In this document: one piece after another, positions 1 through 64,000 of the stretch | How positions within the stretch are numbered: the stretch's first letter is position 1 | Layout: each line of letters starts with the position of its first letter | Origin: Prevotella sp. | GTDB lineage: Bacteria > Bacteroidota > Bacteroidia > Bacteroidales > Bacteroidaceae | Assembly: GCA_017645645.1 (NCBI GenBank) | Contig: JAGCOB010000023.1 | Location: 34,354-98,353, forward strand | Length of the DNA stretch: 64,000 bases | Reading direction: 5' to 3' | Notes under the pieces: model-generated | What the model was told of the DNA's origin: nothing | The model's database searches: none | The model's input: only the letters and a program-made list of their open reading frames with translations | Position numbers and translations under genes: made by a program

Positions 1-1605
1 TTGCAGGTCATTCTGGCGTCCAGCGAAGTTCCACATGAAATAACGCCAGTACATGAAGTTACACTGGTAGGAGAGGAAGAAACGTATGTTCTCCAATTGA
101 CTGGGAACCTTTACGCTCATCATCTCACCACAACGGTCGTACATCTCCTCATGACCATCAACACTGCCGCCCAGCCAACTCTCGTAGGCAGCACGGTGAG
201 CCGAACTGTACATACGAGGGAAGAACATATTCTGCGCATACTCGTATTCATCCTTGGTGCGTAAGATGAAGTATTCGTCTTTCTCATCAGGAGAAGCCTT
301 TTCCTTACGCTGCCACATAGGGGCACCCTTCTTCATGACAGGCTTACAATACTCGCCGTCTTTCTCCAAGGCAACCTGTGAGGTATATGCCTGTCCGTAG
401 AACAATGGACGCTGTCCATACTGTTCACGTCCGAGATACTCTCCCAAGGTGAAGATATCCTCTGGGGAGTTCTGGTCCATAGGCGGGTTGGCCGATGAAC
501 GGATAACGATCAATGCATAAGAAGAGTAGCCAATCATGATCATCAACATGCAAAGCAGCGAGGTGTTCTTGATACGTGCAGTGACAAGCAGTTTGTCTTT
601 TTGCTTATACTGCAGGACAAACCATAGGACGGCTAATACTATGATACCGATGATAACTGCCGACCAGCCGTGTCCGTAGAATGGAATACCCAGCATGGCG
701 ACAGACAACAGGAACGCGATGTTCTGTTTTTTCTCATTGACATCACGATGTGTCTCGTATATAGCCCAGATGGTGATGGCTATCAACAGGAAGATATAGA
801 CAATCTCACCTGTGTTGAACGGACAGCCGAGGACGTTGACAAACAACAACTCAAACCATCCGCCAACCTGTACGATGCCTGGTATGACACCATAGAGTAC
901 AGCGGCAAGGATGACAATAGAAATGCCTAAGGCTATCAAGGAGCCATAGAGGTCTTTTTTGGGCAGACTCTGCGGGAACTTGCGGTAGTAATAAACCAAT
1001 ACGATGGCTGGCAGACATAGCAGGTTTAACAGGTGGACACCTATACTAAGTCCTGTCATGTACATGATTAATATCAGCCAACGGTCACTATGAGGTTCGT
1101 CGGCATGATCTTCCCATTTCAGAATGAGCCAGAATACGACTGCAGTAAAAGCTGAGGAATAAGCATAAACCTCACCTTCGACGGCAGAAAACCAGAAGGT
1201 GTCACTGAATGTATAGATTAAGGCGCCCACCATAGCCGAACCTTCGATAGCGATAGTCTTGGTAAGTGTCAACTCACTCCAATCCTTGATGAGCAGACGG
1301 CGTACCAAGTGCGAAATAGTCCAAAATAGGAATAAAATGGTCGCAGCCGACAATAATGCACTCATCATGTTTACCATCCGAGCAACCTGTGCAGGATCAC
1401 TAGTGAATTGGGAGAACAGGTTTGCTGTAAGCATGAAAAACGGGGCACCGGGAGGGTGACCAACTTCAAGTTTGTAACCAGTTGAGATAAATTCTGGGCA
1501 GTCCCAGAATGAGGCTGTAGGCTCAATCGTAGAGCAATATACAAAGGCGGCAATCAGAAAACTGACCCATCCGAAGATATTGTCTACCAGTCTGAATTGT
1601 TTCAT
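1..1605 (-). CDS. DUF2723 (TMEM260-like) polytopic membrane protein, 3' end outside window
   Basis: The reading frame is open from an ATG at 1605 to the left edge (535 codons). It begins MKQFRLVDNIFGW, continues through EPTASFWDCPEF and a GHPPGAPFF stretch, and at the edge reads MWNFAGRQNDLQ. These are hallmarks of the DUF2723 family, large inner-membrane proteins related to TMEM260 O-mannosyltransferase and GT-C type enzymes. Many hydrophobic segments follow the N-terminus. Substrate is unknown; a role in glycosylating exported proteins or lipids is inference from the family. A -7 element (TACCTTTG, minus strand, 1643-1636) lies 30 bp upstream, and a 7-bp repeat tract occupies the place where a -33 element would be expected. 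Only the C-terminal part is missing. Confidence 0.88.
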   Translation of the reverse strand, partial: MKQFRLVDNIFGWVSFLIAAFVYCSTIEPTASFWDCPEFISTGYKLEVGHPPGAPFFMLTANLFSQFTSDPAQVARMVNMMSALLSAATILFLFWTISHLVRRLLIKDWSELTLTKTIAIEGSAMVGALIYTFSDTFWFSAVEGEVYAYSSAFTAVVFWLILKWEDHADEPHSDRWLILIMYMTGLSIGVHLLNLLCLPAIVLVYYYRKFPQSLPKKDLYGSLIALGISIVILAAVLYGVIPGIVQVGGWFELLFVNVLGCPFNTGEIVYIFLLIAITIWAIYETHRDVNEKKQNIAFLLSVAMLGIPFYGHGWSAVIIGIIVLAVLWFVLQYKQKDKLLVTARIKNTSLLCMLMIMIGYSSYALIVIRSSANPPMDQNSPEDIFTLGEYLGREQYGQRPLFYGQAYTSQVALEKDGEYCKPVMKKGAPMWQRKEKASPDEKDEYFILRTKDEYEYAQNMFFPRMYSSAHRAAYESWLGGSVDGHEEMYDRCGEMMSVKVPSQLENIRFFLSYQCNFMYWRYFMWNFAGRQNDLQ

Positions 1606-1635
1606 TATTTTTTGTAGTGTTATAATTCTAACCTG

Positions 1636-1643
1636 CAAAGGTA
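1636..1643 (-). promoter_or_regulatory. -7 promoter element of the DUF2723 gene
   Basis: Minus strand reads TACCTTTG, matching TAnnTTTG of Bacteroidota sigma factor promoters. No TTTG is seen at the expected distance upstream; that place is filled by the repeat tract at 1652-1683. Confidence 0.5.
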
Positions 1644-1651
1644 GTAGTTTT

Positions 1652-1683
1652 AATTGAGAATTGAAAATTGAAAATTAAGAATT
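1652..1683. repeat. 7-bp tandem repeat tract (AATTGAG/AATTGAA type)
   Basis: Four and a half units read AATTGAG, AATTGAA, AATTGAA, AATTAAG, AATT. The tract is intergenic, directly upstream of the -7 element of the DUF2723 gene. It belongs to the same repeat type as 32682-32713 and 44849-44881. Confidence 0.85.
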
Positions 1684-1708
1684 AGTGACTCCTTGTTATT
1701 TTTTAACG

Positions 1709-2161
1709 TTAGAAGAATAAACAGGCACCATATACAAGGACCACATAACGCAGGAATTTACCGATAGTGATGCTGATGACTGAAATAGGGATATTGGCGC
1801 GCATCAATCCTAAAACGATGGTGATGGCACTTCCGAGGATAGGTACGAAGGCGAAAAATCCCATCCAGGCTCCTCTGCCGCCCATAAATCGTGTCGCTTT
1901 GTCAAGACTCTCTTGACTGACATGCAGGTATTTCTCTATCCATTCCAACTTACCCATGCGTCCGACAGTATAGTTGAACATACCGCCTGCCACATTACCA
2001 ATAGTACCATAGATAATCAATAACCAGGGATCCAGTCCTGCTGCCAATAGTCCCATCATCACTGCCTCACTGGAGAAAGGAAAAAATGAACCCGCCACGA
2101 AAGCCGTGATGAGCATGCCCCAATAGCCGTAACTGATCAGAAGAGAGATGATGACATCCAT
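1709..2161 (-). CDS. YqaA family (DedA/VTT-like) membrane protein
   Basis: 150 residues with four hydrophobic segments. The sequence has the GSFFPFSSEAVMMGLL and GNVAGGMFNYTVGRMG blocks and a GFFAFVPILGSAITIVLGLMR stretch, typical of YqaA-type members of the VTT (SNARE-associated/DedA) superfamily. These inner-membrane proteins are linked to lipid flipping and membrane homeostasis, but the exact substrate here is unknown. It overlaps the 3' end of the upstream membrane gene by 25 bp, so both are probably in one transcript starting at purD. Confidence 0.8.
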   Translation of the reverse strand: MDVIISLLISYGYWGMLITAFVAGSFFPFSSEAVMMGLLAAGLDPWLLIIYGTIGNVAGGMFNYTVGRMGKLEWIEKYLHVSQESLDKATRFMGGRGAWMGFFAFVPILGSAITIVLGLMRANIPISVISITIGKFLRYVVLVYGACLFF

Positions 2162-3081
2162 AGGTTATAGGCTGTGAGAGTAAATACTATGATGGTAATA
2201 AGATAGAAGATGATATTGGTCATCCGTTTCTGGGTAAGGGCAAGGAAATGGGCTACCAATGGGGCGGTGTTGATAATCATCAGATATATCAGCATATTGG
2301 CATGCTGAGGTTGTAGACAGAAATACAGGAAAGACAATAAGTCCATCCAAATGAAAAAACCATAAAGTTGACGGATACGGAACTTGTCTAGATAACTGGT
2401 ATGCCAGAAATTAATAGTTCCGATAATAGCGATGATAGTAATGAATGATATAGTCGCAATCTGTCCGGTATTGACGAGGGAAAAGTCAAATGGGCGGTGG
2501 ATGTCAGTTAACTGATTGAAATGCTCAAATAATGGTGTGAGATCTGTTTTGTAGATCAACCAGGAAACAATAAACCAATAGGGAGTGACTGTTCCCATCA
2601 GTGAAGCCAGGAAAGTACGCCAGGAAAGTGTCTGCAGTTTGATTAACATCAACAACCAAAGGACAGGGAGATAGCAGAGAATATGTACATAACAGAGACT
2701 TGCCAATCCGATGCAAAGAAAACTATAATATGTAAGTCCTGTGGATGTTTTGTCCTGATAAGTAAAGAACAGAACCAGGTAGGAAGCAATAATGAAAACC
2801 TGACAGAGGGATTCTGAAAGGAAAGGAAACAGGAAACAGGCTGCACAGGAAAGAACCAAGAAGGAGCTTGACACCATCCTTGAATAAATACGGATAAGTG
2901 CATTGGTGTTGTTTAATAACAGCATCAGGAAGGCGGAGAGGAAAAAGCTCCCAAACTGTATCCACCAACCTTTCTGAATCAGTCCACAAAGCACCCAAAT
3001 ACCTATCGCATATAGCGAGATAATAGGTAGTGTCAGTTTACTTTCCGAAACCTTGTTTTGTAATCGCTTTTTCCTCACCAC
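2137..3081 (-). CDS. Polytopic inner-membrane protein of unknown function
   Basis: 314 residues, almost entirely hydrophobic, with roughly nine to ten predicted membrane spans and a basic N-terminus (RKKR). I do not recognise the family with confidence; Bacteroidales genomes often carry such a protein beside purD. The start is a GTG at 3081 directly after the purD stop codon (3082-3084), with GGAGCAG inside the end of purD as a possible ribosome site. No glycosyltransferase or transporter motif is apparent. The spacing implies co-transcription and translational coupling with purD. Confidence 0.7.
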   Translation of the reverse strand: MVRKKRLQNKVSESKLTLPIISLYAIGIWVLCGLIQKGWWIQFGSFFLSAFLMLLLNNTNALIRIYSRMVSSSFLVLSCAACFLFPFLSESLCQVFIIASYLVLFFTYQDKTSTGLTYYSFLCIGLASLCYVHILCYLPVLWLLMLIKLQTLSWRTFLASLMGTVTPYWFIVSWLIYKTDLTPLFEHFNQLTDIHRPFDFSLVNTGQIATISFITIIAIIGTINFWHTSYLDKFRIRQLYGFFIWMDLLSFLYFCLQPQHANMLIYLMIINTAPLVAHFLALTQKRMTNIIFYLITIIVFTLTAYNLWMSSSLF

Positions 3082-4350
3082 TTATAAGTCTGCTCCGATG
3101 TCACGACGGAAATACTTATCCGTGAATTGTATTTTTTGAGCCTCCTCAAAAGATTTCTGCAGGGCTTCCGCCTTGTCTTTGCCATAAGATGAAACGGCGA
3201 TGACACGACCACCATTGGTGACGACCTGTCCGTCTTTTATTGCTGTACCGCTATGGAAGACAATAGAACCTTCTACTTGGTCAATGCCGCTGATAGGATA
3301 GCCTTTCTTGTATTCCTGCGGATAACCACCACTGACTAGCATCACACAAACAGCGGCACGCTCGTCGAACTCAATGGTGTGCTGATCGAGATTACCAGCA
3401 GCCACACCTTCGAAGAGGTCTACGATGTCACTCTTTAAACGGAGCATGACACTCTCTGTCTCTGGATCCCCCATACGACAGTTGTATTCTATCACCATCG
3501 GATCACCTTTCACGTTGATGAGTCCGAAGAAGATAAAGCCTTTATAGTCGATACCCTCGGCTTTCAGTCCTTCAACTGTTGGACGGATGATGCGGTTTTC
3601 TACCTTCTGCATCCATTCTTTGGTAGCAAAAGGAACTGGGGTTACACTTCCCATGCCGCCAGTGTTCAGACCAGTGTCGTGCTCACCGATGCGTTTATAG
3701 TCTTTTGCCTCAGGTAGAATCTTATAATGGTCGCCATCAGTCAATACGAAAACACTGCACTCGATACCGCTTAGAAATTCCTCGATGACCACTTGTGATG
3801 AGGCATTGCCGAACATACCGCCCAGCATCTCCTTCAATTCCTTCTTTGCTTCATCGAGGGTAGGGAGAATCAGCACACCTTTGCCAGCACAGAGACCGTC
3901 AGCCTTGAGGACGTAGGGTGGTTCTAGTGTTTCCAGGAAAGCCAGTCCCTCTTGAACGTGTTCTCCGTCGAATGTTTGATAGCGTGCTGTGGGGATATGG
4001 TGACGTGCCATGAAAGCCTTGGCGAAATCCTTAGAGCCTTCCAGGACAGCACCTTGTTTGGATGGACCAATCACTGGAATATTCTTCGTGCGCTCATCGG
4101 TTTTCAGGTTGTCGTAAATACCTTTTACCAACGGGTCTTCAGGTCCCACTACTACCATGTCAATCTGTTTGTCTATACAGAAAGCCTTGATGGTGTCGAA
4201 GTCATCCGCCTTCATCGATACATTCTCTCCGCAGTTGGAGGTACCTGCATTACCTGGTGCGATGTACAATTTGTCACATTTCTCACTTTGAGCGATTTTC
4301 CAGGCGAGTGCATGCTCACGTCCGCCACTTCCTAATAATAAAATCTTCAT
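3082..4350 (-). CDS. purD: Phosphoribosylamine--glycine ligase (GAR synthetase)
   Basis: 422 residues, the usual length of PurD. It joins 5-phosphoribosylamine, glycine and ATP into glycinamide ribonucleotide in purine synthesis. The N-terminal [17 protein letters not shown], the ATP-grasp segment with GKGVLIL near residue 155, and the metal/phosphate loop around YNCRMGDPE (about residue 290) are all present. The start at 4350 is supported by the invariant N-terminal motif. A weak -7 element (TACCTTCG, minus strand, 4385-4378) lies 28 bp upstream. First gene of a three-gene minus-strand run. Confidence 0.97.
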
Positions 4351-4412
4351 GATTCTGTTCTTTTTGTAATTTGGTTGCGAAGGTACGAATAAAAAATGAA
4401 TTGAGAGACATT

Positions 4413-4446
4413 TTTGCTGAAATCTAAGAATAATTTCGTAATTTTG
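4413..4446 (+). promoter_or_regulatory. Promoter of the cyclophilin gene
   Basis: TTTG at 4413-4416 and TAATTTTG at 4439-4446, spacer 22 bp, within a TTCGTAATTTTGCA context shared with other promoters of this window. The ATG follows 29 bp later. Confidence 0.55.
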
Positions 4447-4475
4447 CAGTCAAACATAAAGTATTTGTATCAATT

Positions 4476-5171
4476 ATGAGACAAAAAGTATATCTTATCA
4501 TTCTGGCATTGGTGGTAACCGTTATCAGTGCCGCCGCACAAACGAAAACGGCAGAGGTCTTGTTGGAGACAACAGTAGGCAATATCCGCATTGCACTCTA
4601 TGATGATACACCAAAACATCGTGACAATTTCCTCAAACTTGTCAAAATGCAGGTATATGACTCCCTGCTCTTCCATCGTGTTATAAAGGACTTTATGATT
4701 CAAAGTGGTGATATTAACAGCAAGCACGCTAAGCCGGGGCAACGATTAGGTACAGGTGATTTTGACTATACCCAAGAGCCTGAGTTCTGCTTACCCCAGA
4801 TATTTCACCGACGTGGTGTGGTGGCGATGGCTCGTGAGGGTGATAATGTCAATCCGGAAAAGCGCAGTTCCGCCTGTCAGTTCTATATTGTCTGGGGACG
4901 TGTCCTCGACGACAAAAAACTGAGCCAGATACAGGAACGGCTCGATTCTGTCACTCAAGGACGTGTCAAACTCACGCCAGAGATGATAGCAACCTATAAG
5001 ACAGTGGGAGGTACACCTCATCTGGATGGACAATATACTATTTTTGGAGAAGTGACAGAGGGTATGGAGATTCTTGATAGGATTCAACAGATGCCGACAG
5101 ACCAATTTGCGCGTCCACTAGAGGATATCCGTATTCTCAAAGCAACAGTCACCAAGAAAATCCCTCAATAG
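4476..5171 (+). CDS. Secreted cyclophilin-type peptidyl-prolyl cis-trans isomerase
   Basis: 231 residues beginning with a signal peptide (MRQKVYLIILALVV, cleavage near SAAAQ). The cyclophilin core starts at VLLETTVGNIRIALYDDTP. The active-site block FHRVIKDFMIQSGD (arginine in FHRV) and the ACQFYIVWG segment, followed by HLDGQYTIFGEV, are the expected catalytic landmarks. An insertion of about 50 residues around the KKLSQIQERLDSVTQ segment is common in Bacteroidota homologues. It should act in the periplasm on prolyl bonds of exported proteins. It is monocistronic, convergent with serB. Confidence 0.92.
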   Translation: MRQKVYLIILALVVTVISAAAQTKTAEVLLETTVGNIRIALYDDTPKHRDNFLKLVKMQVYDSLLFHRVIKDFMIQSGDINSKHAKPGQRLGTGDFDYTQEPEFCLPQIFHRRGVVAMAREGDNVNPEKRSSACQFYIVWGRVLDDKKLSQIQERLDSVTQGRVKLTPEMIATYKTVGGTPHLDGQYTIFGEVTEGMEILDRIQQMPTDQFARPLEDIRILKATVTKKIPQ

Positions 5172-5201
5172 CCAAACATCTTATAGTTAGTGCTGTTTAT
5201 A

Positions 5202-6431
5202 TTAAAGCTTTCCTTGTTCACCTAGATAGGAGTCTTTGAAGCCAAGGAAGTAGAGTACACCGTCAAGCCCTATTGTGTTGATACTTTGTTTGGCATTTGC
5301 TACCACACGGGGCTTGGCATGGAAGGCTATGCCGAGACCTGCCTGACTGATCATGGGGAGGTCGTTGGCGCCATCACCCACTGCAATGGTCTGGGCAAGA
5401 TTCACCTTCTCTACCTGTGCGATGAGTTTCAATAACTCTGCTTTACGGTGTCCGTCAACAATCTCACCGACATAGCGTCCTGTCAGTTTTCCGTCCTCGC
5501 CAATCTCCAATTCGTTGGCATAGACATAGTCAATACCGTATTTGCGTTGCAGGTGTTCTCCGAAATAGGTGAATCCGCCACTGAGGATAGCAATCTTATA
5601 GCCGCAGGTCTTGAGAATATTCATAAGGCGGTCGACGCCCTCTGTGATAGGCAGATGTTCGGCGATGTCCTGCATGACACTCACGTCAAGTCCCTTCAAT
5701 AAAGCGACACGGCGGGCGAAACTCTCCTTGAAGTCTATCTCGCCACGCATGGCACTCTCCGTAATGGCACGTACTTCTGCCCCTACACCGTTGCGCTCTG
5801 CAAGTTCGTCTATACACTCTGTCTGAATAAGTGTGGAGTCCATGTCGAAACAGATAAGGCGTCGCATACGTCGGAACATGTCGTCGCGCTGGAAAGAGAA
5901 GTCAATACCCATTTCCGCAGACAGTTTCATCAGCTTCTCCTGCATCTCCTGGCGGTTGACGGGTTCGCCACGCAGAGAGAACTGGATGCAGGCACGTGTG
6001 TGCTTGTCGAGTTGCTTGATGCTCTTACGTCCTGTCAGTCGCAGGATGGAGTCAATATTCAGTCCCTGATCGGCAATGACACGAGTTGCTGCTTCAATCT
6101 GGGATGCCTCTAATTGTCGTCCCATCACCATGAGGATATAGCGGTTCTTCCCTTGGTGTCCTACCCAATCCTCATACTCGTCATCGCTGATAGGCGAGAA
6201 TCCGATATTTACGCCCAGTTCTGTTGCCTTGAATAAAAGTTCTTTCATAGCAAACCCCGATTTCGTGTCGTCCATACGGATGAGGATGCCCAGTGAGAGG
6301 GTAGAGTGGATGTCTGCCTGTCCGATATCTAATATCTGTGCGTCATATTTGGCCAAGATGCCCATGACACTTGCCGTCAGTCCAGGACGGTCTTGCCCTG
6401 TGATGCGGACGAGAATCTGTTCTTCTTTCAT
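5202..6431 (-). CDS. serB: Phosphoserine phosphatase with N-terminal ACT domains
   Basis: 409 residues. Two ACT-like regulatory domains occupy roughly residues 5-165 (VRITGQDRPGLTASVMGIL marks the first). The HAD phosphatase domain starts at CFDMDSTLIQTECIDELA near residue 193 with the DxDST nucleophile motif, continues to AILSGGFTYF, and ends with the VGDGANDLPM metal motif. It removes phosphate from phosphoserine in the last step of serine synthesis. It lies 6 bp downstream of the S9 peptidase gene on the same strand and is probably co-transcribed with it. Confidence 0.95.
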   Translation of the reverse strand: MKEEQILVRITGQDRPGLTASVMGILAKYDAQILDIGQADIHSTLSLGILIRMDDTKSGFAMKELLFKATELGVNIGFSPISDDEYEDWVGHQGKNRYILMVMGRQLEASQIEAATRVIADQGLNIDSILRLTGRKSIKQLDKHTRACIQFSLRGEPVNRQEMQEKLMKLSAEMGIDFSFQRDDMFRRMRRLICFDMDSTLIQTECIDELAERNGVGAEVRAITESAMRGEIDFKESFARRVALLKGLDVSVMQDIAEHLPITEGVDRLMNILKTCGYKIAILSGGFTYFGEHLQRKYGIDYVYANELEIGEDGKLTGRYVGEIVDGHRKAELLKLIAQVEKVNLAQTIAVGDGANDLPMISQAGLGIAFHAKPRVVANAKQSINTIGLDGVLYFLGFKDSYLGEQGKL

Positions 6432-6437
6432 CGTATT

Positions 6438-8606
6438 CTATTTAAGGTAGTCTTCAAAATATTGGGTAATACGCTCATGCAGATGAACACTGGCATGTCC
6501 ACGCATGTTGTGGGGCTCGCCAGGATAGACAAAGAAGTCGGGTTGTGTACCAGCCTCAATACATGCTTTAAGGAACGACAGGCAATGTTGTGGAATGACA
6601 GTGTCATCGTTATAACCTGTGATAATCTGAAGTTTTCCTTTCAGATTCTTTGCCTTGGCAACGAGGGAGGTCTTCTCATAGCCCTCAGGGTTGGTTTGTG
6701 GCGTGTCCATATAACGCTCGCCATACATTACCTCATACCATTTCCAGTCGATGACTGGACCTCCTGCTACACCCACTTTGAAGACATCAGGATAGTTGGT
6801 CATCAGTGAGATAGTCATGAATCCTCCGAATGACCAGCCATGAACACCCAAGCGATCCATGTCGATATAGGGTAGGGAGCGCAGATAGTCAACGCCCTTC
6901 ATCTGGTCTTGCATCTCTATTTGTCCGAGTTGGCGGAAGGTTACTTGTTCGAAGTCGCGTCCACGATTCTCGCTGCCTCTGTTGTCAAGGATGAAAACGA
7001 TATAGCCTTTTTGTGCCATATAGGTCTCCCATGAACGGCTGTACCAATGCCATGCAGCCTCTACATTATGGGCATGAGGACCACCATAGACATATATCAC
7101 GGTGGGATATTTCTTCGTCACATCAAAATCGTGCGGCTTTACCATGCGATAATAGAGGTCTGTTTTTCCGTCTGCCGCTTTGATGGTACCACATTCAAAG
7201 ACAGGTTGCTGATAGCCTCTCCAGGGATCCTCTGCTGTCAACAGGCGTTGTGCCTTCGCAGTCTTTACCTCTACGAGGTCGATGTTACGTGGCACATCAG
7301 GCTCAGAATACTTATCGTAGAAATATAATCCGCTTTCCGATAAGACGGCATGATGTGAGCCTTTGCCGTTGTCCAGAAGCGTTCGCTTGCCTGTCTTTAT
7401 GTCAACAGCATACGTGTTGTGTTGAATAGGATTCGCCTCATTTGAGGAAATAATGATACACTTATCCTTCTTGTTGAAGCCTAAGACCTCCTGAACGACA
7501 AATGCTCCACTGGTAAGTTGTTTGACGACTTCACCTTTTATATTATAAAGATAAAGGTGATTATAGCCGTCACGCTGGCTCTGAAGGATAAACAGATTGT
7601 CATCCCATGGAAGGAATTGGATGGGATGCAATGGTTCTACGTATTTCTCGCTGGTCTCCTGATAAAGTTCTGCTTTCTTTTCCCCTGTTATGGCATCATA
7701 ACTGACAAGGCGACAGTCATTCTGGTCACGATTAAGTTCAAGCATATAGATGGTTTTGGAGTCAGGACTCCAGGCGATATTCGTGAAATAGACAGGGGTG
7801 TCCTGATTATTCTGGATAGTCGGAGTATTCAGGTAAATGATCTTGTTGGTAGTGATGTCATAGACACCAACTGTCACTTGGTGAGAGGTCTCACCAGCCG
7901 TGGGGTATTTGTCTGGCTCATAGGAAGCAATGCGTCTGTCGATATCCACCTGCGGATAATCTGCCACCATGCTCTGATCCATGCGATAGAAAGCAAGACG
8001 TTGGCCATCAGGACTCCAGAATGTGCCTTTTTCAATACCGAACTCATTACGATGAACAGTTTGTCCGTAGACTATCTCTCGACTGCCGTCAGTGGAAAGT
8101 TGATGCTTCTTACCCTGACCGTCGACCACGAATAACTGTTGGTCATCTACAAAGGCTGTTGCGCGTGATATGGGATTCCAATCGTTAGCCTCTTGACCAG
8201 AGATGCTGTCTTGCCAGATAATCTTCTTATCTTTGAAATCTACAAGGATGACAGCTTTCCTGTTGCCGACCTGTACGATGGGCTTGTCTGGATAGGGAAA
8301 GGTAGCATTCATCAAATGACGCACGTATTTCTGGTCGTCACTTTTTGCCCATTCGTTGATTTGTTCAAGCGTAAAGAGTGTCGTTTTCTTACCTGTTTTG
8401 GCAGCAATAACAGAACACTCCTCCACGTCTGTCTCTATTAACTGGTCGCCCCACCATGTCAACCATAAGTTCTGAGGTTGCAGATTACGGTAGTTCGTGC
8501 CTCCGTAATTCAGGTCTTCCAGCGTAAAGAGTTTGTCTTGGGCTTTCATGGGAAGGGATAGAACAAGAAGGGAAAGTAGGGTGAAAAAAAGCTTACTCCT
8601 CATCAT
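6438..8606 (-). CDS. S9 family dipeptidyl peptidase IV-like serine peptidase
   Basis: About 722 residues from the MMRSKLFF start, which begins a signal peptide (LSLLVLSLPMKAQ). The open frame continues upstream to 8735, but that part is low-complexity and antisense-free overlap with the preceding gene, so I reject it. The N-terminal two thirds form a DPP IV-type beta-propeller (YFTNIAWSPDSKTIY repeats). The C-terminal alpha/beta hydrolase has the nucleophile elbow GWSFGG, the aspartate in YNDDTV and the histidine in GEPHNMRG. It releases dipeptides from peptides in the periplasm. It overlaps the upstream methyltransferase gene by 14 bp. Confidence 0.93.
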   Translation of the reverse strand: MMRSKLFFTLLSLLVLSLPMKAQDKLFTLEDLNYGGTNYRNLQPQNLWLTWWGDQLIETDVEECSVIAAKTGKKTTLFTLEQINEWAKSDDQKYVRHLMNATFPYPDKPIVQVGNRKAVILVDFKDKKIIWQDSISGQEANDWNPISRATAFVDDQQLFVVDGQGKKHQLSTDGSREIVYGQTVHRNEFGIEKGTFWSPDGQRLAFYRMDQSMVADYPQVDIDRRIASYEPDKYPTAGETSHQVTVGVYDITTNKIIYLNTPTIQNNQDTPVYFTNIAWSPDSKTIYMLELNRDQNDCRLVSYDAITGEKKAELYQETSEKYVEPLHPIQFLPWDDNLFILQSQRDGYNHLYLYNIKGEVVKQLTSGAFVVQEVLGFNKKDKCIIISSNEANPIQHNTYAVDIKTGKRTLLDNGKGSHHAVLSESGLYFYDKYSEPDVPRNIDLVEVKTAKAQRLLTAEDPWRGYQQPVFECGTIKAADGKTDLYYRMVKPHDFDVTKKYPTVIYVYGGPHAHNVEAAWHWYSRSWETYMAQKGYIVFILDNRGSENRGRDFEQVTFRQLGQIEMQDQMKGVDYLRSLPYIDMDRLGVHGWSFGGFMTISLMTNYPDVFKVGVAGGPVIDWKWYEVMYGERYMDTPQTNPEGYEKTSLVAKAKNLKGKLQIITGYNDDTVIPQHCLSFLKACIEAGTQPDFFVYPGEPHNMRGHASVHLHERITQYFEDYLK

Positions 8607-10068
8607 GATCAAATTTTCTGTTCTTCTTAAAGGGTTTCTTATAGTCGCGAGGGTTCTTGGAATTCCGCGAGCCTTTAGAATTTCTAGAAAATCTGGAATC
8701 TCTAGAATCCCTGACATCTCTAGAATCCCTGGCATCTCTTGGCTCTTTAGGCTTTCTCGGTTCTTTCTTTTCCAAAGAATGGAATTTAAATGTCCGGATG
8801 TCAGCTTCCTCGTTCTCTTCCTGTTCCTCTAATCGTTTCTTGAATTCACGATTTTGTTTGAAGCGACGTTTCTCCGCCATCTGTATTTTTTCCTCCTCTG
8901 TCTTGACAACACCCCCTTCGGCACGGAAATCTTTCATCCTTCCGTCGAAAATCTGGTATTTGCGGAATTCACATTCCAAACTTCCATTAAATACCGGTAT
9001 CTTGATGGAAGGCTTCAGTCCGATTTGGTCAAAACACTCCTCCCGATAACTGAGAATCCATGCGTCATTGTTCATGAATTGATGTTTCAGGCGTTCCCCA
9101 ATCATCTTGTAGGTTCCTAATAGGTCAGGAGTAGAGATACGCTCACCATAAGGAGGATTCATAACAATGATACTTCTCTCTTTAGGTTGTGTAAAGTCCT
9201 TAAAATCCGCTTCTGCTACTGTGATATCGTTCGTCAGTCCTGCTGCACGGACATTGATGCGGGCAGTATTGGCTGCTTTGATATCTATATCGTAGCCGTA
9301 GATATGATGCTTGAAGTCCCGTTCCTGTGAATCGTCGTTATAGATTTCATCGAAAAGGTCCTTGTCAAAGTCCTTCCATTTCTCAAAGGCAAATTCTTTG
9401 CGGAAGAGCCCTGGTGCCATGTTGCGGGCAATCAGTGCTGCCTCAATCAGTAATGTACCGCTACCACACATCGGATCAATGAAGTCGGTATCTCCTTGCC
9501 ATCCTGTCATCAGGATCATGCCGGCTGCCAGAACTTCATTCAAGGGAGCTTCTACGGACTCTTGACGATAACCGCGACGATGCAGGGATTCGCCACTGGA
9601 ATCCAATGAAAGGGTACATTTGTCCTCTGCAATATGAATGTTCAGTTGGATATCCGGATTAGTGACGGAAATATTCGGACGCTTGCCCTTCTTCTCGCGG
9701 AACTGGTCGACAATGGCATCCTTTACTTTGTAGGCCACGAACTTAGAGTGGCGGAATTCCTCAGAGAAAACAACCGAGTCGACAGCAAACGTCGTATCGT
9801 TATCTAAGAATTCTGTCCAATCAATGGCTTTCACGCCTTCATAGACATCATCAGCAGAAAGAGCCTTGAAATGTTTGATAGGTTTTAAAATACGGATGGC
9901 GGTGTGTAACTGGAAATTGGCACGATACATCATCTCCTTATTACCTGTAAAGGAAACCATGCGGCGTCCTATTTGTACATTCTCTGCGCCCAGTTGCGTC
10001 AATTCTTTCGCCAAGACAGGCTCAAGTCCCATAAAGGTCTTGGCGATGAGTTCATAATTTTGTGTCAT
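8593..10068 (-). CDS. THUMP-domain class I SAM-dependent rRNA methyltransferase (RlmL-like)
   Basis: 491 residues from ATG 10068 (MTQNYELIAKTFMGLEPVLAKEL). A THUMP domain (about 45-155) precedes a Rossmann methyltransferase with the FIDPMCGSGTLLIEAALIA SAM loop and the catalytic NPPYGER motif. This is the layout of the N-terminal half of RlmL, which makes m2G2445 in 23S rRNA; site specificity is inference. The last 110 residues are charged and low complexity, ending in RDSRDVRDSRDSRFSRNS-type repeats and a KKPFKKNRKF tail, likely disordered RNA-binding. A good promoter (10117-10087) stands 18 bp upstream, supporting the start and not the earlier in-frame codon at 10116. Confidence 0.9.
   Translation of the reverse strand: MTQNYELIAKTFMGLEPVLAKELTQLGAENVQIGRRMVSFTGNKEMMYRANFQLHTAIRILKPIKHFKALSADDVYEGVKAIDWTEFLDNDTTFAVDSVVFSEEFRHSKFVAYKVKDAIVDQFREKKGKRPNISVTNPDIQLNIHIAEDKCTLSLDSSGESLHRRGYRQESVEAPLNEVLAAGMILMTGWQGDTDFIDPMCGSGTLLIEAALIARNMAPGLFRKEFAFEKWKDFDKDLFDEIYNDDSQERDFKHHIYGYDIDIKAANTARINVRAAGLTNDITVAEADFKDFTQPKERSIIVMNPPYGERISTPDLLGTYKMIGERLKHQFMNNDAWILSYREECFDQIGLKPSIKIPVFNGSLECEFRKYQIFDGRMKDFRAEGGVVKTEEEKIQMAEKRRFKQNREFKKRLEEQEENEEADIRTFKFHSLEKKEPRKPKEPRDARDSRDVRDSRDSRFSRNSKGSRNSKNPRDYKKPFKKNRKFDHDEE
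8660..8760. repeat. Low-complexity coding repeat in the RlmL-like C-terminus
   Basis: Two 18-bp units (8699-8716 and 8717-8734) differ by one base and are flanked by more decayed copies carrying CTAGAAT. On the coding strand they give a six-residue RDSRDV/RDSRDA period. Confidence 0.75.
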
Positions 10069-10086
10069 AATAATATAAATATGGTG

Positions 10087-10117
10087 CAAAGATAGTAGAA
10101 AGTATACGAAAAACAAA
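10087..10117 (-). promoter_or_regulatory. Promoter of the RlmL-like gene
   Basis: Minus strand: TTTG (10117-10114), 19-bp spacer, TATCTTTG (10094-10087). The start codon lies 18 bp beyond. Confidence 0.7.
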
Positions 10118-10157
10118 GAAAAAGCTCAAATTTCTTTATTATTCTAAAACTTTTGTG

Positions 10158-10165
10158 TAATTTTG
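10158..10165 (+). promoter_or_regulatory. -7 element upstream of the PAS histidine kinase
   Basis: TAATTTTG, with a one-mismatch -33 element (TTTA, 10135-10138) 19 bp upstream. Transcription should start near 10171, which rules out the TTG at 10163 as start codon. Confidence 0.5.
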
Positions 10166-10240
10166 TCACCAAATTGTAATAGTGCTTCTGTTGCGATGAT
10201 AAATATATCGAATACACTAATAATTAGTATCAATTCCTTC

Positions 10241-11455
10241 ATGAGGATTGACATATTGATATGGGTAGTGGGTATTCCTGTTGTTATCGCATTTGCCATT
10301 CTTCTTTTTTACCAGTTGAAGCGTCACCGCTTTTTAAAGGAGGAATTGGTACAGCTGACGAAAATCAAACAGCATAATATTGAATATGAGTTAGTATTGA
10401 AATCCATGTGTTTATCGACATGGCGGTACGAAGTGCCCTCAGCAACTTTTACATTAGAAAGTGACTATCGAAAAGAAACGGATAGTCTCCTGTTTGAAAA
10501 AGGAACCTCATTAGATGTCTTGTATAAAAACATGAAGCATCCCTATCTACAGGAATTTAAAGGACTTTTGGCGGATATATTGGAAGGGCGCAAAGACGAG
10601 GTGCATATTCAATATCAGATAGGATTGCCGAATAGTGATAAGGTTTATTGGTCTGAAATCTTTGCCACTGTAGACAAACGCAACATGAACGGCAAACCAT
10701 TAACAATAGTGGGAACTACCAGACGTATTGATGAACAGAAGAAATTGGAGACGGAATTGATGGAGGCCCGTAATCGTGCAGAGGAGAGTGACCGGCTGAA
10801 ATCTGCATTCCTGGCAAACATCACCCATGAAGTACGTACTCCTCTGAATGCAATTGTAGGTTTCAGTGATGTTCTTCCTATGGTACAGAGTGATGAAGAA
10901 CGAAATGAGTTGATTAAGTTGATAAAACAGAACAATGCCCATTTGCTGAGGCTATTTGATGATATGTTGAATATCTCCAAATTGGAGGCAGGAAATAGTG
11001 GCCATATTGTTAAGGAAGATGTTGAGTTATTACCCTTGTTCCGGGAGATGGTTGACAAGTACTTACCGTTATGTGTAGAAAAAGGACTGGAAGTCTTTGT
11101 GGAAGAATCTTCAGAAAAAGAAACCATTAAGACAGACCGCGATCGTCTGAAGGAAATTCTGAATCAATATATGAATAATGCGGTAAAATTTACAGATTCA
11201 GGCAGCATCAGTATAGGTTGTGAGAGACTGGCTTCAACGATCAGGATATGGGTCAGCGATACAGGGAAGGGTATCCCGGAAGATAAATGTAATGAACATC
11301 TCTTTGAACGGTTTGTTAAAGTAGATGATTTTGTGGCAGGAACAGGTCTTGGACTGAGTATTTGCCGGAGTCTTGCTAATACTCTGGGAGGCATTGTCGG
11401 AGTAGAGTCTGTATATGGGAAGGGCTCTACCTTCTGGGTTGATATTCCCTTATGA
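10241..11455 (+). CDS. Membrane-anchored PAS-type sensor histidine kinase
   Basis: 404 residues from ATG 10241 (MRIDILIW), one N-terminal membrane helix followed by KRHRF. ATG 10196 in the same frame is possible. A PAS-like sensor (about residues 40-155) leads to a HisKA domain with ITHEVRTPLNAIVGF (phosphoacceptor histidine) and a HATPase domain with the N-box, DTGKGIPEDK (G1) and GTGLGLSICRSL (G2), all intact. It autophosphorylates and passes phosphate to an unknown regulator. The nearest candidate partner is the LuxR-type regulator at 14942, but it is not adjacent. Confidence 0.92.
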   Translation: MRIDILIWVVGIPVVIAFAILLFYQLKRHRFLKEELVQLTKIKQHNIEYELVLKSMCLSTWRYEVPSATFTLESDYRKETDSLLFEKGTSLDVLYKNMKHPYLQEFKGLLADILEGRKDEVHIQYQIGLPNSDKVYWSEIFATVDKRNMNGKPLTIVGTTRRIDEQKKLETELMEARNRAEESDRLKSAFLANITHEVRTPLNAIVGFSDVLPMVQSDEERNELIKLIKQNNAHLLRLFDDMLNISKLEAGNSGHIVKEDVELLPLFREMVDKYLPLCVEKGLEVFVEESSEKETIKTDRDRLKEILNQYMNNAVKFTDSGSISIGCERLASTIRIWVSDTGKGIPEDKCNEHLFERFVKVDDFVAGTGLGLSICRSLANTLGGIVGVESVYGKGSTFWVDIPL

Positions 11456-11468
11456 AAGATTAAAAGGA

Positions 11469-14036
11469 ATGATGAGTAAAATAGCCATAACCTTGATGTT
11501 TTGGTTGCTCTGTCTCTCTGTTCAGGCACAGCAGTTGATTTCCGGCGTGATTAAAGATGCGGAGACAAAACAGGCGATACCATCTGTGACGGTGTCGTAT
11601 AAAGGTCATCGTATCGCTGTTGCCTCAGGTCTTGACGGACGTTATGTAATACAGAAGATGGTAGGTTGGAACATGACGTTCAGCGCCGTTGGATATGTGT
11701 CGCAGACAATAATGATAGAAGACCGTACTCCGGTAAAGATAGACATTCAGTTGCAACCTGATATGAAAAAGCTTCAGAATGTGGTTGTTAAATCGAAACG
11801 TCAGCGATATAGCCGCAAGAACAATCCTGCCGTGGAACTGATGCGTAAGGTGATAGAGCATAAGCGTTTGACGAATCTGTCGAATAAGGATTATTATCAG
11901 TATAACAAATACCAGAAACTCACATTGGCAGCTAATGATATCACACCGGAGAAATTGCAAAACTCCATTTTCCGTAAGAAGAAGTGGATCCTGGACCAGA
12001 TAGAGCCGTGTCCCTATAATAACAAATTGATATTGCCGATATCCGTAGACGAGACAGTAACGAAGAAACTCTATCGCCGTCATCCTCATAATGAGAAGAA
12101 TATCATCATGGGACAGAATTCCACGGGAATTGGTGATCTGTTCCAGACGGGTGACATCATGAATACGATGATGAAGGACATCTTTACGGATGTGAATATC
12201 TATGACGATCAGGTCAGATTGTTACAACGTCCTTTTACTTCACCCATTGGAAGAGGTGCTATAGGCTTCTATCGTTTTTACATAGAAGATACGGTGCAAG
12301 TTGACCGTGACAGTTGTATCCACTTGCATTTCCTGCCGAATAACATGCAGGATTTTGGTTTCAGGGGTGATATCTATATCCTGAAAGATTCCAGTTATCA
12401 GGTGAAACGCTGCGACTTGTCCATCCCCCGGCAAAGTGATGTCAACTTTGTTGAGAATCTCCGAATCAATCAGGAGTTTGTGATGTTGCCCACGGGAGAA
12501 TGGGTGTTGTCGGTAGATGACATGATTGTGGAGATAGAGATTCTTAGTTTCCTGCAAAAAGCCATTGTCGTCAGGAATACCCGTCTGACGGACTATGCTT
12601 TCGACGAGCTTCCTGATCAGGTGTTTAAAGGGAAACGGGATGTCAGGGAAGCGGATGCGCTGTCGCATAGTGATCTGTTTTGGGTGCAATACCGTCAGGT
12701 GGAACTTACCAAAGGTGAGAGCGGTATGAAGGAATTTGTCGAGAGTTTTAAGAAGATGAAGGGCTTTAAGTATGTGATGATCGGCATGAAAGCCTTGATA
12801 GAAAACTATATTGAGACAGGTAATCCGTCCAAAGTGGATATAGGACCTGTCAATACAATGATATCCAAGAACTTTGTCGATGGATTCCGTACCCGTTTCA
12901 GTGCGCAGACAACGGCTAACCTGAATAAACACTGGTTTTTCTCTGGTTATGTGGCACGTGGATGGAAATCGAAGAAGAACTATTATAAGGGGGAGGTGAC
13001 TTATTCTTTTAATGAGAAAGAGTATCTGCCCCGTGAATTCCCTAAGCGTACGCTGACTTTTACCTCTACCTATGATGTGGCCTCTCCTTCGGATAAGTTC
13101 TTGCAAACGGATAAGGATAATGTTTTCACGGCCTTTAAGTGGAGTAAGGTGAAGGCGATGATGTTCTATAACCGTCAACAACTCTCTTTTGAATGGGAGG
13201 AGAAAATCGGCTTAAAGACGATTGTCAGTTTGAAGACCGAAGAGAATGAGGCTTGTGGAGATATTTACTTTACACCGATGAATGTGTATTCACCATGGAA
13301 TTCCATGACGGAGTCTCCTCGTCCTTCTTGTAAGTTCCGTACGACGGAGTTCCGCGCAGAACTGGAATATAGCCCAGGTACTACATATATTAATACAAAA
13401 CAGCGCCGCCGGAAGGTAAATCGGGATGCCCCTATATTCAATCTGAGTCATGCCTTTGGTATCAAGGGTTTTCTGGGAAGCGACTATAACTATAATTATA
13501 GTGAGTTGAGTGTCACTCAGCGAATTTGGTTAAACAGTTGGGGAAAGATTGATATGTATGTGAAGGGTGGCATCCAATGGAATCAAGTACCATATCCGCT
13601 ACTCTGTATGCCCGAGGCAAATTTGTCATATATTCTTCAGAAGAATATGTTCAGTCTGGTGGATAATATGGAGTTCCTGAACGACCGCTTTGTCACCGCT
13701 ATTTTTGCATGGGATATGAATGGCAAACTCTTCAACCGCATCCCTTTGTTAAAGAAATTGAAGTGGCGTGAGTATATTGGTGTGAAAATGCTATGGGGAG
13801 GGTTGTCAGACAAGAATAATCCTTTTTTGCCGCAGAATGCGGAAAGTCCGATATTGATGGCATTCCCGGAGTTCTCACATGTAATGGACTCGAAACGTCC
13901 TTATTGGGAGGTGTCAGTCGGTATTCATAATATCTTCAAGTTTATTCATGTGGAGTACGTGCGGCGACTGAATTATAACGACTATCCAACGGCTCATAAG
14001 CGTGGTATCCGGATGACGTTACATTTCACGTTCTGA
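11469..14036 (+). CDS. DUF5686 protein with N-terminal carboxypeptidase-regulatory-like domain
   Basis: About 855 residues starting at MMSKIAITLMFWLL (signal peptide to SVQAQ); an AAAGGA ribosome site precedes the ATG and the start lies 13 bp after the kinase stop. A CarboxypepD_reg-like beta-sandwich (ISGVIKDAETKQAIPSVTV, about 22-105) is followed by the long DUF5686 region with many alternating polar/hydrophobic strands and a C-terminal RGIRMTLHFTF strand, which suggests an outer-membrane barrel. No TonB box or plug is evident, so this is not a SusC protein. Function is unknown; location in the outer membrane is inference. Confidence 0.85.
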   Translation: MMSKIAITLMFWLLCLSVQAQQLISGVIKDAETKQAIPSVTVSYKGHRIAVASGLDGRYVIQKMVGWNMTFSAVGYVSQTIMIEDRTPVKIDIQLQPDMKKLQNVVVKSKRQRYSRKNNPAVELMRKVIEHKRLTNLSNKDYYQYNKYQKLTLAANDITPEKLQNSIFRKKKWILDQIEPCPYNNKLILPISVDETVTKKLYRRHPHNEKNIIMGQNSTGIGDLFQTGDIMNTMMKDIFTDVNIYDDQVRLLQRPFTSPIGRGAIGFYRFYIEDTVQVDRDSCIHLHFLPNNMQDFGFRGDIYILKDSSYQVKRCDLSIPRQSDVNFVENLRINQEFVMLPTGEWVLSVDDMIVEIEILSFLQKAIVVRNTRLTDYAFDELPDQVFKGKRDVREADALSHSDLFWVQYRQVELTKGESGMKEFVESFKKMKGFKYVMIGMKALIENYIETGNPSKVDIGPVNTMISKNFVDGFRTRFSAQTTANLNKHWFFSGYVARGWKSKKNYYKGEVTYSFNEKEYLPREFPKRTLTFTSTYDVASPSDKFLQTDKDNVFTAFKWSKVKAMMFYNRQQLSFEWEEKIGLKTIVSLKTEENEACGDIYFTPMNVYSPWNSMTESPRPSCKFRTTEFRAELEYSPGTTYINTKQRRRKVNRDAPIFNLSHAFGIKGFLGSDYNYNYSELSVTQRIWLNSWGKIDMYVKGGIQWNQVPYPLLCMPEANLSYILQKNMFSLVDNMEFLNDRFVTAIFAWDMNGKLFNRIPLLKKLKWREYIGVKMLWGGLSDKNNPFLPQNAESPILMAFPEFSHVMDSKRPYWEVSVGIHNIFKFIHVEYVRRLNYNDYPTAHKRGIRMTLHFTF

Positions 14037-14113
14037 TTTTTTTATCTGTCTTGCAACTTTTTCATCCTTTATTCCGTCTAACAGGCAGAAATCATTTAAA
14101 AAGGAATAGAAAT

Positions 14114-14860
14114 ATGAAAAAGTTGTTTGTATTATTAGTGGCAGTTCTCGCTATTTCGTTCAGTGCTCACCTTTATGCCTTTGCCGGTAATGACAAAGCA
14201 GAGGAAAACCGCCCGTTAAAAGGCTTTGAACGTATCCGACTGTTAGGCTCTCCTGACATAAAGTACGCACAGGGTAAGACATGGTCTGTCCGTGTGAAAG
14301 CCCCTAAGAATGAGATGAAGAAAGTAGTGACCCGTGTGGAGGGTAATTGCTTGGTTGTCAGCATGCAAGGTAATAACACGTTCAGTTTCCGCCCCATGAA
14401 GGACAATGGTGTTACTGTCTATGTCACCTCTCCTGATCTGGTCGGTGTGGAGGTGAATGGCTCTGGTGATTTCGAGAGTAAGGGACCTGTAGACACGGAT
14501 AATCTGGATATCAAGTTGAAAGGCTCGGGTGATATTGTTTTCTATGATGTGATCTGTGACCGTATCAAGACCTCAGTGGTAGGCTCTGGAGATGTGGAAA
14601 TCAAGAATGTGACGACCCAGTATTCTTCAGTCGAACTGGTTGGCTCTGGCGATGTGAAGATGAGTCAGAAGAAGGTAAAACAAACCCAATTGGAATTGAA
14701 AGGCTCTGGTGATATCAAGGTGAATAATGACCAGTGTGGCACTGTTGACTGTCGGTTGATTGGCTCTGGTGACATCACGTTGACGGGCAGTGTCAAGAAA
14801 TTGAATCGGACAACCCGTGGGTCTGGTGATATAGAGACGACGGGGCTGACAATTAGGTGA
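14114..14860 (+). CDS. GIN domain (DUF2807) protein
   Basis: 248 residues from MKKLFVLL, with an AAGGAA ribosome site 8 bp before the ATG and a signal peptide (to about HLYAFAG). The head GIN domain (DUF2807) forms a right-handed beta-solenoid. In this copy seven GSGD motifs recur every 20-26 residues from about 118 to the C-terminus (GSGDFES, GSGDIVF, GSGDVEI, GSGDVKM, GSGDIKV, GSGDITL, GSGDIET), each one rung. A surface or periplasmic adhesin-like or scaffold role is possible but unproven. Confidence 0.88.
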   Translation: MKKLFVLLVAVLAISFSAHLYAFAGNDKAEENRPLKGFERIRLLGSPDIKYAQGKTWSVRVKAPKNEMKKVVTRVEGNCLVVSMQGNNTFSFRPMKDNGVTVYVTSPDLVGVEVNGSGDFESKGPVDTDNLDIKLKGSGDIVFYDVICDRIKTSVVGSGDVEIKNVTTQYSSVELVGSGDVKMSQKKVKQTQLELKGSGDIKVNNDQCGTVDCRLIGSGDITLTGSVKKLNRTTRGSGDIETTGLTIR

Positions 14861-14883
14861 TATGATTAATTAATACATATATA

Positions 14884-14915
14884 TTTGGCTTTCTTCCTGG
14901 AATTTTGTAATTTTG
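14884..14915 (+). promoter_or_regulatory. Promoter of the LuxR-type regulator
   Basis: TTTG (14884-14887), 20-bp spacer, TAATTTTG (14908-14915); ATG follows at 14942. Confidence 0.75.
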
Positions 14916-14941
14916 CCTGCGCAAAATGATACGAGAAGAAT

Positions 14942-15583
14942 ATGTATGTGGTATTAGCAGACAACCAGGATATTACTAGGGCAGGTATGATGTATGTCTG
15001 TCAGCAAATGGAACAGGTAGAAATGCACCGTGCGGAGGATAAGACAGAATTGATTGAACAATTGAGAAACCATCCTGATGCAGTGGTCGTGTTGGACTAC
15101 ACACTTTTCGATATCAATGATGTGGAGGAGATAGAAATCTTGTATCAGCGTTTTCCCCAAGTACAGTGGATTTTCTTTAGTGTCGACCTCTCTGGTGACT
15201 TTGTCCGCAGGGTGATAGCCATCGCCCCGCGGTTTAGTATTCTGTTGAAAGAGTCGCCCATACAGGAGATCCGCGAGTGCCTGTTGTATGGCCAGCGGCA
15301 TCAGCGGTATATCTGTCAGCGGATGACGGAATTGCTGTTAGCACCTCAACCGGTCAGTGCAGAGGAAGATGTAAAACTGACTCCCACGGAGATGGAAATC
15401 CTGAAAGACATTGCTTTGGGACAGACGACAAAGGAAATTGCTGAACGACGCTTCTCCAGTTTTCATACCGTGAACACCCACAGGAAGAATATTTTCAGAA
15501 AACTAGGTGTCAATAATGTACATGAGGCGACCAAATATGCCCTTCGTGCTGGACTTGTTGACTCTGCGGAATACTATATTTGA
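14942..15583 (+). CDS. LuxR/NarL-family response regulator
   Basis: 213 residues. The N-terminal receiver domain has the aspartate in VVVLDYTLFD (about residue 52) and the lysine in LLKESP. One of the usual two acidic residues near the N-terminus is replaced (ADNQD). The C-terminal LuxR helix-turn-helix is complete (LTPTEMEILKDIALGQTTKEIA, then HTVNTHRKNIFRKLGV). It has its own promoter and is followed by a hairpin terminator, so it is monocistronic. The cognate kinase is not evident. Confidence 0.9.
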   Translation: MYVVLADNQDITRAGMMYVCQQMEQVEMHRAEDKTELIEQLRNHPDAVVVLDYTLFDINDVEEIEILYQRFPQVQWIFFSVDLSGDFVRRVIAIAPRFSILLKESPIQEIRECLLYGQRHQRYICQRMTELLLAPQPVSAEEDVKLTPTEMEILKDIALGQTTKEIAERRFSSFHTVNTHRKNIFRKLGVNNVHEATKYALRAGLVDSAEYYI

Positions 15584-15604
15584 TGTTCGCTGGGAATAAA
15601 AAAA

Positions 15605-15632
15605 GTAGGAATTGTCTCACGACAACTCCTAC
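15605..15632 (+). terminator. Hairpin terminator after the LuxR-type regulator
   Basis: GTAGGA-A-TTGTC pairs with GACAA-C-TCCTAC around a TCAC loop, one internal mismatch. No clear U-tract follows, so efficiency is uncertain. Confidence 0.6.
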
Positions 15633-15747
15633 CTTCATTCTAACTAACTTATTATCAACTATTCATTACTCATTCTGAATTTCGTTGCAAAAATAAGAAG
15701 ATTTTTCCATATTTTGATCAAGAAATGGCGAAAAAACTCCGTAAACG

Positions 15748-15779
15748 TTTGCGTAATTGAAGAAATTTGTCTATTTTTG
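15748..15779 (+). promoter_or_regulatory. Promoter of the LacI-type regulator, leaderless arrangement
   Basis: TTTG (15748-15751), 20-bp spacer, TATTTTTG (15772-15779). The ATG begins only 6 nt later at 15786, so the predicted transcription start coincides with the start codon. Confidence 0.7.
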
Positions 15780-15785
15780 CACTTG

Positions 15786-16814
15786 ATGAATAATAAAAAG
15801 CAACATAGGACATCCTTGAAAGACCTGGCAAAAGAACTGAATGTTAGTATAGCAACAGTCAGTCGTGCCTTACGAAACTCCACTGAAATAGGTGAAGAAA
15901 TGCAGAAACGTGTAAAAGAATTGGCAAAGAAGATGAATTATCGTCCTAATCCTTTTGCACAGAGCCTGCGTAAAGAAGCACCAAAGGTAATTGGGGTGGT
16001 TGTGCCCAATCTGGTCACTCACTATTATGCTGCCGTTCTTGACGGTATAGAGGAGGAAGCCAGAAGAGTAGGCTATAGTGTCATCAGCGCCAACAGCCAT
16101 GAGAGTTTTGAGGATGAGGCTCATGTCATCGACAATTTTATTAGTCTTCACGTAGAAGGTATTATTGCCTGTCTGGCTCAGACGACAACAGACTATAGTC
16201 ATTTTGAGGAACTCTCAGCAATGGGAATCCCTTTGGTGTTCTTCGGACGTACTTGTCTTTCTGACCGTTTCTCCAGCGTGACGGCAAATGGAGATGAAGC
16301 AGCCCAGATGGCTACCCAGCACCTGATAGATACAGGTAGTCGTCGTATCGCTTTTATAGGAGGTCCTAATCATCTGGATATGGTGCAGCGCCGTAAGCAT
16401 GGCTATTTGGAGGCATTACGCGAAAACCGTATCCCTATTGAACGCGAACTGGTAATGTGTGATAAAATCGACTATAATATCGCCATGAGGGCTACGGAGC
16501 GCTTGCTGAAAAGTCCTAATCGTCCAGATGCCATTCTTGCATTTAACGATATCATTACTTTTGCTGCTTTTACGTCCATAAAACAGCTAGGGCTCAGGAT
16601 TCCGGAAGATGTGGCGCTGATTGGTTTTACGGATGATGCCCATGCAGCCTATGTGACTCCCCGCTTGTCTGCCATTGAGGACCAGTCCCGTTTAATGGGA
16701 ATCACGGCTTGTAAGATGTTACTCAGTAATATCAAAGGGGATACGAAAGTGTATAAGAAAATTGTTCCTCAGCAACTGGTGATTCGCGAGACATCTGCCA
16801 AAAACAAAAAGTAG
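15786..16814 (+). CDS. LacI family transcriptional regulator
   Basis: 342 residues from MNNKKQHRTSLKDLAKELNV. The N-terminal helix-turn-helix and hinge (VSIATVSRALRNS, then YRPNPFAQSLR) is canonical LacI, and the rest is a periplasmic-binding-protein-like sugar sensor (VIGVVVPNLVTHYYA, DAILAFNDIITFA, IGFTDD). The upstream in-frame codons to 15714 lie before the promoter and are not used. It most likely senses a sugar and controls the neighbouring propeller sensor/GH31 genes, which is inferred from position. Confidence 0.93.
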   Translation: MNNKKQHRTSLKDLAKELNVSIATVSRALRNSTEIGEEMQKRVKELAKKMNYRPNPFAQSLRKEAPKVIGVVVPNLVTHYYAAVLDGIEEEARRVGYSVISANSHESFEDEAHVIDNFISLHVEGIIACLAQTTTDYSHFEELSAMGIPLVFFGRTCLSDRFSSVTANGDEAAQMATQHLIDTGSRRIAFIGGPNHLDMVQRRKHGYLEALRENRIPIERELVMCDKIDYNIAMRATERLLKSPNRPDAILAFNDIITFAAFTSIKQLGLRIPEDVALIGFTDDAHAAYVTPRLSAIEDQSRLMGITACKMLLSNIKGDTKVYKKIVPQQLVIRETSAKNKK

Positions 16815-16851
16815 GGCTTCGTGTCAAGAAATTGAAAAAACAAGCGTTTTA

Positions 16852-16883
16852 TTTGGTGGTATGGTAAAAAAAGTGTATTTTTG
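16852..16883 (+). promoter_or_regulatory. Promoter of the propeller sensor gene
   Basis: TTTG (16852-16855), 20-bp spacer, TATTTTTG (16876-16883). ATG at 16915. Confidence 0.7.
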
Positions 16884-16914
16884 CAAATACTAACCCCAAA
16901 AACCGTTTTGACCA

Positions 16915-19900
16915 ATGACTAAGAAGTCGGTTTGCTTATTTATATTGATGCTTTTGATGCCATTCGTGGCAAGGGCAGCCATTGAAGATATCAAGTTCAG
17001 TCGTCTGGATACTCGTGACGGACTCAGTAACTCTCAGTTATTGTGTATTCTCAGGGATTCCAGGGGACAGATGTGGTTTGGTACACCTTATGGCCTGAAC
17101 CGATATGACGGTTATCGCATCAAGACCTTCTACTCGTATGCTAAGGACACCACGACCCTGCGTAATAACTATGTTGACGAGATTTATGAGGCACACGACG
17201 GCAAGCTTTGGTTGCGACAGGGTATGAATTATACCATTTTCGATCCGGTGACGGAAAAGTGTGACCGCCATCCGGAAGTAATATTGCATGAATTCGGCAT
17301 CAAGGGCGGTATAGAGCGCCTTTATATCGACAAATACAAGGACTTCTGGGTGAAGACCTTTGACGAGGGTTTTTGGTATTATAGTCCGCATACGAAAAAG
17401 ATCAGACATTATCCGTTTGGCTATGGTCCCCAGCAGTTCAATAATGACTTTGGTGTTTCTAGTTTTGCTGAGTTCGGGAAGAGCCTGTTGGTGTCTTCCA
17501 GTAAAGGAGAGATATTCTGTTTCAACCGTGAAAAGGGCTGGATCAGTTGGAAGAGCAGTTATCTGCGTCGTAAGGGACTTGTCAATGACCAAGATTGTAA
17601 ACTGCGTATTGACAATCAGGGGAATGTCTATGCCATCGTCACAGGAAGAGTTTTTGTAAAGCCTAATAATCAGCGCCGCTGGTATCACTCCATGCAAGAC
17701 TTTCTTCGTTTCAAGGGATTAGAGAATGTGCCTGAGGAAATGAATATCTGGGATGTGCGCCTTGACAGGAAGAAGCGCTTGTGGATAGCCACTGACCATC
17801 AGGGACTGATTATTGCCGATCGGTATAACAAGGAGATTCGTCAATTTCTGACAGATAAGTTTGATGAGTCTACCATCAGTGACAATACCTTGCGTGTCAT
17901 CTATCAGGACCAGTTGGGACGTATGTGGATAGGCTCCTATATGAATGGTGTCAATCTCTATGCGGAGAGTGGTAATAATTTCCGTAACCTTGAACTGGGA
18001 AATATCAATACGATCTGTGTCGATTCGGCAGGTAATTACTGGTTAGGTACGAATGACAAGGGTATTATCTGCTACAATCCCCATACGGAGGAGCAGGTAG
18101 TCTATGACAAGGCTAACAGTGGTATAGGCTCTAATACCATGGTGGGCTCCCTAGGTGCTCGCGATGGCTCAGTTTGGTTTGGAACCTATGAGGGTGGATT
18201 GATACATATTAAGGATGGTCATGTGACAAACTATCGGGCAACAGGTAAACCTACCGACCTTGCCAACGATAATGTATGGACGATTTTTGAAGACTATTGG
18301 GGATATATTTGGATAGGAACCTTGGGAAGTGGTGTGCAGCGCATGAATCCTAAGACAGGAAAGATGGACGTGCCTATATCCACCAAGAACTCCATTCTCC
18401 CCAGCGATTATATTTCAACCATTGCTCCGACGAATAAGGGATGGTTGATGGCGACCCATTCCCAGTATTATTCTATCATCAACCCGCGTACTAAAAAGAT
18501 TATCAATCGCAATATCAAAGATAACAAGGATGATATTCAGATTACGGAGACATCTATCAATGGTATGCAGGACAGTCGCGGACTTTCCTGGCAAGGTTCT
18601 GCCTCAGGTGCCACCGTCTGGGATTTGAAGACGAATCATGTCTATCTTATCGATATGCGCTCCGGATTGTTCGGCTCGACAGTGAACGGCATTATAGAGG
18701 ATGAGCGGCACACGATGTGGATCGTTACTGACCATGGTGTCTCCAATATAATTCCTCAGAAAGGGTGGAATGACACCTGGAACTTTGTCATCCAAAGCTA
18801 CAACAACCGTGACGGACTCCAGAAAGGTCCGTATAACCAGCGTTCCCTCTGTTGTACAAAAGACGGTAAGATTCTGATTGGCGGACAGGGTGGACTGGAT
18901 ATCATCGACCCTCGGAAGATGGGTAAGGGCAGACTGAAGGAAGTGCCTGTGTTCAGTGGTCTGAAGATCGCAGGACGTGAGGTGGCTGTCGGCGAGAAAG
19001 TGGACGGACGTGTCATCTTGGAGGAGGCATTGGACTACTGTCGTGAGATTAGTCTTCGCTTCGATGAGGAGTTTACCGTCCAGTTGGGAAGCAACAGCGG
19101 TGAGATTCATAACCGTTCCCGTTTTGTCTATAAGATGGCAGGCTATAATGATGAATGGATCAAGACAGAGGAGGTCAATCCGAATGTTGCCTACCAGAGT
19201 CTTCGTGCCGGCTTCTATTATCTCTGTGTCCGTATGCTCAATGATGACGGTACCTTCGGGAACAAAGAGAGCCGTATTGCCATTACTATCCGTCCGCCTT
19301 TCTGGCGTACCCGTTGGATGGTACTTGGCTACATGATTATCCTCGCCTTGGGCGTATGGTTCTGGCGCAAATGGTATATCAGGCACCATGAGAGACGGAT
19401 GGAGGCGGAGAGTGTACGTCGTGAGTTGGAGAAACAGCAGTGGATGAACGAGATGCGTATGCATCTGGTCAACGAGCATGCTGAGAATAAGACACCGTTC
19501 ATGAACCAGCATGAAGAGGTCGTCTTAAACAAACAGGTCGTTGATTTGGTGGCATTCGCCAGTGACTATTGTAAGCAATACAAGTCTCCTGTTCCCAAGA
19601 CACCCGTGAAGGTGAACTTCCTCTCGTCTATCAAGGAACTGAAGGTAAGTTTCGATCCTGAAAAGATAGCCGAGATATTCGATATTACCTTCAAGAATGC
19701 TGCTATCTTTGCTCCCAACGACTGTGTCATCAGTCTGGGTGTAGCACTTACGCAGGGCGACAAGGCACAGATACAGATTGCCGATAACGGTATTGGTATT
19801 AAAGATGAGTTCAAGGAGCATGCCTTTGACCCGATTGTCAATGGCGAAGGGGCTAATTTGGATAAGGTGAAGGCGATTGTTGATGCCCATGAGGGGGAGG

Positions 19901-19995
19901 TTCATATCGAGGACAATCCTGGCGGCGGTACCATTATCGTCATTACCATACCGGCTTATGAGGTAATAGAAGAAGCAGAAATCATAGAAGACTAA
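16915..19995 (+). CDS. Two-component propeller sensor with degenerate histidine-kinase core
   Basis: 1026 residues: signal peptide (to about VARA), a long region of Reg_prop propeller repeats (for example DSRGQMWFGTPYGLNRYDG and WGYIWIGTLGSGVQRM), a Y_Y_Y domain (about 690-785), one membrane helix (WMVLGYMIILALGVWFW, near 805) and a short cytoplasmic part. The layout matches the sensor half of Bacteroidota hybrid two-component systems. However, the H-box is replaced by HAENKTPF, the dimerisation helices are short, the HATPase keeps an N-box-like KNAAIF and DNGIGI but has GEGANL instead of GTGLGL, and receiver and AraC domains are absent. Probably a non-phosphorylating or modified sensor for the adjacent GH31 substrate. 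Confidence 0.85.
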   Translation: MTKKSVCLFILMLLMPFVARAAIEDIKFSRLDTRDGLSNSQLLCILRDSRGQMWFGTPYGLNRYDGYRIKTFYSYAKDTTTLRNNYVDEIYEAHDGKLWLRQGMNYTIFDPVTEKCDRHPEVILHEFGIKGGIERLYIDKYKDFWVKTFDEGFWYYSPHTKKIRHYPFGYGPQQFNNDFGVSSFAEFGKSLLVSSSKGEIFCFNREKGWISWKSSYLRRKGLVNDQDCKLRIDNQGNVYAIVTGRVFVKPNNQRRWYHSMQDFLRFKGLENVPEEMNIWDVRLDRKKRLWIATDHQGLIIADRYNKEIRQFLTDKFDESTISDNTLRVIYQDQLGRMWIGSYMNGVNLYAESGNNFRNLELGNINTICVDSAGNYWLGTNDKGIICYNPHTEEQVVYDKANSGIGSNTMVGSLGARDGSVWFGTYEGGLIHIKDGHVTNYRATGKPTDLANDNVWTIFEDYWGYIWIGTLGSGVQRMNPKTGKMDVPISTKNSILPSDYISTIAPTNKGWLMATHSQYYSIINPRTKKIINRNIKDNKDDIQITETSINGMQDSRGLSWQGSASGATVWDLKTNHVYLIDMRSGLFGSTVNGIIEDERHTMWIVTDHGVSNIIPQKGWNDTWNFVIQSYNNRDGLQKGPYNQRSLCCTKDGKILIGGQGGLDIIDPRKMGKGRLKEVPVFSGLKIAGREVAVGEKVDGRVILEEALDYCREISLRFDEEFTVQLGSNSGEIHNRSRFVYKMAGYNDEWIKTEEVNPNVAYQSLRAGFYYLCVRMLNDDGTFGNKESRIAITIRPPFWRTRWMVLGYMIILALGVWFWRKWYIRHHERRMEAESVRRELEKQQWMNEMRMHLVNEHAENKTPFMNQHEEVVLNKQVVDLVAFASDYCKQYKSPVPKTPVKVNFLSSIKELKVSFDPEKIAEIFDITFKNAAIFAPNDCVISLGVALTQGDKAQIQIADNGIGIKDEFKEHAFDPIVNGEGANLDKVKAIVDAHEGEVHIEDNPGGGTIIVITIPAYEVIEEAEIIED

Positions 19996-20011
19996 AACAA
20001 TAAATAAGAAC

Positions 20012-23008
20012 ATGAAGAATATGAGAACATGGATGACCGCTGTCCTGACAGTATTGGCGGTTGCCGGATGGGCAGATGACTATACAGTCAGCGGCAACTT
20101 CGTGACCATTCCTGTGAAGAAGGCAAAGGCTGGTGGTGCCCAGGTGGTGCGCCTGCAAGTGATTAATGACAATATTATCCGTGTGCAGGCAACTTCAGAG
20201 CGCACACTGCCGAAGAAACAGAGTCTGATGATTGTACCGCAGACGGCACAGCCGAAGTTCACGGTAAAGGAAGACGACGACAAGGTGATTGTCAAGGCAA
20301 AGAATGTGGAGGCTCGTGTGGATGCAGAATCTGGCAAGATTACTTTCTTCGATGCCAATGGCAAGGAGTTGCTGAAAGAGGCGAAGGACGGCAAGAGGTT
20401 CAAGAACTTCACTGTTCCTGAGCGTGAATTCGGTATCAAAGGCGGAGCTCCGCTTACAGAGGAGATGAAGCACGGACTGCAGTGGCAGATGAAGTTCGAC
20501 TCTCCTGACGATGAGGCTTTCTATGGTCTCGGCCAGCATCAGAGTGAGGAATTCAATATGAAGGGCAAGAACGAGGATCTCTTCCAGTATAATACGAAGG
20601 TGTCGATACCCTTTGTGCTCTCCAATAAGAACTATGGCATCCTGTGGGATTCGTATAGTTATTGCCGTTTCGGTAATCCTAACGACTACCTGCAACTGAA
20701 CCGTGCCTTCAAGCTCTATGACAAACAGGGCAGGGAAGGTCATCTGACAGGTACCTATATCGACCGCAATGGTAAGAAACTCGTGCGTGACGAGGACAGC
20801 ATCTATTATGAATATGGTACACCTGCGAAATCGGAGATTGCCTTGAAGACCGATAATGGCGGTATCAAGAACCTGCCGCAGGACTTTAACCTGCAAGGTG
20901 CCAATGTGGTCTATGAGGGCTTCATTGAACCTGAGTGCTGTGGTAAATGTACAGGCAAGGCTGTCGACTATCAGTTCATCCTCTATTATGCAGGATATAT
21001 GAAGGTGTATATCGACGGCAAGGAGGTGGTGCCTGAGCGTTGGCGTACCGCCTGGAATCCGAATACCTATAAGTTTACCGCCAAGGTACGCAAGGGCGTA
21101 AAGAACCAGTTGCGCATCGAATGGCAGCCCGATGGCGGTGAGAGCTATTGTGGTTTGCGTGTGGCGGAGCCCTGTAGTGAGGAGGAACGTGGTCAACTGA
21201 GTATCTGGAGTGAGATGGCACGTGACATGGACTATTATTTCATTGCAGGTAATAACTTCGACGAGGTCATCAGTGGCTATCGTACCCTGACAGGTAAGGC
21301 TTCCCTCTATCCTAAGTGGGTGCTGGGCTTCTGGCAGAGTCGTGAGCGTTATCAGACCTCTCAGGAGATAGAGGACAACCTCGCTGAGTTCCGCAAGCGT
21401 CATATCCCCATCGATAATATCGTACAGGACTGGAACTACTGGCCTGAGGACCAGTGGGGCAGTCATCAGTTTGAGGCTTCACGCTATCCTGATCCGCAGG
21501 CGATGCTCGACAAGGTTCATGCCATGCACGGACGTTTCATGATCTCCGTATGGCCTAAGTTCTATGTGAACACAGAGCATTACAAGGAACTTGACAAGAA
21601 CGGGTGGATGTACAACCAGTCACCGACGGATGATATCCATGACTGGGTAGGTCCTGGCTATAAGAACGGCTTCTATGATGCCTATGATGCAGGAGCCCGT
21701 AAGATGTTCTGGCGACAGATGGACGAGAATCTCTATTCGAAGTACAACCACGACGGTATTGCCGGTGTGGATGCCTGGTGGATGGATGCCTCAGAGCCTA
21801 ATGTCCGCGACTGTACGCCGATGTGGTATCGCAAGGCACTCAGCGGTCCTACAGCCCTTGGTACGTCAACGGAGTTCTTCAATGCATATTCCACTGTCAA
21901 TGCCGATGCTATCTACAACGGACAGCGCAGTGTGTGGAAGGGTAAGGCGAATGAGCCTCGTGTCTTCCTGTTGACGCGTAGCGGTTTTGCTGGTGAGCAG
22001 CGTTTCTCTACGGCGACGTGGAGTGGTGACATTGGTACCCGTTGGGAGGATATGCGTGCCCAGATGACGGCAGGCTTGAACTATTCGATGTCGGGTATTC
22101 CCTTCTGGGGTATGGATCAGGGCGGCTTCTGTGTAGAGAACCGTTACGTGGCAGCTCAGCAACTCTTCAATAATACGGGCGTGGAGAACGAGGACTTGAA
22201 GGAGTGGCGTGAGCTGCAGGCCCGTTGGAGCCAGTTCGGTGCCTTCATCCCCCTGTTCCGTGTACATGGTCAGTGGCCTACTCGTGAGATATGGAACATC
22301 GCTCCCGATAATCATCCTGCCTATCAGTCGTTCGTCTACTACGACAAGCTGCGTTATCGCCTGATGCCGTATATGTATTCATTGGCAGGCTGGGCTCATT
22401 TCAAGGACTACACCCTGATGCGTGCCCTTGTCATGGACTTCAATGGTGACAAGGAAGTGGAGAATATTGGCAACCAGTGGATGTTCGGTCCTGCCCTGAT
22501 GGCATGTCCTGTCGGCTATTACAAGGCACGTAACCGCAGTGTCTACTTCCCCAAGCAGTGTGGCTGGTATAACCTCTATACCAATGAGTATGTGGAGGGT
22601 GGACAGCGTCTCATTGTCGATGCGCCCTATGAGCAGATTCCTGTCTTCGTGCGCGAGGGAGCCATCATCCCCTTCGGTCCCGAGATGGAGTGGTGCGACG
22701 AGAAACCTGCGGAACTCATCAACCTCTATATTTATGCAGGACAGAATGGTGCCTTCCAGCTCTATGAGGACGAGGGTGTGAACTATAACTACGAGAAGGG
22801 CAAGTATGCCACCATCGATATCACCTACGATGATGCCGCCAAGACAGTAACGTTCGGTGCCCGTCAGGGTAACTTCAACGGCATGCTGAAGAACCGCCGC
22901 TTCAATGTGGTACTGATTACCAAGGATGCACCCAAGGCTCTCAACCTTGACAATCCTCAGGGTACAATGGTACAGTATAGTGGCAAGATAGTGAGTGTGA
23001 AACTGTAA
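20012..23008 (+). CDS. Secreted glycoside hydrolase family 31 (alpha-glucosidase/alpha-xylosidase type)
   Basis: 998 residues with a signal peptide (to about VAGWA). An N-terminal GH31 beta-sandwich is followed by a PA14-like insert (about 290-390, with YMKVYIDGKEVV and LRIEWQPDGGESY), then the catalytic barrel. The nucleophile aspartate lies in WWMDASEPN (about 590) and the acid/base aspartate in WSGDIGTRWEDM (about 672). C-terminal beta-domains include a DUF5110-type module. PA14-bearing GH31 enzymes are often alpha-xylosidases on xyloglucan, but substrate cannot be fixed here. Starts 16 bp after the sensor gene and is likely in the same operon. Confidence 0.93.
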   Translation: MKNMRTWMTAVLTVLAVAGWADDYTVSGNFVTIPVKKAKAGGAQVVRLQVINDNIIRVQATSERTLPKKQSLMIVPQTAQPKFTVKEDDDKVIVKAKNVEARVDAESGKITFFDANGKELLKEAKDGKRFKNFTVPEREFGIKGGAPLTEEMKHGLQWQMKFDSPDDEAFYGLGQHQSEEFNMKGKNEDLFQYNTKVSIPFVLSNKNYGILWDSYSYCRFGNPNDYLQLNRAFKLYDKQGREGHLTGTYIDRNGKKLVRDEDSIYYEYGTPAKSEIALKTDNGGIKNLPQDFNLQGANVVYEGFIEPECCGKCTGKAVDYQFILYYAGYMKVYIDGKEVVPERWRTAWNPNTYKFTAKVRKGVKNQLRIEWQPDGGESYCGLRVAEPCSEEERGQLSIWSEMARDMDYYFIAGNNFDEVISGYRTLTGKASLYPKWVLGFWQSRERYQTSQEIEDNLAEFRKRHIPIDNIVQDWNYWPEDQWGSHQFEASRYPDPQAMLDKVHAMHGRFMISVWPKFYVNTEHYKELDKNGWMYNQSPTDDIHDWVGPGYKNGFYDAYDAGARKMFWRQMDENLYSKYNHDGIAGVDAWWMDASEPNVRDCTPMWYRKALSGPTALGTSTEFFNAYSTVNADAIYNGQRSVWKGKANEPRVFLLTRSGFAGEQRFSTATWSGDIGTRWEDMRAQMTAGLNYSMSGIPFWGMDQGGFCVENRYVAAQQLFNNTGVENEDLKEWRELQARWSQFGAFIPLFRVHGQWPTREIWNIAPDNHPAYQSFVYYDKLRYRLMPYMYSLAGWAHFKDYTLMRALVMDFNGDKEVENIGNQWMFGPALMACPVGYYKARNRSVYFPKQCGWYNLYTNEYVEGGQRLIVDAPYEQIPVFVREGAIIPFGPEMEWCDEKPAELINLYIYAGQNGAFQLYEDEGVNYNYEKGKYATIDITYDDAAKTVTFGARQGNFNGMLKNRRFNVVLITKDAPKALNLDNPQGTMVQYSGKIVSVKL

Positions 23009-23022
23009 CGAACATTCCCTTT

Positions 23023-23036
23023 GCAGCGTACGCTGC
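23023..23036. repeat. 14-bp perfect palindrome after GH31
   Basis: GCAGCGTACGCTGC, in the 71-bp gap between GH31 and the deiminase-like gene. Could be an operator half-site pair or a hairpin base; no U-tract follows. Confidence 0.4.
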
Positions 23037-23079
23037 GTCTTGAAAAAGGCAGGAATGAAAATAGGAAGAATCACCCAAT

Positions 23080-25160
23080 ATGATCACAAAAATAACATTT
23101 ACAAAACATTTCATATTACTATTGTTCAGCCTCGCGGTTTCGGCGGTGGCTGTAGCCCAGTCTTCAGAAAAGAGGGCAAGTTCGCTTTCAAGGCTTCTTC
23201 ATAAGCATGTCTATCAAGGTGAATACGAAAGGCCTGCTGTCAAGGTTGAGGCTCCCAAAGATGCCAGGCGGCCAAGAATGCCCTTGGCGCCAGCTTCAAT
23301 GAGCGCGTGTGGTTTCCTGGCGAATGGGAAGAGGTAAAGGCGGTGGTTATTACTGCGCGTTACGAGTACCTTGTTCCTGGTCATGAGGACGATGGCAGAT
23401 ACTATGCCAACCAGATTGTCAAGAACTGGGGTAATCAGTATTTCCAGGAAGATGCATATTCCCCAGCTAAGTTTCTAGGAGAGGGCCCCTGTAAGTCGAG
23501 AGTGGATGTCGTGACCCTGGATGCTCAGCCCTTCCTATATGTTATGGATGGCATTCAGAAAGCAGGAGCAGAGGCCTGGGTGCGCATAGAGGAAGCCGGC
23601 GACGAGCAGATTATACGCACTGCCATGCAGAACGCTGGTCTCCAGACCGACAAGATGCGGTTCTTCGTAGCTCCGGGCAATGCCTTCTGGTATCGCGACT
23701 GCGGACCTATCTGCTTCTATTATGGTGACGACGACAAGATTGGCATGCTCGACTTCTTCTATGGTTATACACGTCCCTGCGACGACCTGCTGCCCTCCGT
23801 GCTCCGTTGGAAGTTTGGTATGCGCAACTTTTTCAGCGACCTCATCTGGGAAGGCGGCAACTGCCTGGTCGATGGCATTGGCGGTCTCGTCACCAGCACC
23901 GCTACCTACAGGCAGAACACGGATACCATAGGGCGCTTGCACTGGGACGGCATCAACCCCGCTACCATCAAGTATGACGAGAGGCAGCCACTCTACCCCG
24001 TGGATGTGAAGTTCACCCTCGCAAACCTGCTCGGTCAGCGTCAGACCACTATCGTGCCCACACTCAACTACGATGGCGGCACAGGCCATATCGACCTCTA
24101 TCTCGATGCCACCGACGAGAACGCCTTCTACATGGCACAGATGCCCGAAAACTATGACTGGTGGAGCGATTACGACATCAGTGTCGGCAACACCGCCATT
24201 CTCTTCAACAAGAAGAGCTTCTTCGGCCGTCAATACTACAACAATGCCTCGCTGCCTTTCCCTTCCAAGAACGACGGCTCAGGGTGGGAGAGCGAAGAAG
24301 AATACGGCAAGGTAGCCCGTACCTATGCCAACCACCTCATCTGCAATGGCTACATCCTTCAGCCATGCTTCTCGCCTGTGGGCGAAGACGGAATGCCTAC
24401 GGCAGAGTGGGACCGTAAGAACATCGAGAAGATGAAATCCTACTACCCGGGCTACACCTTCTATTGCATCGACATGCGCACCTTCGACGGCTCAGGCGGC
24501 TCCATCCACTGCATCACCAAGCAGATACCCGCCGACAATCCTGTGCGCATCATCCATAAGGACATCTTTGGCAAGGTCAACCCCGTCATACCGAAATCCA
24601 CCGATCCGTCGTACATACCCTTCAGCACCATCATCACCAATAAGAGTGGCATCAAGGAAGCCTCGCTCTGTTACACCACCGATGGCAATCAATGGCACGA
24701 AGTAAAGCTCGCGGCCAATGGCAACTGCTGGCATGCCGATGTACCCCTGAGCGCCTTCACCGGTGGTCAGCCCATCCCGGCCGAGGGCATCCAGGTGTCT
24801 TATTATCTCACAGCCACCTCCAACAATGGCAAGACCGTCACCAAGCCTATCAATGCACAGAAGGGAAGCCTCTACGACTTCACCATCACCTGCGCTGTCG
24901 AATACGACAAGAATATGTTCGACTACGCCACCGAGCCTGCACCAGTTGATCAGATCAAGTTTATTATGGCCAAAGACCTGATACGTGAAGACACCAGCGT
25001 CGAACCCACAGGCATTATTGAAGTGAAGAGTGAATGGTCAATGGTCAATGGTCAATGGTCAATGAATAAATGGTACACCATCAACGGCATGCCACTTGCC
25101 CAGAAGCCCACGGCTAAGGGAATCTACATCTACAACGGCAACAAGGTCGTGATTAAGTGA
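23080..25160 (+). pseudogene. Agmatine/peptidylarginine deiminase-like secreted protein, frameshifted
   Basis: A signal peptide ORF (23080-23337, MITKITFTKHFILLL to AVAQ) runs out of frame, while the main ORF from about 23280 reads ALGASFNERVWFPGEWEEVKAV and continues to 25160. The two join if one base is added near 23268-23271. The main part matches the PAD_porph/agmatine deiminase family: RDCGPICFYYG, WEGGNCLVDG, and a GGSIHCITKQIP end of the catalytic core with the active cysteine in HCIT. A C-terminal WYTINGMPLAQKP...IYNGNKVVIK tail resembles secretion/sorting tails of Prevotella secreted proteins. A 7-bp repeat tract (25033-25064) precedes this tail. Either a true pseudogene or a sequence error. 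Confidence 0.75.
25033..25064. repeat. 7-bp tandem repeat tract (AATGGTC type), in coding sequence
   Basis: Four and a half perfect AATGGTC units inside the deiminase-like frame, read as EWSMVNGQWSMN between the catalytic region and the C-terminal tail. Confidence 0.92.
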
Positions 25161-25246
25161 GCGCAGAAAAACGCTAAAGCTATCTACGACAAGGCTTTCG
25201 TAGGTCTTGCGGATTCTTAACTTATTTCACACCCACGAACATGACT

Positions 25247-27091
25247 TTATTGCTGTAACTTCGTGGTCAGGAAGTCGAGGTCGTAGAAGTGGTCGTAGCC
25301 AAAGGCGTAGCCATCGGTAGGTGTGATGCCTGCATCGGTATTTGCGAAGTTCTTGTCGGTGGAACGGTCACGATAGGTGGAAATTATGAAATTCTGTCCG
25401 TCAGCCGTCTGCATCACCTGTATGCAGCAGGTACCGCCACCCGAACGCTCTCCCATGATGGGGAAGCCGTAGTCCTTCATGAGTGTGGGGAACTGGTGCC
25501 CACACGAGAATGCTACCTTACTGCAGAGTACACCGATATTCATGCCGCTGCAGTCGAACTTGGGATTGGTGTCGTCCTTCTCATCGAACACGCCGTCGAA
25601 GTTGCTGTCCACATAGTAGGTGGCTATCTTGTTGCTACCCTCCAGAGCGTCCTGCGACCAGAACTGTACCGTGCGGTTCTTGCGCAGCATAGCAACGCTG
25701 GCACCCACGAGGTCACAGGAGCCGCCACCATTGATCGTGATGTCAATTACGAGGTTCTTCACACCGTCGGTCTTTGCCAGCTGCAGTCCATAGAGTAAAC
25801 CGACTAAGATATCTTTCTTGTAGCTGTTCATCAGCTCTTTCCAGTCGGCATCCGTCTTCTGGCTGGCATAGTATTTGTTCCAGGCATCCTCGTCCATGTC
25901 CATAAACGAGTTCAAGATGATGACGGCGGTGGTCTTGGCGCTGTTGACCTTATAGAGCACGTCGCCGTAAGCCTGTTTGCGCTTTGTCTCCAGTTCCCTT
26001 TCCAGCTTGGAGCGCTCATAATTGATGTTCACCCATTGCTGATACATGGCATAAGCCTCTGGATAGTTGCCAGCGGCAGCCATCAGACGTTCAACATAAG
26101 TGCCTTCGATGTTTTCAGGCAGACCTGTCGTTGCCCTGAAACTGGTGTGCCCGCCATCGTTAATCAGGTATTGCGTCGCCATTCTGCCCCAGGCAAAATC
26201 CATGTTGTTGGTCGACTGCAGCAACTTCTTCACCATCTGACCGTTCGGCACTACGTCAAGGGTGGCATCGAAGCCCCTCTCAGTCATACCGTTCTGTTCC
26301 ATAATGGTACGCCCAGGGTAGCCGAAGAGGTTGTCGAACACGAAGCACAGCTCCTGATAGCGGAACTTTGCCATATCGGCGGTCACCTCCGTACGCTGAT
26401 AGGGCTTGGCGGCAAATTCCGGAGCAATGGTATTGATGACATAGGTATCCAGCTTGGTGCTCACGACCACCATGTCGTCGTGACAGGAAGCATTGTGGAA
26501 GTTGCAGTCGGAATAGATGTCTGCCAGCGTGGCAAAGGGAAAATAGACGTTGCTGCCATCGTCGTGCAGGTCGATGCTATATTTGCTGAAATCTAGATGG
26601 ACGCCAGTGGCAGGCTTGAAAGTCGATACGTTTTCCATCTTGACGAACTTGATATACTTGCTGCCGTCGTACATCGTGTTGGGAGCAAGCGACGGATCCG
26701 TCATCCACATCAGGTCCACGAAGCCTGCATAGGTCGTGGAATTCAGGTAGTCCGCCTTGACATCCACGGTTGCCGTACCGTTACGGGTAGCCAATTGGTA
26801 GAGGTCGCCCTGACGAGAGACCTTCATCTCCTCACCAGCCGTCATCACCTTGTGGAAGTCGGCCACGGAGATATACGCCACGCTGGGCATGTCGCTGTAG
26901 AAGCGCAGCGACACTTGTCCGTAGGCATTCCCGTCGCGGTTCACATCCACCGTCTTGTCGGTGTATGAGGGTCCTGCATCGACGGGTGTCTGTGGGGGAT
27001 TGTCACCAGAATTGTCGTTGTTGTCCGTACATGCTACTAACACCATGGATGCCAGCAGCATCAGCAATTTTGTCGTTTTTTTCATATCCAA
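25247..27091 (-). CDS. S41 family (tail-specific protease-like) lipoprotein
   Basis: 614 residues. A lipoprotein signal (KLLMLLASMVLVAC, lipobox cysteine near residue 21) and an Asn/Asp/Pro-rich linker precede a large N-terminal region of unknown fold. The C-terminal half resembles S41 peptidases: DITINGGGSCDLVGA (the usual DLRGNGGG region) and VAFSCGHQFPTLM, where the serine before CGH is the probable nucleophile, then GERSGGGTC. A lysine partner is not obvious, so catalysis is not certain. Convergent with the deiminase-like gene; 24 bp after mrp, so possibly co-transcribed with it. Confidence 0.8.
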   Translation of the reverse strand: MDMKKTTKLLMLLASMVLVACTDNNDNSGDNPPQTPVDAGPSYTDKTVDVNRDGNAYGQVSLRFYSDMPSVAYISVADFHKVMTAGEEMKVSRQGDLYQLATRNGTATVDVKADYLNSTTYAGFVDLMWMTDPSLAPNTMYDGSKYIKFVKMENVSTFKPATGVHLDFSKYSIDLHDDGSNVYFPFATLADIYSDCNFHNASCHDDMVVVSTKLDTYVINTIAPEFAAKPYQRTEVTADMAKFRYQELCFVFDNLFGYPGRTIMEQNGMTERGFDATLDVVPNGQMVKKLLQSTNNMDFAWGRMATQYLINDGGHTSFRATTGLPENIEGTYVERLMAAAGNYPEAYAMYQQWVNINYERSKLERELETKRKQAYGDVLYKVNSAKTTAVIILNSFMDMDEDAWNKYYASQKTDADWKELMNSYKKDILVGLLYGLQLAKTDGVKNLVIDITINGGGSCDLVGASVAMLRKNRTVQFWSQDALEGSNKIATYYVDSNFDGVFDEKDDTNPKFDCSGMNIGVLCSKVAFSCGHQFPTLMKDYGFPIMGERSGGGTCCIQVMQTADGQNFIISTYRDRSTDKNFANTDAGITPTDGYAFGYDHFYDLDFLTTKLQQ

Positions 27092-27115
27092 TAGTGCTCT
27101 GCTAACGATCTTACA

Positions 27116-28255
27116 CTATTTCACGCCCACAATCTTGGTCTTGGGCAGTTCACGGTTGCGTTTGTTGACCACCGTGACGACGGACTGAGCGAGGTTGATG
27201 AAGGCGATGCCCGTTGCCGTGTCGCTGTTGAGGGCGGCAGGTGTGCCTTGGTCACCGCTGTCGCAGATGCCCTGTACAAGGGGTATCTGGGCGAGTAGGG
27301 GGACGTTCATCTCCTCAGCGAGTTGTTTACAACCCTCCTTGCCGAAGATATAGTAACGGTTCTCAGGCAGTTCGGCAGGCGTGAACCACGCCATGTTCTC
27401 CACGAGTCCGAGGATGGGGACGTTGACCTTCTCGTTGCGGTACATGTCAATACCCTTACGAGCATCGGCAAGTGCCACCTGCTGAGGGGTGGAGACGATG
27501 ATGGCACCAGTGATGGCAAGGGTCTGCAAGAGCGTCAGATGGATGTCGGAAGTGCCAGGCGGTGTGTCGAGGATCAGGTAGTCGAGTTCCCCCCAGTCGG
27601 CATCGGCAATGAGTTGTTTCAGTGCATTCGATGCCATACCGCCGCGCCAGAGCGTTGCCGTCTCAGGACTGACGAAGAAACCGATGGAGAGCAGTTTGAC
27701 CCCATATGCCTCGATGGGTTCGATGAGGTCGCGTCCGTCGACATTGACGGCATAGGGACGTGCATCCTCTGCCTTGAACATCTTCGGCATCGAAGGTCCG
27801 AAGATATCGGCATCCAACAAGCCCACCTTATAGCCTAAGCGAGCCAGTGCGATGGCGAGGTTGGCAGACACGGTACTCTTACCCACGCCGCCCTTGCCGC
27901 TGCTGACGGCAACGACATTCTTCACCTGCGGCAACATCTTGCCGACCTCAGGGCGAGGCTTCGACTTGAACTCTGTCTGGATGGTGACCTCAATTGGCTC
28001 TTGGCTGTTAGCATTTTGCTTTTGGCAATGATACTTGATGGCAGCCTCGGCAGCCTTGACGGTCGACTTCAGAAAAGGGTCGGTGTCGCGTGGAAACTCC
28101 AGCACGACACTCACCTTCCAGGGTTCTCCTTCTTTCTGAGGGGCAGCGACGACCGGCTGGTCAGCCAGCATGCCGCTCTCTATGATATTCTTCTTCGTGC
28201 CTGCATACGTCACTGTCTGCAAGGCATCAACAATCATCTGGGGATATAATGTCAT
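27116..28255 (-). CDS. mrp: Mrp/NBP35 family P-loop ATPase (iron-sulfur carrier)
   Basis: 379 residues. An N-terminal DUF59/MIP18-like domain (about 1-90) leads to the deviant Walker A motif SSGKGGVGKSTVSANLA and to LLDADIFGPSMPK, then LILDTPPGTSD. Members carry and transfer Fe-S clusters. The usual CxxC before the IFG motif is absent: this copy reads NMAWFTPAELPENRYYIFG, as I recall for other Bacteroidota forms. The linker between domains contains QKQNANSQEPI encoded by a 7-bp repeat tract (27993-28027). Confidence 0.93.
   Translation of the reverse strand: MTLYPQMIVDALQTVTYAGTKKNIIESGMLADQPVVAAPQKEGEPWKVSVVLEFPRDTDPFLKSTVKAAEAAIKYHCQKQNANSQEPIEVTIQTEFKSKPRPEVGKMLPQVKNVVAVSSGKGGVGKSTVSANLAIALARLGYKVGLLDADIFGPSMPKMFKAEDARPYAVNVDGRDLIEPIEAYGVKLLSIGFFVSPETATLWRGGMASNALKQLIADADWGELDYLILDTPPGTSDIHLTLLQTLAITGAIIVSTPQQVALADARKGIDMYRNEKVNVPILGLVENMAWFTPAELPENRYYIFGKEGCKQLAEEMNVPLLAQIPLVQGICDSGDQGTPAALNSDTATGIAFINLAQSVVTVVNKRNRELPKTKIVGVK
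27993..28027. repeat. 7-bp tandem repeat tract (TTGGCT type) in mrp
   Basis: Five units: ATTGGCT, CTTGGCT, GTTAGCA, TTTTGCT, TTTGGCA. Translated on the minus strand as QNANSQEPI in the linker between the DUF59-like and ATPase domains. Confidence 0.8.
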
Positions 28256-28270
28256 TCTTATTATGTTTAT

Positions 28271-29710
28271 TTATTCGTAATGGGTATCGAGGTAGGTGAC
28301 GTGGGTAACGAGATACTCCTCGATACCGTGCTTGCCGTCAGCACCACCGATACCACTCTTCTTCACACCAGCGTGGAAGCCCTGCATCGCCTCGAAGTGC
28401 TCGCGGTTGATGTAAGTCTCACCGAACTCCAGTTCACGTGCCACACGGGTGGCTGTGTCGATGTCCTTGGTGAATACAGAGGAGGCAAGACCGTATTCGC
28501 AGTCGTTGGCCCACTGGATAGCCTGGTCGATGCCGTCGAACTCCACCAACGGGATGACGGGACCGAAGGTCTCCTCATGGATGATATCCATATCCTGGGT
28601 ACAATTGTCGAGGACGGTAGCGGCATAGAAATAGCCCTTGTCGCCCACGCGATGACCGCCGCAGAGCAGTTTGGCACCCTGTTTGATGGCGCGCTCCACC
28701 TTCTCCGTTACACTCTCCAGGGCGCGGGCCTCTACCAACGGTCCCATGTCGACGGTGTGGTCCTTGCAGACATCACCCACCTTGACAGCCTCCATCTTCT
28801 TGACGAGGATATCGGTGAACGCCTTCTTCACGGCTTTGTCGACGTAGACGCGCTCAGCATTGTTGCAGATCTGGCCGTTGTTGCCGATACGGCTGTCGAC
28901 AATCCACTGGGCAGCCTTCTCCAGGTCGGCATCCTTGCAGACGATGGCAGGAGCCTTGCCGCCTAACTCAAGACTGACCTTCGTGATATTCTTTGAGGCG
29001 GCAGCCATGATACTCTCACCGGCACCTACGGAGCCTGTCACACTGACAATGTCGATCTTGGGAGAGCCAGCCATCTCGTTGCCGATGACACTTCCCTTAC
29101 CCGTCACGATATTGATGACACCCTTCGGCAGTCCTACCTTGTCGACGACCTCGCCGAAGACGGTACAGTTCTCAGGCGTCAGTTGTGAGGGTTTGATGAC
29201 GATGGTACAGCCGGCAATGAGGGCAGCACCAGCCTTGCGGGCAATGAGGAAGAACGGGAAGTTCCAGGGGAGGATGCCAGCGACGACACCAATGGGTTTC
29301 TTGGTCAGGAAGATGGTCTCGTTAGGACGGTCGCTGGGGATAATCTCACCCTCAATATGACGGGCAAACGATGCCATATAGTCAAAGTACTCAGCCGTCA
29401 CGTCGACCTCGATGGTCGCCCATGTGATGGTCTTTCCCTGTTCACGCATGATGATATCTATGAACTCCTCACGACGCTCACGGATGCCGTTGGCGAGTTT
29501 TTTCAACCAGGCGGCACGCTCGATGGCAGGAGTCTTTGCCCATGCCTTCTGGGCTGCCTTGGCGGCATCCAGCGCACGGTTGACATCCTCGATAGTGCCT
29601 TCCGGCTGACGGGAGATGACTTCCTCCGTGGAGGGGTTTAACACGTCGATCCACTGGCCGTTGCTGCTCTCGCAGAACTGACCGTCAATGTACATTCTTA
29701 AGTCTTTCAT
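28271..29710 (-). CDS. aldA: Lactaldehyde/glycolaldehyde dehydrogenase
   Basis: 479 residues, full length. Close to E. coli AldA along its whole length: MYIDGQF near the start, GILPWNFPFFLIARK, the glutamate in LELGGKAPAIV (about 250) and the cysteine nucleophile in GQICNNAERVYV (about 285), then FEAMQGFHAG and SGIGGADGKHG at the C-terminus. It oxidises L-lactaldehyde to lactate with NAD, a step in fucose and rhamnose use. No fuc/rha genes lie nearby. Spacing to dsbD (12 bp) and mrp (15 bp) suggests one transcript. Confidence 0.94.
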   Translation of the reverse strand: MKDLRMYIDGQFCESSNGQWIDVLNPSTEEVISRQPEGTIEDVNRALDAAKAAQKAWAKTPAIERAAWLKKLANGIRERREEFIDIIMREQGKTITWATIEVDVTAEYFDYMASFARHIEGEIIPSDRPNETIFLTKKPIGVVAGILPWNFPFFLIARKAGAALIAGCTIVIKPSQLTPENCTVFGEVVDKVGLPKGVINIVTGKGSVIGNEMAGSPKIDIVSVTGSVGAGESIMAAASKNITKVSLELGGKAPAIVCKDADLEKAAQWIVDSRIGNNGQICNNAERVYVDKAVKKAFTDILVKKMEAVKVGDVCKDHTVDMGPLVEARALESVTEKVERAIKQGAKLLCGGHRVGDKGYFYAATVLDNCTQDMDIIHEETFGPVIPLVEFDGIDQAIQWANDCEYGLASSVFTKDIDTATRVARELEFGETYINREHFEAMQGFHAGVKKSGIGGADGKHGIEEYLVTHVTYLDTHYE

Positions 29711-29722
29711 ACTTGTGTAGTT

Positions 29723-31756
29723 TTAGTGATTATTAGTAGATGTTTTACTTTGGTTCAATCCATTGTCCAACCACTGGAGATACTCCTGGATATCCTCATT
29801 ATAGGAACGGGAGGGCCCCAGCGGTTTGCCCTGTGCATCGAGCAGGACATAGAAGGGTTGGGTATTGGCTCCGAACTTAGTGGCTTGCAGATGACTCCAC
29901 TTGTCGCCAATGGTACGCAGCGTACGCTTCTGTCCGTTCACCTCCACCTCCATAGGCTGGGGGAGGGGAGTCTTGTCGTCGACATACAGGGAGATGAGCA
30001 CATAGTCCTGGGTGAGTCGGCGAGCCACCTCCTCATCGGTCCATACGGCAGCCTCCATCTTACGGCAGTTCACACAACCAAAGCCGGTGAAGTCGATGAT
30101 GACAGGCTTCTGCTGTTCACGGGCAAACGCCATACCTTGTTCGTAGTCCTTGAAAGGTGCCTCTACCACGGTAGTCTGAACAATCTTATAGTCCTGCGTA
30201 TACATCGGTGGTGTGAAGGCACTGATAGCCTTCAACGGTGCTCCCCATAGTCCAGGTATCATATAGATGGTAAAGGCAAAGGAGAGGAGTCCGAGGAAGA
30301 ACGGAATGATGGCTATTGGCTTTTGGCCGTTAGCTGTTGGTTCATCATGGGGGAAACGGAGCCATCCCATGAGGTAGGCACCCAGCAGTCCGAAGAGGGC
30401 TATCCATATCGACAGGAACACCTCTCTGTCTAACAACCGCCAACCATAGGCAAGGTCTGCCACACTCAGGAACTTCAGGGCGAAGGCGAGTTCGATGAAT
30501 CCCAACACCACCTTCACGGTATTCATCCATCCGCCTGACTTCGGCACTGACTTCAACAGCGACGGGAAGAGGGCAAAGAAGGCGAAGGGGATGGCTAGTC
30601 CGATGGAGAAGCCTAACATACCGAGGGTCGGTCCGAGGATATTTCCTTGGGTGGATACCGCCACCAACAGGAAACCGATGATGGGTCCCGTGCAGGAGAA
30701 CGATACCAGTACGAGGGTGAAGGCCATCAGGAAGATGGAAAGTAATCCTGTCGTCCGATCACTCTTCTGGTCTATCTTATTCGACCATGAGGAGGGTAGT
30801 GTCAGTTCGAAGGCTCCGAAGAAGGAGGCGGCGAAGACGATGAGCAACAGGGCGAAGAAGATGTTAAACCAGGCATTGGTGCTGAGGGCATTCAGTGCAT
30901 TGGCTCCAAAGAGTGCCGTCACCAATAGTCCCAACGCCACGTAGATAATGATGATGCTCAGTCCATAGGTCATCGCCTCACGGATGGCTTTTGAGCGTTC
31001 CTTGTTGCGCTTCAGGAAGAACGACACCGTCATGGGGATGATAGGCCACACGCAGGGAGTCAACAGAGCAAGGAAACCGCCTAACAGTCCTGCGAGAAAA
31101 ATATACCAAAGAGAATGGTCCGTAGGTGTATCGCTATAGCCTTGCAGTTCCTTAGTGACAGGTTGCCAGAGGTCAGTTGAAAGGTCAGAGCCCCCTAAGT
31201 TAGGGGGTTGGGGGTCTGAACAAATCTCTGTTGTAATAGTGTCTTTTTGATTCTTTGTTTTTGAATCCTCGTTCAGACCCCTGTCGTCCCCTAACTTAGG
31301 GGACAAAGTGACCATCCCTTCCTTCTTAAACTCCACCGTCGATGGCGGCATACACATCTCATCATTGCAGGCACCATATTCCAGGTAGCAGTCGATGGTG
31401 TATTTCTCCTTGGTGAACTTGATTTTCTGTACGAAGGTGGCGTTGTGCTCGAAGTAACGTACCTCCATGTCGAAGAGCTTGTCGAACATCTTCTGTTCAT
31501 TGCCCCGTGGTTTCAGTTTCCCTACCTTTTCTGCTCCCTCCATCTTGACGGCGTTGAAACTGGCGGCAATAGGACCATCCTTCAGGTTCGTCGAATAGAC
31601 ATGCCAGCCTGCGTCAATCTTTCCTGTGAAGACAATCTCCCCCTCACCGTTGGGGAGTTCTTTCAGTTGTGATGTGAAATGGACGGGGTCAACCATCTGT
31701 GCACTCATCGTCAGCACAGACAGCCATAACATGAATAAGGTGTATAATCTTCTCAT
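29723..31756 (-). CDS. dsbD: Thiol:disulfide interchange protein DsbD
   Basis: 677 residues from MRRLYTLFMLW, a signal peptide. The N-terminal DsbD-alpha domain has the GACNDEMCMPP cysteine pair, eight membrane spans follow (beta domain, FSCTGPIIG), and the C-terminal thioredoxin domain has FGCVNCRKMEA. It moves electrons from cytoplasm to periplasmic thiols. Two short-repeat insertions are visible: a palindromic element (31191-31302) in the linker before the first membrane span, and a 7-bp tract (30309-30342) in a loop, read EPTANGQKPI. The -7 element is only 7 nt before the ATG. Confidence 0.94.
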   Translation of the reverse strand: MRRLYTLFMLWLSVLTMSAQMVDPVHFTSQLKELPNGEGEIVFTGKIDAGWHVYSTNLKDGPIAASFNAVKMEGAEKVGKLKPRGNEQKMFDKLFDMEVRYFEHNATFVQKIKFTKEKYTIDCYLEYGACNDEMCMPPSTVEFKKEGMVTLSPKLGDDRGLNEDSKTKNQKDTITTEICSDPQPPNLGGSDLSTDLWQPVTKELQGYSDTPTDHSLWYIFLAGLLGGFLALLTPCVWPIIPMTVSFFLKRNKERSKAIREAMTYGLSIIIIYVALGLLVTALFGANALNALSTNAWFNIFFALLLIVFAASFFGAFELTLPSSWSNKIDQKSDRTTGLLSIFLMAFTLVLVSFSCTGPIIGFLLVAVSTQGNILGPTLGMLGFSIGLAIPFAFFALFPSLLKSVPKSGGWMNTVKVVLGFIELAFALKFLSVADLAYGWRLLDREVFLSIWIALFGLLGAYLMGWLRFPHDEPTANGQKPIAIIPFFLGLLSFAFTIYMIPGLWGAPLKAISAFTPPMYTQDYKIVQTTVVEAPFKDYEQGMAFAREQQKPVIIDFTGFGCVNCRKMEAAVWTDEEVARRLTQDYVLISLYVDDKTPLPQPMEVEVNGQKRTLRTIGDKWSHLQATKFGANTQPFYVLLDAQGKPLGPSRSYNEDIQEYLQWLDNGLNQSKTSTNNH
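30309..30342. repeat. 7-bp tandem repeat tract (TTGGCT type) in dsbD
   Basis: Units ATTGGCT, TTTGGCC, GTTAGCT, GTTGGTT after a partial ATGGCT. Read on the minus strand as EPTANGQKPI in a loop between membrane helices. Confidence 0.75.
31191..31302. repeat. Imperfect inverted-repeat element inserted in dsbD
   Basis: Arms 31191-31221 and 31271-31302 are inverted copies of about 31 bp around a 49-bp centre. Each arm itself begins with the palindrome CCCCTAAGTTAGGGG and ends with GGGGTCTGAAC. The element stays in frame and adds about 37 residues (SPKLGDDRGLNE ... SDPQPPNLGGSD) between the periplasmic alpha domain and the first membrane span. Confidence 0.82.
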
Positions 31757-31763
31757 TAGGGTA

Positions 31764-31771
31764 CAAAGATA
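31764..31771 (-). promoter_or_regulatory. -7 promoter element of dsbD, leaderless arrangement
   Basis: Minus strand TATCTTTG; a CTTG (31795-31792) lies 20 bp upstream as an imperfect -33. The dsbD ATG starts 7 nt downstream. The promoter sits next to or within the end of the upstream LytTR gene. Confidence 0.55.
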
Positions 31772-31783
31772 CACACTTTATTT

Positions 31784-32506
31784 CTATTTGCCAAGAAATT
31801 TCGTATCAAGATAACGTTGGAACGCTTCTTTATAGTTGTCACCGATAGGCAGGTAGGTGTCAGCATCCATGATAATGCGGTTTTTATTGACCTCCTGAAT
31901 CTTTGTCAGATTGACGATATACGAGCGATGGATACGCATGAAAAACTCTGGTAGCTTTTCTTCCATCTTCTTCATCGAAAGAAGGGTGATGATGGGTTTT
32001 GGTTCTCCCTCTATGTAAATCTTCAGATACTCGCTCATGCCCTCGATATAACGGATGTCGGCAATGGTGACCTTGACGATGCGGTATTCGGTCTTGACGA
32101 AGATGGTATCGTCTTGGCTATTAGCAATTGGCTGTTGGCTATTAGCAGATGGCTCTATACGTTCCTTTATCCTGTTTGCCGCCCTTTGGAAGTCCTGCAG
32201 ACCGAAAGGCTTCAGGAGGTAGTCGACGGCATTAACCTTAAAGCCCTCGACGGCATACTCGCTATAGGCGGTGGTGAAGACGACCAGGGGCGGAGCCTGC
32301 AGCGACTTGACGAACTCCATACCGTTGAGGTCGGGCATGTTGATGTCGCAGAAGATGGCATCTACCGTTTCCTGTTCCAGAAACTTCCTCGCCTCCAGGG
32401 CACTCTGACACTGGGCAGCCAGTTCGAGGAAGGGAATCTTACCGATATAGGTCACCAGTTGCTGTAACGCCAGCGGTTCGTCGTCAATAGCCAGACATCT
32501 GATCAT
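31784..32506 (-). CDS. LytTR family response regulator
   Basis: 240 residues. Receiver domain 1-120 with CLAIDDEPLA, the phosphoacceptor aspartate in IFCDINMPDLNGM (about 55) and the lysine in LLKPFGLQDF. The LytTR DNA-binding domain (about 140-240) has the FMRIHRSYIVNL and LPIGDNYKEAF motifs. Between them, a 42-bp 7-bp-repeat tract encodes exactly 14 residues (EPSANSQQPIANSQ). Its ATG overlaps the kinase stop as ATGA on the kinase side, so the pair is translationally coupled. Confidence 0.95.
   Translation of the reverse strand: MIRCLAIDDEPLALQQLVTYIGKIPFLELAAQCQSALEARKFLEQETVDAIFCDINMPDLNGMEFVKSLQAPPLVVFTTAYSEYAVEGFKVNAVDYLLKPFGLQDFQRAANRIKERIEPSANSQQPIANSQDDTIFVKTEYRIVKVTIADIRYIEGMSEYLKIYIEGEPKPIITLLSMKKMEEKLPEFFMRIHRSYIVNLTKIQEVNKNRIIMDADTYLPIGDNYKEAFQRYLDTKFLGK
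32113..32154. repeat. 7-bp tandem repeat tract (TTGGCT type) in the LytTR regulator
   Basis: Six complete units: CTTGGCT, ATTAGCA, ATTGGCT, GTTGGCT, ATTAGCA, GATGGCT. 42 bp is a multiple of both 7 and 3, so the frame is kept. It encodes the interdomain linker. Confidence 0.92.
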
Positions 32507-33669
32507 GTGAGTGGTATTTGAAGTTCAACATTATAGGTCTCAGAATCGTCCTGTATATTCAGTGTATAGTTTTCTCCATAGAGTAAGTTTAACCGTTGTT
32601 TAACATTGGCAAGTCCCACGCCGCCTTGCTGGCTGTTGGCTGTTGGCTGTTGGCAGTTGGCTTTCGAGTTACGACAAGTAAAATTGAGAATTGAAAATTG
32701 AGAATTGAAAATTATGTCTGCCTTCACATGGATGAACGAGTCATGTTGGTAACTGATGCCGTGTTTGAAGGCATTCTCGATAAACGTGATGAGCATGAGG
32801 GGCGGCACTTGGTAGTCGGGGACCTCCGTGTGGAGGTCGACCTGTACGTCCACCTTGTCCGTATAACGCAGTCGCATCAGGGTGACGTAATGGCGGATGA
32901 AGTCGAACTCCCGACTCAGGGGTACTCCCTTCTTGTCACCCTCATAAAGTACGAAACGCATCATCTTCGACAGTTCCAGGATGGTGTCCTTTGCCTTCTC
33001 AGGGTCGATGTCCACCAACGCATGGATATTGTTGAGCGTGTTCATGAAGAAATGCGGATTGATCTGGTACCGCAGGTATTCCAGTTGCTGTTCCAGGTTC
33101 TCCTTCTCCAGAGCCATGAGTTGCTTGGCATCATGGCGCGACTTGAAATAGAGCTTGATGCCGATATTCATGCCCAGCATCAGGATGAGGATGATGAGGG
33201 CGATGACATCATGCTGTCCCACCACCATAGGAGGCCTGTGCCGTCCGTGGTCCTTGAAGTCGCGGGGACGGGGAGGACGCTGATGGTGTGGCTCCATCTG
33301 TTCTCGGTGCGACGGCTCCATCTGTTCCATAGGTGGCGGCTCGTGGTTGAACGCCCTGCGTTCCGTGGGACGGTTCGTGCATTGGTAGACGATGAATCCT
33401 CCAATCATCACGGCAACGATGCCGAAGTACAGGGCACGGCGTTGCTTATATACCAACAGGGGGGCGAGGAGGAAGTTATGGATGAGGAAGATGACAAGGA
33501 AGATGCCGAACTGTTTCCAGATCATGAACACCTCTCTCCACTCGAAGTCTATGACGGGGTTGCTGACAGAACGCATGTAGAGACTGAGCACTGGCACTGC
33601 GAAGAGCATGCCCCACAGTGCCAGATAAGTCAGATTCTCATGTTTCTTCTGTTCTTTCATCCATTTCAT
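32503..33669 (-). CDS. LytS-type sensor histidine kinase with His/Pro-rich extracytoplasmic loop
   Basis: 388 residues: four membrane helices, then a His_kinase domain with YQINPHFFMNTLNNIHALVD (phosphoacceptor histidine) and a HATPase domain (FIENAFKHGISY, GGVGLANVKQRL). Between helices 3 and 4 lies a segment of about 50 residues rich in His, Pro, Met and Arg (MEQMEPSHREQMEPHHQ, DHGRHRPPM), placed outside by positive-inside rules. Two 7-bp repeat tracts insert about 28 residues between the N-box and the G-box. Pairs with the LytTR regulator through a 4-bp gene overlap. Confidence 0.93.
   Translation of the reverse strand: MKWMKEQKKHENLTYLALWGMLFAVPVLSLYMRSVSNPVIDFEWREVFMIWKQFGIFLVIFLIHNFLLAPLLVYKQRRALYFGIVAVMIGGFIVYQCTNRPTERRAFNHEPPPMEQMEPSHREQMEPHHQRPPRPRDFKDHGRHRPPMVVGQHDVIALIILILMLGMNIGIKLYFKSRHDAKQLMALEKENLEQQLEYLRYQINPHFFMNTLNNIHALVDIDPEKAKDTILELSKMMRFVLYEGDKKGVPLSREFDFIRHYVTLMRLRYTDKVDVQVDLHTEVPDYQVPPLMLITFIENAFKHGISYQHDSFIHVKADIIFNSQFSILNFTCRNSKANCQQPTANSQQGGVGLANVKQRLNLLYGENYTLNIQDDSETYNVELQIPLT
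32628..32662. repeat. 7-bp tandem repeat tract (TTGGCT type) in the LytS kinase
   Basis: Five units: GCTGGCT, GTTGGCT, GTTGGCT, GTTGGCA, GTTGGCT. Read as KANCQQPTANSQQ immediately before the G-box. Confidence 0.92.
32682..32713. repeat. 7-bp tandem repeat tract (AATTGAG type) in the LytS kinase
   Basis: Four and a half units AATTGAG, AATTGAA alternating. Read as FNSQFSILNF. Only 19 bp from the other tract, so two sub-types sit side by side in one ATP-lid loop. Confidence 0.92.
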
Positions 33670-33699
33670 ATAACGTACAGCTAGGATGATTATTGTATG

Positions 33700-35568
33700 T
33701 TACCAGCCACCGGGAAAGCCTCCAGGTTCACCGCCTCCAGGACCGCCACCCATACCGCTGTTGCTGATGGTGTTGGAGGCTGTCACCGTTGTTGAGCTGC
33801 TGCTCGTTTTCAGCGTGTAACTGCTGCCACTGACCAGCTCTGGTGTACTGATGATGATGGTATTATTGCCGCTATAGGCGACCGGGGGCATCGTGAAGGT
33901 ATAAAGTGTCTTGCTGCTGTTGCTGATGCTGACGGTACCATTGGCAGAGACAGAACCTGTCGTGGTGATGATACCCTGTGTGGTGCTTCCTAAATTGCCG
34001 TCTACACGTCCTCCGATAGAAAAGAGATAACCGCCGGTGATATAGAGCTTCTTCTGTTCATTGATGTCGATGCCGGCTTCTGCACCATTCGCTCCGCAGG
34101 CGATAATGGTACCCCCCTTGATATACATATTCCCATTGGCATCAATGGCATCGTTGTTCGTTCCAACGGCAACTACCGTACCACCTGTGAAGGTCATGTC
34201 TCCTGTAGAGTTGAGGCCATCGTCATGAGCGTAAACTAAAATCGTGCCACCATTCACCTCAAAGGTACCCTTGCTCTCTATACCTTCCGCATTATTGCCG
34301 CTGGTACGTACCATGATATCGCCACCTGAGATTTGTAAGACACCGTAGGTCGTCGTGGTAGTACCGTCCTCCTCTTTTGTTCCAATCTTCATACCCTTTG
34401 GTGAGGATGTATAGGCGGCAGGCAGGTTGTCGGTATTCCCCGTATAGTTATGACTCTCGGTAGAGCCGTTGCTGTAATAAAGTCCACCTTCCGTGATGAT
34501 ACGGATCTTACCACCTGTGATATATCCTCCCAGGTCTGCCTTGACACCTTTGCCACCGCTGCCGGTAGCCTTGGCATACAGTTCTCCGCCATTCATGTAG
34601 AAGATACCGTCACTGCCAATACCTGCTGCTGCCTTGGTGTCTCCGCCGTAGGTAAGGGTCTCGTCTACTTCCCATGTACCATTACCAGTAGCAATCACTG
34701 TTGTACGCCCGCCATTGATGGTGATGTTTGCGTCTCCATTGATCGCTTTACCACCGTCTGCAGAAACCTCTACATTGATGATACCGCCATTGATGAACAT
34801 GTTGTCACCTGCTTTGATACCGTTATTTTCTGTGGATTTGACATAGAGGTTGACACCTTTGTCGATGACGATGTTGCTCTTGCCATGAATCCCATTCTTA
34901 TACGTTCCGTAAACGTCCAGGGAACCATCACCGCTGATCAGGAGTTTTCCCTTGCTGAAGAGAGCACCCTTATGGTCTTCCGTAGTTCCGTCTGTCAACT
35001 TGTTGGTACCGCTGACAACAAGGTAGGCATTGCCTTTGCTTTCCAAGTCAAGGGCTGTGGTAGTGGTACTGGTGATATTGGCATTACTGAGGTTCAACTC
35101 GAAATCTGTCTTGCCGTCAATGGTCAGCGAACCGTCTGTCGTGGTACCAGTGACGACATAGCAGATGCCCTCCGTACTGCCGTGATTGAGCGTTACGTCA
35201 TGACCGTTAATCGTCACGGTGACACCCTCGACGGCAGGATCGACAGGACTCGATATGTCGATGTTCACGATTGTCTCAAAGGTATGGGCACTGGGTGCGT
35301 CACCCTCCTCAGGATACTGGGCGGTGGCAGCAGAAGTAGGCTCTGCCGTCTCCTTGTCAAGGGCGATGGTGAAGGTCTTCATCTCACTATAGGAACCCGA
35401 AGTGGTTCCTCCTGTGTTATCGCCTCCGCTGTTGTTGTCATCATTGTTGACGACATAACCATTATCGTTGTCCAGCGGGTCGTCCGACGAACAGGCTGTC
35501 GTCATTGTCATCATCGTCATGGCTGCCATGAGCATGACGGGCATCATCTTCTTTTTCATCTTATTCAT
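33700..35568 (-). CDS. Carbohydrate-binding Cthe_2159/DUF4353-type lipoprotein
   Basis: 622 residues. Lipoprotein signal with a cysteine in MTTACSSDD and an Asp/Asn/Gly-rich linker. The body is made of beta-helix rungs with repeated GDxxxxGG-type turns (INGGIINVEV, GGRTTVIATGNG, NGGTILVYAHDDGLNS, GGTVVAVGTNNDAIDANG), as in the Cthe_2159 family of cellulose/acid-sugar binding proteins. The C-terminus is GGGPGGGEPGGFPGGW. It has its own promoter with the -33 element inside the terminator of the next upstream gene. Surface polysaccharide binding is inference from the family. Confidence 0.85.
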   Translation of the reverse strand: MNKMKKKMMPVMLMAAMTMMTMTTACSSDDPLDNDNGYVVNNDDNNSGGDNTGGTTSGSYSEMKTFTIALDKETAEPTSAATAQYPEEGDAPSAHTFETIVNIDISSPVDPAVEGVTVTINGHDVTLNHGSTEGICYVVTGTTTDGSLTIDGKTDFELNLSNANITSTTTTALDLESKGNAYLVVSGTNKLTDGTTEDHKGALFSKGKLLISGDGSLDVYGTYKNGIHGKSNIVIDKGVNLYVKSTENNGIKAGDNMFINGGIINVEVSADGGKAINGDANITINGGRTTVIATGNGTWEVDETLTYGGDTKAAAGIGSDGIFYMNGGELYAKATGSGGKGVKADLGGYITGGKIRIITEGGLYYSNGSTESHNYTGNTDNLPAAYTSSPKGMKIGTKEEDGTTTTTYGVLQISGGDIMVRTSGNNAEGIESKGTFEVNGGTILVYAHDDGLNSTGDMTFTGGTVVAVGTNNDAIDANGNMYIKGGTIIACGANGAEAGIDINEQKKLYITGGYLFSIGGRVDGNLGSTTQGIITTTGSVSANGTVSISNSSKTLYTFTMPPVAYSGNNTIIISTPELVSGSSYTLKTSSSSTTVTASNTISNSGMGGGPGGGEPGGFPGGW

Positions 35569-35598
35569 TTTTTTGATTATTACTCAGATTAGATGATG

Positions 35599-35630
35599 CA
35601 AAAGTAGACAAAAAGAACCGGTTCGCCAAA
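35599..35630 (-). promoter_or_regulatory. Promoter of the Cthe_2159-type lipoprotein
   Basis: Minus strand TTTG (35630-35627), 20-bp spacer, TACTTTTG (35606-35599). The -33 element falls in the loop of the upstream gene's terminator hairpin (35611-35650). Confidence 0.7.
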
Positions 35631-35650
35631 AATATTCAGCGAACCGGCTT
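35611..35650 (-). terminator. Terminator of the LEA-like lipoprotein gene
   Basis: Minus strand GCCGGTTCGC pairs with GCGAACCGGT around an 11-12 nt loop, followed by TCTTTTTG. Good rho-independent signature. Confidence 0.8.
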
Positions 35651-35664
35651 ATTTCTTCAACGAA

Positions 35665-35691
35665 ATTGGCTATTAGCTAACGGCTATCTTA
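35665..35691. repeat. 7-bp tandem repeat tract (TTGGCT type) at a gene end
   Basis: ATTGGCT, ATTAGCT, AACGGCT and a decayed ATCTTAC. It touches the stop codon of the LEA-like lipoprotein gene (35689) and lies between it and the terminator. Confidence 0.7.
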
Positions 35692-36267
35692 CAATCCAAG
35701 TCCTTTCTTGGCAGCGTTGGCAGCACCGTCGATGGCCTCGTTGGCCTTATCCTTGGCAGCGTCCTTGACCTCGTTGGCCTTGTCCTCAGCAGCCTGCTTA
35801 GCCTCGTCGACTTTCTCGTTGACAGCATCAACAGCAGCGTCCTTGGCATCGGTAGCAGCATTGCCAACCTGCTCCAGGAAACCATTGACAACAGCCTCAG
35901 GCTCTACATCTGTGATAGCTGAAACAGCTGAAACAATAGCAGCATTCTCACCGGCGAAAGCCTTGATCTTGTCTGCATTCTCCTTCAGGAAGCTCTGAAC
36001 CTTGGCAACATACTCCTTGGCAGCATCAGGATTGGTCTTGATAAACTCAGTAATCTTTTCCTTAATAGAAGCAAGAACCTCCTGCAACTTGGTAGCATCC
36101 TTTGCCTCGATTTGCTCTGTCAGGGCAGAGATGGTAGCATTAGCCTCGTCCTCAACATTGATAGCAACTTCTGTACCGTCCGTAGCCTCACCCTGCTGAG
36201 CCTTGTTACCACATGATGTGAATCCGATGGCAACCATAGCCATCACGGCGAATAAAATCTTCTTCAT
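35689..36267 (-). CDS. LEA-like alanine/lysine-rich lipoprotein
   Basis: 192 residues: signal peptide with lipobox (VAIGFTSC, cysteine near 19), then a nearly all-helical Ala/Lys/Glu/Asp-rich chain with no aromatic residues except few phenylalanines. The C-terminal half repeats DKANEVKDAAKDKANEAIDGAAN-type 11-residue units typical of LEA/apolipoprotein-like amphipathic helices. Function unknown; a stress-protecting or envelope-spacing role is inference. A -7 element (TATCTTTG, 36335-36328, minus) lies about 60 bp upstream and a strong terminator follows. Confidence 0.75.
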   Translation of the reverse strand: MKKILFAVMAMVAIGFTSCGNKAQQGEATDGTEVAINVEDEANATISALTEQIEAKDATKLQEVLASIKEKITEFIKTNPDAAKEYVAKVQSFLKENADKIKAFAGENAAIVSAVSAITDVEPEAVVNGFLEQVGNAATDAKDAAVDAVNEKVDEAKQAAEDKANEVKDAAKDKANEAIDGAANAAKKGLGL

Positions 36268-36381
36268 TGTTTCTTTCTCCTTTTCAATTATAATTAAACA
36301 TGTTTGTCGGTTCTCTCAAAACCGCGACAAAGATACGAACTATTTCGATAGGTGGTTATTTTCTTTTAACTCTTTTAACTC

Positions 36382-37131
36382 TTATCTCACCTCCAACTCC
36401 ACCGGGCAGTGGTCTGAGCCGAAGATTTCCGTATGTATCTTCGCATCCACTATCTGAGGACGTAACCGCTCCGAGGTCACGAAGTAGTCGATGCGCCACC
36501 CGGCATTCTTCTGACGGGCCTGGAAACGGTATGACCACCATGAGTAGGTGACCTGTTCCGGATAGAGGGTACGGAAGGTGTCAATGAAGCCGCAGGCGAG
36601 CAGGTCGCTGAACTTCTCACGCTCCTCGTCCGTGAAACCGGCATTCATGCGGTTGCTTTTGGGATTCTTCAGGTCTATCTCCTCATGGGCGACGTTCAGG
36701 TCACCGCAGAGGATGACAGGCTTCTTGGCATCGAGTCGTTTCAGATAGGCACGGAAAGCATCCTCCCACGACATACGGTACTCCAGACGCTTCAGTCCGT
36801 CCTGCGAGTTGGGGGTATAGCAGCAGACAAGGAAGAAGTCCTCCATTTCCAAGGTGATGACACGTCCCTCATGGTCGTGTAGATCAATGCCGATACCGTA
36901 TTCCACGTTCAGGGGCTTGTGCTTGGTGAAGATGGCGGTACCCGAATAGCCTTTCTTCTCCGCATAGTTCCAGTAGGAGGTATAACCCTCGAAGTCGAGG
37001 TCAAGCTGTCCTGCCTGCATCTTTGTTTCCTGCAGGCAGAAGAAATCGGCATCCAACTCCTTAAAGATATCGCTGAAGCCCTTGCCCTCGCAAGCCCTCA
37101 GACCGTTTACGTTCCAACTAATCAGTTTCAT
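36382..37131 (-). CDS. xth: Exodeoxyribonuclease III
   Basis: 249 residues, usual length. MKLISWNVNGLRACEG at the N-terminus, catalytic glutamate in LQETKM (about 35), the CGDLNVAHEEIDL aspartate/asparagine pair, and the SDHCPVELE histidine near the C-terminus. Repairs abasic sites and removes 3' blocks. Short 8-9 bp repeats flank it on both sides (36362-36384, 37136-37159). Downstream of the M15 gene with a 33-bp gap. Confidence 0.96.
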   Translation of the reverse strand: MKLISWNVNGLRACEGKGFSDIFKELDADFFCLQETKMQAGQLDLDFEGYTSYWNYAEKKGYSGTAIFTKHKPLNVEYGIGIDLHDHEGRVITLEMEDFFLVCCYTPNSQDGLKRLEYRMSWEDAFRAYLKRLDAKKPVILCGDLNVAHEEIDLKNPKSNRMNAGFTDEEREKFSDLLACGFIDTFRTLYPEQVTYSWWSYRFQARQKNAGWRIDYFVTSERLRPQIVDAKIHTEIFGSDHCPVELEVR

Positions 37132-37135
37132 ATAT

Positions 37136-37159
37136 CTTAACTCCTTAACTTCTTAACTT
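37136..37159. repeat. 8-bp tandem repeat between xth and the M15 peptidase gene
   Basis: Three units CTTAACTC, CTTAACTT, CTTAACTT. A 9-bp relative (TCTTTTAAC twice) lies at 36363-36380 after the xth stop. Confidence 0.75.
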
Positions 37160-37164
37160 CTTCT

Positions 37165-37947
37165 TCACGGATTGGCCGCCAGAATCTCCGGGCGGAACTC
37201 AAAATGCATGGTGTCGTAGTGATACCAGCGGCCGCCCCAGATAAAGCCGTGCTTCTCGAAGATGAGCACCAGTTCCTTGGGAAACTTATTGGCATAGACA
37301 ACCTTGTCTGTCTCTTTCTTGCCGGGATTCTTCCACAACCAGTAGTCGCTCTTGGCAACGGCAATGTCAATCGTCATGCCATAGGAATGGGCACTTTGAC
37401 GGTTGGCACCCCTGACCTTACGCCAATAGAACGTGCCGGACGACTTCAGATAGGAGCGCAGTTCGGGATGCTTCTCCAGTTCCTTGGCGACGGCACGAAG
37501 ACTGTCTGCTGCGCCGTTGATCTTCGTAAACTGCACCTTTCCACCAGCCCAAGGCACACTGACGAGGTGTTTACTGACTTCCGCAGCCGAGTTGCCGTAC
37601 ATCTTTTTGAAGAGCTGTTCACAACGACTACGACCTGCATCCTGCAAATACTCAGGTGTCCATGACTTCCTGTCGTATTTGAAGGCAAACATATCCTCGG
37701 GGTCGGCATCGTCCAACTTCTGCTCGAACGACTTCTCGCGTCCGTCGTCATACAGCATCTTCGTACCGTCCTTCATCAGCAGATAGCCATTCTCGTAACC
37801 CTTGATGAAGTCGGGATAGGACTTTATCAGGATTTGTGCTCCTTGAGGAATCGATAGTTGTGCTGATGCCGGGACAGCGGTAAAAAGGAGAACAGCCACA
37901 CTGACCATTCCTGCCAGTGCGGCTGTCGTTTTCAGGAATCTCTTCAT
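37165..37947 (-). CDS. Secreted M15 family peptidase (D-Ala-D-Ala carboxypeptidase type)
   Basis: 260 residues with a signal peptide (to about VPASA). The zinc site of M15C peptidases is visible: histidine and aspartate in SAHSYGMTIDI and histidine in YDTMHFEFRPE. Substrate is probably cross-linked or stem peptides of peptidoglycan. Its ATG overlaps the stop of the YARHG gene (TAATG), so the two are coupled. Confidence 0.88.
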   Translation of the reverse strand: MKRFLKTTAALAGMVSVAVLLFTAVPASAQLSIPQGAQILIKSYPDFIKGYENGYLLMKDGTKMLYDDGREKSFEQKLDDADPEDMFAFKYDRKSWTPEYLQDAGRSRCEQLFKKMYGNSAAEVSKHLVSVPWAGGKVQFTKINGAADSLRAVAKELEKHPELRSYLKSSGTFYWRKVRGANRQSAHSYGMTIDIAVAKSDYWLWKNPGKKETDKVVYANKFPKELVLIFEKHGFIWGGRWYHYDTMHFEFRPEILAANP

Positions 37948-38354
37948 TACTCGTATTTTAACAGGAAGGCGATGTTCGCATTCTCAAACTTGTTAAACTC
38001 TCTTGCTGGAATCTCCTTTCGTGTTCCGCGGTACCAACTCTGCTGCTCGAAATACTCACGCAGGGCAGGATCCTTGAAGATACGACCGTGACGGGCATAG
38101 ATGGAGTTCTTCAGCACACGGATCTGACCGCGGTCATACTCCCTGATGTCGTCGTAGTTGATATAACGGGTGGAGAGATAGTCGTACTCCGTTCCCCATA
38201 CCACATTCTTGTTGTAGTTCTTGGTTTTCACCGTCTTGGTTGTCTGACGGGGGATTGAAGGAACGTCCTGTGCACTTGCCTCCAGTACCGGAGCCATCAA
38301 CATGGCAGCCATCAATCCGATAACAGCCAACATTTTCTTTGAGGTCAGTTTCAT
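37947..38354 (-). CDS. Secreted YARHG domain protein
   Basis: 135 residues with a signal peptide (to about ASAQD). The C-terminal half carries the YARHG signature (NSIYARHGRIFKDPAL, followed by YFEQQSWYRG), a small extracellular domain of unknown function common beside cell-wall enzymes. A -7 element (TATCTTTG, 38409-38402, minus) precedes it. Co-transcribed with the M15 peptidase. Confidence 0.85.
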   Translation of the reverse strand: MKLTSKKMLAVIGLMAAMLMAPVLEASAQDVPSIPRQTTKTVKTKNYNKNVVWGTEYDYLSTRYINYDDIREYDRGQIRVLKNSIYARHGRIFKDPALREYFEQQSWYRGTRKEIPAREFNKFENANIAFLLKYE

Positions 38355-38435
38355 AGTCTTTCGTTTTTATGATTAATAATGTGATTTATCATTCTCGTTT
38401 GCAAAGATAAAAAGAAAAACTGAAAGTTGCAAGTG

Positions 38436-38476
38436 TTTAAAAAAAAACTGCATCAACCTTATGGGATGATGCAGTT
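38436..38476 (-). terminator. Strong terminator after ribH
   Basis: Minus strand AACTGCATCA pairs perfectly with TGATGCAGTT around an 11-nt loop and is followed by a run of nine T. Ends the TPR-ribH transcript. Confidence 0.88.
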
Positions 38477-38500
38477 TGTATTTTGAAATAATGGTGTCGC

Positions 38501-38971
38501 TTAGAACTTCGCCATCTTGATGGCTACGACAGCACATTCGTCACCTTTGTTGCCTAAGCGGCCTCCGGCACGATCAATAGCCTGTTGCATATTCTCTGTG
38601 GTCAGCAAACCAAAGACAACGGGGATGTTGTTGGTGGCATTGAGACGGGCAATACCCTGGGTGACTCCCTGACAGATATAGTCGAAGTGTGGAGTCTCAC
38701 CACGGATGACACAACCAAGTATGATGACAGCGTCATAGCCGTCGTTCAAGGTCATCTGACGGGCACCGTAAATCAATTCGAAAGAGCCTGGGACAGTCTT
38801 CACATGGATGTTCTCCGGCAATGCGCCATGCTTCTCCAACGTGTTGCGACAGCCCTCCAACAATGCCCCTGTAATCTCAGGGTTCCATTCGGATACCACA
38901 ATGCCGAAAATCATGTTCGACGCATCGGGCACCGTCTCAATGTTGTACTCTGACAGGTTCCTGGTTGCCAT
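38501..38971 (-). CDS. ribH: 6,7-dimethyl-8-ribityllumazine synthase
   Basis: 156 residues. [15 protein letters not shown] near the N-terminus, the [14 protein letters not shown] substrate loop, [15 protein letters not shown] and [19 protein letters not shown] are all typical. It condenses the ribityl-uracil with dihydroxybutanone phosphate in riboflavin synthesis. It overlaps the TPR gene by one base (TAATG) and is followed by a strong terminator. No FMN riboswitch is seen. Confidence 0.96.
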
Positions 38972-39627
38972 TATTTAGCGGATGCGCGTTCGATATACTC
39001 GTCGATGGTCTGGTACTGCATGGAATTGAAGTACTTCTCCTTCACTTCCTGATACAGTTTCAGCGCCTCGTCCTTTTTGCCCTGACTTTCCAAGATCTCA
39101 CCAGCCTGGATGAGGAAAGTGGGAGAGAGAGAATTGTTGTCAGCCATCTTGGCAGCCTTCATCAGGTGCTCCACAGCCTTGTCGAGTTGGTTCAGGTTAG
39201 CATAGGCATTGCCTAAGGCACCTTCTGCTGCAGGTGAGATCATCGCGTCGTCCTTGCCACTGAAACTCTCCAAGGCATTGACAGCCTCCTGCCACTTGCC
39301 AAGGTTGGCCTGACAAAGACCGATGTAGAGCTGGGCAAGGTTGGCTGCGTCAGTAGAACTGTAGTCGTTTGCTACCTTCTGGAAACCAACGAGTGCCTTG
39401 TCAAACTGTTCGCTGTCGAAAAGTTCCTGATACTTGCCGAGTTCTGTACTTGCCTCATTGGCACGAGGAGTGAAATAGTAGTTGTTAAGGAGGATAGCAC
39501 CTACAACGATAACAATCACTGCGATAACACCGATGATAATAGCCTTCTTATACTTCTCGAAGAAAGCTTCTGCTTTGTTAACCTGCTCCTGCATCTCAGG
39601 GGCGGCTAGTGGTTTTTTGTTTGCCAT
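38971..39627 (-). CDS. Membrane-anchored TPR protein (YfgM-like)
   Basis: 218 residues: a short cytoplasmic N-terminus, one membrane helix ([19 protein letters not shown], about 30-48) and TPR-like helical repeats outside (about 60-210, with [20 protein letters not shown]). Resembles the YfgM/TPR_21 group that acts as a periplasmic chaperone helper at the secretion apparatus; that role is inference. Divergent from recF, with a strong promoter. Confidence 0.85.
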
Positions 39628-39667
39628 TATTTTAGATTCTTTTTATTATTCAATCGAAAATCGGGTG

Positions 39668-39699
39668 CAAAGGTACGAATAAGTGAGAAAAAAACCAAA
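39668..39699 (-). promoter_or_regulatory. Promoter of the TPR-ribH operon
   Basis: Minus strand TTTG (39699-39696), 20-bp spacer, TACCTTTG (39675-39668). The block from about 39666 to 39704 is almost identical to the promoter of the M3 peptidase gene. Confidence 0.8.
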
Positions 39700-39704
39700 T
39701 TTAT

Positions 39705-39735
39705 TTTGCACTTTTCTTGCTTATTCGTACCTTTG
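39705..39735 (+). promoter_or_regulatory. Promoter of recF, leaderless arrangement
   Basis: TTTG (39705-39708), 19-bp spacer, TACCTTTG (39728-39735). The ATG follows 8 nt later. The two divergent promoters form an inverted repeat (CTTATTCGTACCTTTG both ways) with -33 elements 5 bp apart. Confidence 0.8.
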
Positions 39736-39743
39736 TCGTCGAA

Positions 39744-40862
39744 ATGATACTCAGAAAACTCTCTATACTCAATTACAAGAACATTCGTGAGGCAACACTG
39801 CTGTTGTCGCCGAAGATGAACTGTTTCATCGGACACAATGGAGTAGGAAAGACGAATGTGCTGGATGCCGTGTACTATCTGTCGTTCTGTCGCTCTGCCT
39901 CGAACCCGATCGATTCGCAGGTCATCCGTCATGACGAACCGTTCTGCATGATAGAAGGGGAGTACTCTGAGAACTCTGAGAACTCCGAAAACTCGGAGTT
40001 AATCTCCTGTGGTATCAAGCGTGGCATGAAGAAACACTTCAAGCGCAACAAGAAGGAGTATAAGCGGTTGTCTGAACATATCGGACTCATTCCATTGGTT
40101 GTCGTTGCTCCCTCTGATACGCTATTGATAGAAGGAAGCAATGAGGAACGCCGCCGTCTGATGGACATGGTGATTTCCCAATATGACCGTTCGTATATTG
40201 ATGCGCTTGCCCGTTATAATAATGCGCATCAACAGCGTAACACATTGTTGAAACAAGAAGATCCTGCTCCTGATCCGATGGTGTTACAGATATGGGAGGA
40301 ACAGATGGCTGAGGCTGGTGAGGAGATATACCGGAAGCGCGATGCCTTTGTGAAGGAACTGGTACCTGTGTTCCAACAATACTACGACCAGATATCCTCT
40401 GGTCGTGAGACGGTAGGTCTGAACTATCTATCCCATTGTCAGCGCGGACCGTTGTTGGAGGTCATCCAGCGTGACCGAGCCAAAGACCTTGTCGTTGGGT
40501 ATTCTTTGCATGGTATTCATCGGGATGACCTGGAGTTTACGCTGGGGGGCCATCTGATGAAACGGGAAGGGTCGCAAGGACAGAACAAGACCTATGCCAT
40601 TGCTTTGAAACTGGCACAGTTCGACTTCCTGAAACGGACGGCTTCGAAGACCACTCCATTGCTGTTATTGGATGATATCTTCGACAAGTTAGATGCGGAA
40701 CGCGTGGAGCAGATAGTACGACTGGTATCGGGCGATGCCTTCGGACAGATCTTCATTACGGACACCAATCGTGACCATCTGGACCAGATACTCCAGAGTA
40801 GTGCCCTCGACTATAAGATATTCTATGTAGATAATGGTGAAATCACAGAAAAGGATGTTTAA
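39744..40862 (+). CDS. recF: DNA replication and repair protein RecF
   Basis: 372 residues from MILRKLSILNYKNI. Walker A FIGHNGVGKTNVLDAV, ABC signature region GSQGQNKTYAIALKL and Walker B LLLLDDIFDKLD are intact. RecF loads RecA at gapped DNA with RecO/RecR. A short repeat adds YSENSENSENSEL (about residue 75) from 9-bp units at 39963-39998. The in-frame codons before 39744 lie inside the promoter. Overlaps the DUF721 gene by 8 bp. Confidence 0.96.
   Translation: MILRKLSILNYKNIREATLLLSPKMNCFIGHNGVGKTNVLDAVYYLSFCRSASNPIDSQVIRHDEPFCMIEGEYSENSENSENSELISCGIKRGMKKHFKRNKKEYKRLSEHIGLIPLVVVAPSDTLLIEGSNEERRRLMDMVISQYDRSYIDALARYNNAHQQRNTLLKQEDPAPDPMVLQIWEEQMAEAGEEIYRKRDAFVKELVPVFQQYYDQISSGRETVGLNYLSHCQRGPLLEVIQRDRAKDLVVGYSLHGIHRDDLEFTLGGHLMKREGSQGQNKTYAIALKLAQFDFLKRTASKTTPLLLLDDIFDKLDAERVEQIVRLVSGDAFGQIFITDTNRDHLDQILQSSALDYKIFYVDNGEITEKDV
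39963..39998. repeat. 9-bp tandem repeat in recF
   Basis: Four units of the ACTCTGAGA type, read as SEN triplets. The last units also pair (CTCCGA/TCGGAG). Confidence 0.8.
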
Positions 40863-41145
40863 GCGGAATATAGAATCACTCAAGGATATCCTATTGCGCA
40901 ACCTGCGTGAACAGGGGCTGGAGACACCGTTGAAACAGAAACGGCTGGTGGAGGCATGGCCTGAGATTGCCGGTCCTGTGATTACCCGATATACGCTGAA
41001 TACCTATATCTATAACCAGACGTTGTTTGTCCGCCTGTCGAATCCTGCCTTACGCTCCGATTTGTCGATGATGCGGCAGGAACTGGTAAAGAAACTGAAT
41101 GCAGTGGTGGGTGAACAGGTGATTACGGATATCCGTTTTAACTGA
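40855..41145 (+). CDS. DUF721 (DciA-like) protein
   Basis: About 96 residues from MFKRNIESLKD (ATG 40855; 40834 also possible in frame). The core LVEAWPEIAGPVITRYT followed by NQTLFVRLSNPALRSDLSMM is the DUF721/DciA signature. DciA loads the replicative helicase in many bacteria; here it is coupled to recF, which fits a DNA replication role. Confidence 0.88.
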   Translation: MFKRNIESLKDILLRNLREQGLETPLKQKRLVEAWPEIAGPVITRYTLNTYIYNQTLFVRLSNPALRSDLSMMRQELVKKLNAVVGEQVITDIRFN

Positions 41146-41148
41146 CGT

Positions 41149-41676
41149 TCATGGAACGTCCACCGTCATGATTTCATCCATGAGGATGTCATGCTCGTCA
41201 GTAGGTACTTCGTCAACCAACTGCCAGGAGAAACAGATACCTATCTTATAGGTGTTAGGGAGCAAACGAAGGAAACGGTCATAATAGCCTTTCCCTCTTC
41301 CAAGACGATGTCCTTCCTTGTCGAACGCCATACCGGGGACGACGGCAACATCTATCTTCTCATAATCGGTGAACAGTCCTCCCGTCGGCTCCAGAATGCC
41401 GAAGGCCCCCACTTGTAAGTCTTGTGTACCCGTATATCGGCGTAGTTCCATGTCTGTGTCATTGACGACACGGGGCAGGAGAACCGTCTTGCCTTGTGCT
41501 ACCAGTTCATATATCAGCGACTGGGTAGGAACCTCGTCGGGCAGTGCACTATATATTAATAAGGTGTCAGCGTTGGCAAGGCGAGGAATCAAGGGGACAG
41601 AATCATGCAACCTGTCCCCTTGATTCCCTTCCCTTTGATTTCGGATATATTTGCGTAGCTCTTGCTTCGTCATCAT
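41149..41676 (-). CDS. 5-formyltetrahydrofolate cyclo-ligase
   Basis: 175 residues. KQELRKYIR at the N-terminus, DTLLIYSALPDEVPTQ, the GRGKGYYDRFL phosphate loop and the C-terminal DEIMTVDVP are conserved. It converts 5-formyl-THF to methenyl-THF using ATP. The segment coded by 41585-41627 (GNQGDRLHDSVPLIP) is a perfect 16-bp inverted repeat and looks like an in-frame insertion or replacement in an N-terminal helix. Start codon overlaps the ctpA stop (ATGA). Confidence 0.93.
   Translation of the reverse strand: MMTKQELRKYIRNQREGNQGDRLHDSVPLIPRLANADTLLIYSALPDEVPTQSLIYELVAQGKTVLLPRVVNDTDMELRRYTGTQDLQVGAFGILEPTGGLFTDYEKIDVAVVPGMAFDKEGHRLGRGKGYYDRFLRLLPNTYKIGICFSWQLVDEVPTDEHDILMDEIMTVDVP
41585..41627. 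repeat. Perfect inverted repeat inside the cyclo-ligase gene
   Basis: GGAATCAAGGGGACAG (41585-41600) and its exact reverse complement (41612-41627) around an 11-bp loop. In frame in the coding sequence, no T-tract, so not a terminator. Confidence 0.9.
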
Positions 41677-43325
41677 GCCACTTTCTTGACAGGATCAGTC
41701 TTGGCTGGTGGAGCAGGGAACGCACTGTTGCTCTTGAAGACTCTCAATGCTTCCTTGATGGTAGGGTCGTCCTCGTTCATGTATTCAACCCATGCCTGTT
41801 CGCTCATCATGTTATAGATGATACGGCTGTTGATATAACGCTCCAACAGCTTGTGCGACCGTTGGATCATCAGGTTACGACGCTTCAGTCCTTTCTTTTC
41901 GGCATAAGAGGCAAACTTCTCAACGGTATTCTGTTTGAGCAGGTATTTCTCCAACTCCTTTTCATCCTTGAACTCACTCAGCTTCTGGCGGTTCTCGTCC
42001 GTATAGTCAAAGGCAAACTGGAGAATCAGTCCACTCATCGAGGCCTGCTTATAGTAGGAGGTGACATCGGTGGTGTCTTCTGCCACAAAAATATCAGGCG
42101 TAATACCACCGCCGCCGAATACCTCACGTCCGATACGTGTCTTATAGGCAGGACCCGTATGCTTGATACTGTCTTGCGAGAAGAACTCACCGTGCTGGTA
42201 GCGTTCCAGCAGGTCTTCTTCATAGTCTTTGTTATCACCGGAGACATAGGGCTTCTGGATACAGCGACCCGAGGGCGAGTAGTAACGGGCAATGGTCAGA
42301 CGGATCATCGAGCCGTCATTGAAAACCATGGGTTTCTGTACGAGTCCCTTACCAAAGGAGCGTCGTCCGATAATTGTGCCGCGGTCATTATCCTGGATGG
42401 CACCGGCAAGAATCTCACTGGCAGAGGCAGAGCCTTCGTCGATGAGTATTACCAGTGGTATCTGCTGATAAGAGCCGCGCCCGTCACTGCGATATTCCTG
42501 TCGTGGCGACCTGCGTCCCTGGGTATAGACGATGAGGTTGCCCTTGGGCAGGAACTCATTGGCAATCTGGACGGCAGACTCTAAATAGCCGCCTGTATTT
42601 CCGCGTAGGTCGATAGTCAGGTTCTCGAATCCCTGTTGTGACAGTTTTGCCAAAGCAATAAGCAGTTCCGGATAGGTGTTCTCACCAAAATTCTTCAGTC
42701 GGATATATCCTGTTTTGTCGTCTAGCATATAAGTGGCTGTGACACTCTTGGTAGGAATATCACCACGTGTCACCACGATATCACGGATATTCTTGTCGCC
42801 CCTGCGCTTGATACCCAGTTTCACCTTGGTATCCTTCGGACCTTTGAGACGGTGCATCGCCTCCTCGTTAGTCAATGTCTTTCCTGTGAAAGGCTTGTCA
42901 TCCACCATCACAATCATATCGCCTGCGAGGACACCGGCCCGTTCTGCCGGCCCGTTACTGATGACCTGCTGGACATGCAGCGTGTCTTGGCGGATAGTGA
43001 ACTCAATACCCACTCCAGAGAAGGAACCCTTCAGGTCGTCGTTGGCAATCTGCATGTCCTTCGCTCCGATATAGACAGAGTGAGGGTCCAGTTCAGATAG
43101 AATCTGGGGCATCGCCTTCTCGACGAGGTCGTTCACATTCACGGTATCCACATACTGGTCGTCTACCAGTCGTAACAGGTTGTTCAGTTTGTTACTACCG
43201 GAATTGATGATGCTCAGTCTGTTGCCCGAGAAATGGTTGGCGTAGAAGGTTCCTATCAAGATACCGATGACTACGCTGACAGCCATCAGGATGGGCATGA
43301 AGCGGTTATTTTTTTTATTGTCCAT
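41673..43325 (-). CDS. S41 family carboxy-terminal processing protease
   Basis: 550 residues. One N-terminal membrane anchor, a PDZ domain (GVGIEFTIRQDTLHVQQV, about 95-180), then the S41 core with DLRGNTGGYLESAV, the catalytic serine in GSASASEILAGA (about 325) and the lysine in SFGKGLVQKP. Cuts periplasmic proteins from the C-terminus. Ends in a Pro/Lys-rich tail. Operon with the cyclo-ligase. Confidence 0.94.
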   Translation of the reverse strand: MDNKKNNRFMPILMAVSVVIGILIGTFYANHFSGNRLSIINSGSNKLNNLLRLVDDQYVDTVNVNDLVEKAMPQILSELDPHSVYIGAKDMQIANDDLKGSFSGVGIEFTIRQDTLHVQQVISNGPAERAGVLAGDMIVMVDDKPFTGKTLTNEEAMHRLKGPKDTKVKLGIKRRGDKNIRDIVVTRGDIPTKSVTATYMLDDKTGYIRLKNFGENTYPELLIALAKLSQQGFENLTIDLRGNTGGYLESAVQIANEFLPKGNLIVYTQGRRSPRQEYRSDGRGSYQQIPLVILIDEGSASASEILAGAIQDNDRGTIIGRRSFGKGLVQKPMVFNDGSMIRLTIARYYSPSGRCIQKPYVSGDNKDYEEDLLERYQHGEFFSQDSIKHTGPAYKTRIGREVFGGGGITPDIFVAEDTTDVTSYYKQASMSGLILQFAFDYTDENRQKLSEFKDEKELEKYLLKQNTVEKFASYAEKKGLKRRNLMIQRSHKLLERYINSRIIYNMMSEQAWVEYMNEDDPTIKEALRVFKSNSAFPAPPAKTDPVKKVA

Positions 43326-43333
43326 TCTTATAT

Positions 43334-43373
43334 CGTTATTCCGTTATTCCGTTATATCGTTATTCCGTTATTC
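43334..43373. repeat. 8-bp tandem repeat at the end of the dCMP deaminase gene
   Basis: Five units CGTTATTC (middle one CGTTATAT). It covers the stop codon of the deaminase gene (43368-43370). Confidence 0.85.
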
Positions 43374-43776
43374 CGGAATTTCGTTAATATCTAAATACTC
43401 CACATCAATACCAGCACGCTTCAACAGGTCAATACCGTCTGTCAGACGATACTGCTCACCATAGACGACCCGTTTGATACCAGCCTGGATAATCAGTTTG
43501 GCACATTCGATACAGGGTGAGGCAGTGATATAGATGGTTGAACCGTCACTGTTGTTGTTGGAACGGGCGAGTTTCGTGATGGCATTCGCCTCAGCATGCA
43601 GCACATAAGGCTTCGTCACGTTGTTCTCGTCCTCACAGATATTCTCGAAGCCACTGGGTGTACCATTGTAGCCGTCACTGATGACCATTCCGTCCTTTAC
43701 GACCAATGCACCCACCTGTCGACGTTGACAGTATGAGTTCTGCGCCCATATCTTTGCCATTTGCAGGTAGCGCAGG

Positions 43777-45888
<2,112 letters not shown>

Positions 45889-45914
45889 ACTAACGATACT
45901 TCATTTTAATCTTG

Positions 45915-45946
45915 CAAAGGTACGAATAAGTGAGAAGAAAACCAAA
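45915..45946 (-). promoter_or_regulatory. Promoter of the M3 peptidase gene
   Basis: Minus strand TTTG (45946-45943), 20-bp spacer, TACCTTTG (45922-45915). Nearly identical over about 39 bp to the TPR-ribH promoter. Confidence 0.8.
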
Positions 45947-45967
45947 TTTTATTTGAGTTTTCTCGAA

Positions 45968-45992
45968 CGAAAGTACTTTCGAGGCTTGCCTC
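45968..45992 (-). terminator. Double palindrome after the lipoprotein gene
   Basis: GAGGCTTGCCTC and CGAAAGTACTTTCG sit next to each other, downstream of the lipoprotein stop at 45998. The T-rich AAAACTCAAATAAAATTTGG follows on the minus strand. Terminator or REP-like unit. Confidence 0.5.
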
Positions 45993-45997
45993 AAAGC

Positions 45998-46498
45998 TTA
46001 GGGCTTATAGTCGCGGACGAGTTGACGAAGCGGCTCCACGGCTTCAGTGTGGCGAGGGTCATAGCGGAGGATAACAGTGATGAAACGGGTACTGTCCTCC
46101 ATCACTTTGCCATAGTATTCCAGATCACCGTCCTGTCCTGTGTGGATGGAGTAGTCATCACCTGCTTCCAGCAGTTCTGCGCCCATTCCCGTCATGGTCT
46201 GACCAGGGGAACGAAGAAACTCGTCATTGAGGTGTTTCACCATGAAGGAGAGTGATACGTCATCCGTCATGAATACCTCCATCTGGTCTTCTTCCAGGTA
46301 TTGATGACGAAGGAAGGAAGGGTAGGAGATGTCTATACCCAGTCGTTCACTATGGTAGTTGATCATCTTGGAATTTCCCAACTCAATAGACAGGCTGTCG
46401 TTACTGTCGAGGTTGGTGACGTATGCCTTGGACGGTTGTTGTTTACAGGCAGCCAGGGCCATCAGGAACAATGCAAGAATATATAATTTGGTTTTCAT
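45998..46498 (-). CDS. Hypothetical lipoprotein
   Basis: 166 residues. Lipobox in MALAACKQQ, then a mixed alpha/beta domain (ISYPSFLRHQYLEEDQM, ITVILRYDPRHTEAVEPL). I do not recognise the family; it resembles small substrate-free lipoproteins such as PsbP/DUF-type folds only in size. It lies 4 bp after the Crp-family gene and is probably in the same transcript. Confidence 0.6.
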   Translation of the reverse strand: MKTKLYILALFLMALAACKQQPSKAYVTNLDSNDSLSIELGNSKMINYHSERLGIDISYPSFLRHQYLEEDQMEVFMTDDVSLSFMVKHLNDEFLRSPGQTMTGMGAELLEAGDDYSIHTGQDGDLEYYGKVMEDSTRFITVILRYDPRHTEAVEPLRQLVRDYKP

Positions 46499-46502
46499 AT
46501 CG

Positions 46503-47177
46503 TCACATCAATAATCGTTCAATCATAGGAATCTCAATACGTCCCCTGTGAAGGCTAAGAAGACCCTCTGCCTTCATCTGGTTAAGGGCGATGGAGACAT
46601 CCAGACGACTATCGTTGAGGTTGTCGGCAAGTTGTTGCATGAGGATATAGAATATCTTCGGACCTGCGGGATACTGACAGTGAGCAAAGAAGAAGTGGAT
46701 GATGCGCTCGCGGAGTGATTTCGGACAAGTGCGCCAGGGATGATGCAACAGTCGCTGACTATCCGTTGCCATGAGGTTGAGCATGTTGAGGCGGAAGACA
46801 AGCTGTGTCTCCAACAGCAGCATGATTTCCTGTTTGTCGATGGTAATCAGGTTGATATCCGATAGAGTGGTGTATGTACATGAATATTGCTGATGGATGC
46901 CAAAAAGTCGTTCAGGTTCCAGCAGATAGGGTGCGGACAGCCGTTCTATCACCCGATAGGCACGATTGTCGGCTGTATGCTCCGCCTGTATGCTGCCATT
47001 GATGAGGAAAGTCATCTGGTTGCAAGACTCCCCAGTACGAACCAGGCATTTCCCCTTGGGGTATTTATGAAAACCGATTTTCGTATGTGTCACTACCTCC
47101 ATCAGGTCGGCATGGCTCATACCCTGGAAGAGTGTGAACTGCAACAGTTTTTCGTAGATTTTCAGTTCGTAGTTCAT
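46503..47177 (-). CDS. Crp/Fnr family transcriptional regulator
   Basis: 224 residues from MNYELKIYEKL. The cyclic-nucleotide-like beta-barrel (about 20-115, PKGKCLVRTGES, NQMTFLINGSI) is followed by the dimer helix and a winged helix-turn-helix (DNLNDSRLDVSIALNQMKAEGLL). No cysteine cluster for Fe-S binding is seen. ATG overlaps the apbE stop (ATGA). Confidence 0.9.
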   Translation of the reverse strand: MNYELKIYEKLLQFTLFQGMSHADLMEVVTHTKIGFHKYPKGKCLVRTGESCNQMTFLINGSIQAEHTADNRAYRVIERLSAPYLLEPERLFGIHQQYSCTYTTLSDINLITIDKQEIMLLLETQLVFRLNMLNLMATDSQRLLHHPWRTCPKSLRERIIHFFFAHCQYPAGPKIFYILMQQLADNLNDSRLDVSIALNQMKAEGLLSLHRGRIEIPMIERLLM

Positions 47178-48196
47178 GGTGTCTCTTCTATCTTGTCCTT
47201 CATGGAAGGCGAATGCCATACAGCGAGTTTATTGTCCTTGTCAGTATAGATAAGATATGCCATCAGTTCCGGGTGCTTCTCGAGGATGGCTTGTGCCTTC
47301 TCGAGTCCCATCACCATGAACGAGGTCGCATAGGCATCGGCAGTGGTACAGTCGGGAGCCAGTACGGTGGCAGACAGGATGTTATGCTGTACGGGATAGC
47401 CTGTCCTCGGATCGATGGTATGGGCATAGCGTTTCCCTCCCTTATAGTAGAAACGCCGATAGTTACCACTCGTCGCCATCGCCTTGTTGGTCACGTTCAG
47501 GACAGCCTGACGCTCATTGTTGACAGACAGCGTGTCGTCAGTGGGCTTGATGACGGCAATCCTCCAAGGTACCCTTCTGGGACTGATGCCGCTGGTGATC
47601 ACCTCACCGCCAATCTCCACCATATAGTTGGTAATGCCCTTCGACTTCAACAGTTGTGCTACCATGTCCACACCATAGCCCTTGGCGATAGCGGAGCAGT
47701 CGAGCATCACCCGTCGGTCGCTTTTCTTGATAGTATTCCCCTTTGCGGACACCTTCTGCCATCCGATGAAACGTCGGATGGAGTCTACCTGATGGCGAGT
47801 GGGCATCTCTCCGTCCTTGAAACCGAAGCCCCATGCATTCACCAGGGGAGCCACCGTGATATCAAAGGCACCGTCTGTCTCCTTGGAGACCTCCATCGCC
47901 TTATGGAACACCTCCATGAACATCTCATTGGCCTCTCCACCTTTCTCACGGTTGATATGTGAGATAATCGACTGCTCGTTGAACATCGATAGGGCTGAGT
48001 CGACTTTCATCAGTTCTGCAACGATCTCCTTTTGGAGATTCTCTTCTGACTGATAGGTAACGGTATAGAATGTACCAAAGATACCTCCCTTGTCCGTATG
48101 GTAGGGGATAGAACGCTGCTGGCGGATGATCAGGATGGTGCCGATGACAAGCAGCGTCAGGAAAGGTAACTGCCAGATGAGTTTCTTATTGCGCAT
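47174..48196 (-). CDS. apbE: FAD:protein FMN transferase (ApbE)
   Basis: 340 residues with a single N-terminal anchor helix. Conserved blocks: GTFYTVTYQ, SMFNEQSIISHIN, LDCSAIAKGYGVDMVA and RYAHTIDPRTGYPV near the C-terminus, followed by TTADAYATSFMVMG. It attaches FMN to threonine/serine of flavoproteins such as Nqr and Rnf subunits, outside the cytoplasm. Translationally coupled to the Crp-type gene. Confidence 0.95.
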   Translation of the reverse strand: MRNKKLIWQLPFLTLLVIGTILIIRQQRSIPYHTDKGGIFGTFYTVTYQSEENLQKEIVAELMKVDSALSMFNEQSIISHINREKGGEANEMFMEVFHKAMEVSKETDGAFDITVAPLVNAWGFGFKDGEMPTRHQVDSIRRFIGWQKVSAKGNTIKKSDRRVMLDCSAIAKGYGVDMVAQLLKSKGITNYMVEIGGEVITSGISPRRVPWRIAVIKPTDDTLSVNNERQAVLNVTNKAMATSGNYRRFYYKGGKRYAHTIDPRTGYPVQHNILSATVLAPDCTTADAYATSFMVMGLEKAQAILEKHPELMAYLIYTDKDNKLAVWHSPSMKDKIEETP

Positions 48197-48200
48197 AGGT

Positions 48201-48890
48201 TTATATGTCTATAATCACCCTGAAGTCGGCACTGAAAGTGTCTTGGTCGTTGATGCCGAAACCTGGGACATACCATGACAGACCGATGTCTCCTTCCTTA
48301 TGAGCGATACGCCGCTTATAGCGCACATTCCAACCAAGATGCATGGGGCCGAAAATCTTGGCATCAATACCGAAAACCACCTCAAGCCAGTGCATGTTGC
48401 ATTTCATGTCCTCTACTCCGAAATCTGTCTTATATTGCCAGACAGGGTCGACCAGGTCTTTTCGGATAATGTCAACCTTATAGGAAGTGAAGGCGTAGCG
48501 GATGCCGGCAAAGAGACGGTTGGACTGGTGCTTGTTCTTTAGCAGGTTTAAATCAATACCCAGACGGAAATAAGGTGCTGTCGTCTTATAAGTAATCTCT
48601 GTCACCTCATCATTCTCGTGATTAGCCTTACCCACACCAATCTCAACCACAGGGAACCACTGGTCGTGCAGGTTGATGCGCAGTCCTCCCTCTATTTCAC
48701 CGTGGTCGCTGAATATCAGTTTGGCAGGTCCCACCAAGTCAAAGGATACGGAGAATCCCCTGAAGAGAGGAATGGAGTCCTTCTCCATGCGGAATATTTT
48801 CAGTTGCGCATGGGCTACAGGAGTCATTGCGAGTAAGACAAGACTAATAGCGAGCCTTGAAATAAATATGGAAATGTTCTTCCGTTGCAT
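48201..48890 (-). CDS. DUF6048 outer-membrane barrel-like protein
   Basis: 229 residues with a signal peptide (to about PVAHAQ). The alternating strand pattern (SVSFDLVGPAKLIF, GGLRINLHDQWFPVVEIG, FADFRVIIDI end) matches small barrel proteins of the DUF6048 family, common in Bacteroidales next to a DUF6452 gene. Function unknown. The 5' end overlaps the preceding gene by 47 bp. Confidence 0.8.
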   Translation of the reverse strand: MQRKNISIFISRLAISLVLLAMTPVAHAQLKIFRMEKDSIPLFRGFSVSFDLVGPAKLIFSDHGEIEGGLRINLHDQWFPVVEIGVGKANHENDEVTEITYKTTAPYFRLGIDLNLLKNKHQSNRLFAGIRYAFTSYKVDIIRKDLVDPVWQYKTDFGVEDMKCNMHWLEVVFGIDAKIFGPMHLGWNVRYKRRIAHKEGDIGLSWYVPGFGINDQDTFSADFRVIIDI

Positions 48891-49332
48891 TGTAATTGAC
48901 AGTTGAGTTATTAATCTCGATATCCTCGATGATATGGTGGGTGGTCTGTACCTCAGTCAGTTTGTGGAAATAGGCAGGCTGACAGTCTACGGACTCGAAA
49001 TGCTGGTAGTTCTCCTTCTTGACACGGACGGTGTCTTTATAGACGTTGCCTAAAGTGTCATGCAGGATGTAATAGAACTCGTCTTCGGGCTGGGTATAGC
49101 TGATGGCAAGTTCGTACCATGTAATGCCTACAGCACTACTCAGCAAGGTGTCAAGGGTGCCGTCTGCCCGTTTGGTGGAGATAGTCAGCGTATCGACCTT
49201 CAACGTGTCAGTAGTGCCGTCTTCCTTTAACAGATCATACACGGTATATACCCTGTTCTCTACGGGGCAGTCAATCTGTGTACACGCACCGATGACGATG
49301 AGCATCATGATAACACCTATTATTTTCCGCAT
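48844..49332 (-). CDS. DUF6452 lipoprotein
   Basis: 162 residues. Lipobox at VIGACTQID. The body (PVENRVYTVYDLLKEDGT, TDTLKVDTLTISTKR, HHIIEDIEI) fits the DUF6452 family. It overlaps DUF6048 by 47 bp and the glycosyltransferase gene by 13 bp, so the three are one operon. Confidence 0.8.
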   Translation of the reverse strand: MRKIIGVIMMLIVIGACTQIDCPVENRVYTVYDLLKEDGTTDTLKVDTLTISTKRADGTLDTLLSSAVGITWYELAISYTQPEDEFYYILHDTLGNVYKDTVRVKKENYQHFESVDCQPAYFHKLTEVQTTHHIIEDIEINNSTVNYNATEEHFHIYFKARY

Positions 49333-50291
49333 CTGATCTCCTCCTCTATCTGGTAATCATTACGTCCTGCACTGTTACGGCTGATGAGGTCGCCTAGGAA
49401 TCCTGCAAGGAACAACTGCGTACCAATCATCATCATGGTCAGGGCAATGTAGAAATAAGGGGAGTCGGTCACCAGTCGCATGGGGACTCCATGGTAGAGG
49501 GCCCATGCTTTCTGGGCTCCCAGGAAGAAGGCAGCAAAGAAACCGATGATGAAGACAATGGTACCCAGGAAACCAAATACGTGCATCGGCTTCTTGCCGA
49601 AGGTACCGAGGAACCACAGGGTCATCAGGTCGAGATAGCCGTTCACGAAACGGTTCCAACCCATGAACTTCGACTTACCATACTGGCGTTTCTGGTGGTG
49701 TACGGGCTTCTCTCCAATCTTGTCGAAACCGGCATTCTTGGCAAGGTAGGGGATGAAACGGTGCATCTCACCGAACACCTCAATGTTCTTGACGACCTCC
49801 CGGCGATAGGCCTTCAGTCCGCAGTTGAAGTCATGCAGGTTATTGATACCGCTGACCTTGCGGGTGGTGGCATTGAAGAGCTTGGTAGGTAGGGTCTTCG
49901 ACAGCGGGTCTCCTTGGCTGCGGTTCTGCTTATAACCGCTGACGAGGTCGTACTGCTCTTCCTTGATCATGCGGTAGAGTTCAGGAATCTCATCGGGAGA
50001 GTCCTGTAAGTCGGCATCCATCGTGATGACGACATCACCCTGTGCCTCCTTGAAACCACAATAGAGGGCAGGACTCTTGCCATAGTTACGACGGAACTTG
50101 ATGCCCTTCACGTGTTCTGAACGTGCAGCCAGTTCCGTGATAACATCCCACGAGCGGTCGGTGGAGCCGTCGTTGACAAAGATAACCTCAAAGGAGAAAT
50201 TGTTGGCTGCCATCACACGCTCTATCCAGTCGTAGAGCTCGGGCAGCGACTCGTCCTCGTTGTATAAAGGTATAACTACTGATATATCCAT
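49320..50291 (-). CDS. Family 2 glycosyltransferase with two C-terminal membrane helices
   Basis: 323 residues from MDISVVIPLYNEDESLPEL. GT-A domain motifs: VFVNDGSTDRSWDV, DADLQDSPDEIPEL (metal-binding DAD) and HHQKRQYGKSKF. Two C-terminal helices (FLGTIVFIIGFFAAFFLG, FLAGFLGDLIS) resemble undecaprenyl-phosphate sugar transferases such as ArnC/GtrB. The start is the codon after the 7-bp repeat tract at 50292-50326. Confidence 0.92.
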   Translation of the reverse strand: MDISVVIPLYNEDESLPELYDWIERVMAANNFSFEVIFVNDGSTDRSWDVITELAARSEHVKGIKFRRNYGKSPALYCGFKEAQGDVVITMDADLQDSPDEIPELYRMIKEEQYDLVSGYKQNRSQGDPLSKTLPTKLFNATTRKVSGINNLHDFNCGLKAYRREVVKNIEVFGEMHRFIPYLAKNAGFDKIGEKPVHHQKRQYGKSKFMGWNRFVNGYLDLMTLWFLGTFGKKPMHVFGFLGTIVFIIGFFAAFFLGAQKAWALYHGVPMRLVTDSPYFYIALTMMMIGTQLFLAGFLGDLISRNSAGRNDYQIEEEIRCGK

Positions 50292-50326
50292 AATTCTCAA
50301 CTTTCAACTATCAACTATCAATTCTT
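50292..50326. repeat. 7-bp tandem repeat tract between two genes (AACTATC type)
   Basis: AATTCTC, AACTTTC, AACTATC, AACTATC, AATTCTT. It forms the gap between the DUF4199 and glycosyltransferase genes and supplies the TGA stop of DUF4199. Confidence 0.88.
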
Positions 50327-50848
50327 CGCCCTTTGCATCACTGCAGCGATAGGAACACCAAGGAAGAAGCCCGTGATGATGTTGATGGTCAGCATGTTCA
50401 GGGCAAAGTCTATCGGGCGCATTTCCGAGAGGAACTTGATGTTCTCGTCTAACTGTCCCTCAATACCGTATGCCTTGATGGCTTCTCTGCCTTCTGGCGA
50501 ACTGAATGTCTCCATGATCTTACTGAGGAAGAAACCCTTGTCGAGGAAGGCAAAATAGACATAGACGGCAATGGCGAACAAGACACCGGCATAGAAGAAA
50601 ATCAGTATCGTATAAGCATAACTGCGTGAGAAAGAGATGACTCCCTCCCGTCCGTAATCACGGAAATGACGCAGACGACTTGCCGCAAAGAAAGGGGATG
50701 CAACAATGAGTATCAGTGCCACAATACCTAATATAGGATAGGTTAGTCCCAAGATATAACATAAGAGGCTTCCTGTCCATAGTAAAGCAAGCAAAGCACC
50801 ATCCTGTCGCGCAAACGCTTTCAGTTGTATGTATTCCTGTGGTGTCAT
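50318..50848 (-). CDS. DUF4199 membrane protein
   Basis: 176 residues with four membrane spans (LLALLWTGSLLCYILGL, IVALILIVASPFF, ILIFFYAGVLFAIAVYVYF, LTINIITGFFLGV). The SFSRSYAYTILIFFYAG region is the DUF4199 signature. Function unknown. Likely first gene of the glycosyltransferase operon; its -7 element is 8 nt before the ATG. Confidence 0.85.
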   Translation of the reverse strand: MTPQEYIQLKAFARQDGALLALLWTGSLLCYILGLTYPILGIVALILIVASPFFAASRLRHFRDYGREGVISFSRSYAYTILIFFYAGVLFAIAVYVYFAFLDKGFFLSKIMETFSSPEGREAIKAYGIEGQLDENIKFLSEMRPIDFALNMLTINIITGFFLGVPIAAVMQRAKN

Positions 50849-50856
50849 ATTGGGTG

Positions 50857-50864
50857 CAAAGGTA
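50857..50864 (-). promoter_or_regulatory. -7 promoter element of the DUF4199 gene, leaderless arrangement
   Basis: Minus strand TACCTTTG, 8 nt before the ATG. No good TTTG at 19-21 bp. Confidence 0.5.
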
Positions 50865-50902
50865 CGAATTTATTTGGAATCAAGAAAAAATATCTGCAAT
50901 CA

Positions 50903-50935
50903 TTTGCATTTTATCATTTTTTCTTCGTACCTTTG
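50903..50935 (+). promoter_or_regulatory. Promoter of the SRP RNA/tRNA-Thr transcript
   Basis: TTTG (50903-50906), 21-bp spacer, TACCTTTG (50928-50935). The TCGTACCTTTGCAGCCG context is identical to the tRNA-Ser promoter at 57181-57197. Confidence 0.78.
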
Positions 50936-51030
50936 CAGCCGCAAAACCAAAACGGGCAAATGTCGTGCCAGTGAGCGCAGAAAGTAAACTTTTTGCCGAG
51001 CGTAGCCGACATTCGCGCATTTGTTACAAA

Positions 51031-51126
51031 TGGGCAGTCCTGTACGGCCAGCTCCCTCGGAATCCCCCAGGGTGGGAACGCAGCAAGGGTACTTGGTTGT
51101 AGCGGCGCGATGCAGTAAGCTGCCCA
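51031..51126 (+). ncRNA. ffs: Signal recognition particle RNA (small bacterial type)
   Basis: About 96 nt. Ends TGGGCAG and CTGCCCA pair as the closing stem; the conserved apical domain IV sequence GGTGGGAACGCAGCAAGGGTA-like segment (51071-51091) with its asymmetric loop is present. It binds Ffh and guides membrane proteins to the translocon. The 95-nt stretch between promoter and RNA body is self-complementary (see findings). tRNA-Thr follows after 3 nt, so both are likely cut from one precursor. Confidence 0.85.
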
Positions 51127-51129
51127 CCC

Positions 51130-51203
51130 GCCTCTTTAGCTCAGTTGGCCAGAGCACGTGATTTGTAATCTCGGGGTCGTTGGTTCGAATCCGACAAGAG
51201 GCT
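51130..51203 (+). tRNA. tRNA-Thr (anticodon TGT)
   Basis: 74 nt. Acceptor GCCTCTT/AAGAGGC, D-stem GCTC/GAGC, anticodon loop TTTGTAA and T-loop TTCGAAT are complete. The anticodon stem CGTGA/TCTCG has a T-T mismatch at 29-41. CCA is not encoded. The 3' end is duplicated at 51302-51322. Confidence 0.92.
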
Positions 51204-51208
51204 CAAAG
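51188..51208 (+). repeat. tRNA-Thr 3' end copy 1 (att-like direct repeat)
   Basis: 21-bp sequence from the T-loop to 5 nt past the tRNA, repeated exactly 114 bp downstream. Confidence 0.85.
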
Positions 51209-51209
51209 G

Positions 51210-51263
51210 AAAAAGAGAAGATAGTCTTGAAAGTTCACTTTCAGAAGCTATCTTCTCTTTTTT
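51210..51263 (+). terminator. Terminator after tRNA-Thr
   Basis: AAAAAGAGAAGATAG pairs with CTATCTTCTCTTTTT over 15 bp, followed by TTTC. Strong rho-independent form. Confidence 0.88.
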
Positions 51264-51271
51264 CTTTGTAG

Positions 51272-51288
51272 GCCTGCCGCCGGCAGGC
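51272..51288. repeat. GC-rich palindrome
   Basis: GCCTGCCG-C-CGGCAGGC, between the two tRNA-end copies. REP-like. Confidence 0.7.
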
Positions 51289-51301
51289 ATTACGGATATT
51301 T

Positions 51302-51322
51302 AATCCGACAAGAGGCTCAAAG
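51302..51322 (+). repeat. tRNA-Thr 3' end copy 2
   Basis: Exact 21-bp copy of 51188-51208 without the 5' part of the tRNA. Confidence 0.88.
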
Positions 51323-51354
51323 TAAAATGCTTGGAAACCCAAGCATTTTACTTT
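51319..51354. terminator. Bidirectional terminator between the duplicated tRNA end and GH97
   Basis: AAAGTAAAATGCTTGG pairs perfectly with CCAAGCATTTTACTTT. It overlaps the stop codon of GH97 (51353-51355) and can end both transcripts. Confidence 0.75.
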
Positions 51355-53254
51355 ATCTGATAATCATCGAGAAACCACCGCCTGGAGCCAAGTGTACTTC
51401 CAGCTTATCATCTTTTTTGACCGTTTGCGTCGTCTTCATATAATCGTTGGCATCACGGTCGGCATTGACACCGTCGGCAAAGACTTCTGCCTGATGACTG
51501 CCCTCGCTGAGCATCGATAGATCAATCGTTAAGTCACGTGCCGTCCAGTTGGTCATGGCAGCGACATACCATGTCGTACCCTTGCGCTTGGTAATGACGG
51601 CATATTCGCCTAACTGTCCGTCGAGACCGATGACCTCATCGAAAACGGTAGGGATCTGAGAGATGAAATCAGTAGTGGGCTGCTCACGTTCATACTTCGT
51701 CGGAGCATCGGCAAGCATCTGTAAAGGGGCATCGAAGAGCGTGTACATCGCCACCTGATGGGCACGGGTACCCTGACTCATGGGATGGTCGTTGTTACCG
51801 AAGAACTCCGCACGGGTGGCATTGGTCATAGCACCAGGGGTATAGTCTAACGGACCTACCAACTGGCGGAGGTAGGGAATCGATACGTCGTAACGGGGCT
51901 GGTCGTGCAACGGACCGTCGCCTACGCGAGGTTCCCACTTCGAGTTCTCCAGACCTTTCACACCCTCGAAATTGACGATATTGGGATAGGCCACTTGAAT
52001 ACCTGTAGGACGATAGCCGTGGAAATCAAGCAGCAGGTGGTTTCGGGCAGCACAGTCGGCAATCTGCCATGCGGAGCGCATCACTACCTGGTCATCGCGG
52101 TCGAAGAAGTCGACCTTAAAGCCTTTCACTCCCAGTGAGGCATAATACTTGAAGTCGTCTTCTGTATGATGGATACAATTACGCCACGAACTCCATAAGA
52201 TGATGCCCACACCTTTCTTCTCTGCGTAGGGTAGCAGACTCAGCAGGTCGATGTCCGGATTCAGTTCGGAGCGCAGCGACTCATCGGTGCTCCATCCCTC
52301 GTCAATGATGATGTACTCCAAATGGTTCTTGGCGGCAAAGTCGATGTAGTAACGATAGGTATCGGTATTCATACCTGAACGGAAAGGAACGCCTGTGAGC
52401 ATGGTGGCATTCCACCAGTCCCAAGCCACCTTGCCGGGACGTATCCACGAGTTATCAGTGAGTTGGCATTGGGGACCATAACGCTGAGGCAGATTAGCTG
52501 CAAGCAGTTGTTTGTCTTGTTCCGTTACTAATACGATACGCCAAGGTAATGCACCTTTCACGTCTTTGGCGATATAGCTGGCACGAGCTGTCGGCACGAG
52601 GTTCAGACGGGAGAACCCACCAATTTCCTCCGCAGTAGGATAGGGGGCAAAGACCGCCTTGAGTCCATATGTCCCGTTTTTCACAAGGAACATGCCGGGA
52701 TAGTCGATGGCTCCCATATCGGCAATGACAGCCAGTTTCCCTTGGGGTAGTCTGACACCCAGTGGGTTAATGGCAAGGGAGTCTGTGAACATCTTCGAGA
52801 GCGGTTGCTCGTCATAATAGGACTCAAAACTGAAGCAATAGCGTTCGCCCCCTCGATTGTCGTTGACGTAAGGGATGAAGGCGTTGTAGTCGTCGGCAAA
52901 GTTGAACTCAGCCGTCTCGTTCTGAATGGTGACAGCGTTCTTGTCCAATACATGGATGCGATAGGCGGCAGCATCGTTGTCGGCACGGAATTCCACACAG
53001 TATTCTCTGTTGCTAATGACGGCGGTATTCTTTGTCACCTTACCGTTCATCTTTTGGAAGGAACCGTTGAGGCCAATCTCCGAAGGAGTCAGTACCTCCG
53101 TTGCCCCATGCTGGACTTCCCATCTCAACCGTTGCTGGTCGGCATGGATGGTGATGACTAACTGACCATTCGGGGAAGTAACGGTATAGTCCTTGGCTAC
53201 AGCGCCTGTCGTGAGCGTCGTAAGTAGGATAAGTAGTAATGCTTTAGGTTTCAT
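51353..53254 (-). CDS. Secreted glycoside hydrolase family 97
   Basis: 633 residues, signal peptide (to about TTGAVA). N-terminal beta-sandwich (YTVTSPNGQLVITI), central barrel and C-terminal beta-domain as in SusB-type GH97. The KVDFFDRDDQ aspartate matches the nucleophile position of retaining alpha-galactosidase-type members, and NIVNFEGVKGLE carries the conserved glutamate region. Which linkage is cut is not settled by sequence. Co-transcribed with the small secreted protein upstream (16-bp gap). Confidence 0.92.
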   Translation of the reverse strand: MKPKALLLILLTTLTTGAVAKDYTVTSPNGQLVITIHADQQRLRWEVQHGATEVLTPSEIGLNGSFQKMNGKVTKNTAVISNREYCVEFRADNDAAAYRIHVLDKNAVTIQNETAEFNFADDYNAFIPYVNDNRGGERYCFSFESYYDEQPLSKMFTDSLAINPLGVRLPQGKLAVIADMGAIDYPGMFLVKNGTYGLKAVFAPYPTAEEIGGFSRLNLVPTARASYIAKDVKGALPWRIVLVTEQDKQLLAANLPQRYGPQCQLTDNSWIRPGKVAWDWWNATMLTGVPFRSGMNTDTYRYYIDFAAKNHLEYIIIDEGWSTDESLRSELNPDIDLLSLLPYAEKKGVGIILWSSWRNCIHHTEDDFKYYASLGVKGFKVDFFDRDDQVVMRSAWQIADCAARNHLLLDFHGYRPTGIQVAYPNIVNFEGVKGLENSKWEPRVGDGPLHDQPRYDVSIPYLRQLVGPLDYTPGAMTNATRAEFFGNNDHPMSQGTRAHQVAMYTLFDAPLQMLADAPTKYEREQPTTDFISQIPTVFDEVIGLDGQLGEYAVITKRKGTTWYVAAMTNWTARDLTIDLSMLSEGSHQAEVFADGVNADRDANDYMKTTQTVKKDDKLEVHLAPGGGFSMIIR

Positions 53255-53270
53255 AGCAGTCGTGATACTC

Positions 53271-53768
53271 TTATCTCCAGTTCTTCACTACGTTGATCAG
53301 TTTCTTGACATTCGCCTGCTTTGTCTTCGGATAGATCACCACCAGAGCCTTTACATGTGTTACAGCCTGGCCATGTACGAGACATTTGTGCAGATACCAA
53401 ATCCGACCATCATTTGTATAACCGGAGAAGATGGAGCCTTTGCCGTTCTTATACGTGATACTCTTGATCGTCACCTTTTCCGTTAGGTAGGAACCAACAG
53501 CAGGGAAGTCATCCACAGCCCAGGCTCCTAACATCGGCCAGCACGCCATCGTGACATCCTTATATTCCCACTTGTTGACAGAGGCGGGAATATCATCGAC
53601 AAACACCTCGGGACATGCAGTCATGAAGTCAGGATACCTGAATCCATACTCCGTACTCACCCATTTGGCATTGTTCATTAATGTTGCAAAACTCTTGGAC
53701 TGGGCCGACATAGAGCCACACCCCAGAAACATCATTGCGGTCAAAAAAAGAATTACTTGTTGTTTCAT
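53271..53768 (-). CDS. Hypothetical secreted protein
   Basis: 165 residues, signal peptide (to about GSMSAQ). Not recognised. Contains two cysteines in the mature part, WYLHKCLVHG and a basic C-terminus (VKKLINVVKNWR). Upstream neighbour of GH97. Confidence 0.55.
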   Translation of the reverse strand: MKQQVILFLTAMMFLGCGSMSAQSKSFATLMNNAKWVSTEYGFRYPDFMTACPEVFVDDIPASVNKWEYKDVTMACWPMLGAWAVDDFPAVGSYLTEKVTIKSITYKNGKGSIFSGYTNDGRIWYLHKCLVHGQAVTHVKALVVIYPKTKQANVKKLINVVKNWR

Positions 53769-53816
53769 ATGGCAAGAAGAATTATAGTTTTATGTTTCTT
53801 ACTAATCCGTAACTTC

Positions 53817-54497
53817 CTAATTTCCTTTCCTTTTGCGGATTATCGACAACGCGATGACACCCGTCAATACGTTGGCAATGAAAGAGGCTGAGATCAGCAA
53901 CAAGGTGATGATCAGACCAGTAAAGGCAGGAATACCGCCCAGCAGCATGCCAGCATATAATGTTGGTATGACCATTACCAAGGGTTGAGCCATCAATCTT
54001 ACTTGAGGTAAGACACTCTCGCGCCATGACAGTTCTTGCCTCTGAGCCATTGGGTGATGCAGGTTGCGTTGGAAGTTCAGCATGGTCTGAATAACCGAAG
54101 CCGTCAAACATGCCATCAATACCGAGTATACCGTTACAAAGACTTTGGCAGATAGCATGAGCAACGTACTGCCTGCCACCACGATGCTACCTACCAGCAT
54201 CGAAACACCTATGGGCGTCACTACCTTTTTCCACATGGAATGTAATGGATATAGGCACCAGCAAGTAGACAAAAACGGTATCAACACGTACCAAAGCATA
54301 TAAGACCATACGGAATGCGTTTGATAGCAGAACCATACGACGGCAAGAACCACTGCCATCTGCAACACCGTCACTACAAATATGGTCAATATTCGCTTCA
54401 GCATCCGACTGTCAACGATGGCAAGAGCTATCATTGAAACACCCAGTAAACACGCTACCAAAACTGCACCCCATAAATATACTTCAGTTACTAACAT
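53817..54497 (-). CDS. FetB/UPF0014-like ABC transporter permease, without a partner ATPase
   Basis: 226 residues, six to seven membrane spans. The PTLYAGMLLGGIPAFTGLI segment corresponds to the PGMMTGQILAG motif of UPF0014/FetB permeases, and ASVIQTMLN with ESVLPQVRLMAQPL to its cytoplasmic loop. FetAB exports iron in E. coli. No FetA ATPase lies nearby, and sequence identity looks low, so function is uncertain. Confidence 0.6.
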   Translation of the reverse strand: MLVTEVYLWGAVLVACLLGVSMIALAIVDSRMLKRILTIFVVTVLQMAVVLAVVWFCYQTHSVWSYMLWYVLIPFLSTCWCLYPLHSMWKKVVTPIGVSMLVGSIVVAGSTLLMLSAKVFVTVYSVLMACLTASVIQTMLNFQRNLHHPMAQRQELSWRESVLPQVRLMAQPLVMVIPTLYAGMLLGGIPAFTGLIITLLLISASFIANVLTGVIALSIIRKRKGN

Positions 54498-54543
54498 ATT
54501 TTTATATTTTTTATTTAGTACGACTTAAACCTCTCTATTTGTA

Positions 54544-57108
54544 TTATTCCAGATCTACGACGGTGATGCCGGCACCTCCGAACTGGACGTGTTCGTCTTT
54601 GGCTTTCTTGACATTCGGAACGGTGTTCAGATACTGGCGGATGAGTTGGCGGAGAATGCCAGAGCCAGTGCCGTGTAGGATACGCACACGACTCATGCCT
54701 ATCAGGATGGCATCGTCAATAAAATGCATGACAGCATCTATCGCCTCATCGCCTCGCATACCACGTACGTCAATGTCTTGATGGAAGTTCTGTCTGCGGT
54801 CTTCCATCGTAGAACGCGTCATCTTCGAAGTCTGGATAGCCAAGTCAGCATGCTTATTGACAGCTTCTCCCTTTTGGAGGAGGTTGGAGGGGGCTACTCT
54901 CTCCAACTGCTCTATCTTTACCTTGCTACGTAGGTCGCCAAAGATGACGGTAGCCTGCTTGCCTTGTATACTCTCGATCTCGCCGATGCTGTTGGTGCCT
55001 TTGATACGGACGGTATCACCTTTCTCCAAAGGACGGTTTTCTGGCTGCAGATTCTCTTTGGCTCTGGCAGCCAATTTCTCACTGGCCCTCTTTTGTTCCT
55101 CGTCCTTCTTCTCCTTACGTTGGGCTTTGCGGGCCTTGCGCTCCTCCATCTGACGGAGTTTCTTGGCGAAGTCCTCTTCGCTCATCAATCCTTGCTGATG
55201 GTCGTCATTGACTACCTGTTCACGGAATTCCCTGAGTTCCTCCCGGGCGATACGTGTACGCTCCTTCTCTGCCTGTGCCTCCTTGATCTCACGGATGGTA
55301 TTCTCTATCTGACGATTCGCCTCGCGCAACAACTCATCAGCCTGTTCTTTGGCACGACGGAGGATAGCCTGACGCTCACGTTCAATCTCTTCGATATGTG
55401 TCTCGTATTTCTGGATGCGTCCCTCCAGTGATTTCTCATGCTGATGGATGGTCTGGCGCTTGCCTTCCCAATAGCGTTTGTCACGCACGATGTCCTGCAA
55501 GTATTTGTCACTCTGAATATACTCCGAACCCACAATATCCGAAGCATCCTTGATGACTTCCTCAGGAATGCCTGTCTTGCGTGCTATCTCAATGGCAAAC
55601 GAAGAACCTGGTTGGCCGATGGCGAGTTGGAAGAGTGCCTGCATCTGATGTCGGTCGTAGAGCATCGCACCATTGACCACGCCCTCATGGTCTTCTGCGA
55701 AGTGTTTCAGGTTCTGGTAGTGGGTGGTGATAACACCAAAGGCATGTTTCTCCCAGAACTGTTTCAGTACTGCCTCAGCAATAGCTCCACCAATTGTCGG
55801 CTCCGTGCCACCACCGAACTCGTCTATCAATAACAGGGTACGCTCGTTCGACTGCTTCATCATGTTCTTCATGTTCAGCAGGTGACTGGAATAGGTGGAA
55901 AGGTCGTCGGCAATACTCTGTTCGTCACCGATGTCTATCATGATATTCTGGAAGACACCCACCGTTGAACGGTCGCCAATGGGAACGGAGAGTCCACATT
56001 GCAGCATATACTGAAGCAGTCCTACTGTTTTCAGACATACCGACTTACCACCAGCATTTGGACCTGAGATAATAAGGAGTCGCTTGTCTTTTGTCAGCAT
56101 AATGTCCAGTGGCACCACCTTCTTTTCCTGTCTTGCCAGTGAGCGTTGCAGGATGGGGTGGATAGCACGGATCCAGTCAATATAGGGTTCCGTCTTGACT
56201 TGTGGCTCGAAAGCCTGCATCTGTGCTGCCATTTCTGCCTTGGCGCGGATGAAGTCAATCTGAGCCAAGAACTGATAGGAGTTAAGAATATCATCCACAT
56301 GAGGACGTACCTCATCGGAGAAGACAGTCAGGATACGGATAATCTCGCGACGCTCTGCCGCCTCCAACTCACGCACTTTATTATTGGCCTCTACGACTTC
56401 TGCAGGTTCGATGAATACAGTCTTACCCGTTGCACTCTCGTCATGGACGATACCCTTGATACGACGCTTCAAGCCAGGAGCCACAGGGATGACGAGTCTG
56501 CCGTCACGCATCGTGGGAGCCACGTCCTTATCGACGAGTCCGTCGCGCTGGGCGGCATGCAGGATAGTATATAAAGTACGTGAAATACTGCCCTCTGTCT
56601 GTGCCATGTCATGACGGATGCCTGCTAGTGTCATCGTGGCAGAGTCCTTGATTTTCCCAAACTTATCCAGAATGGAGTCGATGCGACGAATCATCGCAGG
56701 GAATGTCAATACATCTTTGGCAAGACGATGTAGGGCAGGGTAGGGATACTCCGGGTTTTCCTCGTCTCCTCCGTTCTTGTTGAGGAAATTGACAATACCT
56801 GTAATGGTCTCCAAAGAACGGCGCAGGTCAAACAACTCGTCTTCCTCTAGATGAGTATTCTCCAATCGGATGCGGGTAATGGACTCGCGTACGTCAAAGA
56901 AATAATTCAGGGGAAAGTTCTCTGCTTCCTGTTGCAGACGACGGAACTCACGCGCTTGTTGGAGCCATTCGTTGATGACTTCCGCATCGTCAGAGAAAAT
57001 GATCTCATCCACCTTCTCCTTGCCTAATGTGCTGAGGCATTGGGCTTTCAGCAGCGTCCGTATCTCGTCGAATCCAATCTTCGCTTCAAAGTTCTTTGGG
57101 TAAATCAT
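54544..57108 (-). CDS. mutS2: Endonuclease MutS2
   Basis: 854 residues. MutS core and clamp region, Walker A SGPNAGGKSVCLKTVGLL (about 337), Walker B LLIDEFGGGTEP, long coiled coil (about 510-660), KOW-like segment, and C-terminal Smr nuclease domain (DIDVRGMRGDEAI, RILHGTGSGIL). Acts on recombination intermediates and on collided ribosomes in some species. A GC-rich insert (54865-54894) encodes APSNLLQKGEA between KOW and Smr. The ATG lies 4 nt after the -7 element. Confidence 0.95.
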   Translation of the reverse strand: MIYPKNFEAKIGFDEIRTLLKAQCLSTLGKEKVDEIIFSDDAEVINEWLQQAREFRRLQQEAENFPLNYFFDVRESITRIRLENTHLEEDELFDLRRSLETITGIVNFLNKNGGDEENPEYPYPALHRLAKDVLTFPAMIRRIDSILDKFGKIKDSATMTLAGIRHDMAQTEGSISRTLYTILHAAQRDGLVDKDVAPTMRDGRLVIPVAPGLKRRIKGIVHDESATGKTVFIEPAEVVEANNKVRELEAAERREIIRILTVFSDEVRPHVDDILNSYQFLAQIDFIRAKAEMAAQMQAFEPQVKTEPYIDWIRAIHPILQRSLARQEKKVVPLDIMLTKDKRLLIISGPNAGGKSVCLKTVGLLQYMLQCGLSVPIGDRSTVGVFQNIMIDIGDEQSIADDLSTYSSHLLNMKNMMKQSNERTLLLIDEFGGGTEPTIGGAIAEAVLKQFWEKHAFGVITTHYQNLKHFAEDHEGVVNGAMLYDRHQMQALFQLAIGQPGSSFAIEIARKTGIPEEVIKDASDIVGSEYIQSDKYLQDIVRDKRYWEGKRQTIHQHEKSLEGRIQKYETHIEEIERERQAILRRAKEQADELLREANRQIENTIREIKEAQAEKERTRIAREELREFREQVVNDDHQQGLMSEEDFAKKLRQMEERKARKAQRKEKKDEEQKRASEKLAARAKENLQPENRPLEKGDTVRIKGTNSIGEIESIQGKQATVIFGDLRSKVKIEQLERVAPSNLLQKGEAVNKHADLAIQTSKMTRSTMEDRRQNFHQDIDVRGMRGDEAIDAVMHFIDDAILIGMSRVRILHGTGSGILRQLIRQYLNTVPNVKKAKDEHVQFGGAGITVVDLE
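54865..54894. repeat. GC-rich insertion-like sequence in the mutS2 linker
   Basis: TTCTCCCTTTTGGAGGAGG followed by TTGGAGGGGGCT: a short palindrome plus a G-rich tail, similar in build to the dsbD arm (palindrome, then TTGGGGGTCT). Confidence 0.45.
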
Positions 57109-57112
57109 GTTG

Positions 57113-57144
57113 CAAAATTACTCATTTTGTCTCTATCTGACAAA
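57113..57144 (-). promoter_or_regulatory. Promoter of mutS2, leaderless arrangement
   Basis: Minus strand TTTG (57144-57141), 20-bp spacer, TAATTTTG (57120-57113). The ATG starts 4 nt downstream. Confidence 0.8.
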
Positions 57145-57159
57145 AAAGTACATTAAAAA

Positions 57160-57191
57160 TTTGTTCGTTTATAAAAAAAATCGTACCTTTG
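57160..57191 (+). promoter_or_regulatory. Promoter of tRNA-Ser
   Basis: TTTG (57160-57163), 20-bp spacer, TACCTTTG (57184-57191); same TCGTACCTTTGCAGCCG block as the SRP RNA promoter. Confidence 0.8.
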
Positions 57192-57218
57192 CAGCCGATT
57201 TTGAGCAATTCGAGCACT

Positions 57219-57303
57219 GGAGAGATGGTAGAGTGGTCGATTACAACGGTCTTGAAAACCGTCGTGCTGAGAGGCACCGGGGGTTCGAATCCCTCTCTCT
57301 CCG
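57219..57303 (+). tRNA. tRNA-Ser (anticodon TGA)
   Basis: 85 nt with a long variable arm (CGTGCTGAGAGGCACCG region), acceptor GGAGAGA/TCTCTCC, anticodon loop CTTGAAA. CCA not encoded. Confidence 0.95.
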
Positions 57304-57311
57304 CAAAGCAA

Positions 57312-57352
57312 AAGCGCAATCATTTGGTAAACAAATGATTGCGCTTATTTTT
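57312..57352. terminator. Bidirectional terminator between tRNA-Ser and the SDR gene
   Basis: AAGCGCAATCATTTG pairs perfectly with CAAATGATTGCGCTT around GTAAA; ATTTTTG follows on plus, TTTTGC on minus. Confidence 0.85.
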
Positions 57353-57374
57353 GTATATATGAATTTCGGAAGAG

Positions 57375-58187
57375 TCATAAGGCATGTCCACCAGATACTT
57401 TAATGACTTGACCCGTAAGCATTCTCGCCTGCTCACTTGCCAGAAACAGAATTGTTTCTGCAATATCTTCCGGCTGAATCAGTTTACCCATAGGAATGAC
57501 TGGAAGAACAGACTGTTCCAAATCGGTGTCAATCCATCCCGTCTGAGTCGGACCTGGTGCAACACAATTGACGGTAATACCGTACTTTGCCACCTCCAGG
57601 GCTATGCTGCGGGTAAGTGCTTCAAGTGTAGCCTTACTTGCTCCGTAGGCTATCTGCCCGGCAAAAACCTGTGATGCATCGGTTGAAATATTGATGATGC
57701 GTCCATAATCACCGTGATGGGTAATCATCTCCCTTGTCATCAGGATACTTCCGCGGACATTGACCGCAAAAGTGTCATCAATCACATTCTGAGTAATTTT
57801 CTCTATGGTGTCGATGCCGTCCATGTCACCATCGGCAGCATTGTTGACCAGAATATCGACCCTTCCGTATCGTTCAAGGACTTTCGAATAGATTTCCTTT
57901 ACAGTATCTTCATTGGAAATGTCACTTTCCAGAATCATATAGTCGGCATTCATTTCCTTCAGCCTGCTCTCAACACGATCAGCATTCCCTGAGTTTGCCT
58001 CGAAATACCTGTCCACACCGTTCTTGTCAGTCTTCGATTGGTCGAACTGCCTGTAGATTCTCTTGTATATCAAGACCACCTTTGCCCCTTCACGAGCAAA
58101 AGCAAATGCTGTTGTTGCCCCTATCCCCTGTGGGTTATTCGCTCCTGTAATCAGAGCTACTTTATTCTTGAGTCCGTAGTTAACCAT
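57375..58187 (-). CDS. Short-chain dehydrogenase/reductase
   Basis: 270 residues. NAD(P) motif TGANNPQGIGATTAF, NNAADG, serine before FAGQIAYGASKAT (YxxxK catalytic pair about 180-184), VNCVAPGPTQTGW. Similar to 3-oxoacyl-ACP reductase/glucose dehydrogenase types; substrate unknown. Stands alone between tRNA-Ser and the polymerase cassette. Confidence 0.88.
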   Translation of the reverse strand: MVNYGLKNKVALITGANNPQGIGATTAFAFAREGAKVVLIYKRIYRQFDQSKTDKNGVDRYFEANSGNADRVESRLKEMNADYMILESDISNEDTVKEIYSKVLERYGRVDILVNNAADGDMDGIDTIEKITQNVIDDTFAVNVRGSILMTREMITHHGDYGRIINISTDASQVFAGQIAYGASKATLEALTRSIALEVAKYGITVNCVAPGPTQTGWIDTDLEQSVLPVIPMGKLIQPEDIAETILFLASEQARMLTGQVIKVSGGHAL

Positions 58188-58322
58188 AGATTTATCTTCT
58201 TTTCTCGCTCGTCACCAAATGGAAGCCGCGATGTTTAGGATTAAGCGTTATTTCTATCTGTTGTACCATATCATTTCTTCCAGGCATTTATAACTTCACC
58301 GATATACATAGAGTGGATTAAA

Positions 58323-58463
58323 TTAATCGTTAATATAGGATTTTGTGGTCATGTCATAATACAGTGCCTCCAGTTCCTGAAGGGTCAGTTTCTCCACGGA
58401 ATGCTCGATGATGCGGATGAGCTCGTCCCGCCGATAATCGTCTGATTGGGTGAATTTATTCAT
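58323..58463 (-). CDS. Small protein of the Y-family polymerase cassette
   Basis: About 46 residues from MNKFTQSDDYRRDELI (ATG 58463, overlapping the previous stop by 8 bp). Ends SVEKLTLQELEALYYDMTTKSY. I do not recognise a domain. Its coupling to the YolD-like gene points to a shared role. Confidence 0.55.
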   Translation of the reverse strand: MNKFTQSDDYRRDELIRIIEHSVEKLTLQELEALYYDMTTKSYIND

Positions 58464-58659
58464 ATATACCATATTCTTCTTCATTGTTCTTTGTTTCGTA
58501 ACTGCTTTCATTCTCCTGTGCCGTATCTTTGATGGCGTCTTCGTAGCCTGTCAATGCGGCGAAAGGCGCAAACTGGGCTGCACGGTTCCACATCGACATC
58601 TGAGGATGACGCTTCGATACGTGGTGCGGCATATTAATAATATCGTCGTAATTATCCAT
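58456..58659 (-). CDS. YolD-like protein
   Basis: 67 residues. DIINMPHHVSKRHPQMSMWNRAAQFAPFAALTGYEDAI fits the YolD-type small protein found next to UmuC-like polymerases in Firmicutes and Bacteroidota. Function is not settled, perhaps polymerase control. The ATG at 58659 is itself formed by a 7-bp repeat tract. Confidence 0.8.
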   Translation of the reverse strand: MDNYDDIINMPHHVSKRHPQMSMWNRAAQFAPFAALTGYEDAIKDTAQENESSYETKNNEEEYGIYE

Positions 58660-58685
58660 TATCAATTTTCAATTATCAATTTGTT
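58651..58685. repeat. 7-bp tandem repeat tract across the YolD-like start
   Basis: ATTATCC, ATTATCA, ATTTTCA, ATTATCA, ATTTGTT. It runs from the polymerase stop to the first codons of the YolD-like gene. Confidence 0.82.
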
Positions 58686-60198
58686 ACGCCTTGTGTCCTC
58701 CTATCTGTTTATTACGTTCCTTGGCGGTGGCACCCTCCTCGAAGTTCAGTCCTCTGAGAATGGCATTCTTGCCGAAACGCTGTTTGATTTTCAATTGTGC
58801 TTCCTGCATCCGACGCTCCTTGTCGATTTTTGCCTTTTCCTCCTGCTTCTGCTTTTCCAACGCCTCGTAGTCAGTAAAGAGGTCAAGCTGTTGGGGCGCA
58901 TTGTCCTTGGCAGCGACAGATGCCTCCGTTACCACATGATTCGTGGTCAGGTTCAACCTGCGAATCAGCAAGTCTGGTTTAACACAACGGTCGAAGAGTG
59001 CCGCCGCACCATCTATGATTTGCCTCGATAACGATGTGGGCTTCTCGAAGTTGAAAGTGCCATGGGCGTGTTTCGGCACAGCCTTGCCGTAGTAGTTGTT
59101 GGTAATCTCACCATGATACTTCTCGTGGATCTCAGGGCGGATAAGATTCTCTGCATCATAGCCGACCGTCAATACCAATTGGTCTGTCACCAGTCGCTTC
59201 GATACCAAATTGAGTGCCATTCCTTCTGCCATTTCCTGTATCACCACACGGGCCTTTTTGAAATCGTAAGGCTCCTGCAACACCTGTCCGCTGCTGAAGG
59301 AGTTCGTTTCCGGTCTGTAAGCTTTTACAGCTTCCATTGTACATGGCTCCCAGCCCCATGCATGGTCTATCAGCAGTTCAGCATTCACACCGAAAAGTCG
59401 ATAGAGTGTTTCCTCGTTCTGTACGGACATTCGAGCCAACTTACCCATTGTATCTACACCATATAGTGCCAGTTTCTCCGCAATACCGCGTCCTACTCTC
59501 CAGAACTTCGTTATCGGGCGATAGTCCCAGAGTTCACGTCGATATGACATTTCATCGAGTTCGGCGATTCGTACACCGTCTTTGTCGGCAGGCATCTTTT
59601 TGGCCACAATATCCATCGCTACCTTACAGAGATACATGTTTGTGCCGATGCCAGCCGTTGCAGTAATACCCGTCTGACCTAGCACGTCGCGAATTATCTT
59701 CATCGCAAGTTGATGGGCAGTCAGTTTATAACTGCCGAGATAAGCCGTCACGTCCATGATCACCTCGTCGATGGAATACACATGGATGTCCTCTGGCGCG
59801 ATATACTTCAGATAAGTCTTATAGATCTTCGAACTGACCTCAATATAGTGTGCCATCTGAGGCGGTGCGGCGATATAGTCAACAGCCCAATCCGGATGCT
59901 GTTTCAACTCTATGTCCGATGCGGATTTGCCTGTCAGACGATGGCCTGGCACCTTGCTCTGACGTTCGAAGTTCACCTCTCTCATCCGTTGCACCACTTC
60001 AAAGAGTCGCGCCCTTCCACCGATGCCGTATGCTTTCAGCGAGGGAGATACAGCCAGACAAATCGTTTTCTCCGTGCGGCTCACATCTGCCACCACAAGG
60101 TTGGTGGTCAGCGGGTCAAGTCCTCTGTCCACACACTCCACCGAAGCATAAAACGACTTCAGGTCAATGGCAATATATGTCCGCTGCTGCTCTGGCAT
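58684..60198 (-). CDS. Y-family DNA polymerase (UmuC/DinB-like)
   Basis: 504 residues. AIDLKSFYASVECVDRGLDP (metal aspartate, steric gate region), YSIDEVIMDVT (catalytic DE), TAGIGTNMYLCKVAMDIVAKK, then little-finger domain and a C-terminal Glu/Lys-rich tail. A clamp-binding motif QQLDLF is present near residue 425. Lesion-bypass polymerase, first gene of the cassette with YolD-like and the small gene. Confidence 0.92.
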   Translation of the reverse strand: MPEQQRTYIAIDLKSFYASVECVDRGLDPLTTNLVVADVSRTEKTICLAVSPSLKAYGIGGRARLFEVVQRMREVNFERQSKVPGHRLTGKSASDIELKQHPDWAVDYIAAPPQMAHYIEVSSKIYKTYLKYIAPEDIHVYSIDEVIMDVTAYLGSYKLTAHQLAMKIIRDVLGQTGITATAGIGTNMYLCKVAMDIVAKKMPADKDGVRIAELDEMSYRRELWDYRPITKFWRVGRGIAEKLALYGVDTMGKLARMSVQNEETLYRLFGVNAELLIDHAWGWEPCTMEAVKAYRPETNSFSSGQVLQEPYDFKKARVVIQEMAEGMALNLVSKRLVTDQLVLTVGYDAENLIRPEIHEKYHGEITNNYYGKAVPKHAHGTFNFEKPTSLSRQIIDGAAALFDRCVKPDLLIRRLNLTTNHVVTEASVAAKDNAPQQLDLFTDYEALEKQKQEEKAKIDKERRMQEAQLKIKQRFGKNAILRGLNFEEGATAKERNKQIGGHKA

Positions 60199-60238
60199 CT
60201 ACGACATAATCTTCTTAAAGTATTGTTAAACTTGGGCA

Positions 60239-60246
60239 CAAAGATA
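60239..60246 (-). promoter_or_regulatory. -7 element of the polymerase cassette
   Basis: Minus strand TATCTTTG, 40 bp before the ATG; no clear TTTG upstream. No LexA-type box was recognised. Confidence 0.45.
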
Positions 60247-60268
60247 CGAAATATTCTCCTTTTTTTCG

Positions 60269-60276
60269 TACCTTTG
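60269..60276 (+). promoter_or_regulatory. -7 element of the lipoprotein gene at 60375
   Basis: TACCTTTG in a TTCGTACCTTTG context. Gives a 5' leader of about 92 nt with a nested stem (60325-60357). Confidence 0.55.
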
Positions 60277-60324
60277 TGAATAAATTCGCGAGAACGGGCT
60301 GCACCTCAGCATAATGCAAGCTTT

Positions 60325-60357
60325 CTGCGTTCGGTTTGCACCGTCCTTGCCACGCAG
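60325..60357 (+). other. Nested hairpin in the leader of the 60375 gene
   Basis: Outer stem CTGCGT/ACGCAG and inner CGGT-TTGC-ACCG within the same leader, 18 nt before the start codon. Possible regulatory RNA structure. Confidence 0.4.
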
Positions 60358-60374
60358 TTTTAATATGATTTAAA

Positions 60375-61301
60375 ATGAAAAAGATTCTATTCGCTTTCGC
60401 TGCCATGATTGTTTTAGCAGCATGTGGTAACAAACAAACAGCCGCTCCCGCTGAGGGCGACGAAGCAAGTAATGAGGTGGTCTTTGAGGTGGCCAAGAAT
60501 TACTTCTTCAAAAATGATCAGGAGATTCCTACAAGTCCGAAGATTATGACGGCAGAGGAGTTCGGTAAGCTCTTCGGTATGGCTACGACGATGGGCAACG
60601 ATGGAAAGCCTACTGAGATTGACTTCACCAAGCAGTTTGTGCTGGCCATCGTCCTGCCTGTAACGAATCTCGCCACGGAGATCACTCCAGACAGACTTGA
60701 AGAGAAGGGTGACACGCTTTTCTACTTCTATGATGCCAAAGTGGGCGAAGCACAGTCATACAGCACACAACCCATCTCGCTCATCATCCTCGACAAGAAT
60801 TATGCCGACAAGACGGTGGTGATGGTTAACGAGCAGGTGAAAGATTACTACGCAGCCGTCGGACGCTATCTGGCAGAGCGGATTGCCGGCTACTATGCTA
60901 AGGGCGAATACAGCGTACCCGTCTATCAAGAGGTGGCCGTCAACGACAGTGATTCCACAGATATCCGCATCTGGGGCGATTTTTGGGTGTACAACTACAA
61001 ACAGGAAGGCGACACGCTGAAATGTGTCTCTGGCGGTAGTCATCCAGGTCTGATGCACGTTTGTCAGATTGGTGAATACTTCTATGTGTCAGACTTCGAA
61101 CAGGTTGAGGACGGCTCTCGATTCCTTCCCAGTGCCAAGCGCATTTTTGGAGAGTATTTCGAAACCTTCCAAATCCACCACAGCGATGGCGATGAGCACG
61201 AATCGCTCAGGCATGATGTGCTGCGTGCATTCGTTCGCGACCACGGTCTCACAGCCACCATGTATCAAGACTATGGCTGGCCTGCAAAGGAACTGAAATG
61301 A
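60375..61301 (+). CDS. Hypothetical lipoprotein
   Basis: 308 residues. Lipobox at VLAACGNKQ. Two parts: an alpha/beta region (about 30-150, KQFVLAIVLPVTNLATEI) and a C-terminal region resembling nuclear-transport-factor-like folds (RIWGDFWVYNYKQEGDTLKCVSGGSHPGLM style). Not recognised. Coupled by ATGA to the next small membrane gene. Confidence 0.65.
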   Translation: MKKILFAFAAMIVLAACGNKQTAAPAEGDEASNEVVFEVAKNYFFKNDQEIPTSPKIMTAEEFGKLFGMATTMGNDGKPTEIDFTKQFVLAIVLPVTNLATEITPDRLEEKGDTLFYFYDAKVGEAQSYSTQPISLIILDKNYADKTVVMVNEQVKDYYAAVGRYLAERIAGYYAKGEYSVPVYQEVAVNDSDSTDIRIWGDFWVYNYKQEGDTLKCVSGGSHPGLMHVCQIGEYFYVSDFEQVEDGSRFLPSAKRIFGEYFETFQIHHSDGDEHESLRHDVLRAFVRDHGLTATMYQDYGWPAKELK

Positions 61302-61501
61302 CAATGAAGAAACGGAAAATCAAGTATTCGGCAATATTCTTCCTCTGTTGGTTTGCCCTTTTGGTCTTGCTGGTGGATGGACTCCTGAAATTCCAGACAT
61401 TGGTTGACTATTTCGGGTCGTACGCAGTCGTAGAGATTACTTTGCTGCTATTGGTTCTTTTACCAACACTGGTAGTTTATAGATTTACAAAAGAAAAATA
61501 G
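61298..61501 (+). CDS. Small two-helix membrane protein
   Basis: 67 residues, two hydrophobic helices (YSAIFFLCWFALLVLLVDGLL; VVEITLLLLVLLPTLVVY), Lys-rich ends. Unknown. Overlaps the lipoprotein stop by 4 bp. Confidence 0.6.
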   Translation: MTMKKRKIKYSAIFFLCWFALLVLLVDGLLKFQTLVDYFGSYAVVEITLLLLVLLPTLVVYRFTKEK

Positions 61502-61566
61502 TGATGGAAAAAGTTCTGGTATATTATCTGATGGTTATATAAAGTGATTCCACTTCAAAAAATCAA

Positions 61567-61598
61567 GACCCCGACTTGCATTTCTGCAGGTCGGGGTC
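61567..61598. terminator. GC-rich hairpin after the small membrane gene
   Basis: GACCCCGACtTGCA pairs with TGCAgGTCGGGGTC around TTTC. No U-tract on plus, A-rich (T on minus) side at 61557-61566. Confidence 0.6.
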
Positions 61599-61627
61599 TC
61601 ATGGATTATATATGGAATGGCAAACAG

Positions 61628-61891
61628 TTATGCCATGAAGTGCCTGATATGACGGACTGATGTTACTTTGGCATCGTAGATCACTGTCAACTCACGAGTG
61701 CGGGGATTCCACTTGGTGTCCATCACGCCCTTCATGTGCTCTACTTTAGCCACAATCCTCTTGTGAGAGTCGTGATGGCTCACCCTGAAGGTGCAGGTCT
61801 TCACATCAGGACGATAGGCGTGGGACTTGTGGGCATCGAAGTGAGAAGTCCGCTTGTCAGCCTTGCCAAACGGCAAACAGCTAACGGCCAA
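61628..61891 (-). CDS. HMA-like domain protein lacking the metal cysteines, N-terminally altered
   Basis: 87 codons from a TTG at 61891. The C-terminal 55 residues (VKTCTFRVSHHDSHKRIVAKV, then MKGVMDTKWNPRTRELTVIYDAKVTSV) have the beta-alpha-beta pattern of heavy-metal-associated domains, but the CxxC loop is SHHDSHKR with histidines. The first codons (LAVSCLPFGKA) are read from a 7-bp repeat tract and a stop codon stands right upstream, so the original start/signal peptide is probably lost. May be a pseudogene. Confidence 0.5.
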   Translation of the reverse strand: MAVSCLPFGKADKRTSHFDAHKSHAYRPDVKTCTFRVSHHDSHKRIVAKVEHMKGVMDTKWNPRTRELTVIYDAKVTSVRHIRHFMA

Positions 61892-61906
61892 TAGCTAAAA
61901 GCCACA
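61865..61906. repeat. 7-bp tandem repeat tract at the 5' end of the HMA-like gene
   Basis: GCCAAAC, GGCAAAC, AGCTAAC, GGCCAAT, AGCTAAA, AGCCACA: the complement of the TTGGCT type, six units. Confidence 0.8.
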
Positions 61907-61935
61907 GTTACTAACGATTAAAAACACACAAAACT

Positions 61936-62037
61936 ATGAGTCAGAATTTTATTAAGAAAGTAAACAAGAACTCGCGTTCCAGTTTCAAGGTAGGCTTTTC
62001 GTCTATCGGCTCTACCAGATGTAATAACTACTTCTGA
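61936..62037 (+). CDS. Possible 33-residue peptide gene
   Basis: ATG to TGA, MSQNFIKKVNKNSRSSFKVG and then FSSIGSTRCNNYF. Basic N-terminus, one cysteine. No clear ribosome site or promoter. Ends 10 bp inside the 3' end of the PL9 gene on the other strand. Could be chance. Confidence 0.25.
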   Translation: MSQNFIKKVNKNSRSSFKVGFSSIGSTRCNNYF

Positions 62038-64000
62038 TATAGTTTCTGTCCCTGGAGATTGTAGCGCTGTCCATCCTTGATGATAACGATACGGCCATTC
62101 TCCATCATCTTCACAGTGCACTCGTTGCTGTTGGCTGTCTTCACTGTAGTGATGGTCGTAGCGGATGTATCAGGAACACGGACATACATGTCATAGACAC
62201 GGGCACCGCCATTAGCACCACTCTGTTCGAAGCTAACACTACGAACCTTCTTGCACTGTTCCTCTGTAGTCAGGCCAGCCATCTCCAGCACATCGAATTC
62301 ATAAGATCCCTTGTTGTATTTATCGGTAGTCACACTCTTGCTCGAACCATCAGACAATGTATAGCTAATTTTGAACTTACGGCCACCGGTAAAGAAGGCG
62401 TTGAGAAGAATCTTTAATGCCCCATCGTTAAGTGTCAACTTGATGCCGCCATTGCTCTGGCCTAAACAGACAGCACCAGCAGAATAGCTACAGCCTGATT
62501 CTGTCTTGGTAGGATCAATGTACGTATCACCCTTCTTGTGTACTCCATCGCTGGTTGACTCAGTATTGTCACCCTGTATCAGTTCCAGCACACCCTGCAG
62601 GTCGACAGGCAGTGCGTCCCAAGCATCCTGGAAATGATACCAGTCACCCGTAAGCACCTTGAAAGGAGTCACCAGGACAATGTTACCCGTAGTGGTATAG
62701 GGCTTCACACCTTCTGCCTCATTACCTGTGGCGGTGAGCTTGAAGGTACAATTCGTCTGTGGCGTTCCACTGATGGTCACCGTATGGCTGGCTGCATCGA
62801 AGACGTATGAAAGTCCTGCGCAGAGTCCCTCAACGACCACATTTGTAGCGACATCGTTTAGCTCGTAGACAATATCAGCAATCGGCTGACCTTCGACGAT
62901 CTCCTGTGAGGAGTTGGCGGTCTTGCACTTCACCTCAATCTTGTCGGGAATAACATATGGAACAGGCACGCCGTCCAACTCGAAGGCTCCAAACTCCGGA
63001 GCATCATCATTATAAGGGATATAGATGTCATCGGCTGTGATATACTCGTTCAGTCCTTCGATATAAGAAAGGCACTCTGCCTCTGTCATCTTACGGACAG
63101 GAGTGAAGCCAATAACAGGCATGCCCTTGTCCTTGAAGATGCTGCCAGGCTTCAGACGGGCAAAGTTATTGTTGGGCAACGAGCCATCGGGTTCACGGTC
63201 GGCCTTGAAGTCAGCGACAGACAGTGATAAGAACTCGCCGCTGTGGTCTTGTGTGGCAGGGGTATAGTCGCCGCCATCGGGTTTGAAACTTTCCTTGATA
63301 GGACTGCAGCCGTCGATTTCAATCCATGAATTGAAGGTCGTACCTGCTGTAGGGTCCTTGTAGCCAGCTTTATCGGGCGACAGGAACTCGTGGTTACCAA
63401 TCTTCCTGCCACTCTTCTCTGCCGTAGCACCCCATCCTATACAGTTGTGGATATCCATTGCGCCATACTTGAACTCTGTGGGGAAGCGATAGTTGTACTC
63501 ATTGCCCCAGGCCGCACAGTTGAAGATATACATACCCTCATAGGCATTGTTCTGGTCGAAGCCCTTGTGCAGGTTCCCGAAGGCCACACAGTTTGTAATC
63601 ACATGGGCACCTACTGAATGTTCGTAGTCTGCACCTCCGGCAGAGCCACCGCCACCCAGCTTGAAGCCATCTCCGCTCTTACCCTCGCTGCCATTAGGCA
63701 TATAGCCGGCATGCCATGCCCAACAGTGATCTATGACTACAGGATGATATGTCATGCTGAGGTCCCAGTTATCATCGGAATTGGTCCAGGCACGACAGCC
63801 ATGGAACTCTGTGCCAGGGCCAGGGAAGAACTTCACGGCAAAGCCGTCGGCATCACCCCCGTCATCACTGTCGCTAAACGACTTTGTATCAGCATTCTCG
63901 TACGAGTCACAGTTGATGACCTTGTTATATCGGCAATAGCTGAAATTGGGGTTGAAGGACGGTTTGCCACTGATGGGAAACGACTGGGTCTCCTCAAAGG
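62028..64000 (-). CDS. Pectate lyase family 9 (PL9)-type secreted enzyme, 5' end outside window
   Basis: The frame is open from the right edge; the first visible residues include FEETQSFPISGKPS. Right-handed beta-helix with DGGDADGFAVKF, FHGCRAWTNSDDNWDL and HDCWAWHAG-like rungs typical of PL9, where lysine and aspartates hold calcium and catalyse. Then linker and Ig-like domains, a carbohydrate-binding-like region and a C-terminal tail GRIVIIKDGQRYNLQGQKL as in Prevotella secreted enzymes. Cuts pectin backbone; exact activity is inference. Confidence 0.88.
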   Translation of the reverse strand, partial: FEETQSFPISGKPSFNPNFSYCRYNKVINCDSYENADTKSFSDSDDGGDADGFAVKFFPGPGTEFHGCRAWTNSDDNWDLSMTYHPVVIDHCWAWHAGYMPNGSEGKSGDGFKLGGGGSAGGADYEHSVGAHVITNCVAFGNLHKGFDQNNAYEGMYIFNCAAWGNEYNYRFPTEFKYGAMDIHNCIGWGATAEKSGRKIGNHEFLSPDKAGYKDPTAGTTFNSWIEIDGCSPIKESFKPDGGDYTPATQDHSGEFLSLSVADFKADREPDGSLPNNNFARLKPGSIFKDKGMPVIGFTPVRKMTEAECLSYIEGLNEYITADDIYIPYNDDAPEFGAFELDGVPVPYVIPDKIEVKCKTANSSQEIVEGQPIADIVYELNDVATNVVVEGLCAGLSYVFDAASHTVTISGTPQTNCTFKLTATGNEAEGVKPYTTTGNIVLVTPFKVLTGDWYHFQDAWDALPVDLQGVLELIQGDNTESTSDGVHKKGDTYIDPTKTESGCSYSAGAVCLGQSNGGIKLTLNDGALKILLNAFFTGGRKFKISYTLSDGSSKSVTTDKYNKGSYEFDVLEMAGLTTEEQCKKVRSVSFEQSGANGGARVYDMYVRVPDTSATTITTVKTANSNECTVKMMENGRIVIIKDGQRYNLQGQKLYQK

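Follow-up and report, generated by a model that had tools for sequence, protein, structure and literature searches.

Bacterial genomes have long been known to contain tandem repeats with a 7-bp unit, but decades of reports have brought no consensus on how they arise or what they do. In cyanobacteria, they were reportedly described as STRRs by Mazel in 1990. The palindromic elements of Rickettsia, which are larger, are tolerated in frame within coding genes, where they add an extra polar peptide. Long simple sequence repeats (SSRs; Mrazek 2007) are cited in the available parts of both PMC4679880 and PMC4692102. According to the available text of the former, TAACTGA direct repeats occur in Beggiatoaceae, Cyanobacteria and five Bacteroidetes; in a Beggiatoaceae genome all but 25 of the sets are completely intergenic, mostly just upstream of start codons, and heptamers related to TAACTGA are rarely repeated (PMC4679880). 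The GGGAATC and GGGGAYT heptamers of Xanthomonas and Nostoc form degenerate arrays with a preferred unit number of four and, in two Xanthomonas, 89% and 93% of the arrays are intergenic; the authors link them to G-quadruplexes (PMC4692102, in the sections available). Contiguous 7-bp repeats also make up parS of pSM19035, where at least four are needed for function (PMC9499535, as excerpted).

The 64-kb window, that is, the whole stretch of DNA analysed here, carries the following tracts (strand refers to the unit as named):

1652-1683, plus strand: AATTGAR array, intergenic, 14 bp upstream of the called start of the minus-strand gene ending at 1638.
25022-25064, plus strand: AATGGTC array near the 3' end of plus-strand gene 23307-25160 (partial agmatine-deiminase match), read as WSMVNGQ.
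27994-28027, plus strand: TTGGCT-type array in the mrp-like gene 27116-28255 (minus), with polar reading.
30309-30342, plus strand: TTGGCT-type array in the dsbD-like gene 29723-31774 (minus).
32114-32154, plus strand: TTGGCT-type array in the linker of the response-regulator gene 31784-32506 (minus).
32629-32662, plus strand: TTGGCT-type array in gene 32503-33669 (minus), histidine-kinase-like by its neighbour and a C-terminal motif, with no NCBIfam match.
32680-32713, plus strand: AATTGAR array in the same histidine-kinase-like gene.
35665-35690, plus strand: weak TTGGCT-type tract at and after the stop of lipoprotein gene 35689-36267.
44849-44881, plus strand: AGTTGAG array in the Dcp-like gene 43777-45888 (minus).
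45216-45250, plus strand: TTGGCT-type array in the same Dcp-like gene.
50292-50321, plus strand: TCAACTA array spanning the junction of genes 49320-50300 and 50318-50848 (both minus).
58650-58681, plus strand: AATTATC array, intergenic, directly past the stop of the DinB/UmuC-like gene 58684-60198 (minus).
61865-61905, minus strand: TTGGCT-type tract between two convergent genes.

All 13 coordinates listed in the preliminary description were inspected, and 12 of these tracts proved real by at least one of two tests. A period-7 test on the window (score of at least 12) was passed by seven (1652, 25022, 32630, 32682, 44849, 50297 and 58651), and a unit-based test for TTGGCT-type tracts, which required at least three units in register with one mismatch allowed per unit and had no shuffled control, by those at 27994, 30309, 32114, 32629, 45231 and 61879. 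The weakest, at 35665, failed both. Twenty Markov shuffles of the window yielded a mean of 0.0 period-7 tracts versus the 7 observed, and in a lag control lags 4-6 and 10-13 gave none and lags 8 and 9 two each. In the 2.09-Mb assembly, TTGGCTNTTGGCTNTTGGCT with up to two mismatches had 93 forward and 57 reverse matches (overlapping ones included), spread over many contigs, versus 0 for the reversed pattern. A 464-kb sample of this metagenome-assembled genome, partly chosen around matches (C26, C29), contained 59 period-7 tracts (score of at least 11) versus 0 in one Markov shuffle; a contiguous 260 kb of C7 alone held 31. Other lags in this sample gave 0-1 tracts (4-6 and 10-13), 13 (lag 8) and 14 (lag 9), and lags 14, 18, 21 and 22, some of which are multiples of 7 or 9, gave 37, 15, 18 and 9, respectively. 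TTGGCT-type arrays numbered 61 in 684 kb of one genome, and loci of Segatella copri iA622 (L103) and Xylanibacter ruminicola Ga6B6 (L045) also carry tracts. Counts thus lie far above the random expectation against which it had been proposed to check them. The tracts are tandem heptamers far above chance, dispersed at many loci and turning over between relatives, as in STRRs and long SSRs, which agrees with the initial reading of an STRR-like micro-repeat.

The idea of a single spreading repeat did not survive. There are instead many heptamer units with a loose common grammar. Tracts combine a conserved core with one freer position; relatives carry heptamer tracts with other units, and the number of a given unit differs strongly between close species, with no triple-pattern match in G035 and G250. 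By inspection, the tracts are direct repeats, and palindromes or terminal inverted repeats such as those of MITE, REP or RPE elements were not seen; some intergenic tracts lie as inverted pairs. A shared flanking target, suggested as something to look for, did not emerge around 61 arrays, where there was no flank consensus and no position exceeded 0.32 bits.

The commonest length in this genome (G000) and its sister G236 is 30-33 bp (4-5 units), with 31 and 36 tracts, respectively, followed by a sharp fall (5 and 4 tracts at 34-37 bp) both within and between genes. Four to five units were found in 49/61 and 58/71 of the TTGGCT-type arrays, and each genome holds many different units. In 80 loci of relatives, the distribution of intergenic lengths stays level as far as 33 bp before falling off with a long tail, so the 30-33 bp peak is not general. 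In G236, 13 rows of lag-9 tracts with lengths of 30-34 bp hinted that total length, rather than unit number, may be fixed, but lag 8 has no peak at these lengths. Tract density is 5.2 to 11.1 times higher between genes than within them; by number, 48/71 tracts lie in genes in G000, 49/78 in G236 and 44/125 in the 80 loci, and 38 of the 59 in the 464-kb sample are wholly in genes.

The alignment of orthologues, proposed initially as a check, revealed that tracts differ in presence and copy number and do not always occupy the same place; sister species may have different heptamers, or none, at one site. The array at 27994-28027 adds a net 21 bp relative to all five aligned relatives (G035, G037, G178, G183 and G236), whereas at 30309-30342 about 21 bp were replaced, with a net gain of 12 bp over five aligned relatives. 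The linker at 32114-32154 is hypervariable in all relatives, some of which carry other heptamers. The array at 32629-32662 (net +12 bp) is found in none of the five aligned relatives, and the AATTGAR array at 32680-32713 is common only to G236 among them. At the 44849 site, G183 has AGTTGAG, G035 two units, G250 CAACGCT, G236 CATCAGM of equal length and G165 an AAAGCCA-like tract, and G037 is without a tract. The array at 45216-45250 amounts to a net 24 bp compared with G236, G035, G037, G178 and G250, with related tracts in G165 and G183 (AGCCAGG). The placement of coding tracts in linkers or loops held for the seven coding tracts of the window that were set against orthologues, all of them other than the one at 25033.

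Within ~10% nucleotide divergence, a good part of the tracts is missing or swapped for another heptamer. An orthologous site was available for 60 of 170 tracts, some sites being entered from both sides: 38 were shared, 6 were scored as another array and 16 as empty, although at least three of the 'empty' are decayed shared tracts and at least three of the 'other' belong to the same family. The supposed gain of tracts was right in that presence differs among orthologues, but many differences replace resident sequence, often of different length, rather than insert cleanly; some are clean 21-bp steps (e.g., L283), as slippage would give. Shared tracts diverge at about the rate of their flanks (nine tracts), so the mixed free bases seem to have been present at birth. 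A hypermutable free base was not supported, with changes at 5/33 free positions versus 22/252 at the six core positions and 9/109 in near flanks. Between relatives, tracts that lie wholly inside genes differ in length by multiples of 3, and those at gene edges or between genes do not (three sites); within genes, this comparison between species thus revealed no frame-shifting unit change of the kind expected of contingency (phase-variable) SSRs in surface genes.

The protein reading depends on the strand. Sense AGCCAAN gives the polar stretch ANSQQPT, found internally, and sense TTGGCTN the hydrophobic LLAVGCW, found at N-termini, which contains the lipobox-like LAVGC. The strand rule of the preliminary description, by which the hydrophobic reading is avoided, stood for internal TTGGCT-type coding tracts, polar in 78/84 cases, but broke down at N-termini, where 25 of the 31 tracts in the opposite orientation sit (both counts over 8 species). 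Judged by eye, these N-terminal tracts encode putative signal peptides, some with a lipobox. Where a T at the free base would result in TAG, it was found in 1/47 cases versus 15/52 and 16/47; in other species the figures were 0/45 versus 12/49 and 12/45. In-frame TAG is avoided and, therefore, the tracts are translated.

The explanation we favour, to which we would give an even chance of being right, is that the tracts are lineage-specific heptanucleotide micro-repeat families of the STRR or long-SSR kind, with fast turnover in Prevotella, written by repair re-annealing and then selected. New tracts would be written during the repair of short gaps or breaks, when a growing end that terminates in a unit core pairs anew with a different unit, whether of its own array or of another locus, and grows in steps of 7 nt. 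Without any transposase, such re-annealing would account for a core that is conserved, a free base that is mixed and a unit common to the whole genome. A small, biased subset would then be retained by selection for protein and promoter function, and some of these tracts would serve as linkers and signal peptides. Dispersal by array-to-array copying is at best hinted at. Three array pairs, all of them among three all-TTGGCTG arrays, shared at least 30 bp, where a first-order unit model gave 0.62 on average (1/60 runs reached 3). Eleven pairs shared at least 24 bp, versus 3.4 in a full unit shuffle and a mean of 10.4 in the first-order model. Sharing at 20-28 bp showed no excess over that model, and donor-recipient copying was set aside except for the pairs of at least 30 bp. 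Also counting against the favoured explanation are the absence of a local-seed excess at tract-less sites, the clean 21-bp steps and a length peak that is not general.

Plain replication slippage from chance local seeds, with shared units reflecting composition and selection, appears unlikely, if far from negligible. In a view ascribed to Mrazek (2007), the polymerase accommodates loops of 7 nt well, which would favour heptamers. Some differences at existing units are clean 21-bp steps, L283 included; these and the weak lag-8 and lag-9 tracts speak for slippage, and unit similarity within arrays alone explains most of the sharing between them. However, slippage accounts poorly for 61 TTGGCT-type arrays within 684 kb of a single genome versus no triple-pattern match in G035 and G250, for mixed free bases inside arrays, for the replacement of resident DNA, or for lengths that peak, rather than decay, in G000 and G236. 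Nor is there a seed excess at empty sites: the mean common stretch was 5.75 on the same strand, 3.94 on the opposite one and 4.22 in the control, and the first value falls to 4.3 (by hand) once four sites with at least 9 are left out. Local seeds were thus discarded, there being no enrichment at tract-less sites once decayed tracts are left out.

A bolder variant, which we regard as quite improbable, is a DNA-writing process beyond plain slippage that would lay down ~32-bp heptamer tracts with a genome-specific core and a mixed seventh base in place of resident DNA, maybe through a repair polymerase or an RNA-templated enzyme, and from which the host would draw linkers and signal peptides.

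Somewhat more doubtful still is a chiefly adaptive role, in which tracts would be created again and again, independently, through selection for linkers, signal peptides and promoter spacers. The biases in strand, place and stop phase would fit it, as would the recurrence of tracts in the same loops and in the same lipoprotein signal peptide in several species. Nevertheless, those biases equally mark a filter on random gains, and the different or missing tract of relatives at a site does the same job.

We find it hard to believe that the arrays are selected by a protein polymerising on contiguous 7-bp repeats, as RHH ParB/omega proteins do on WATCACW heptads. Four to five contiguous units are the geometry that such a system needs (PMC9499535, in the text available), and a TAnnTTTG box abuts 14 of 18 fully intergenic tracts in G236, five of them on both sides, versus a mean of 3.0 for the 14. 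However, this abutment is weak in G000 (3/15 versus a mean of 1.2) and in the 80 loci (3/47 versus a mean of 1.35), and there are many unrelated units per genome, most tracts lie in genes and units are swapped at the same site. A search for the omega family matched 0/20 genomes, and control genomes likewise 0. A promoter role was rejected on the same disparity between G236 and the other sets. TTG near -23/-22 accompanied 15% of 34 array-bearing TAnnTTTG boxes versus 43% of 835 others; the arrays, then, are not simply a source of -33 elements. Back-to-back boxes at 43-44 and 63-64 bp spacing form few pairs and occur also without arrays. Finally, chance, codon periodicity or assembly artefact can be dismissed with near certainty, as only the failure of tract 35665 in both tests speaks for them, against the shuffle, lag and reversed-pattern controls, a period that is not a codon multiple and the presence of tracts in the two named strains.

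Two sister species with dozens of comparable sites reveal that many tracts are young, replace DNA and swap units in place. This, together with a preferred length for units that lack G-tracts, opens the question of their origin to testing. As for the strand, it offers a clear natural example of selection sorting a single DNA repeat between polar linkers and signal peptides. Were the DNA-writing process true, it might also underlie the four-unit preference of Xanthomonas and Nostoc previously linked to G-quadruplexes, and it would steadily provide the host with prefabricated linkers and signal peptides.

The tracts were initially taken to be undescribed in Bacteroidota, a claim contradicted by the TAACTGA arrays of five Bacteroidetes (PMC4679880, available part). 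For Prevotella itself, we found no description of heptamer arrays among open-licence papers. Since heptamer arrays are already known in cyanobacteria, Xanthomonas, Beggiatoaceae and these five Bacteroidetes, the Prevotella tracts are a new variant. Like the Rickettsia palindromic elements, they are repeat DNA borne in frame as polar peptide but, unlike them, they are by inspection short direct repeats without terminal inverted repeats. They resemble the parS heptads of pSM19035 in being contiguous 7-bp repeats, whereas parS, in the text consulted, is a single defined unit, carried by a plasmid and paired with a cognate protein. With the TAACTGA repeats they share scattered heptamer direct repeats, present in Bacteroidetes too and, for a minority of TAACTGA sets, in genes; as the available text has it, TAACTGA is nevertheless one unit, nearly all sets of which are intergenic in Beggiatoaceae, in contrast with the many units of Prevotella. 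Like the Xanthomonas and Nostoc heptamers, as described in the sections available, the Prevotella arrays are degenerate with a preferred length, yet their units as a rule lack the needed G-tracts and their turnover is fast. The cyanobacterial STRRs and long SSRs are likewise dispersed, over-represented and partly degenerate tandem heptamers with several units per genome, from which the Prevotella tracts differ in lying mostly in genes (38/59 wholly, in the sample) and in their strand-dependent protein uses, same-site unit swaps and 30-33 bp peak.

The assembly that holds the window, G000, comprises 2.09 Mb and is 64% complete; the loci nearest to its mrp-like gene, in a set that may omit close records of G000 itself, come from MAGs of rumen Prevotella, and Xylanibacter ruminicola Ga6B6 is the first named strain. 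We read all 13 tracts that the preliminary description had listed as sharing a 7-bp period, and 12 of them passed either an objective period-7 score (7 tracts; shuffled mean 0.0) or a unit-based test of at least three units in register with up to one mismatch per unit (6 tracts), the weakest, at 35665, passing neither. A 464-kb sample of G000 (the window together with 260 kb from contig C7 and parts of contigs C26 and C29, chosen partly around matches) contained 59 period-7 tracts, 38 wholly inside called genes and 15 wholly intergenic, versus 0 in one Markov shuffle; other lags yielded 0–1 tracts (lags 4–6 and 10–13), 13 (lag 8) and 14 (lag 9). Three successive TTGGCTN units, with up to 2 mismatches, matched G000 93 times in the forward and 57 times in the reverse direction, overlapping matches counted, and the reversed control gave 0.

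Of 120 genomes surveyed in the genus, 41, among them G000, contained this triple pattern when at most 1 mismatch was allowed, and its reversed control gave 7 matches in 6 of the 120. Counts were highest in G000 (71), G095 (66) and G105 (28), with few or none in most others; the seven close relatives had 27 (G236, the sister species), 24 (G178), 19 (G165), 9 (G037), 2 (G183) and 0 (G035 and G250). Across the mrp loci of 80 relatives (1.42 Mb), where units vary widely, period-7 tracts reached 6.7 per 100 kb, against 0.0–0.8 at lags 4–6 and 10–13, 1.6 at lag 8 and 1.3 at lag 9. Outside the family but within the order, 277 kb in stretches of 16 genomes contained 6 period-7 tracts, several of them AT-rich and all confined to 3 of these genomes.

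Replacement and turnover of the tracts, their strand and phase bias and, in two species, their length preference are established. G236 is 90–91% identical to G000 in nucleotide sequence and syntenic across most of 27117–46125. At 44849 in Dcp, the unit is CAACTCT in G000 and G183, with two copies of it in G035; CAACGCT is present in G250, CATCAGM over an equal length in G236 and an AAAGCCA-like tract in G165, and G037 has no tract. At C7:217636, a GTTTATA-type tract stands opposite an AATTATC tract of equal length in the G000–G236 comparison. Many between-species differences are replacements, with net differences of 12 bp in dsbD and the gene at 32503–33669, 21 bp in mrp and 24 bp in Dcp. We inspected 30 sites in 143 kb of aligned G000–G236 DNA with a tract in one or both species: those wholly intragenic differ by multiples of 3, and three at gene edges or intergenic by non-multiples of 3, as does a further site outside this set, L279, at a C-terminus (23 bp). 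Clean 21-bp steps occur at one of these 30 sites and at L283. Across a larger collection of 170 tracts, a strict flank-match rule, which is biased toward shared sites, recovered the orthologous site for 60, and this tally, with some sites scored twice, once from each species, comprised 38 shared tracts, 6 sites with another array (at least 3 of the same family) and 16 empty sites (at least 3 being decayed shared tracts). Some array flanks are 100% identical between these ~90% identical genomes (L239 and L227 of G236 versus C26:50144, in the concatenated sample, and L285 of G000), reflecting either recent exchange or mixed bins.

Other repeats occur as well. Tracts with a 9-bp period form a second class (TCTAGANNN, CTCTGAGAA), at 8676–8739 and 39960–39998 of the window and in G236 (e.g., L231 1206–1238 and L226 11802–11833), where 13 in 748 kb measure 30–34 bp. 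Tracts of 8-bp units lie at 37135–37162, common to G236 and missing from G037, G165 and G178, and at 43328–43386. Dispersed short repeats (CCCCTAAGTTAGGGG, CCCCAGCCCC-type and CGAGCTTNGCTCG; window 31176–31216 and G236 loci L216, L241, L246 and L247) occupy protein sites that hold a heptamer tract in a sister species. Elements of ~50 bp (L121 3450–3503, 7561–7615 and 18960–19030, two being reverse complements of one another) have many copies, 75–92% identical, across the relatives.

Inside genes, strand correlates with place. We classified 61 TTGGCT-type arrays in 684 kb of G000, fetched partly around matches, with starts from a simple gene caller and signal peptides judged by eye. Arrays with AGCCAAN in the sense strand were internal in 42 cases and N-terminal in 1; those with TTGGCT were N-terminal in 8 and internal in 2, both hydrophobic stretches, and 8 further arrays were intergenic. 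Seven of the 8 N-terminal TTGGCT arrays look like signal peptides when read, 5 with a lipobox-like end, and the eighth probably precedes the true start. Among 71 distinct arrays of seven other species, AGCCAAN was internal in 36 and N-terminal in 2, TTGGCT N-terminal in 17, all signal-peptide-like by eye, and internal in 4, and 12 were intergenic. Pooled, AGCCAAN accounted for 78 of 84 internal tracts and N-terminal positions for 25 of 31 TTGGCT-sense tracts, these cases being partly non-independent, since several array-bearing genes are orthologous between species (e.g., a lipoprotein with CARMGQPDGGW). Of seven G000 proteins with an N-terminal TTGGCT-sense tract, one had no Pfam match and six matched types expected to be extracytoplasmic:

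Big_5
Mfa2
DUF4369 with thioredoxin-like
M16
Omp85
LptC (slightly below cut-off)

Translation of the coding tracts is visible from avoidance of in-frame TAG, which a T at the free base of sense AGCCAAN creates in one codon phase: T occupied 1 of 47 units in that phase in G000 versus 15/52 and 16/47 in the other two, and 0 of 45 versus 12/49 and 12/45 in other species. Both Dcp tracts coincide with gaps in the alignment to the solved dipeptidyl carboxypeptidase 5l43.

Relative to letter-shuffled units, four sets of consensus units, in which members of one unit family are counted many times, over-represent TCA, CAA, AAC and CTC and under-represent GTA; CGA and CCG are scarce in most sets, and 48–73% of units lack G on one strand versus 26–28% of background heptamers. 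For TTGGCTN arrays in G000, counts at the seventh position were G 109, T 76, A 72 and C 17, and the third was G (197/274) or A (65/274), the remaining positions being nearly invariant, partly as a product of how arrays were found. Lengths of 26–29, 30–33 and 34–37 bp were shown by 11, 31 and 5 period-7 tracts in G000, 19, 36 and 4 in G236, and 24, 31 and 5 in the 80 loci. The 30–33 bp peak of G000 and G236 holds both inside genes and intergenically. Intergenic lengths in the 80 loci are flat over 18–33 bp (17, 18, 13 and 17 per 4-bp bin), then drop to 3 at 34–37 bp with a tail of longer tracts beyond, which indicates an edge rather than a peak there. Four or five units make up 49 of 61 TTGGCT-type arrays in G000 and 58 of 71 in the other seven species.

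Tracts are 5.2 (G000), 7.1 (G236) and 11.1 (80 loci) times denser between genes than within them. In G236, 14 of 18 fully intergenic tracts adjoin, in promoter orientation, a TAnnTTTG box, which we take to be the −7 element of Bacteroidota promoters, 5 of them at both ends; 200 random placements produced a mean of 3.0 adjoining tracts, with a maximum of 9. Abutment is weak in G000 (3/15; random mean 1.2, maximum 4) and the 80 loci (3/47; 1.35, maximum 6), so that the G236 pattern is not general. Four G236 loci (L217, L227, L236 and L240) place a ~32-bp heptamer tract between back-to-back boxes with a gap near 43–44 bp; similar gaps occur also without a tract. Inverted pairs of intergenic TTGGCT-type arrays (L138 8999–9048; L133 4504–4610) might form hairpins. 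A hairpin followed by a T-run after the lipoprotein gene 35689–36267 (window ~35600–35665) is kept in all seven aligned species, and the stretch from stop codon to hairpin is unlike in each.

As to how tracts arise, local seeds were not enriched at empty orthologous sites, and no consensus emerged around the arrays for the shared flanking target proposed as a check in the preliminary description. Array-to-array sharing fits a first-order unit model, save for three pairs of at least 30 bp. Nine shared tracts evolve at about the rate of their flanks, and mixed free bases therefore seem present from birth. We favour a mechanism in which tracts would be written during repair synthesis, as growing ends re-anneal repeatedly to unit cores, with selection acting afterwards.

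Heptamer arrays were reportedly described by Mazel (1990) and Mrazek (2007). The open-licence papers searched gave no description of them in Prevotella. Such arrays are already documented (PMC4679880, PMC4692102), and an exception to the preliminary description, which knew of none in Bacteroidota, are the TAACTGA arrays that PMC4679880 records in five Bacteroidetes. According to PMC4692102, heptamers of Xanthomonas and Nostoc prefer four units, a preference that was tied to G-quadruplexes; unlike them, the main units in this analysis are free of such G-tracts.
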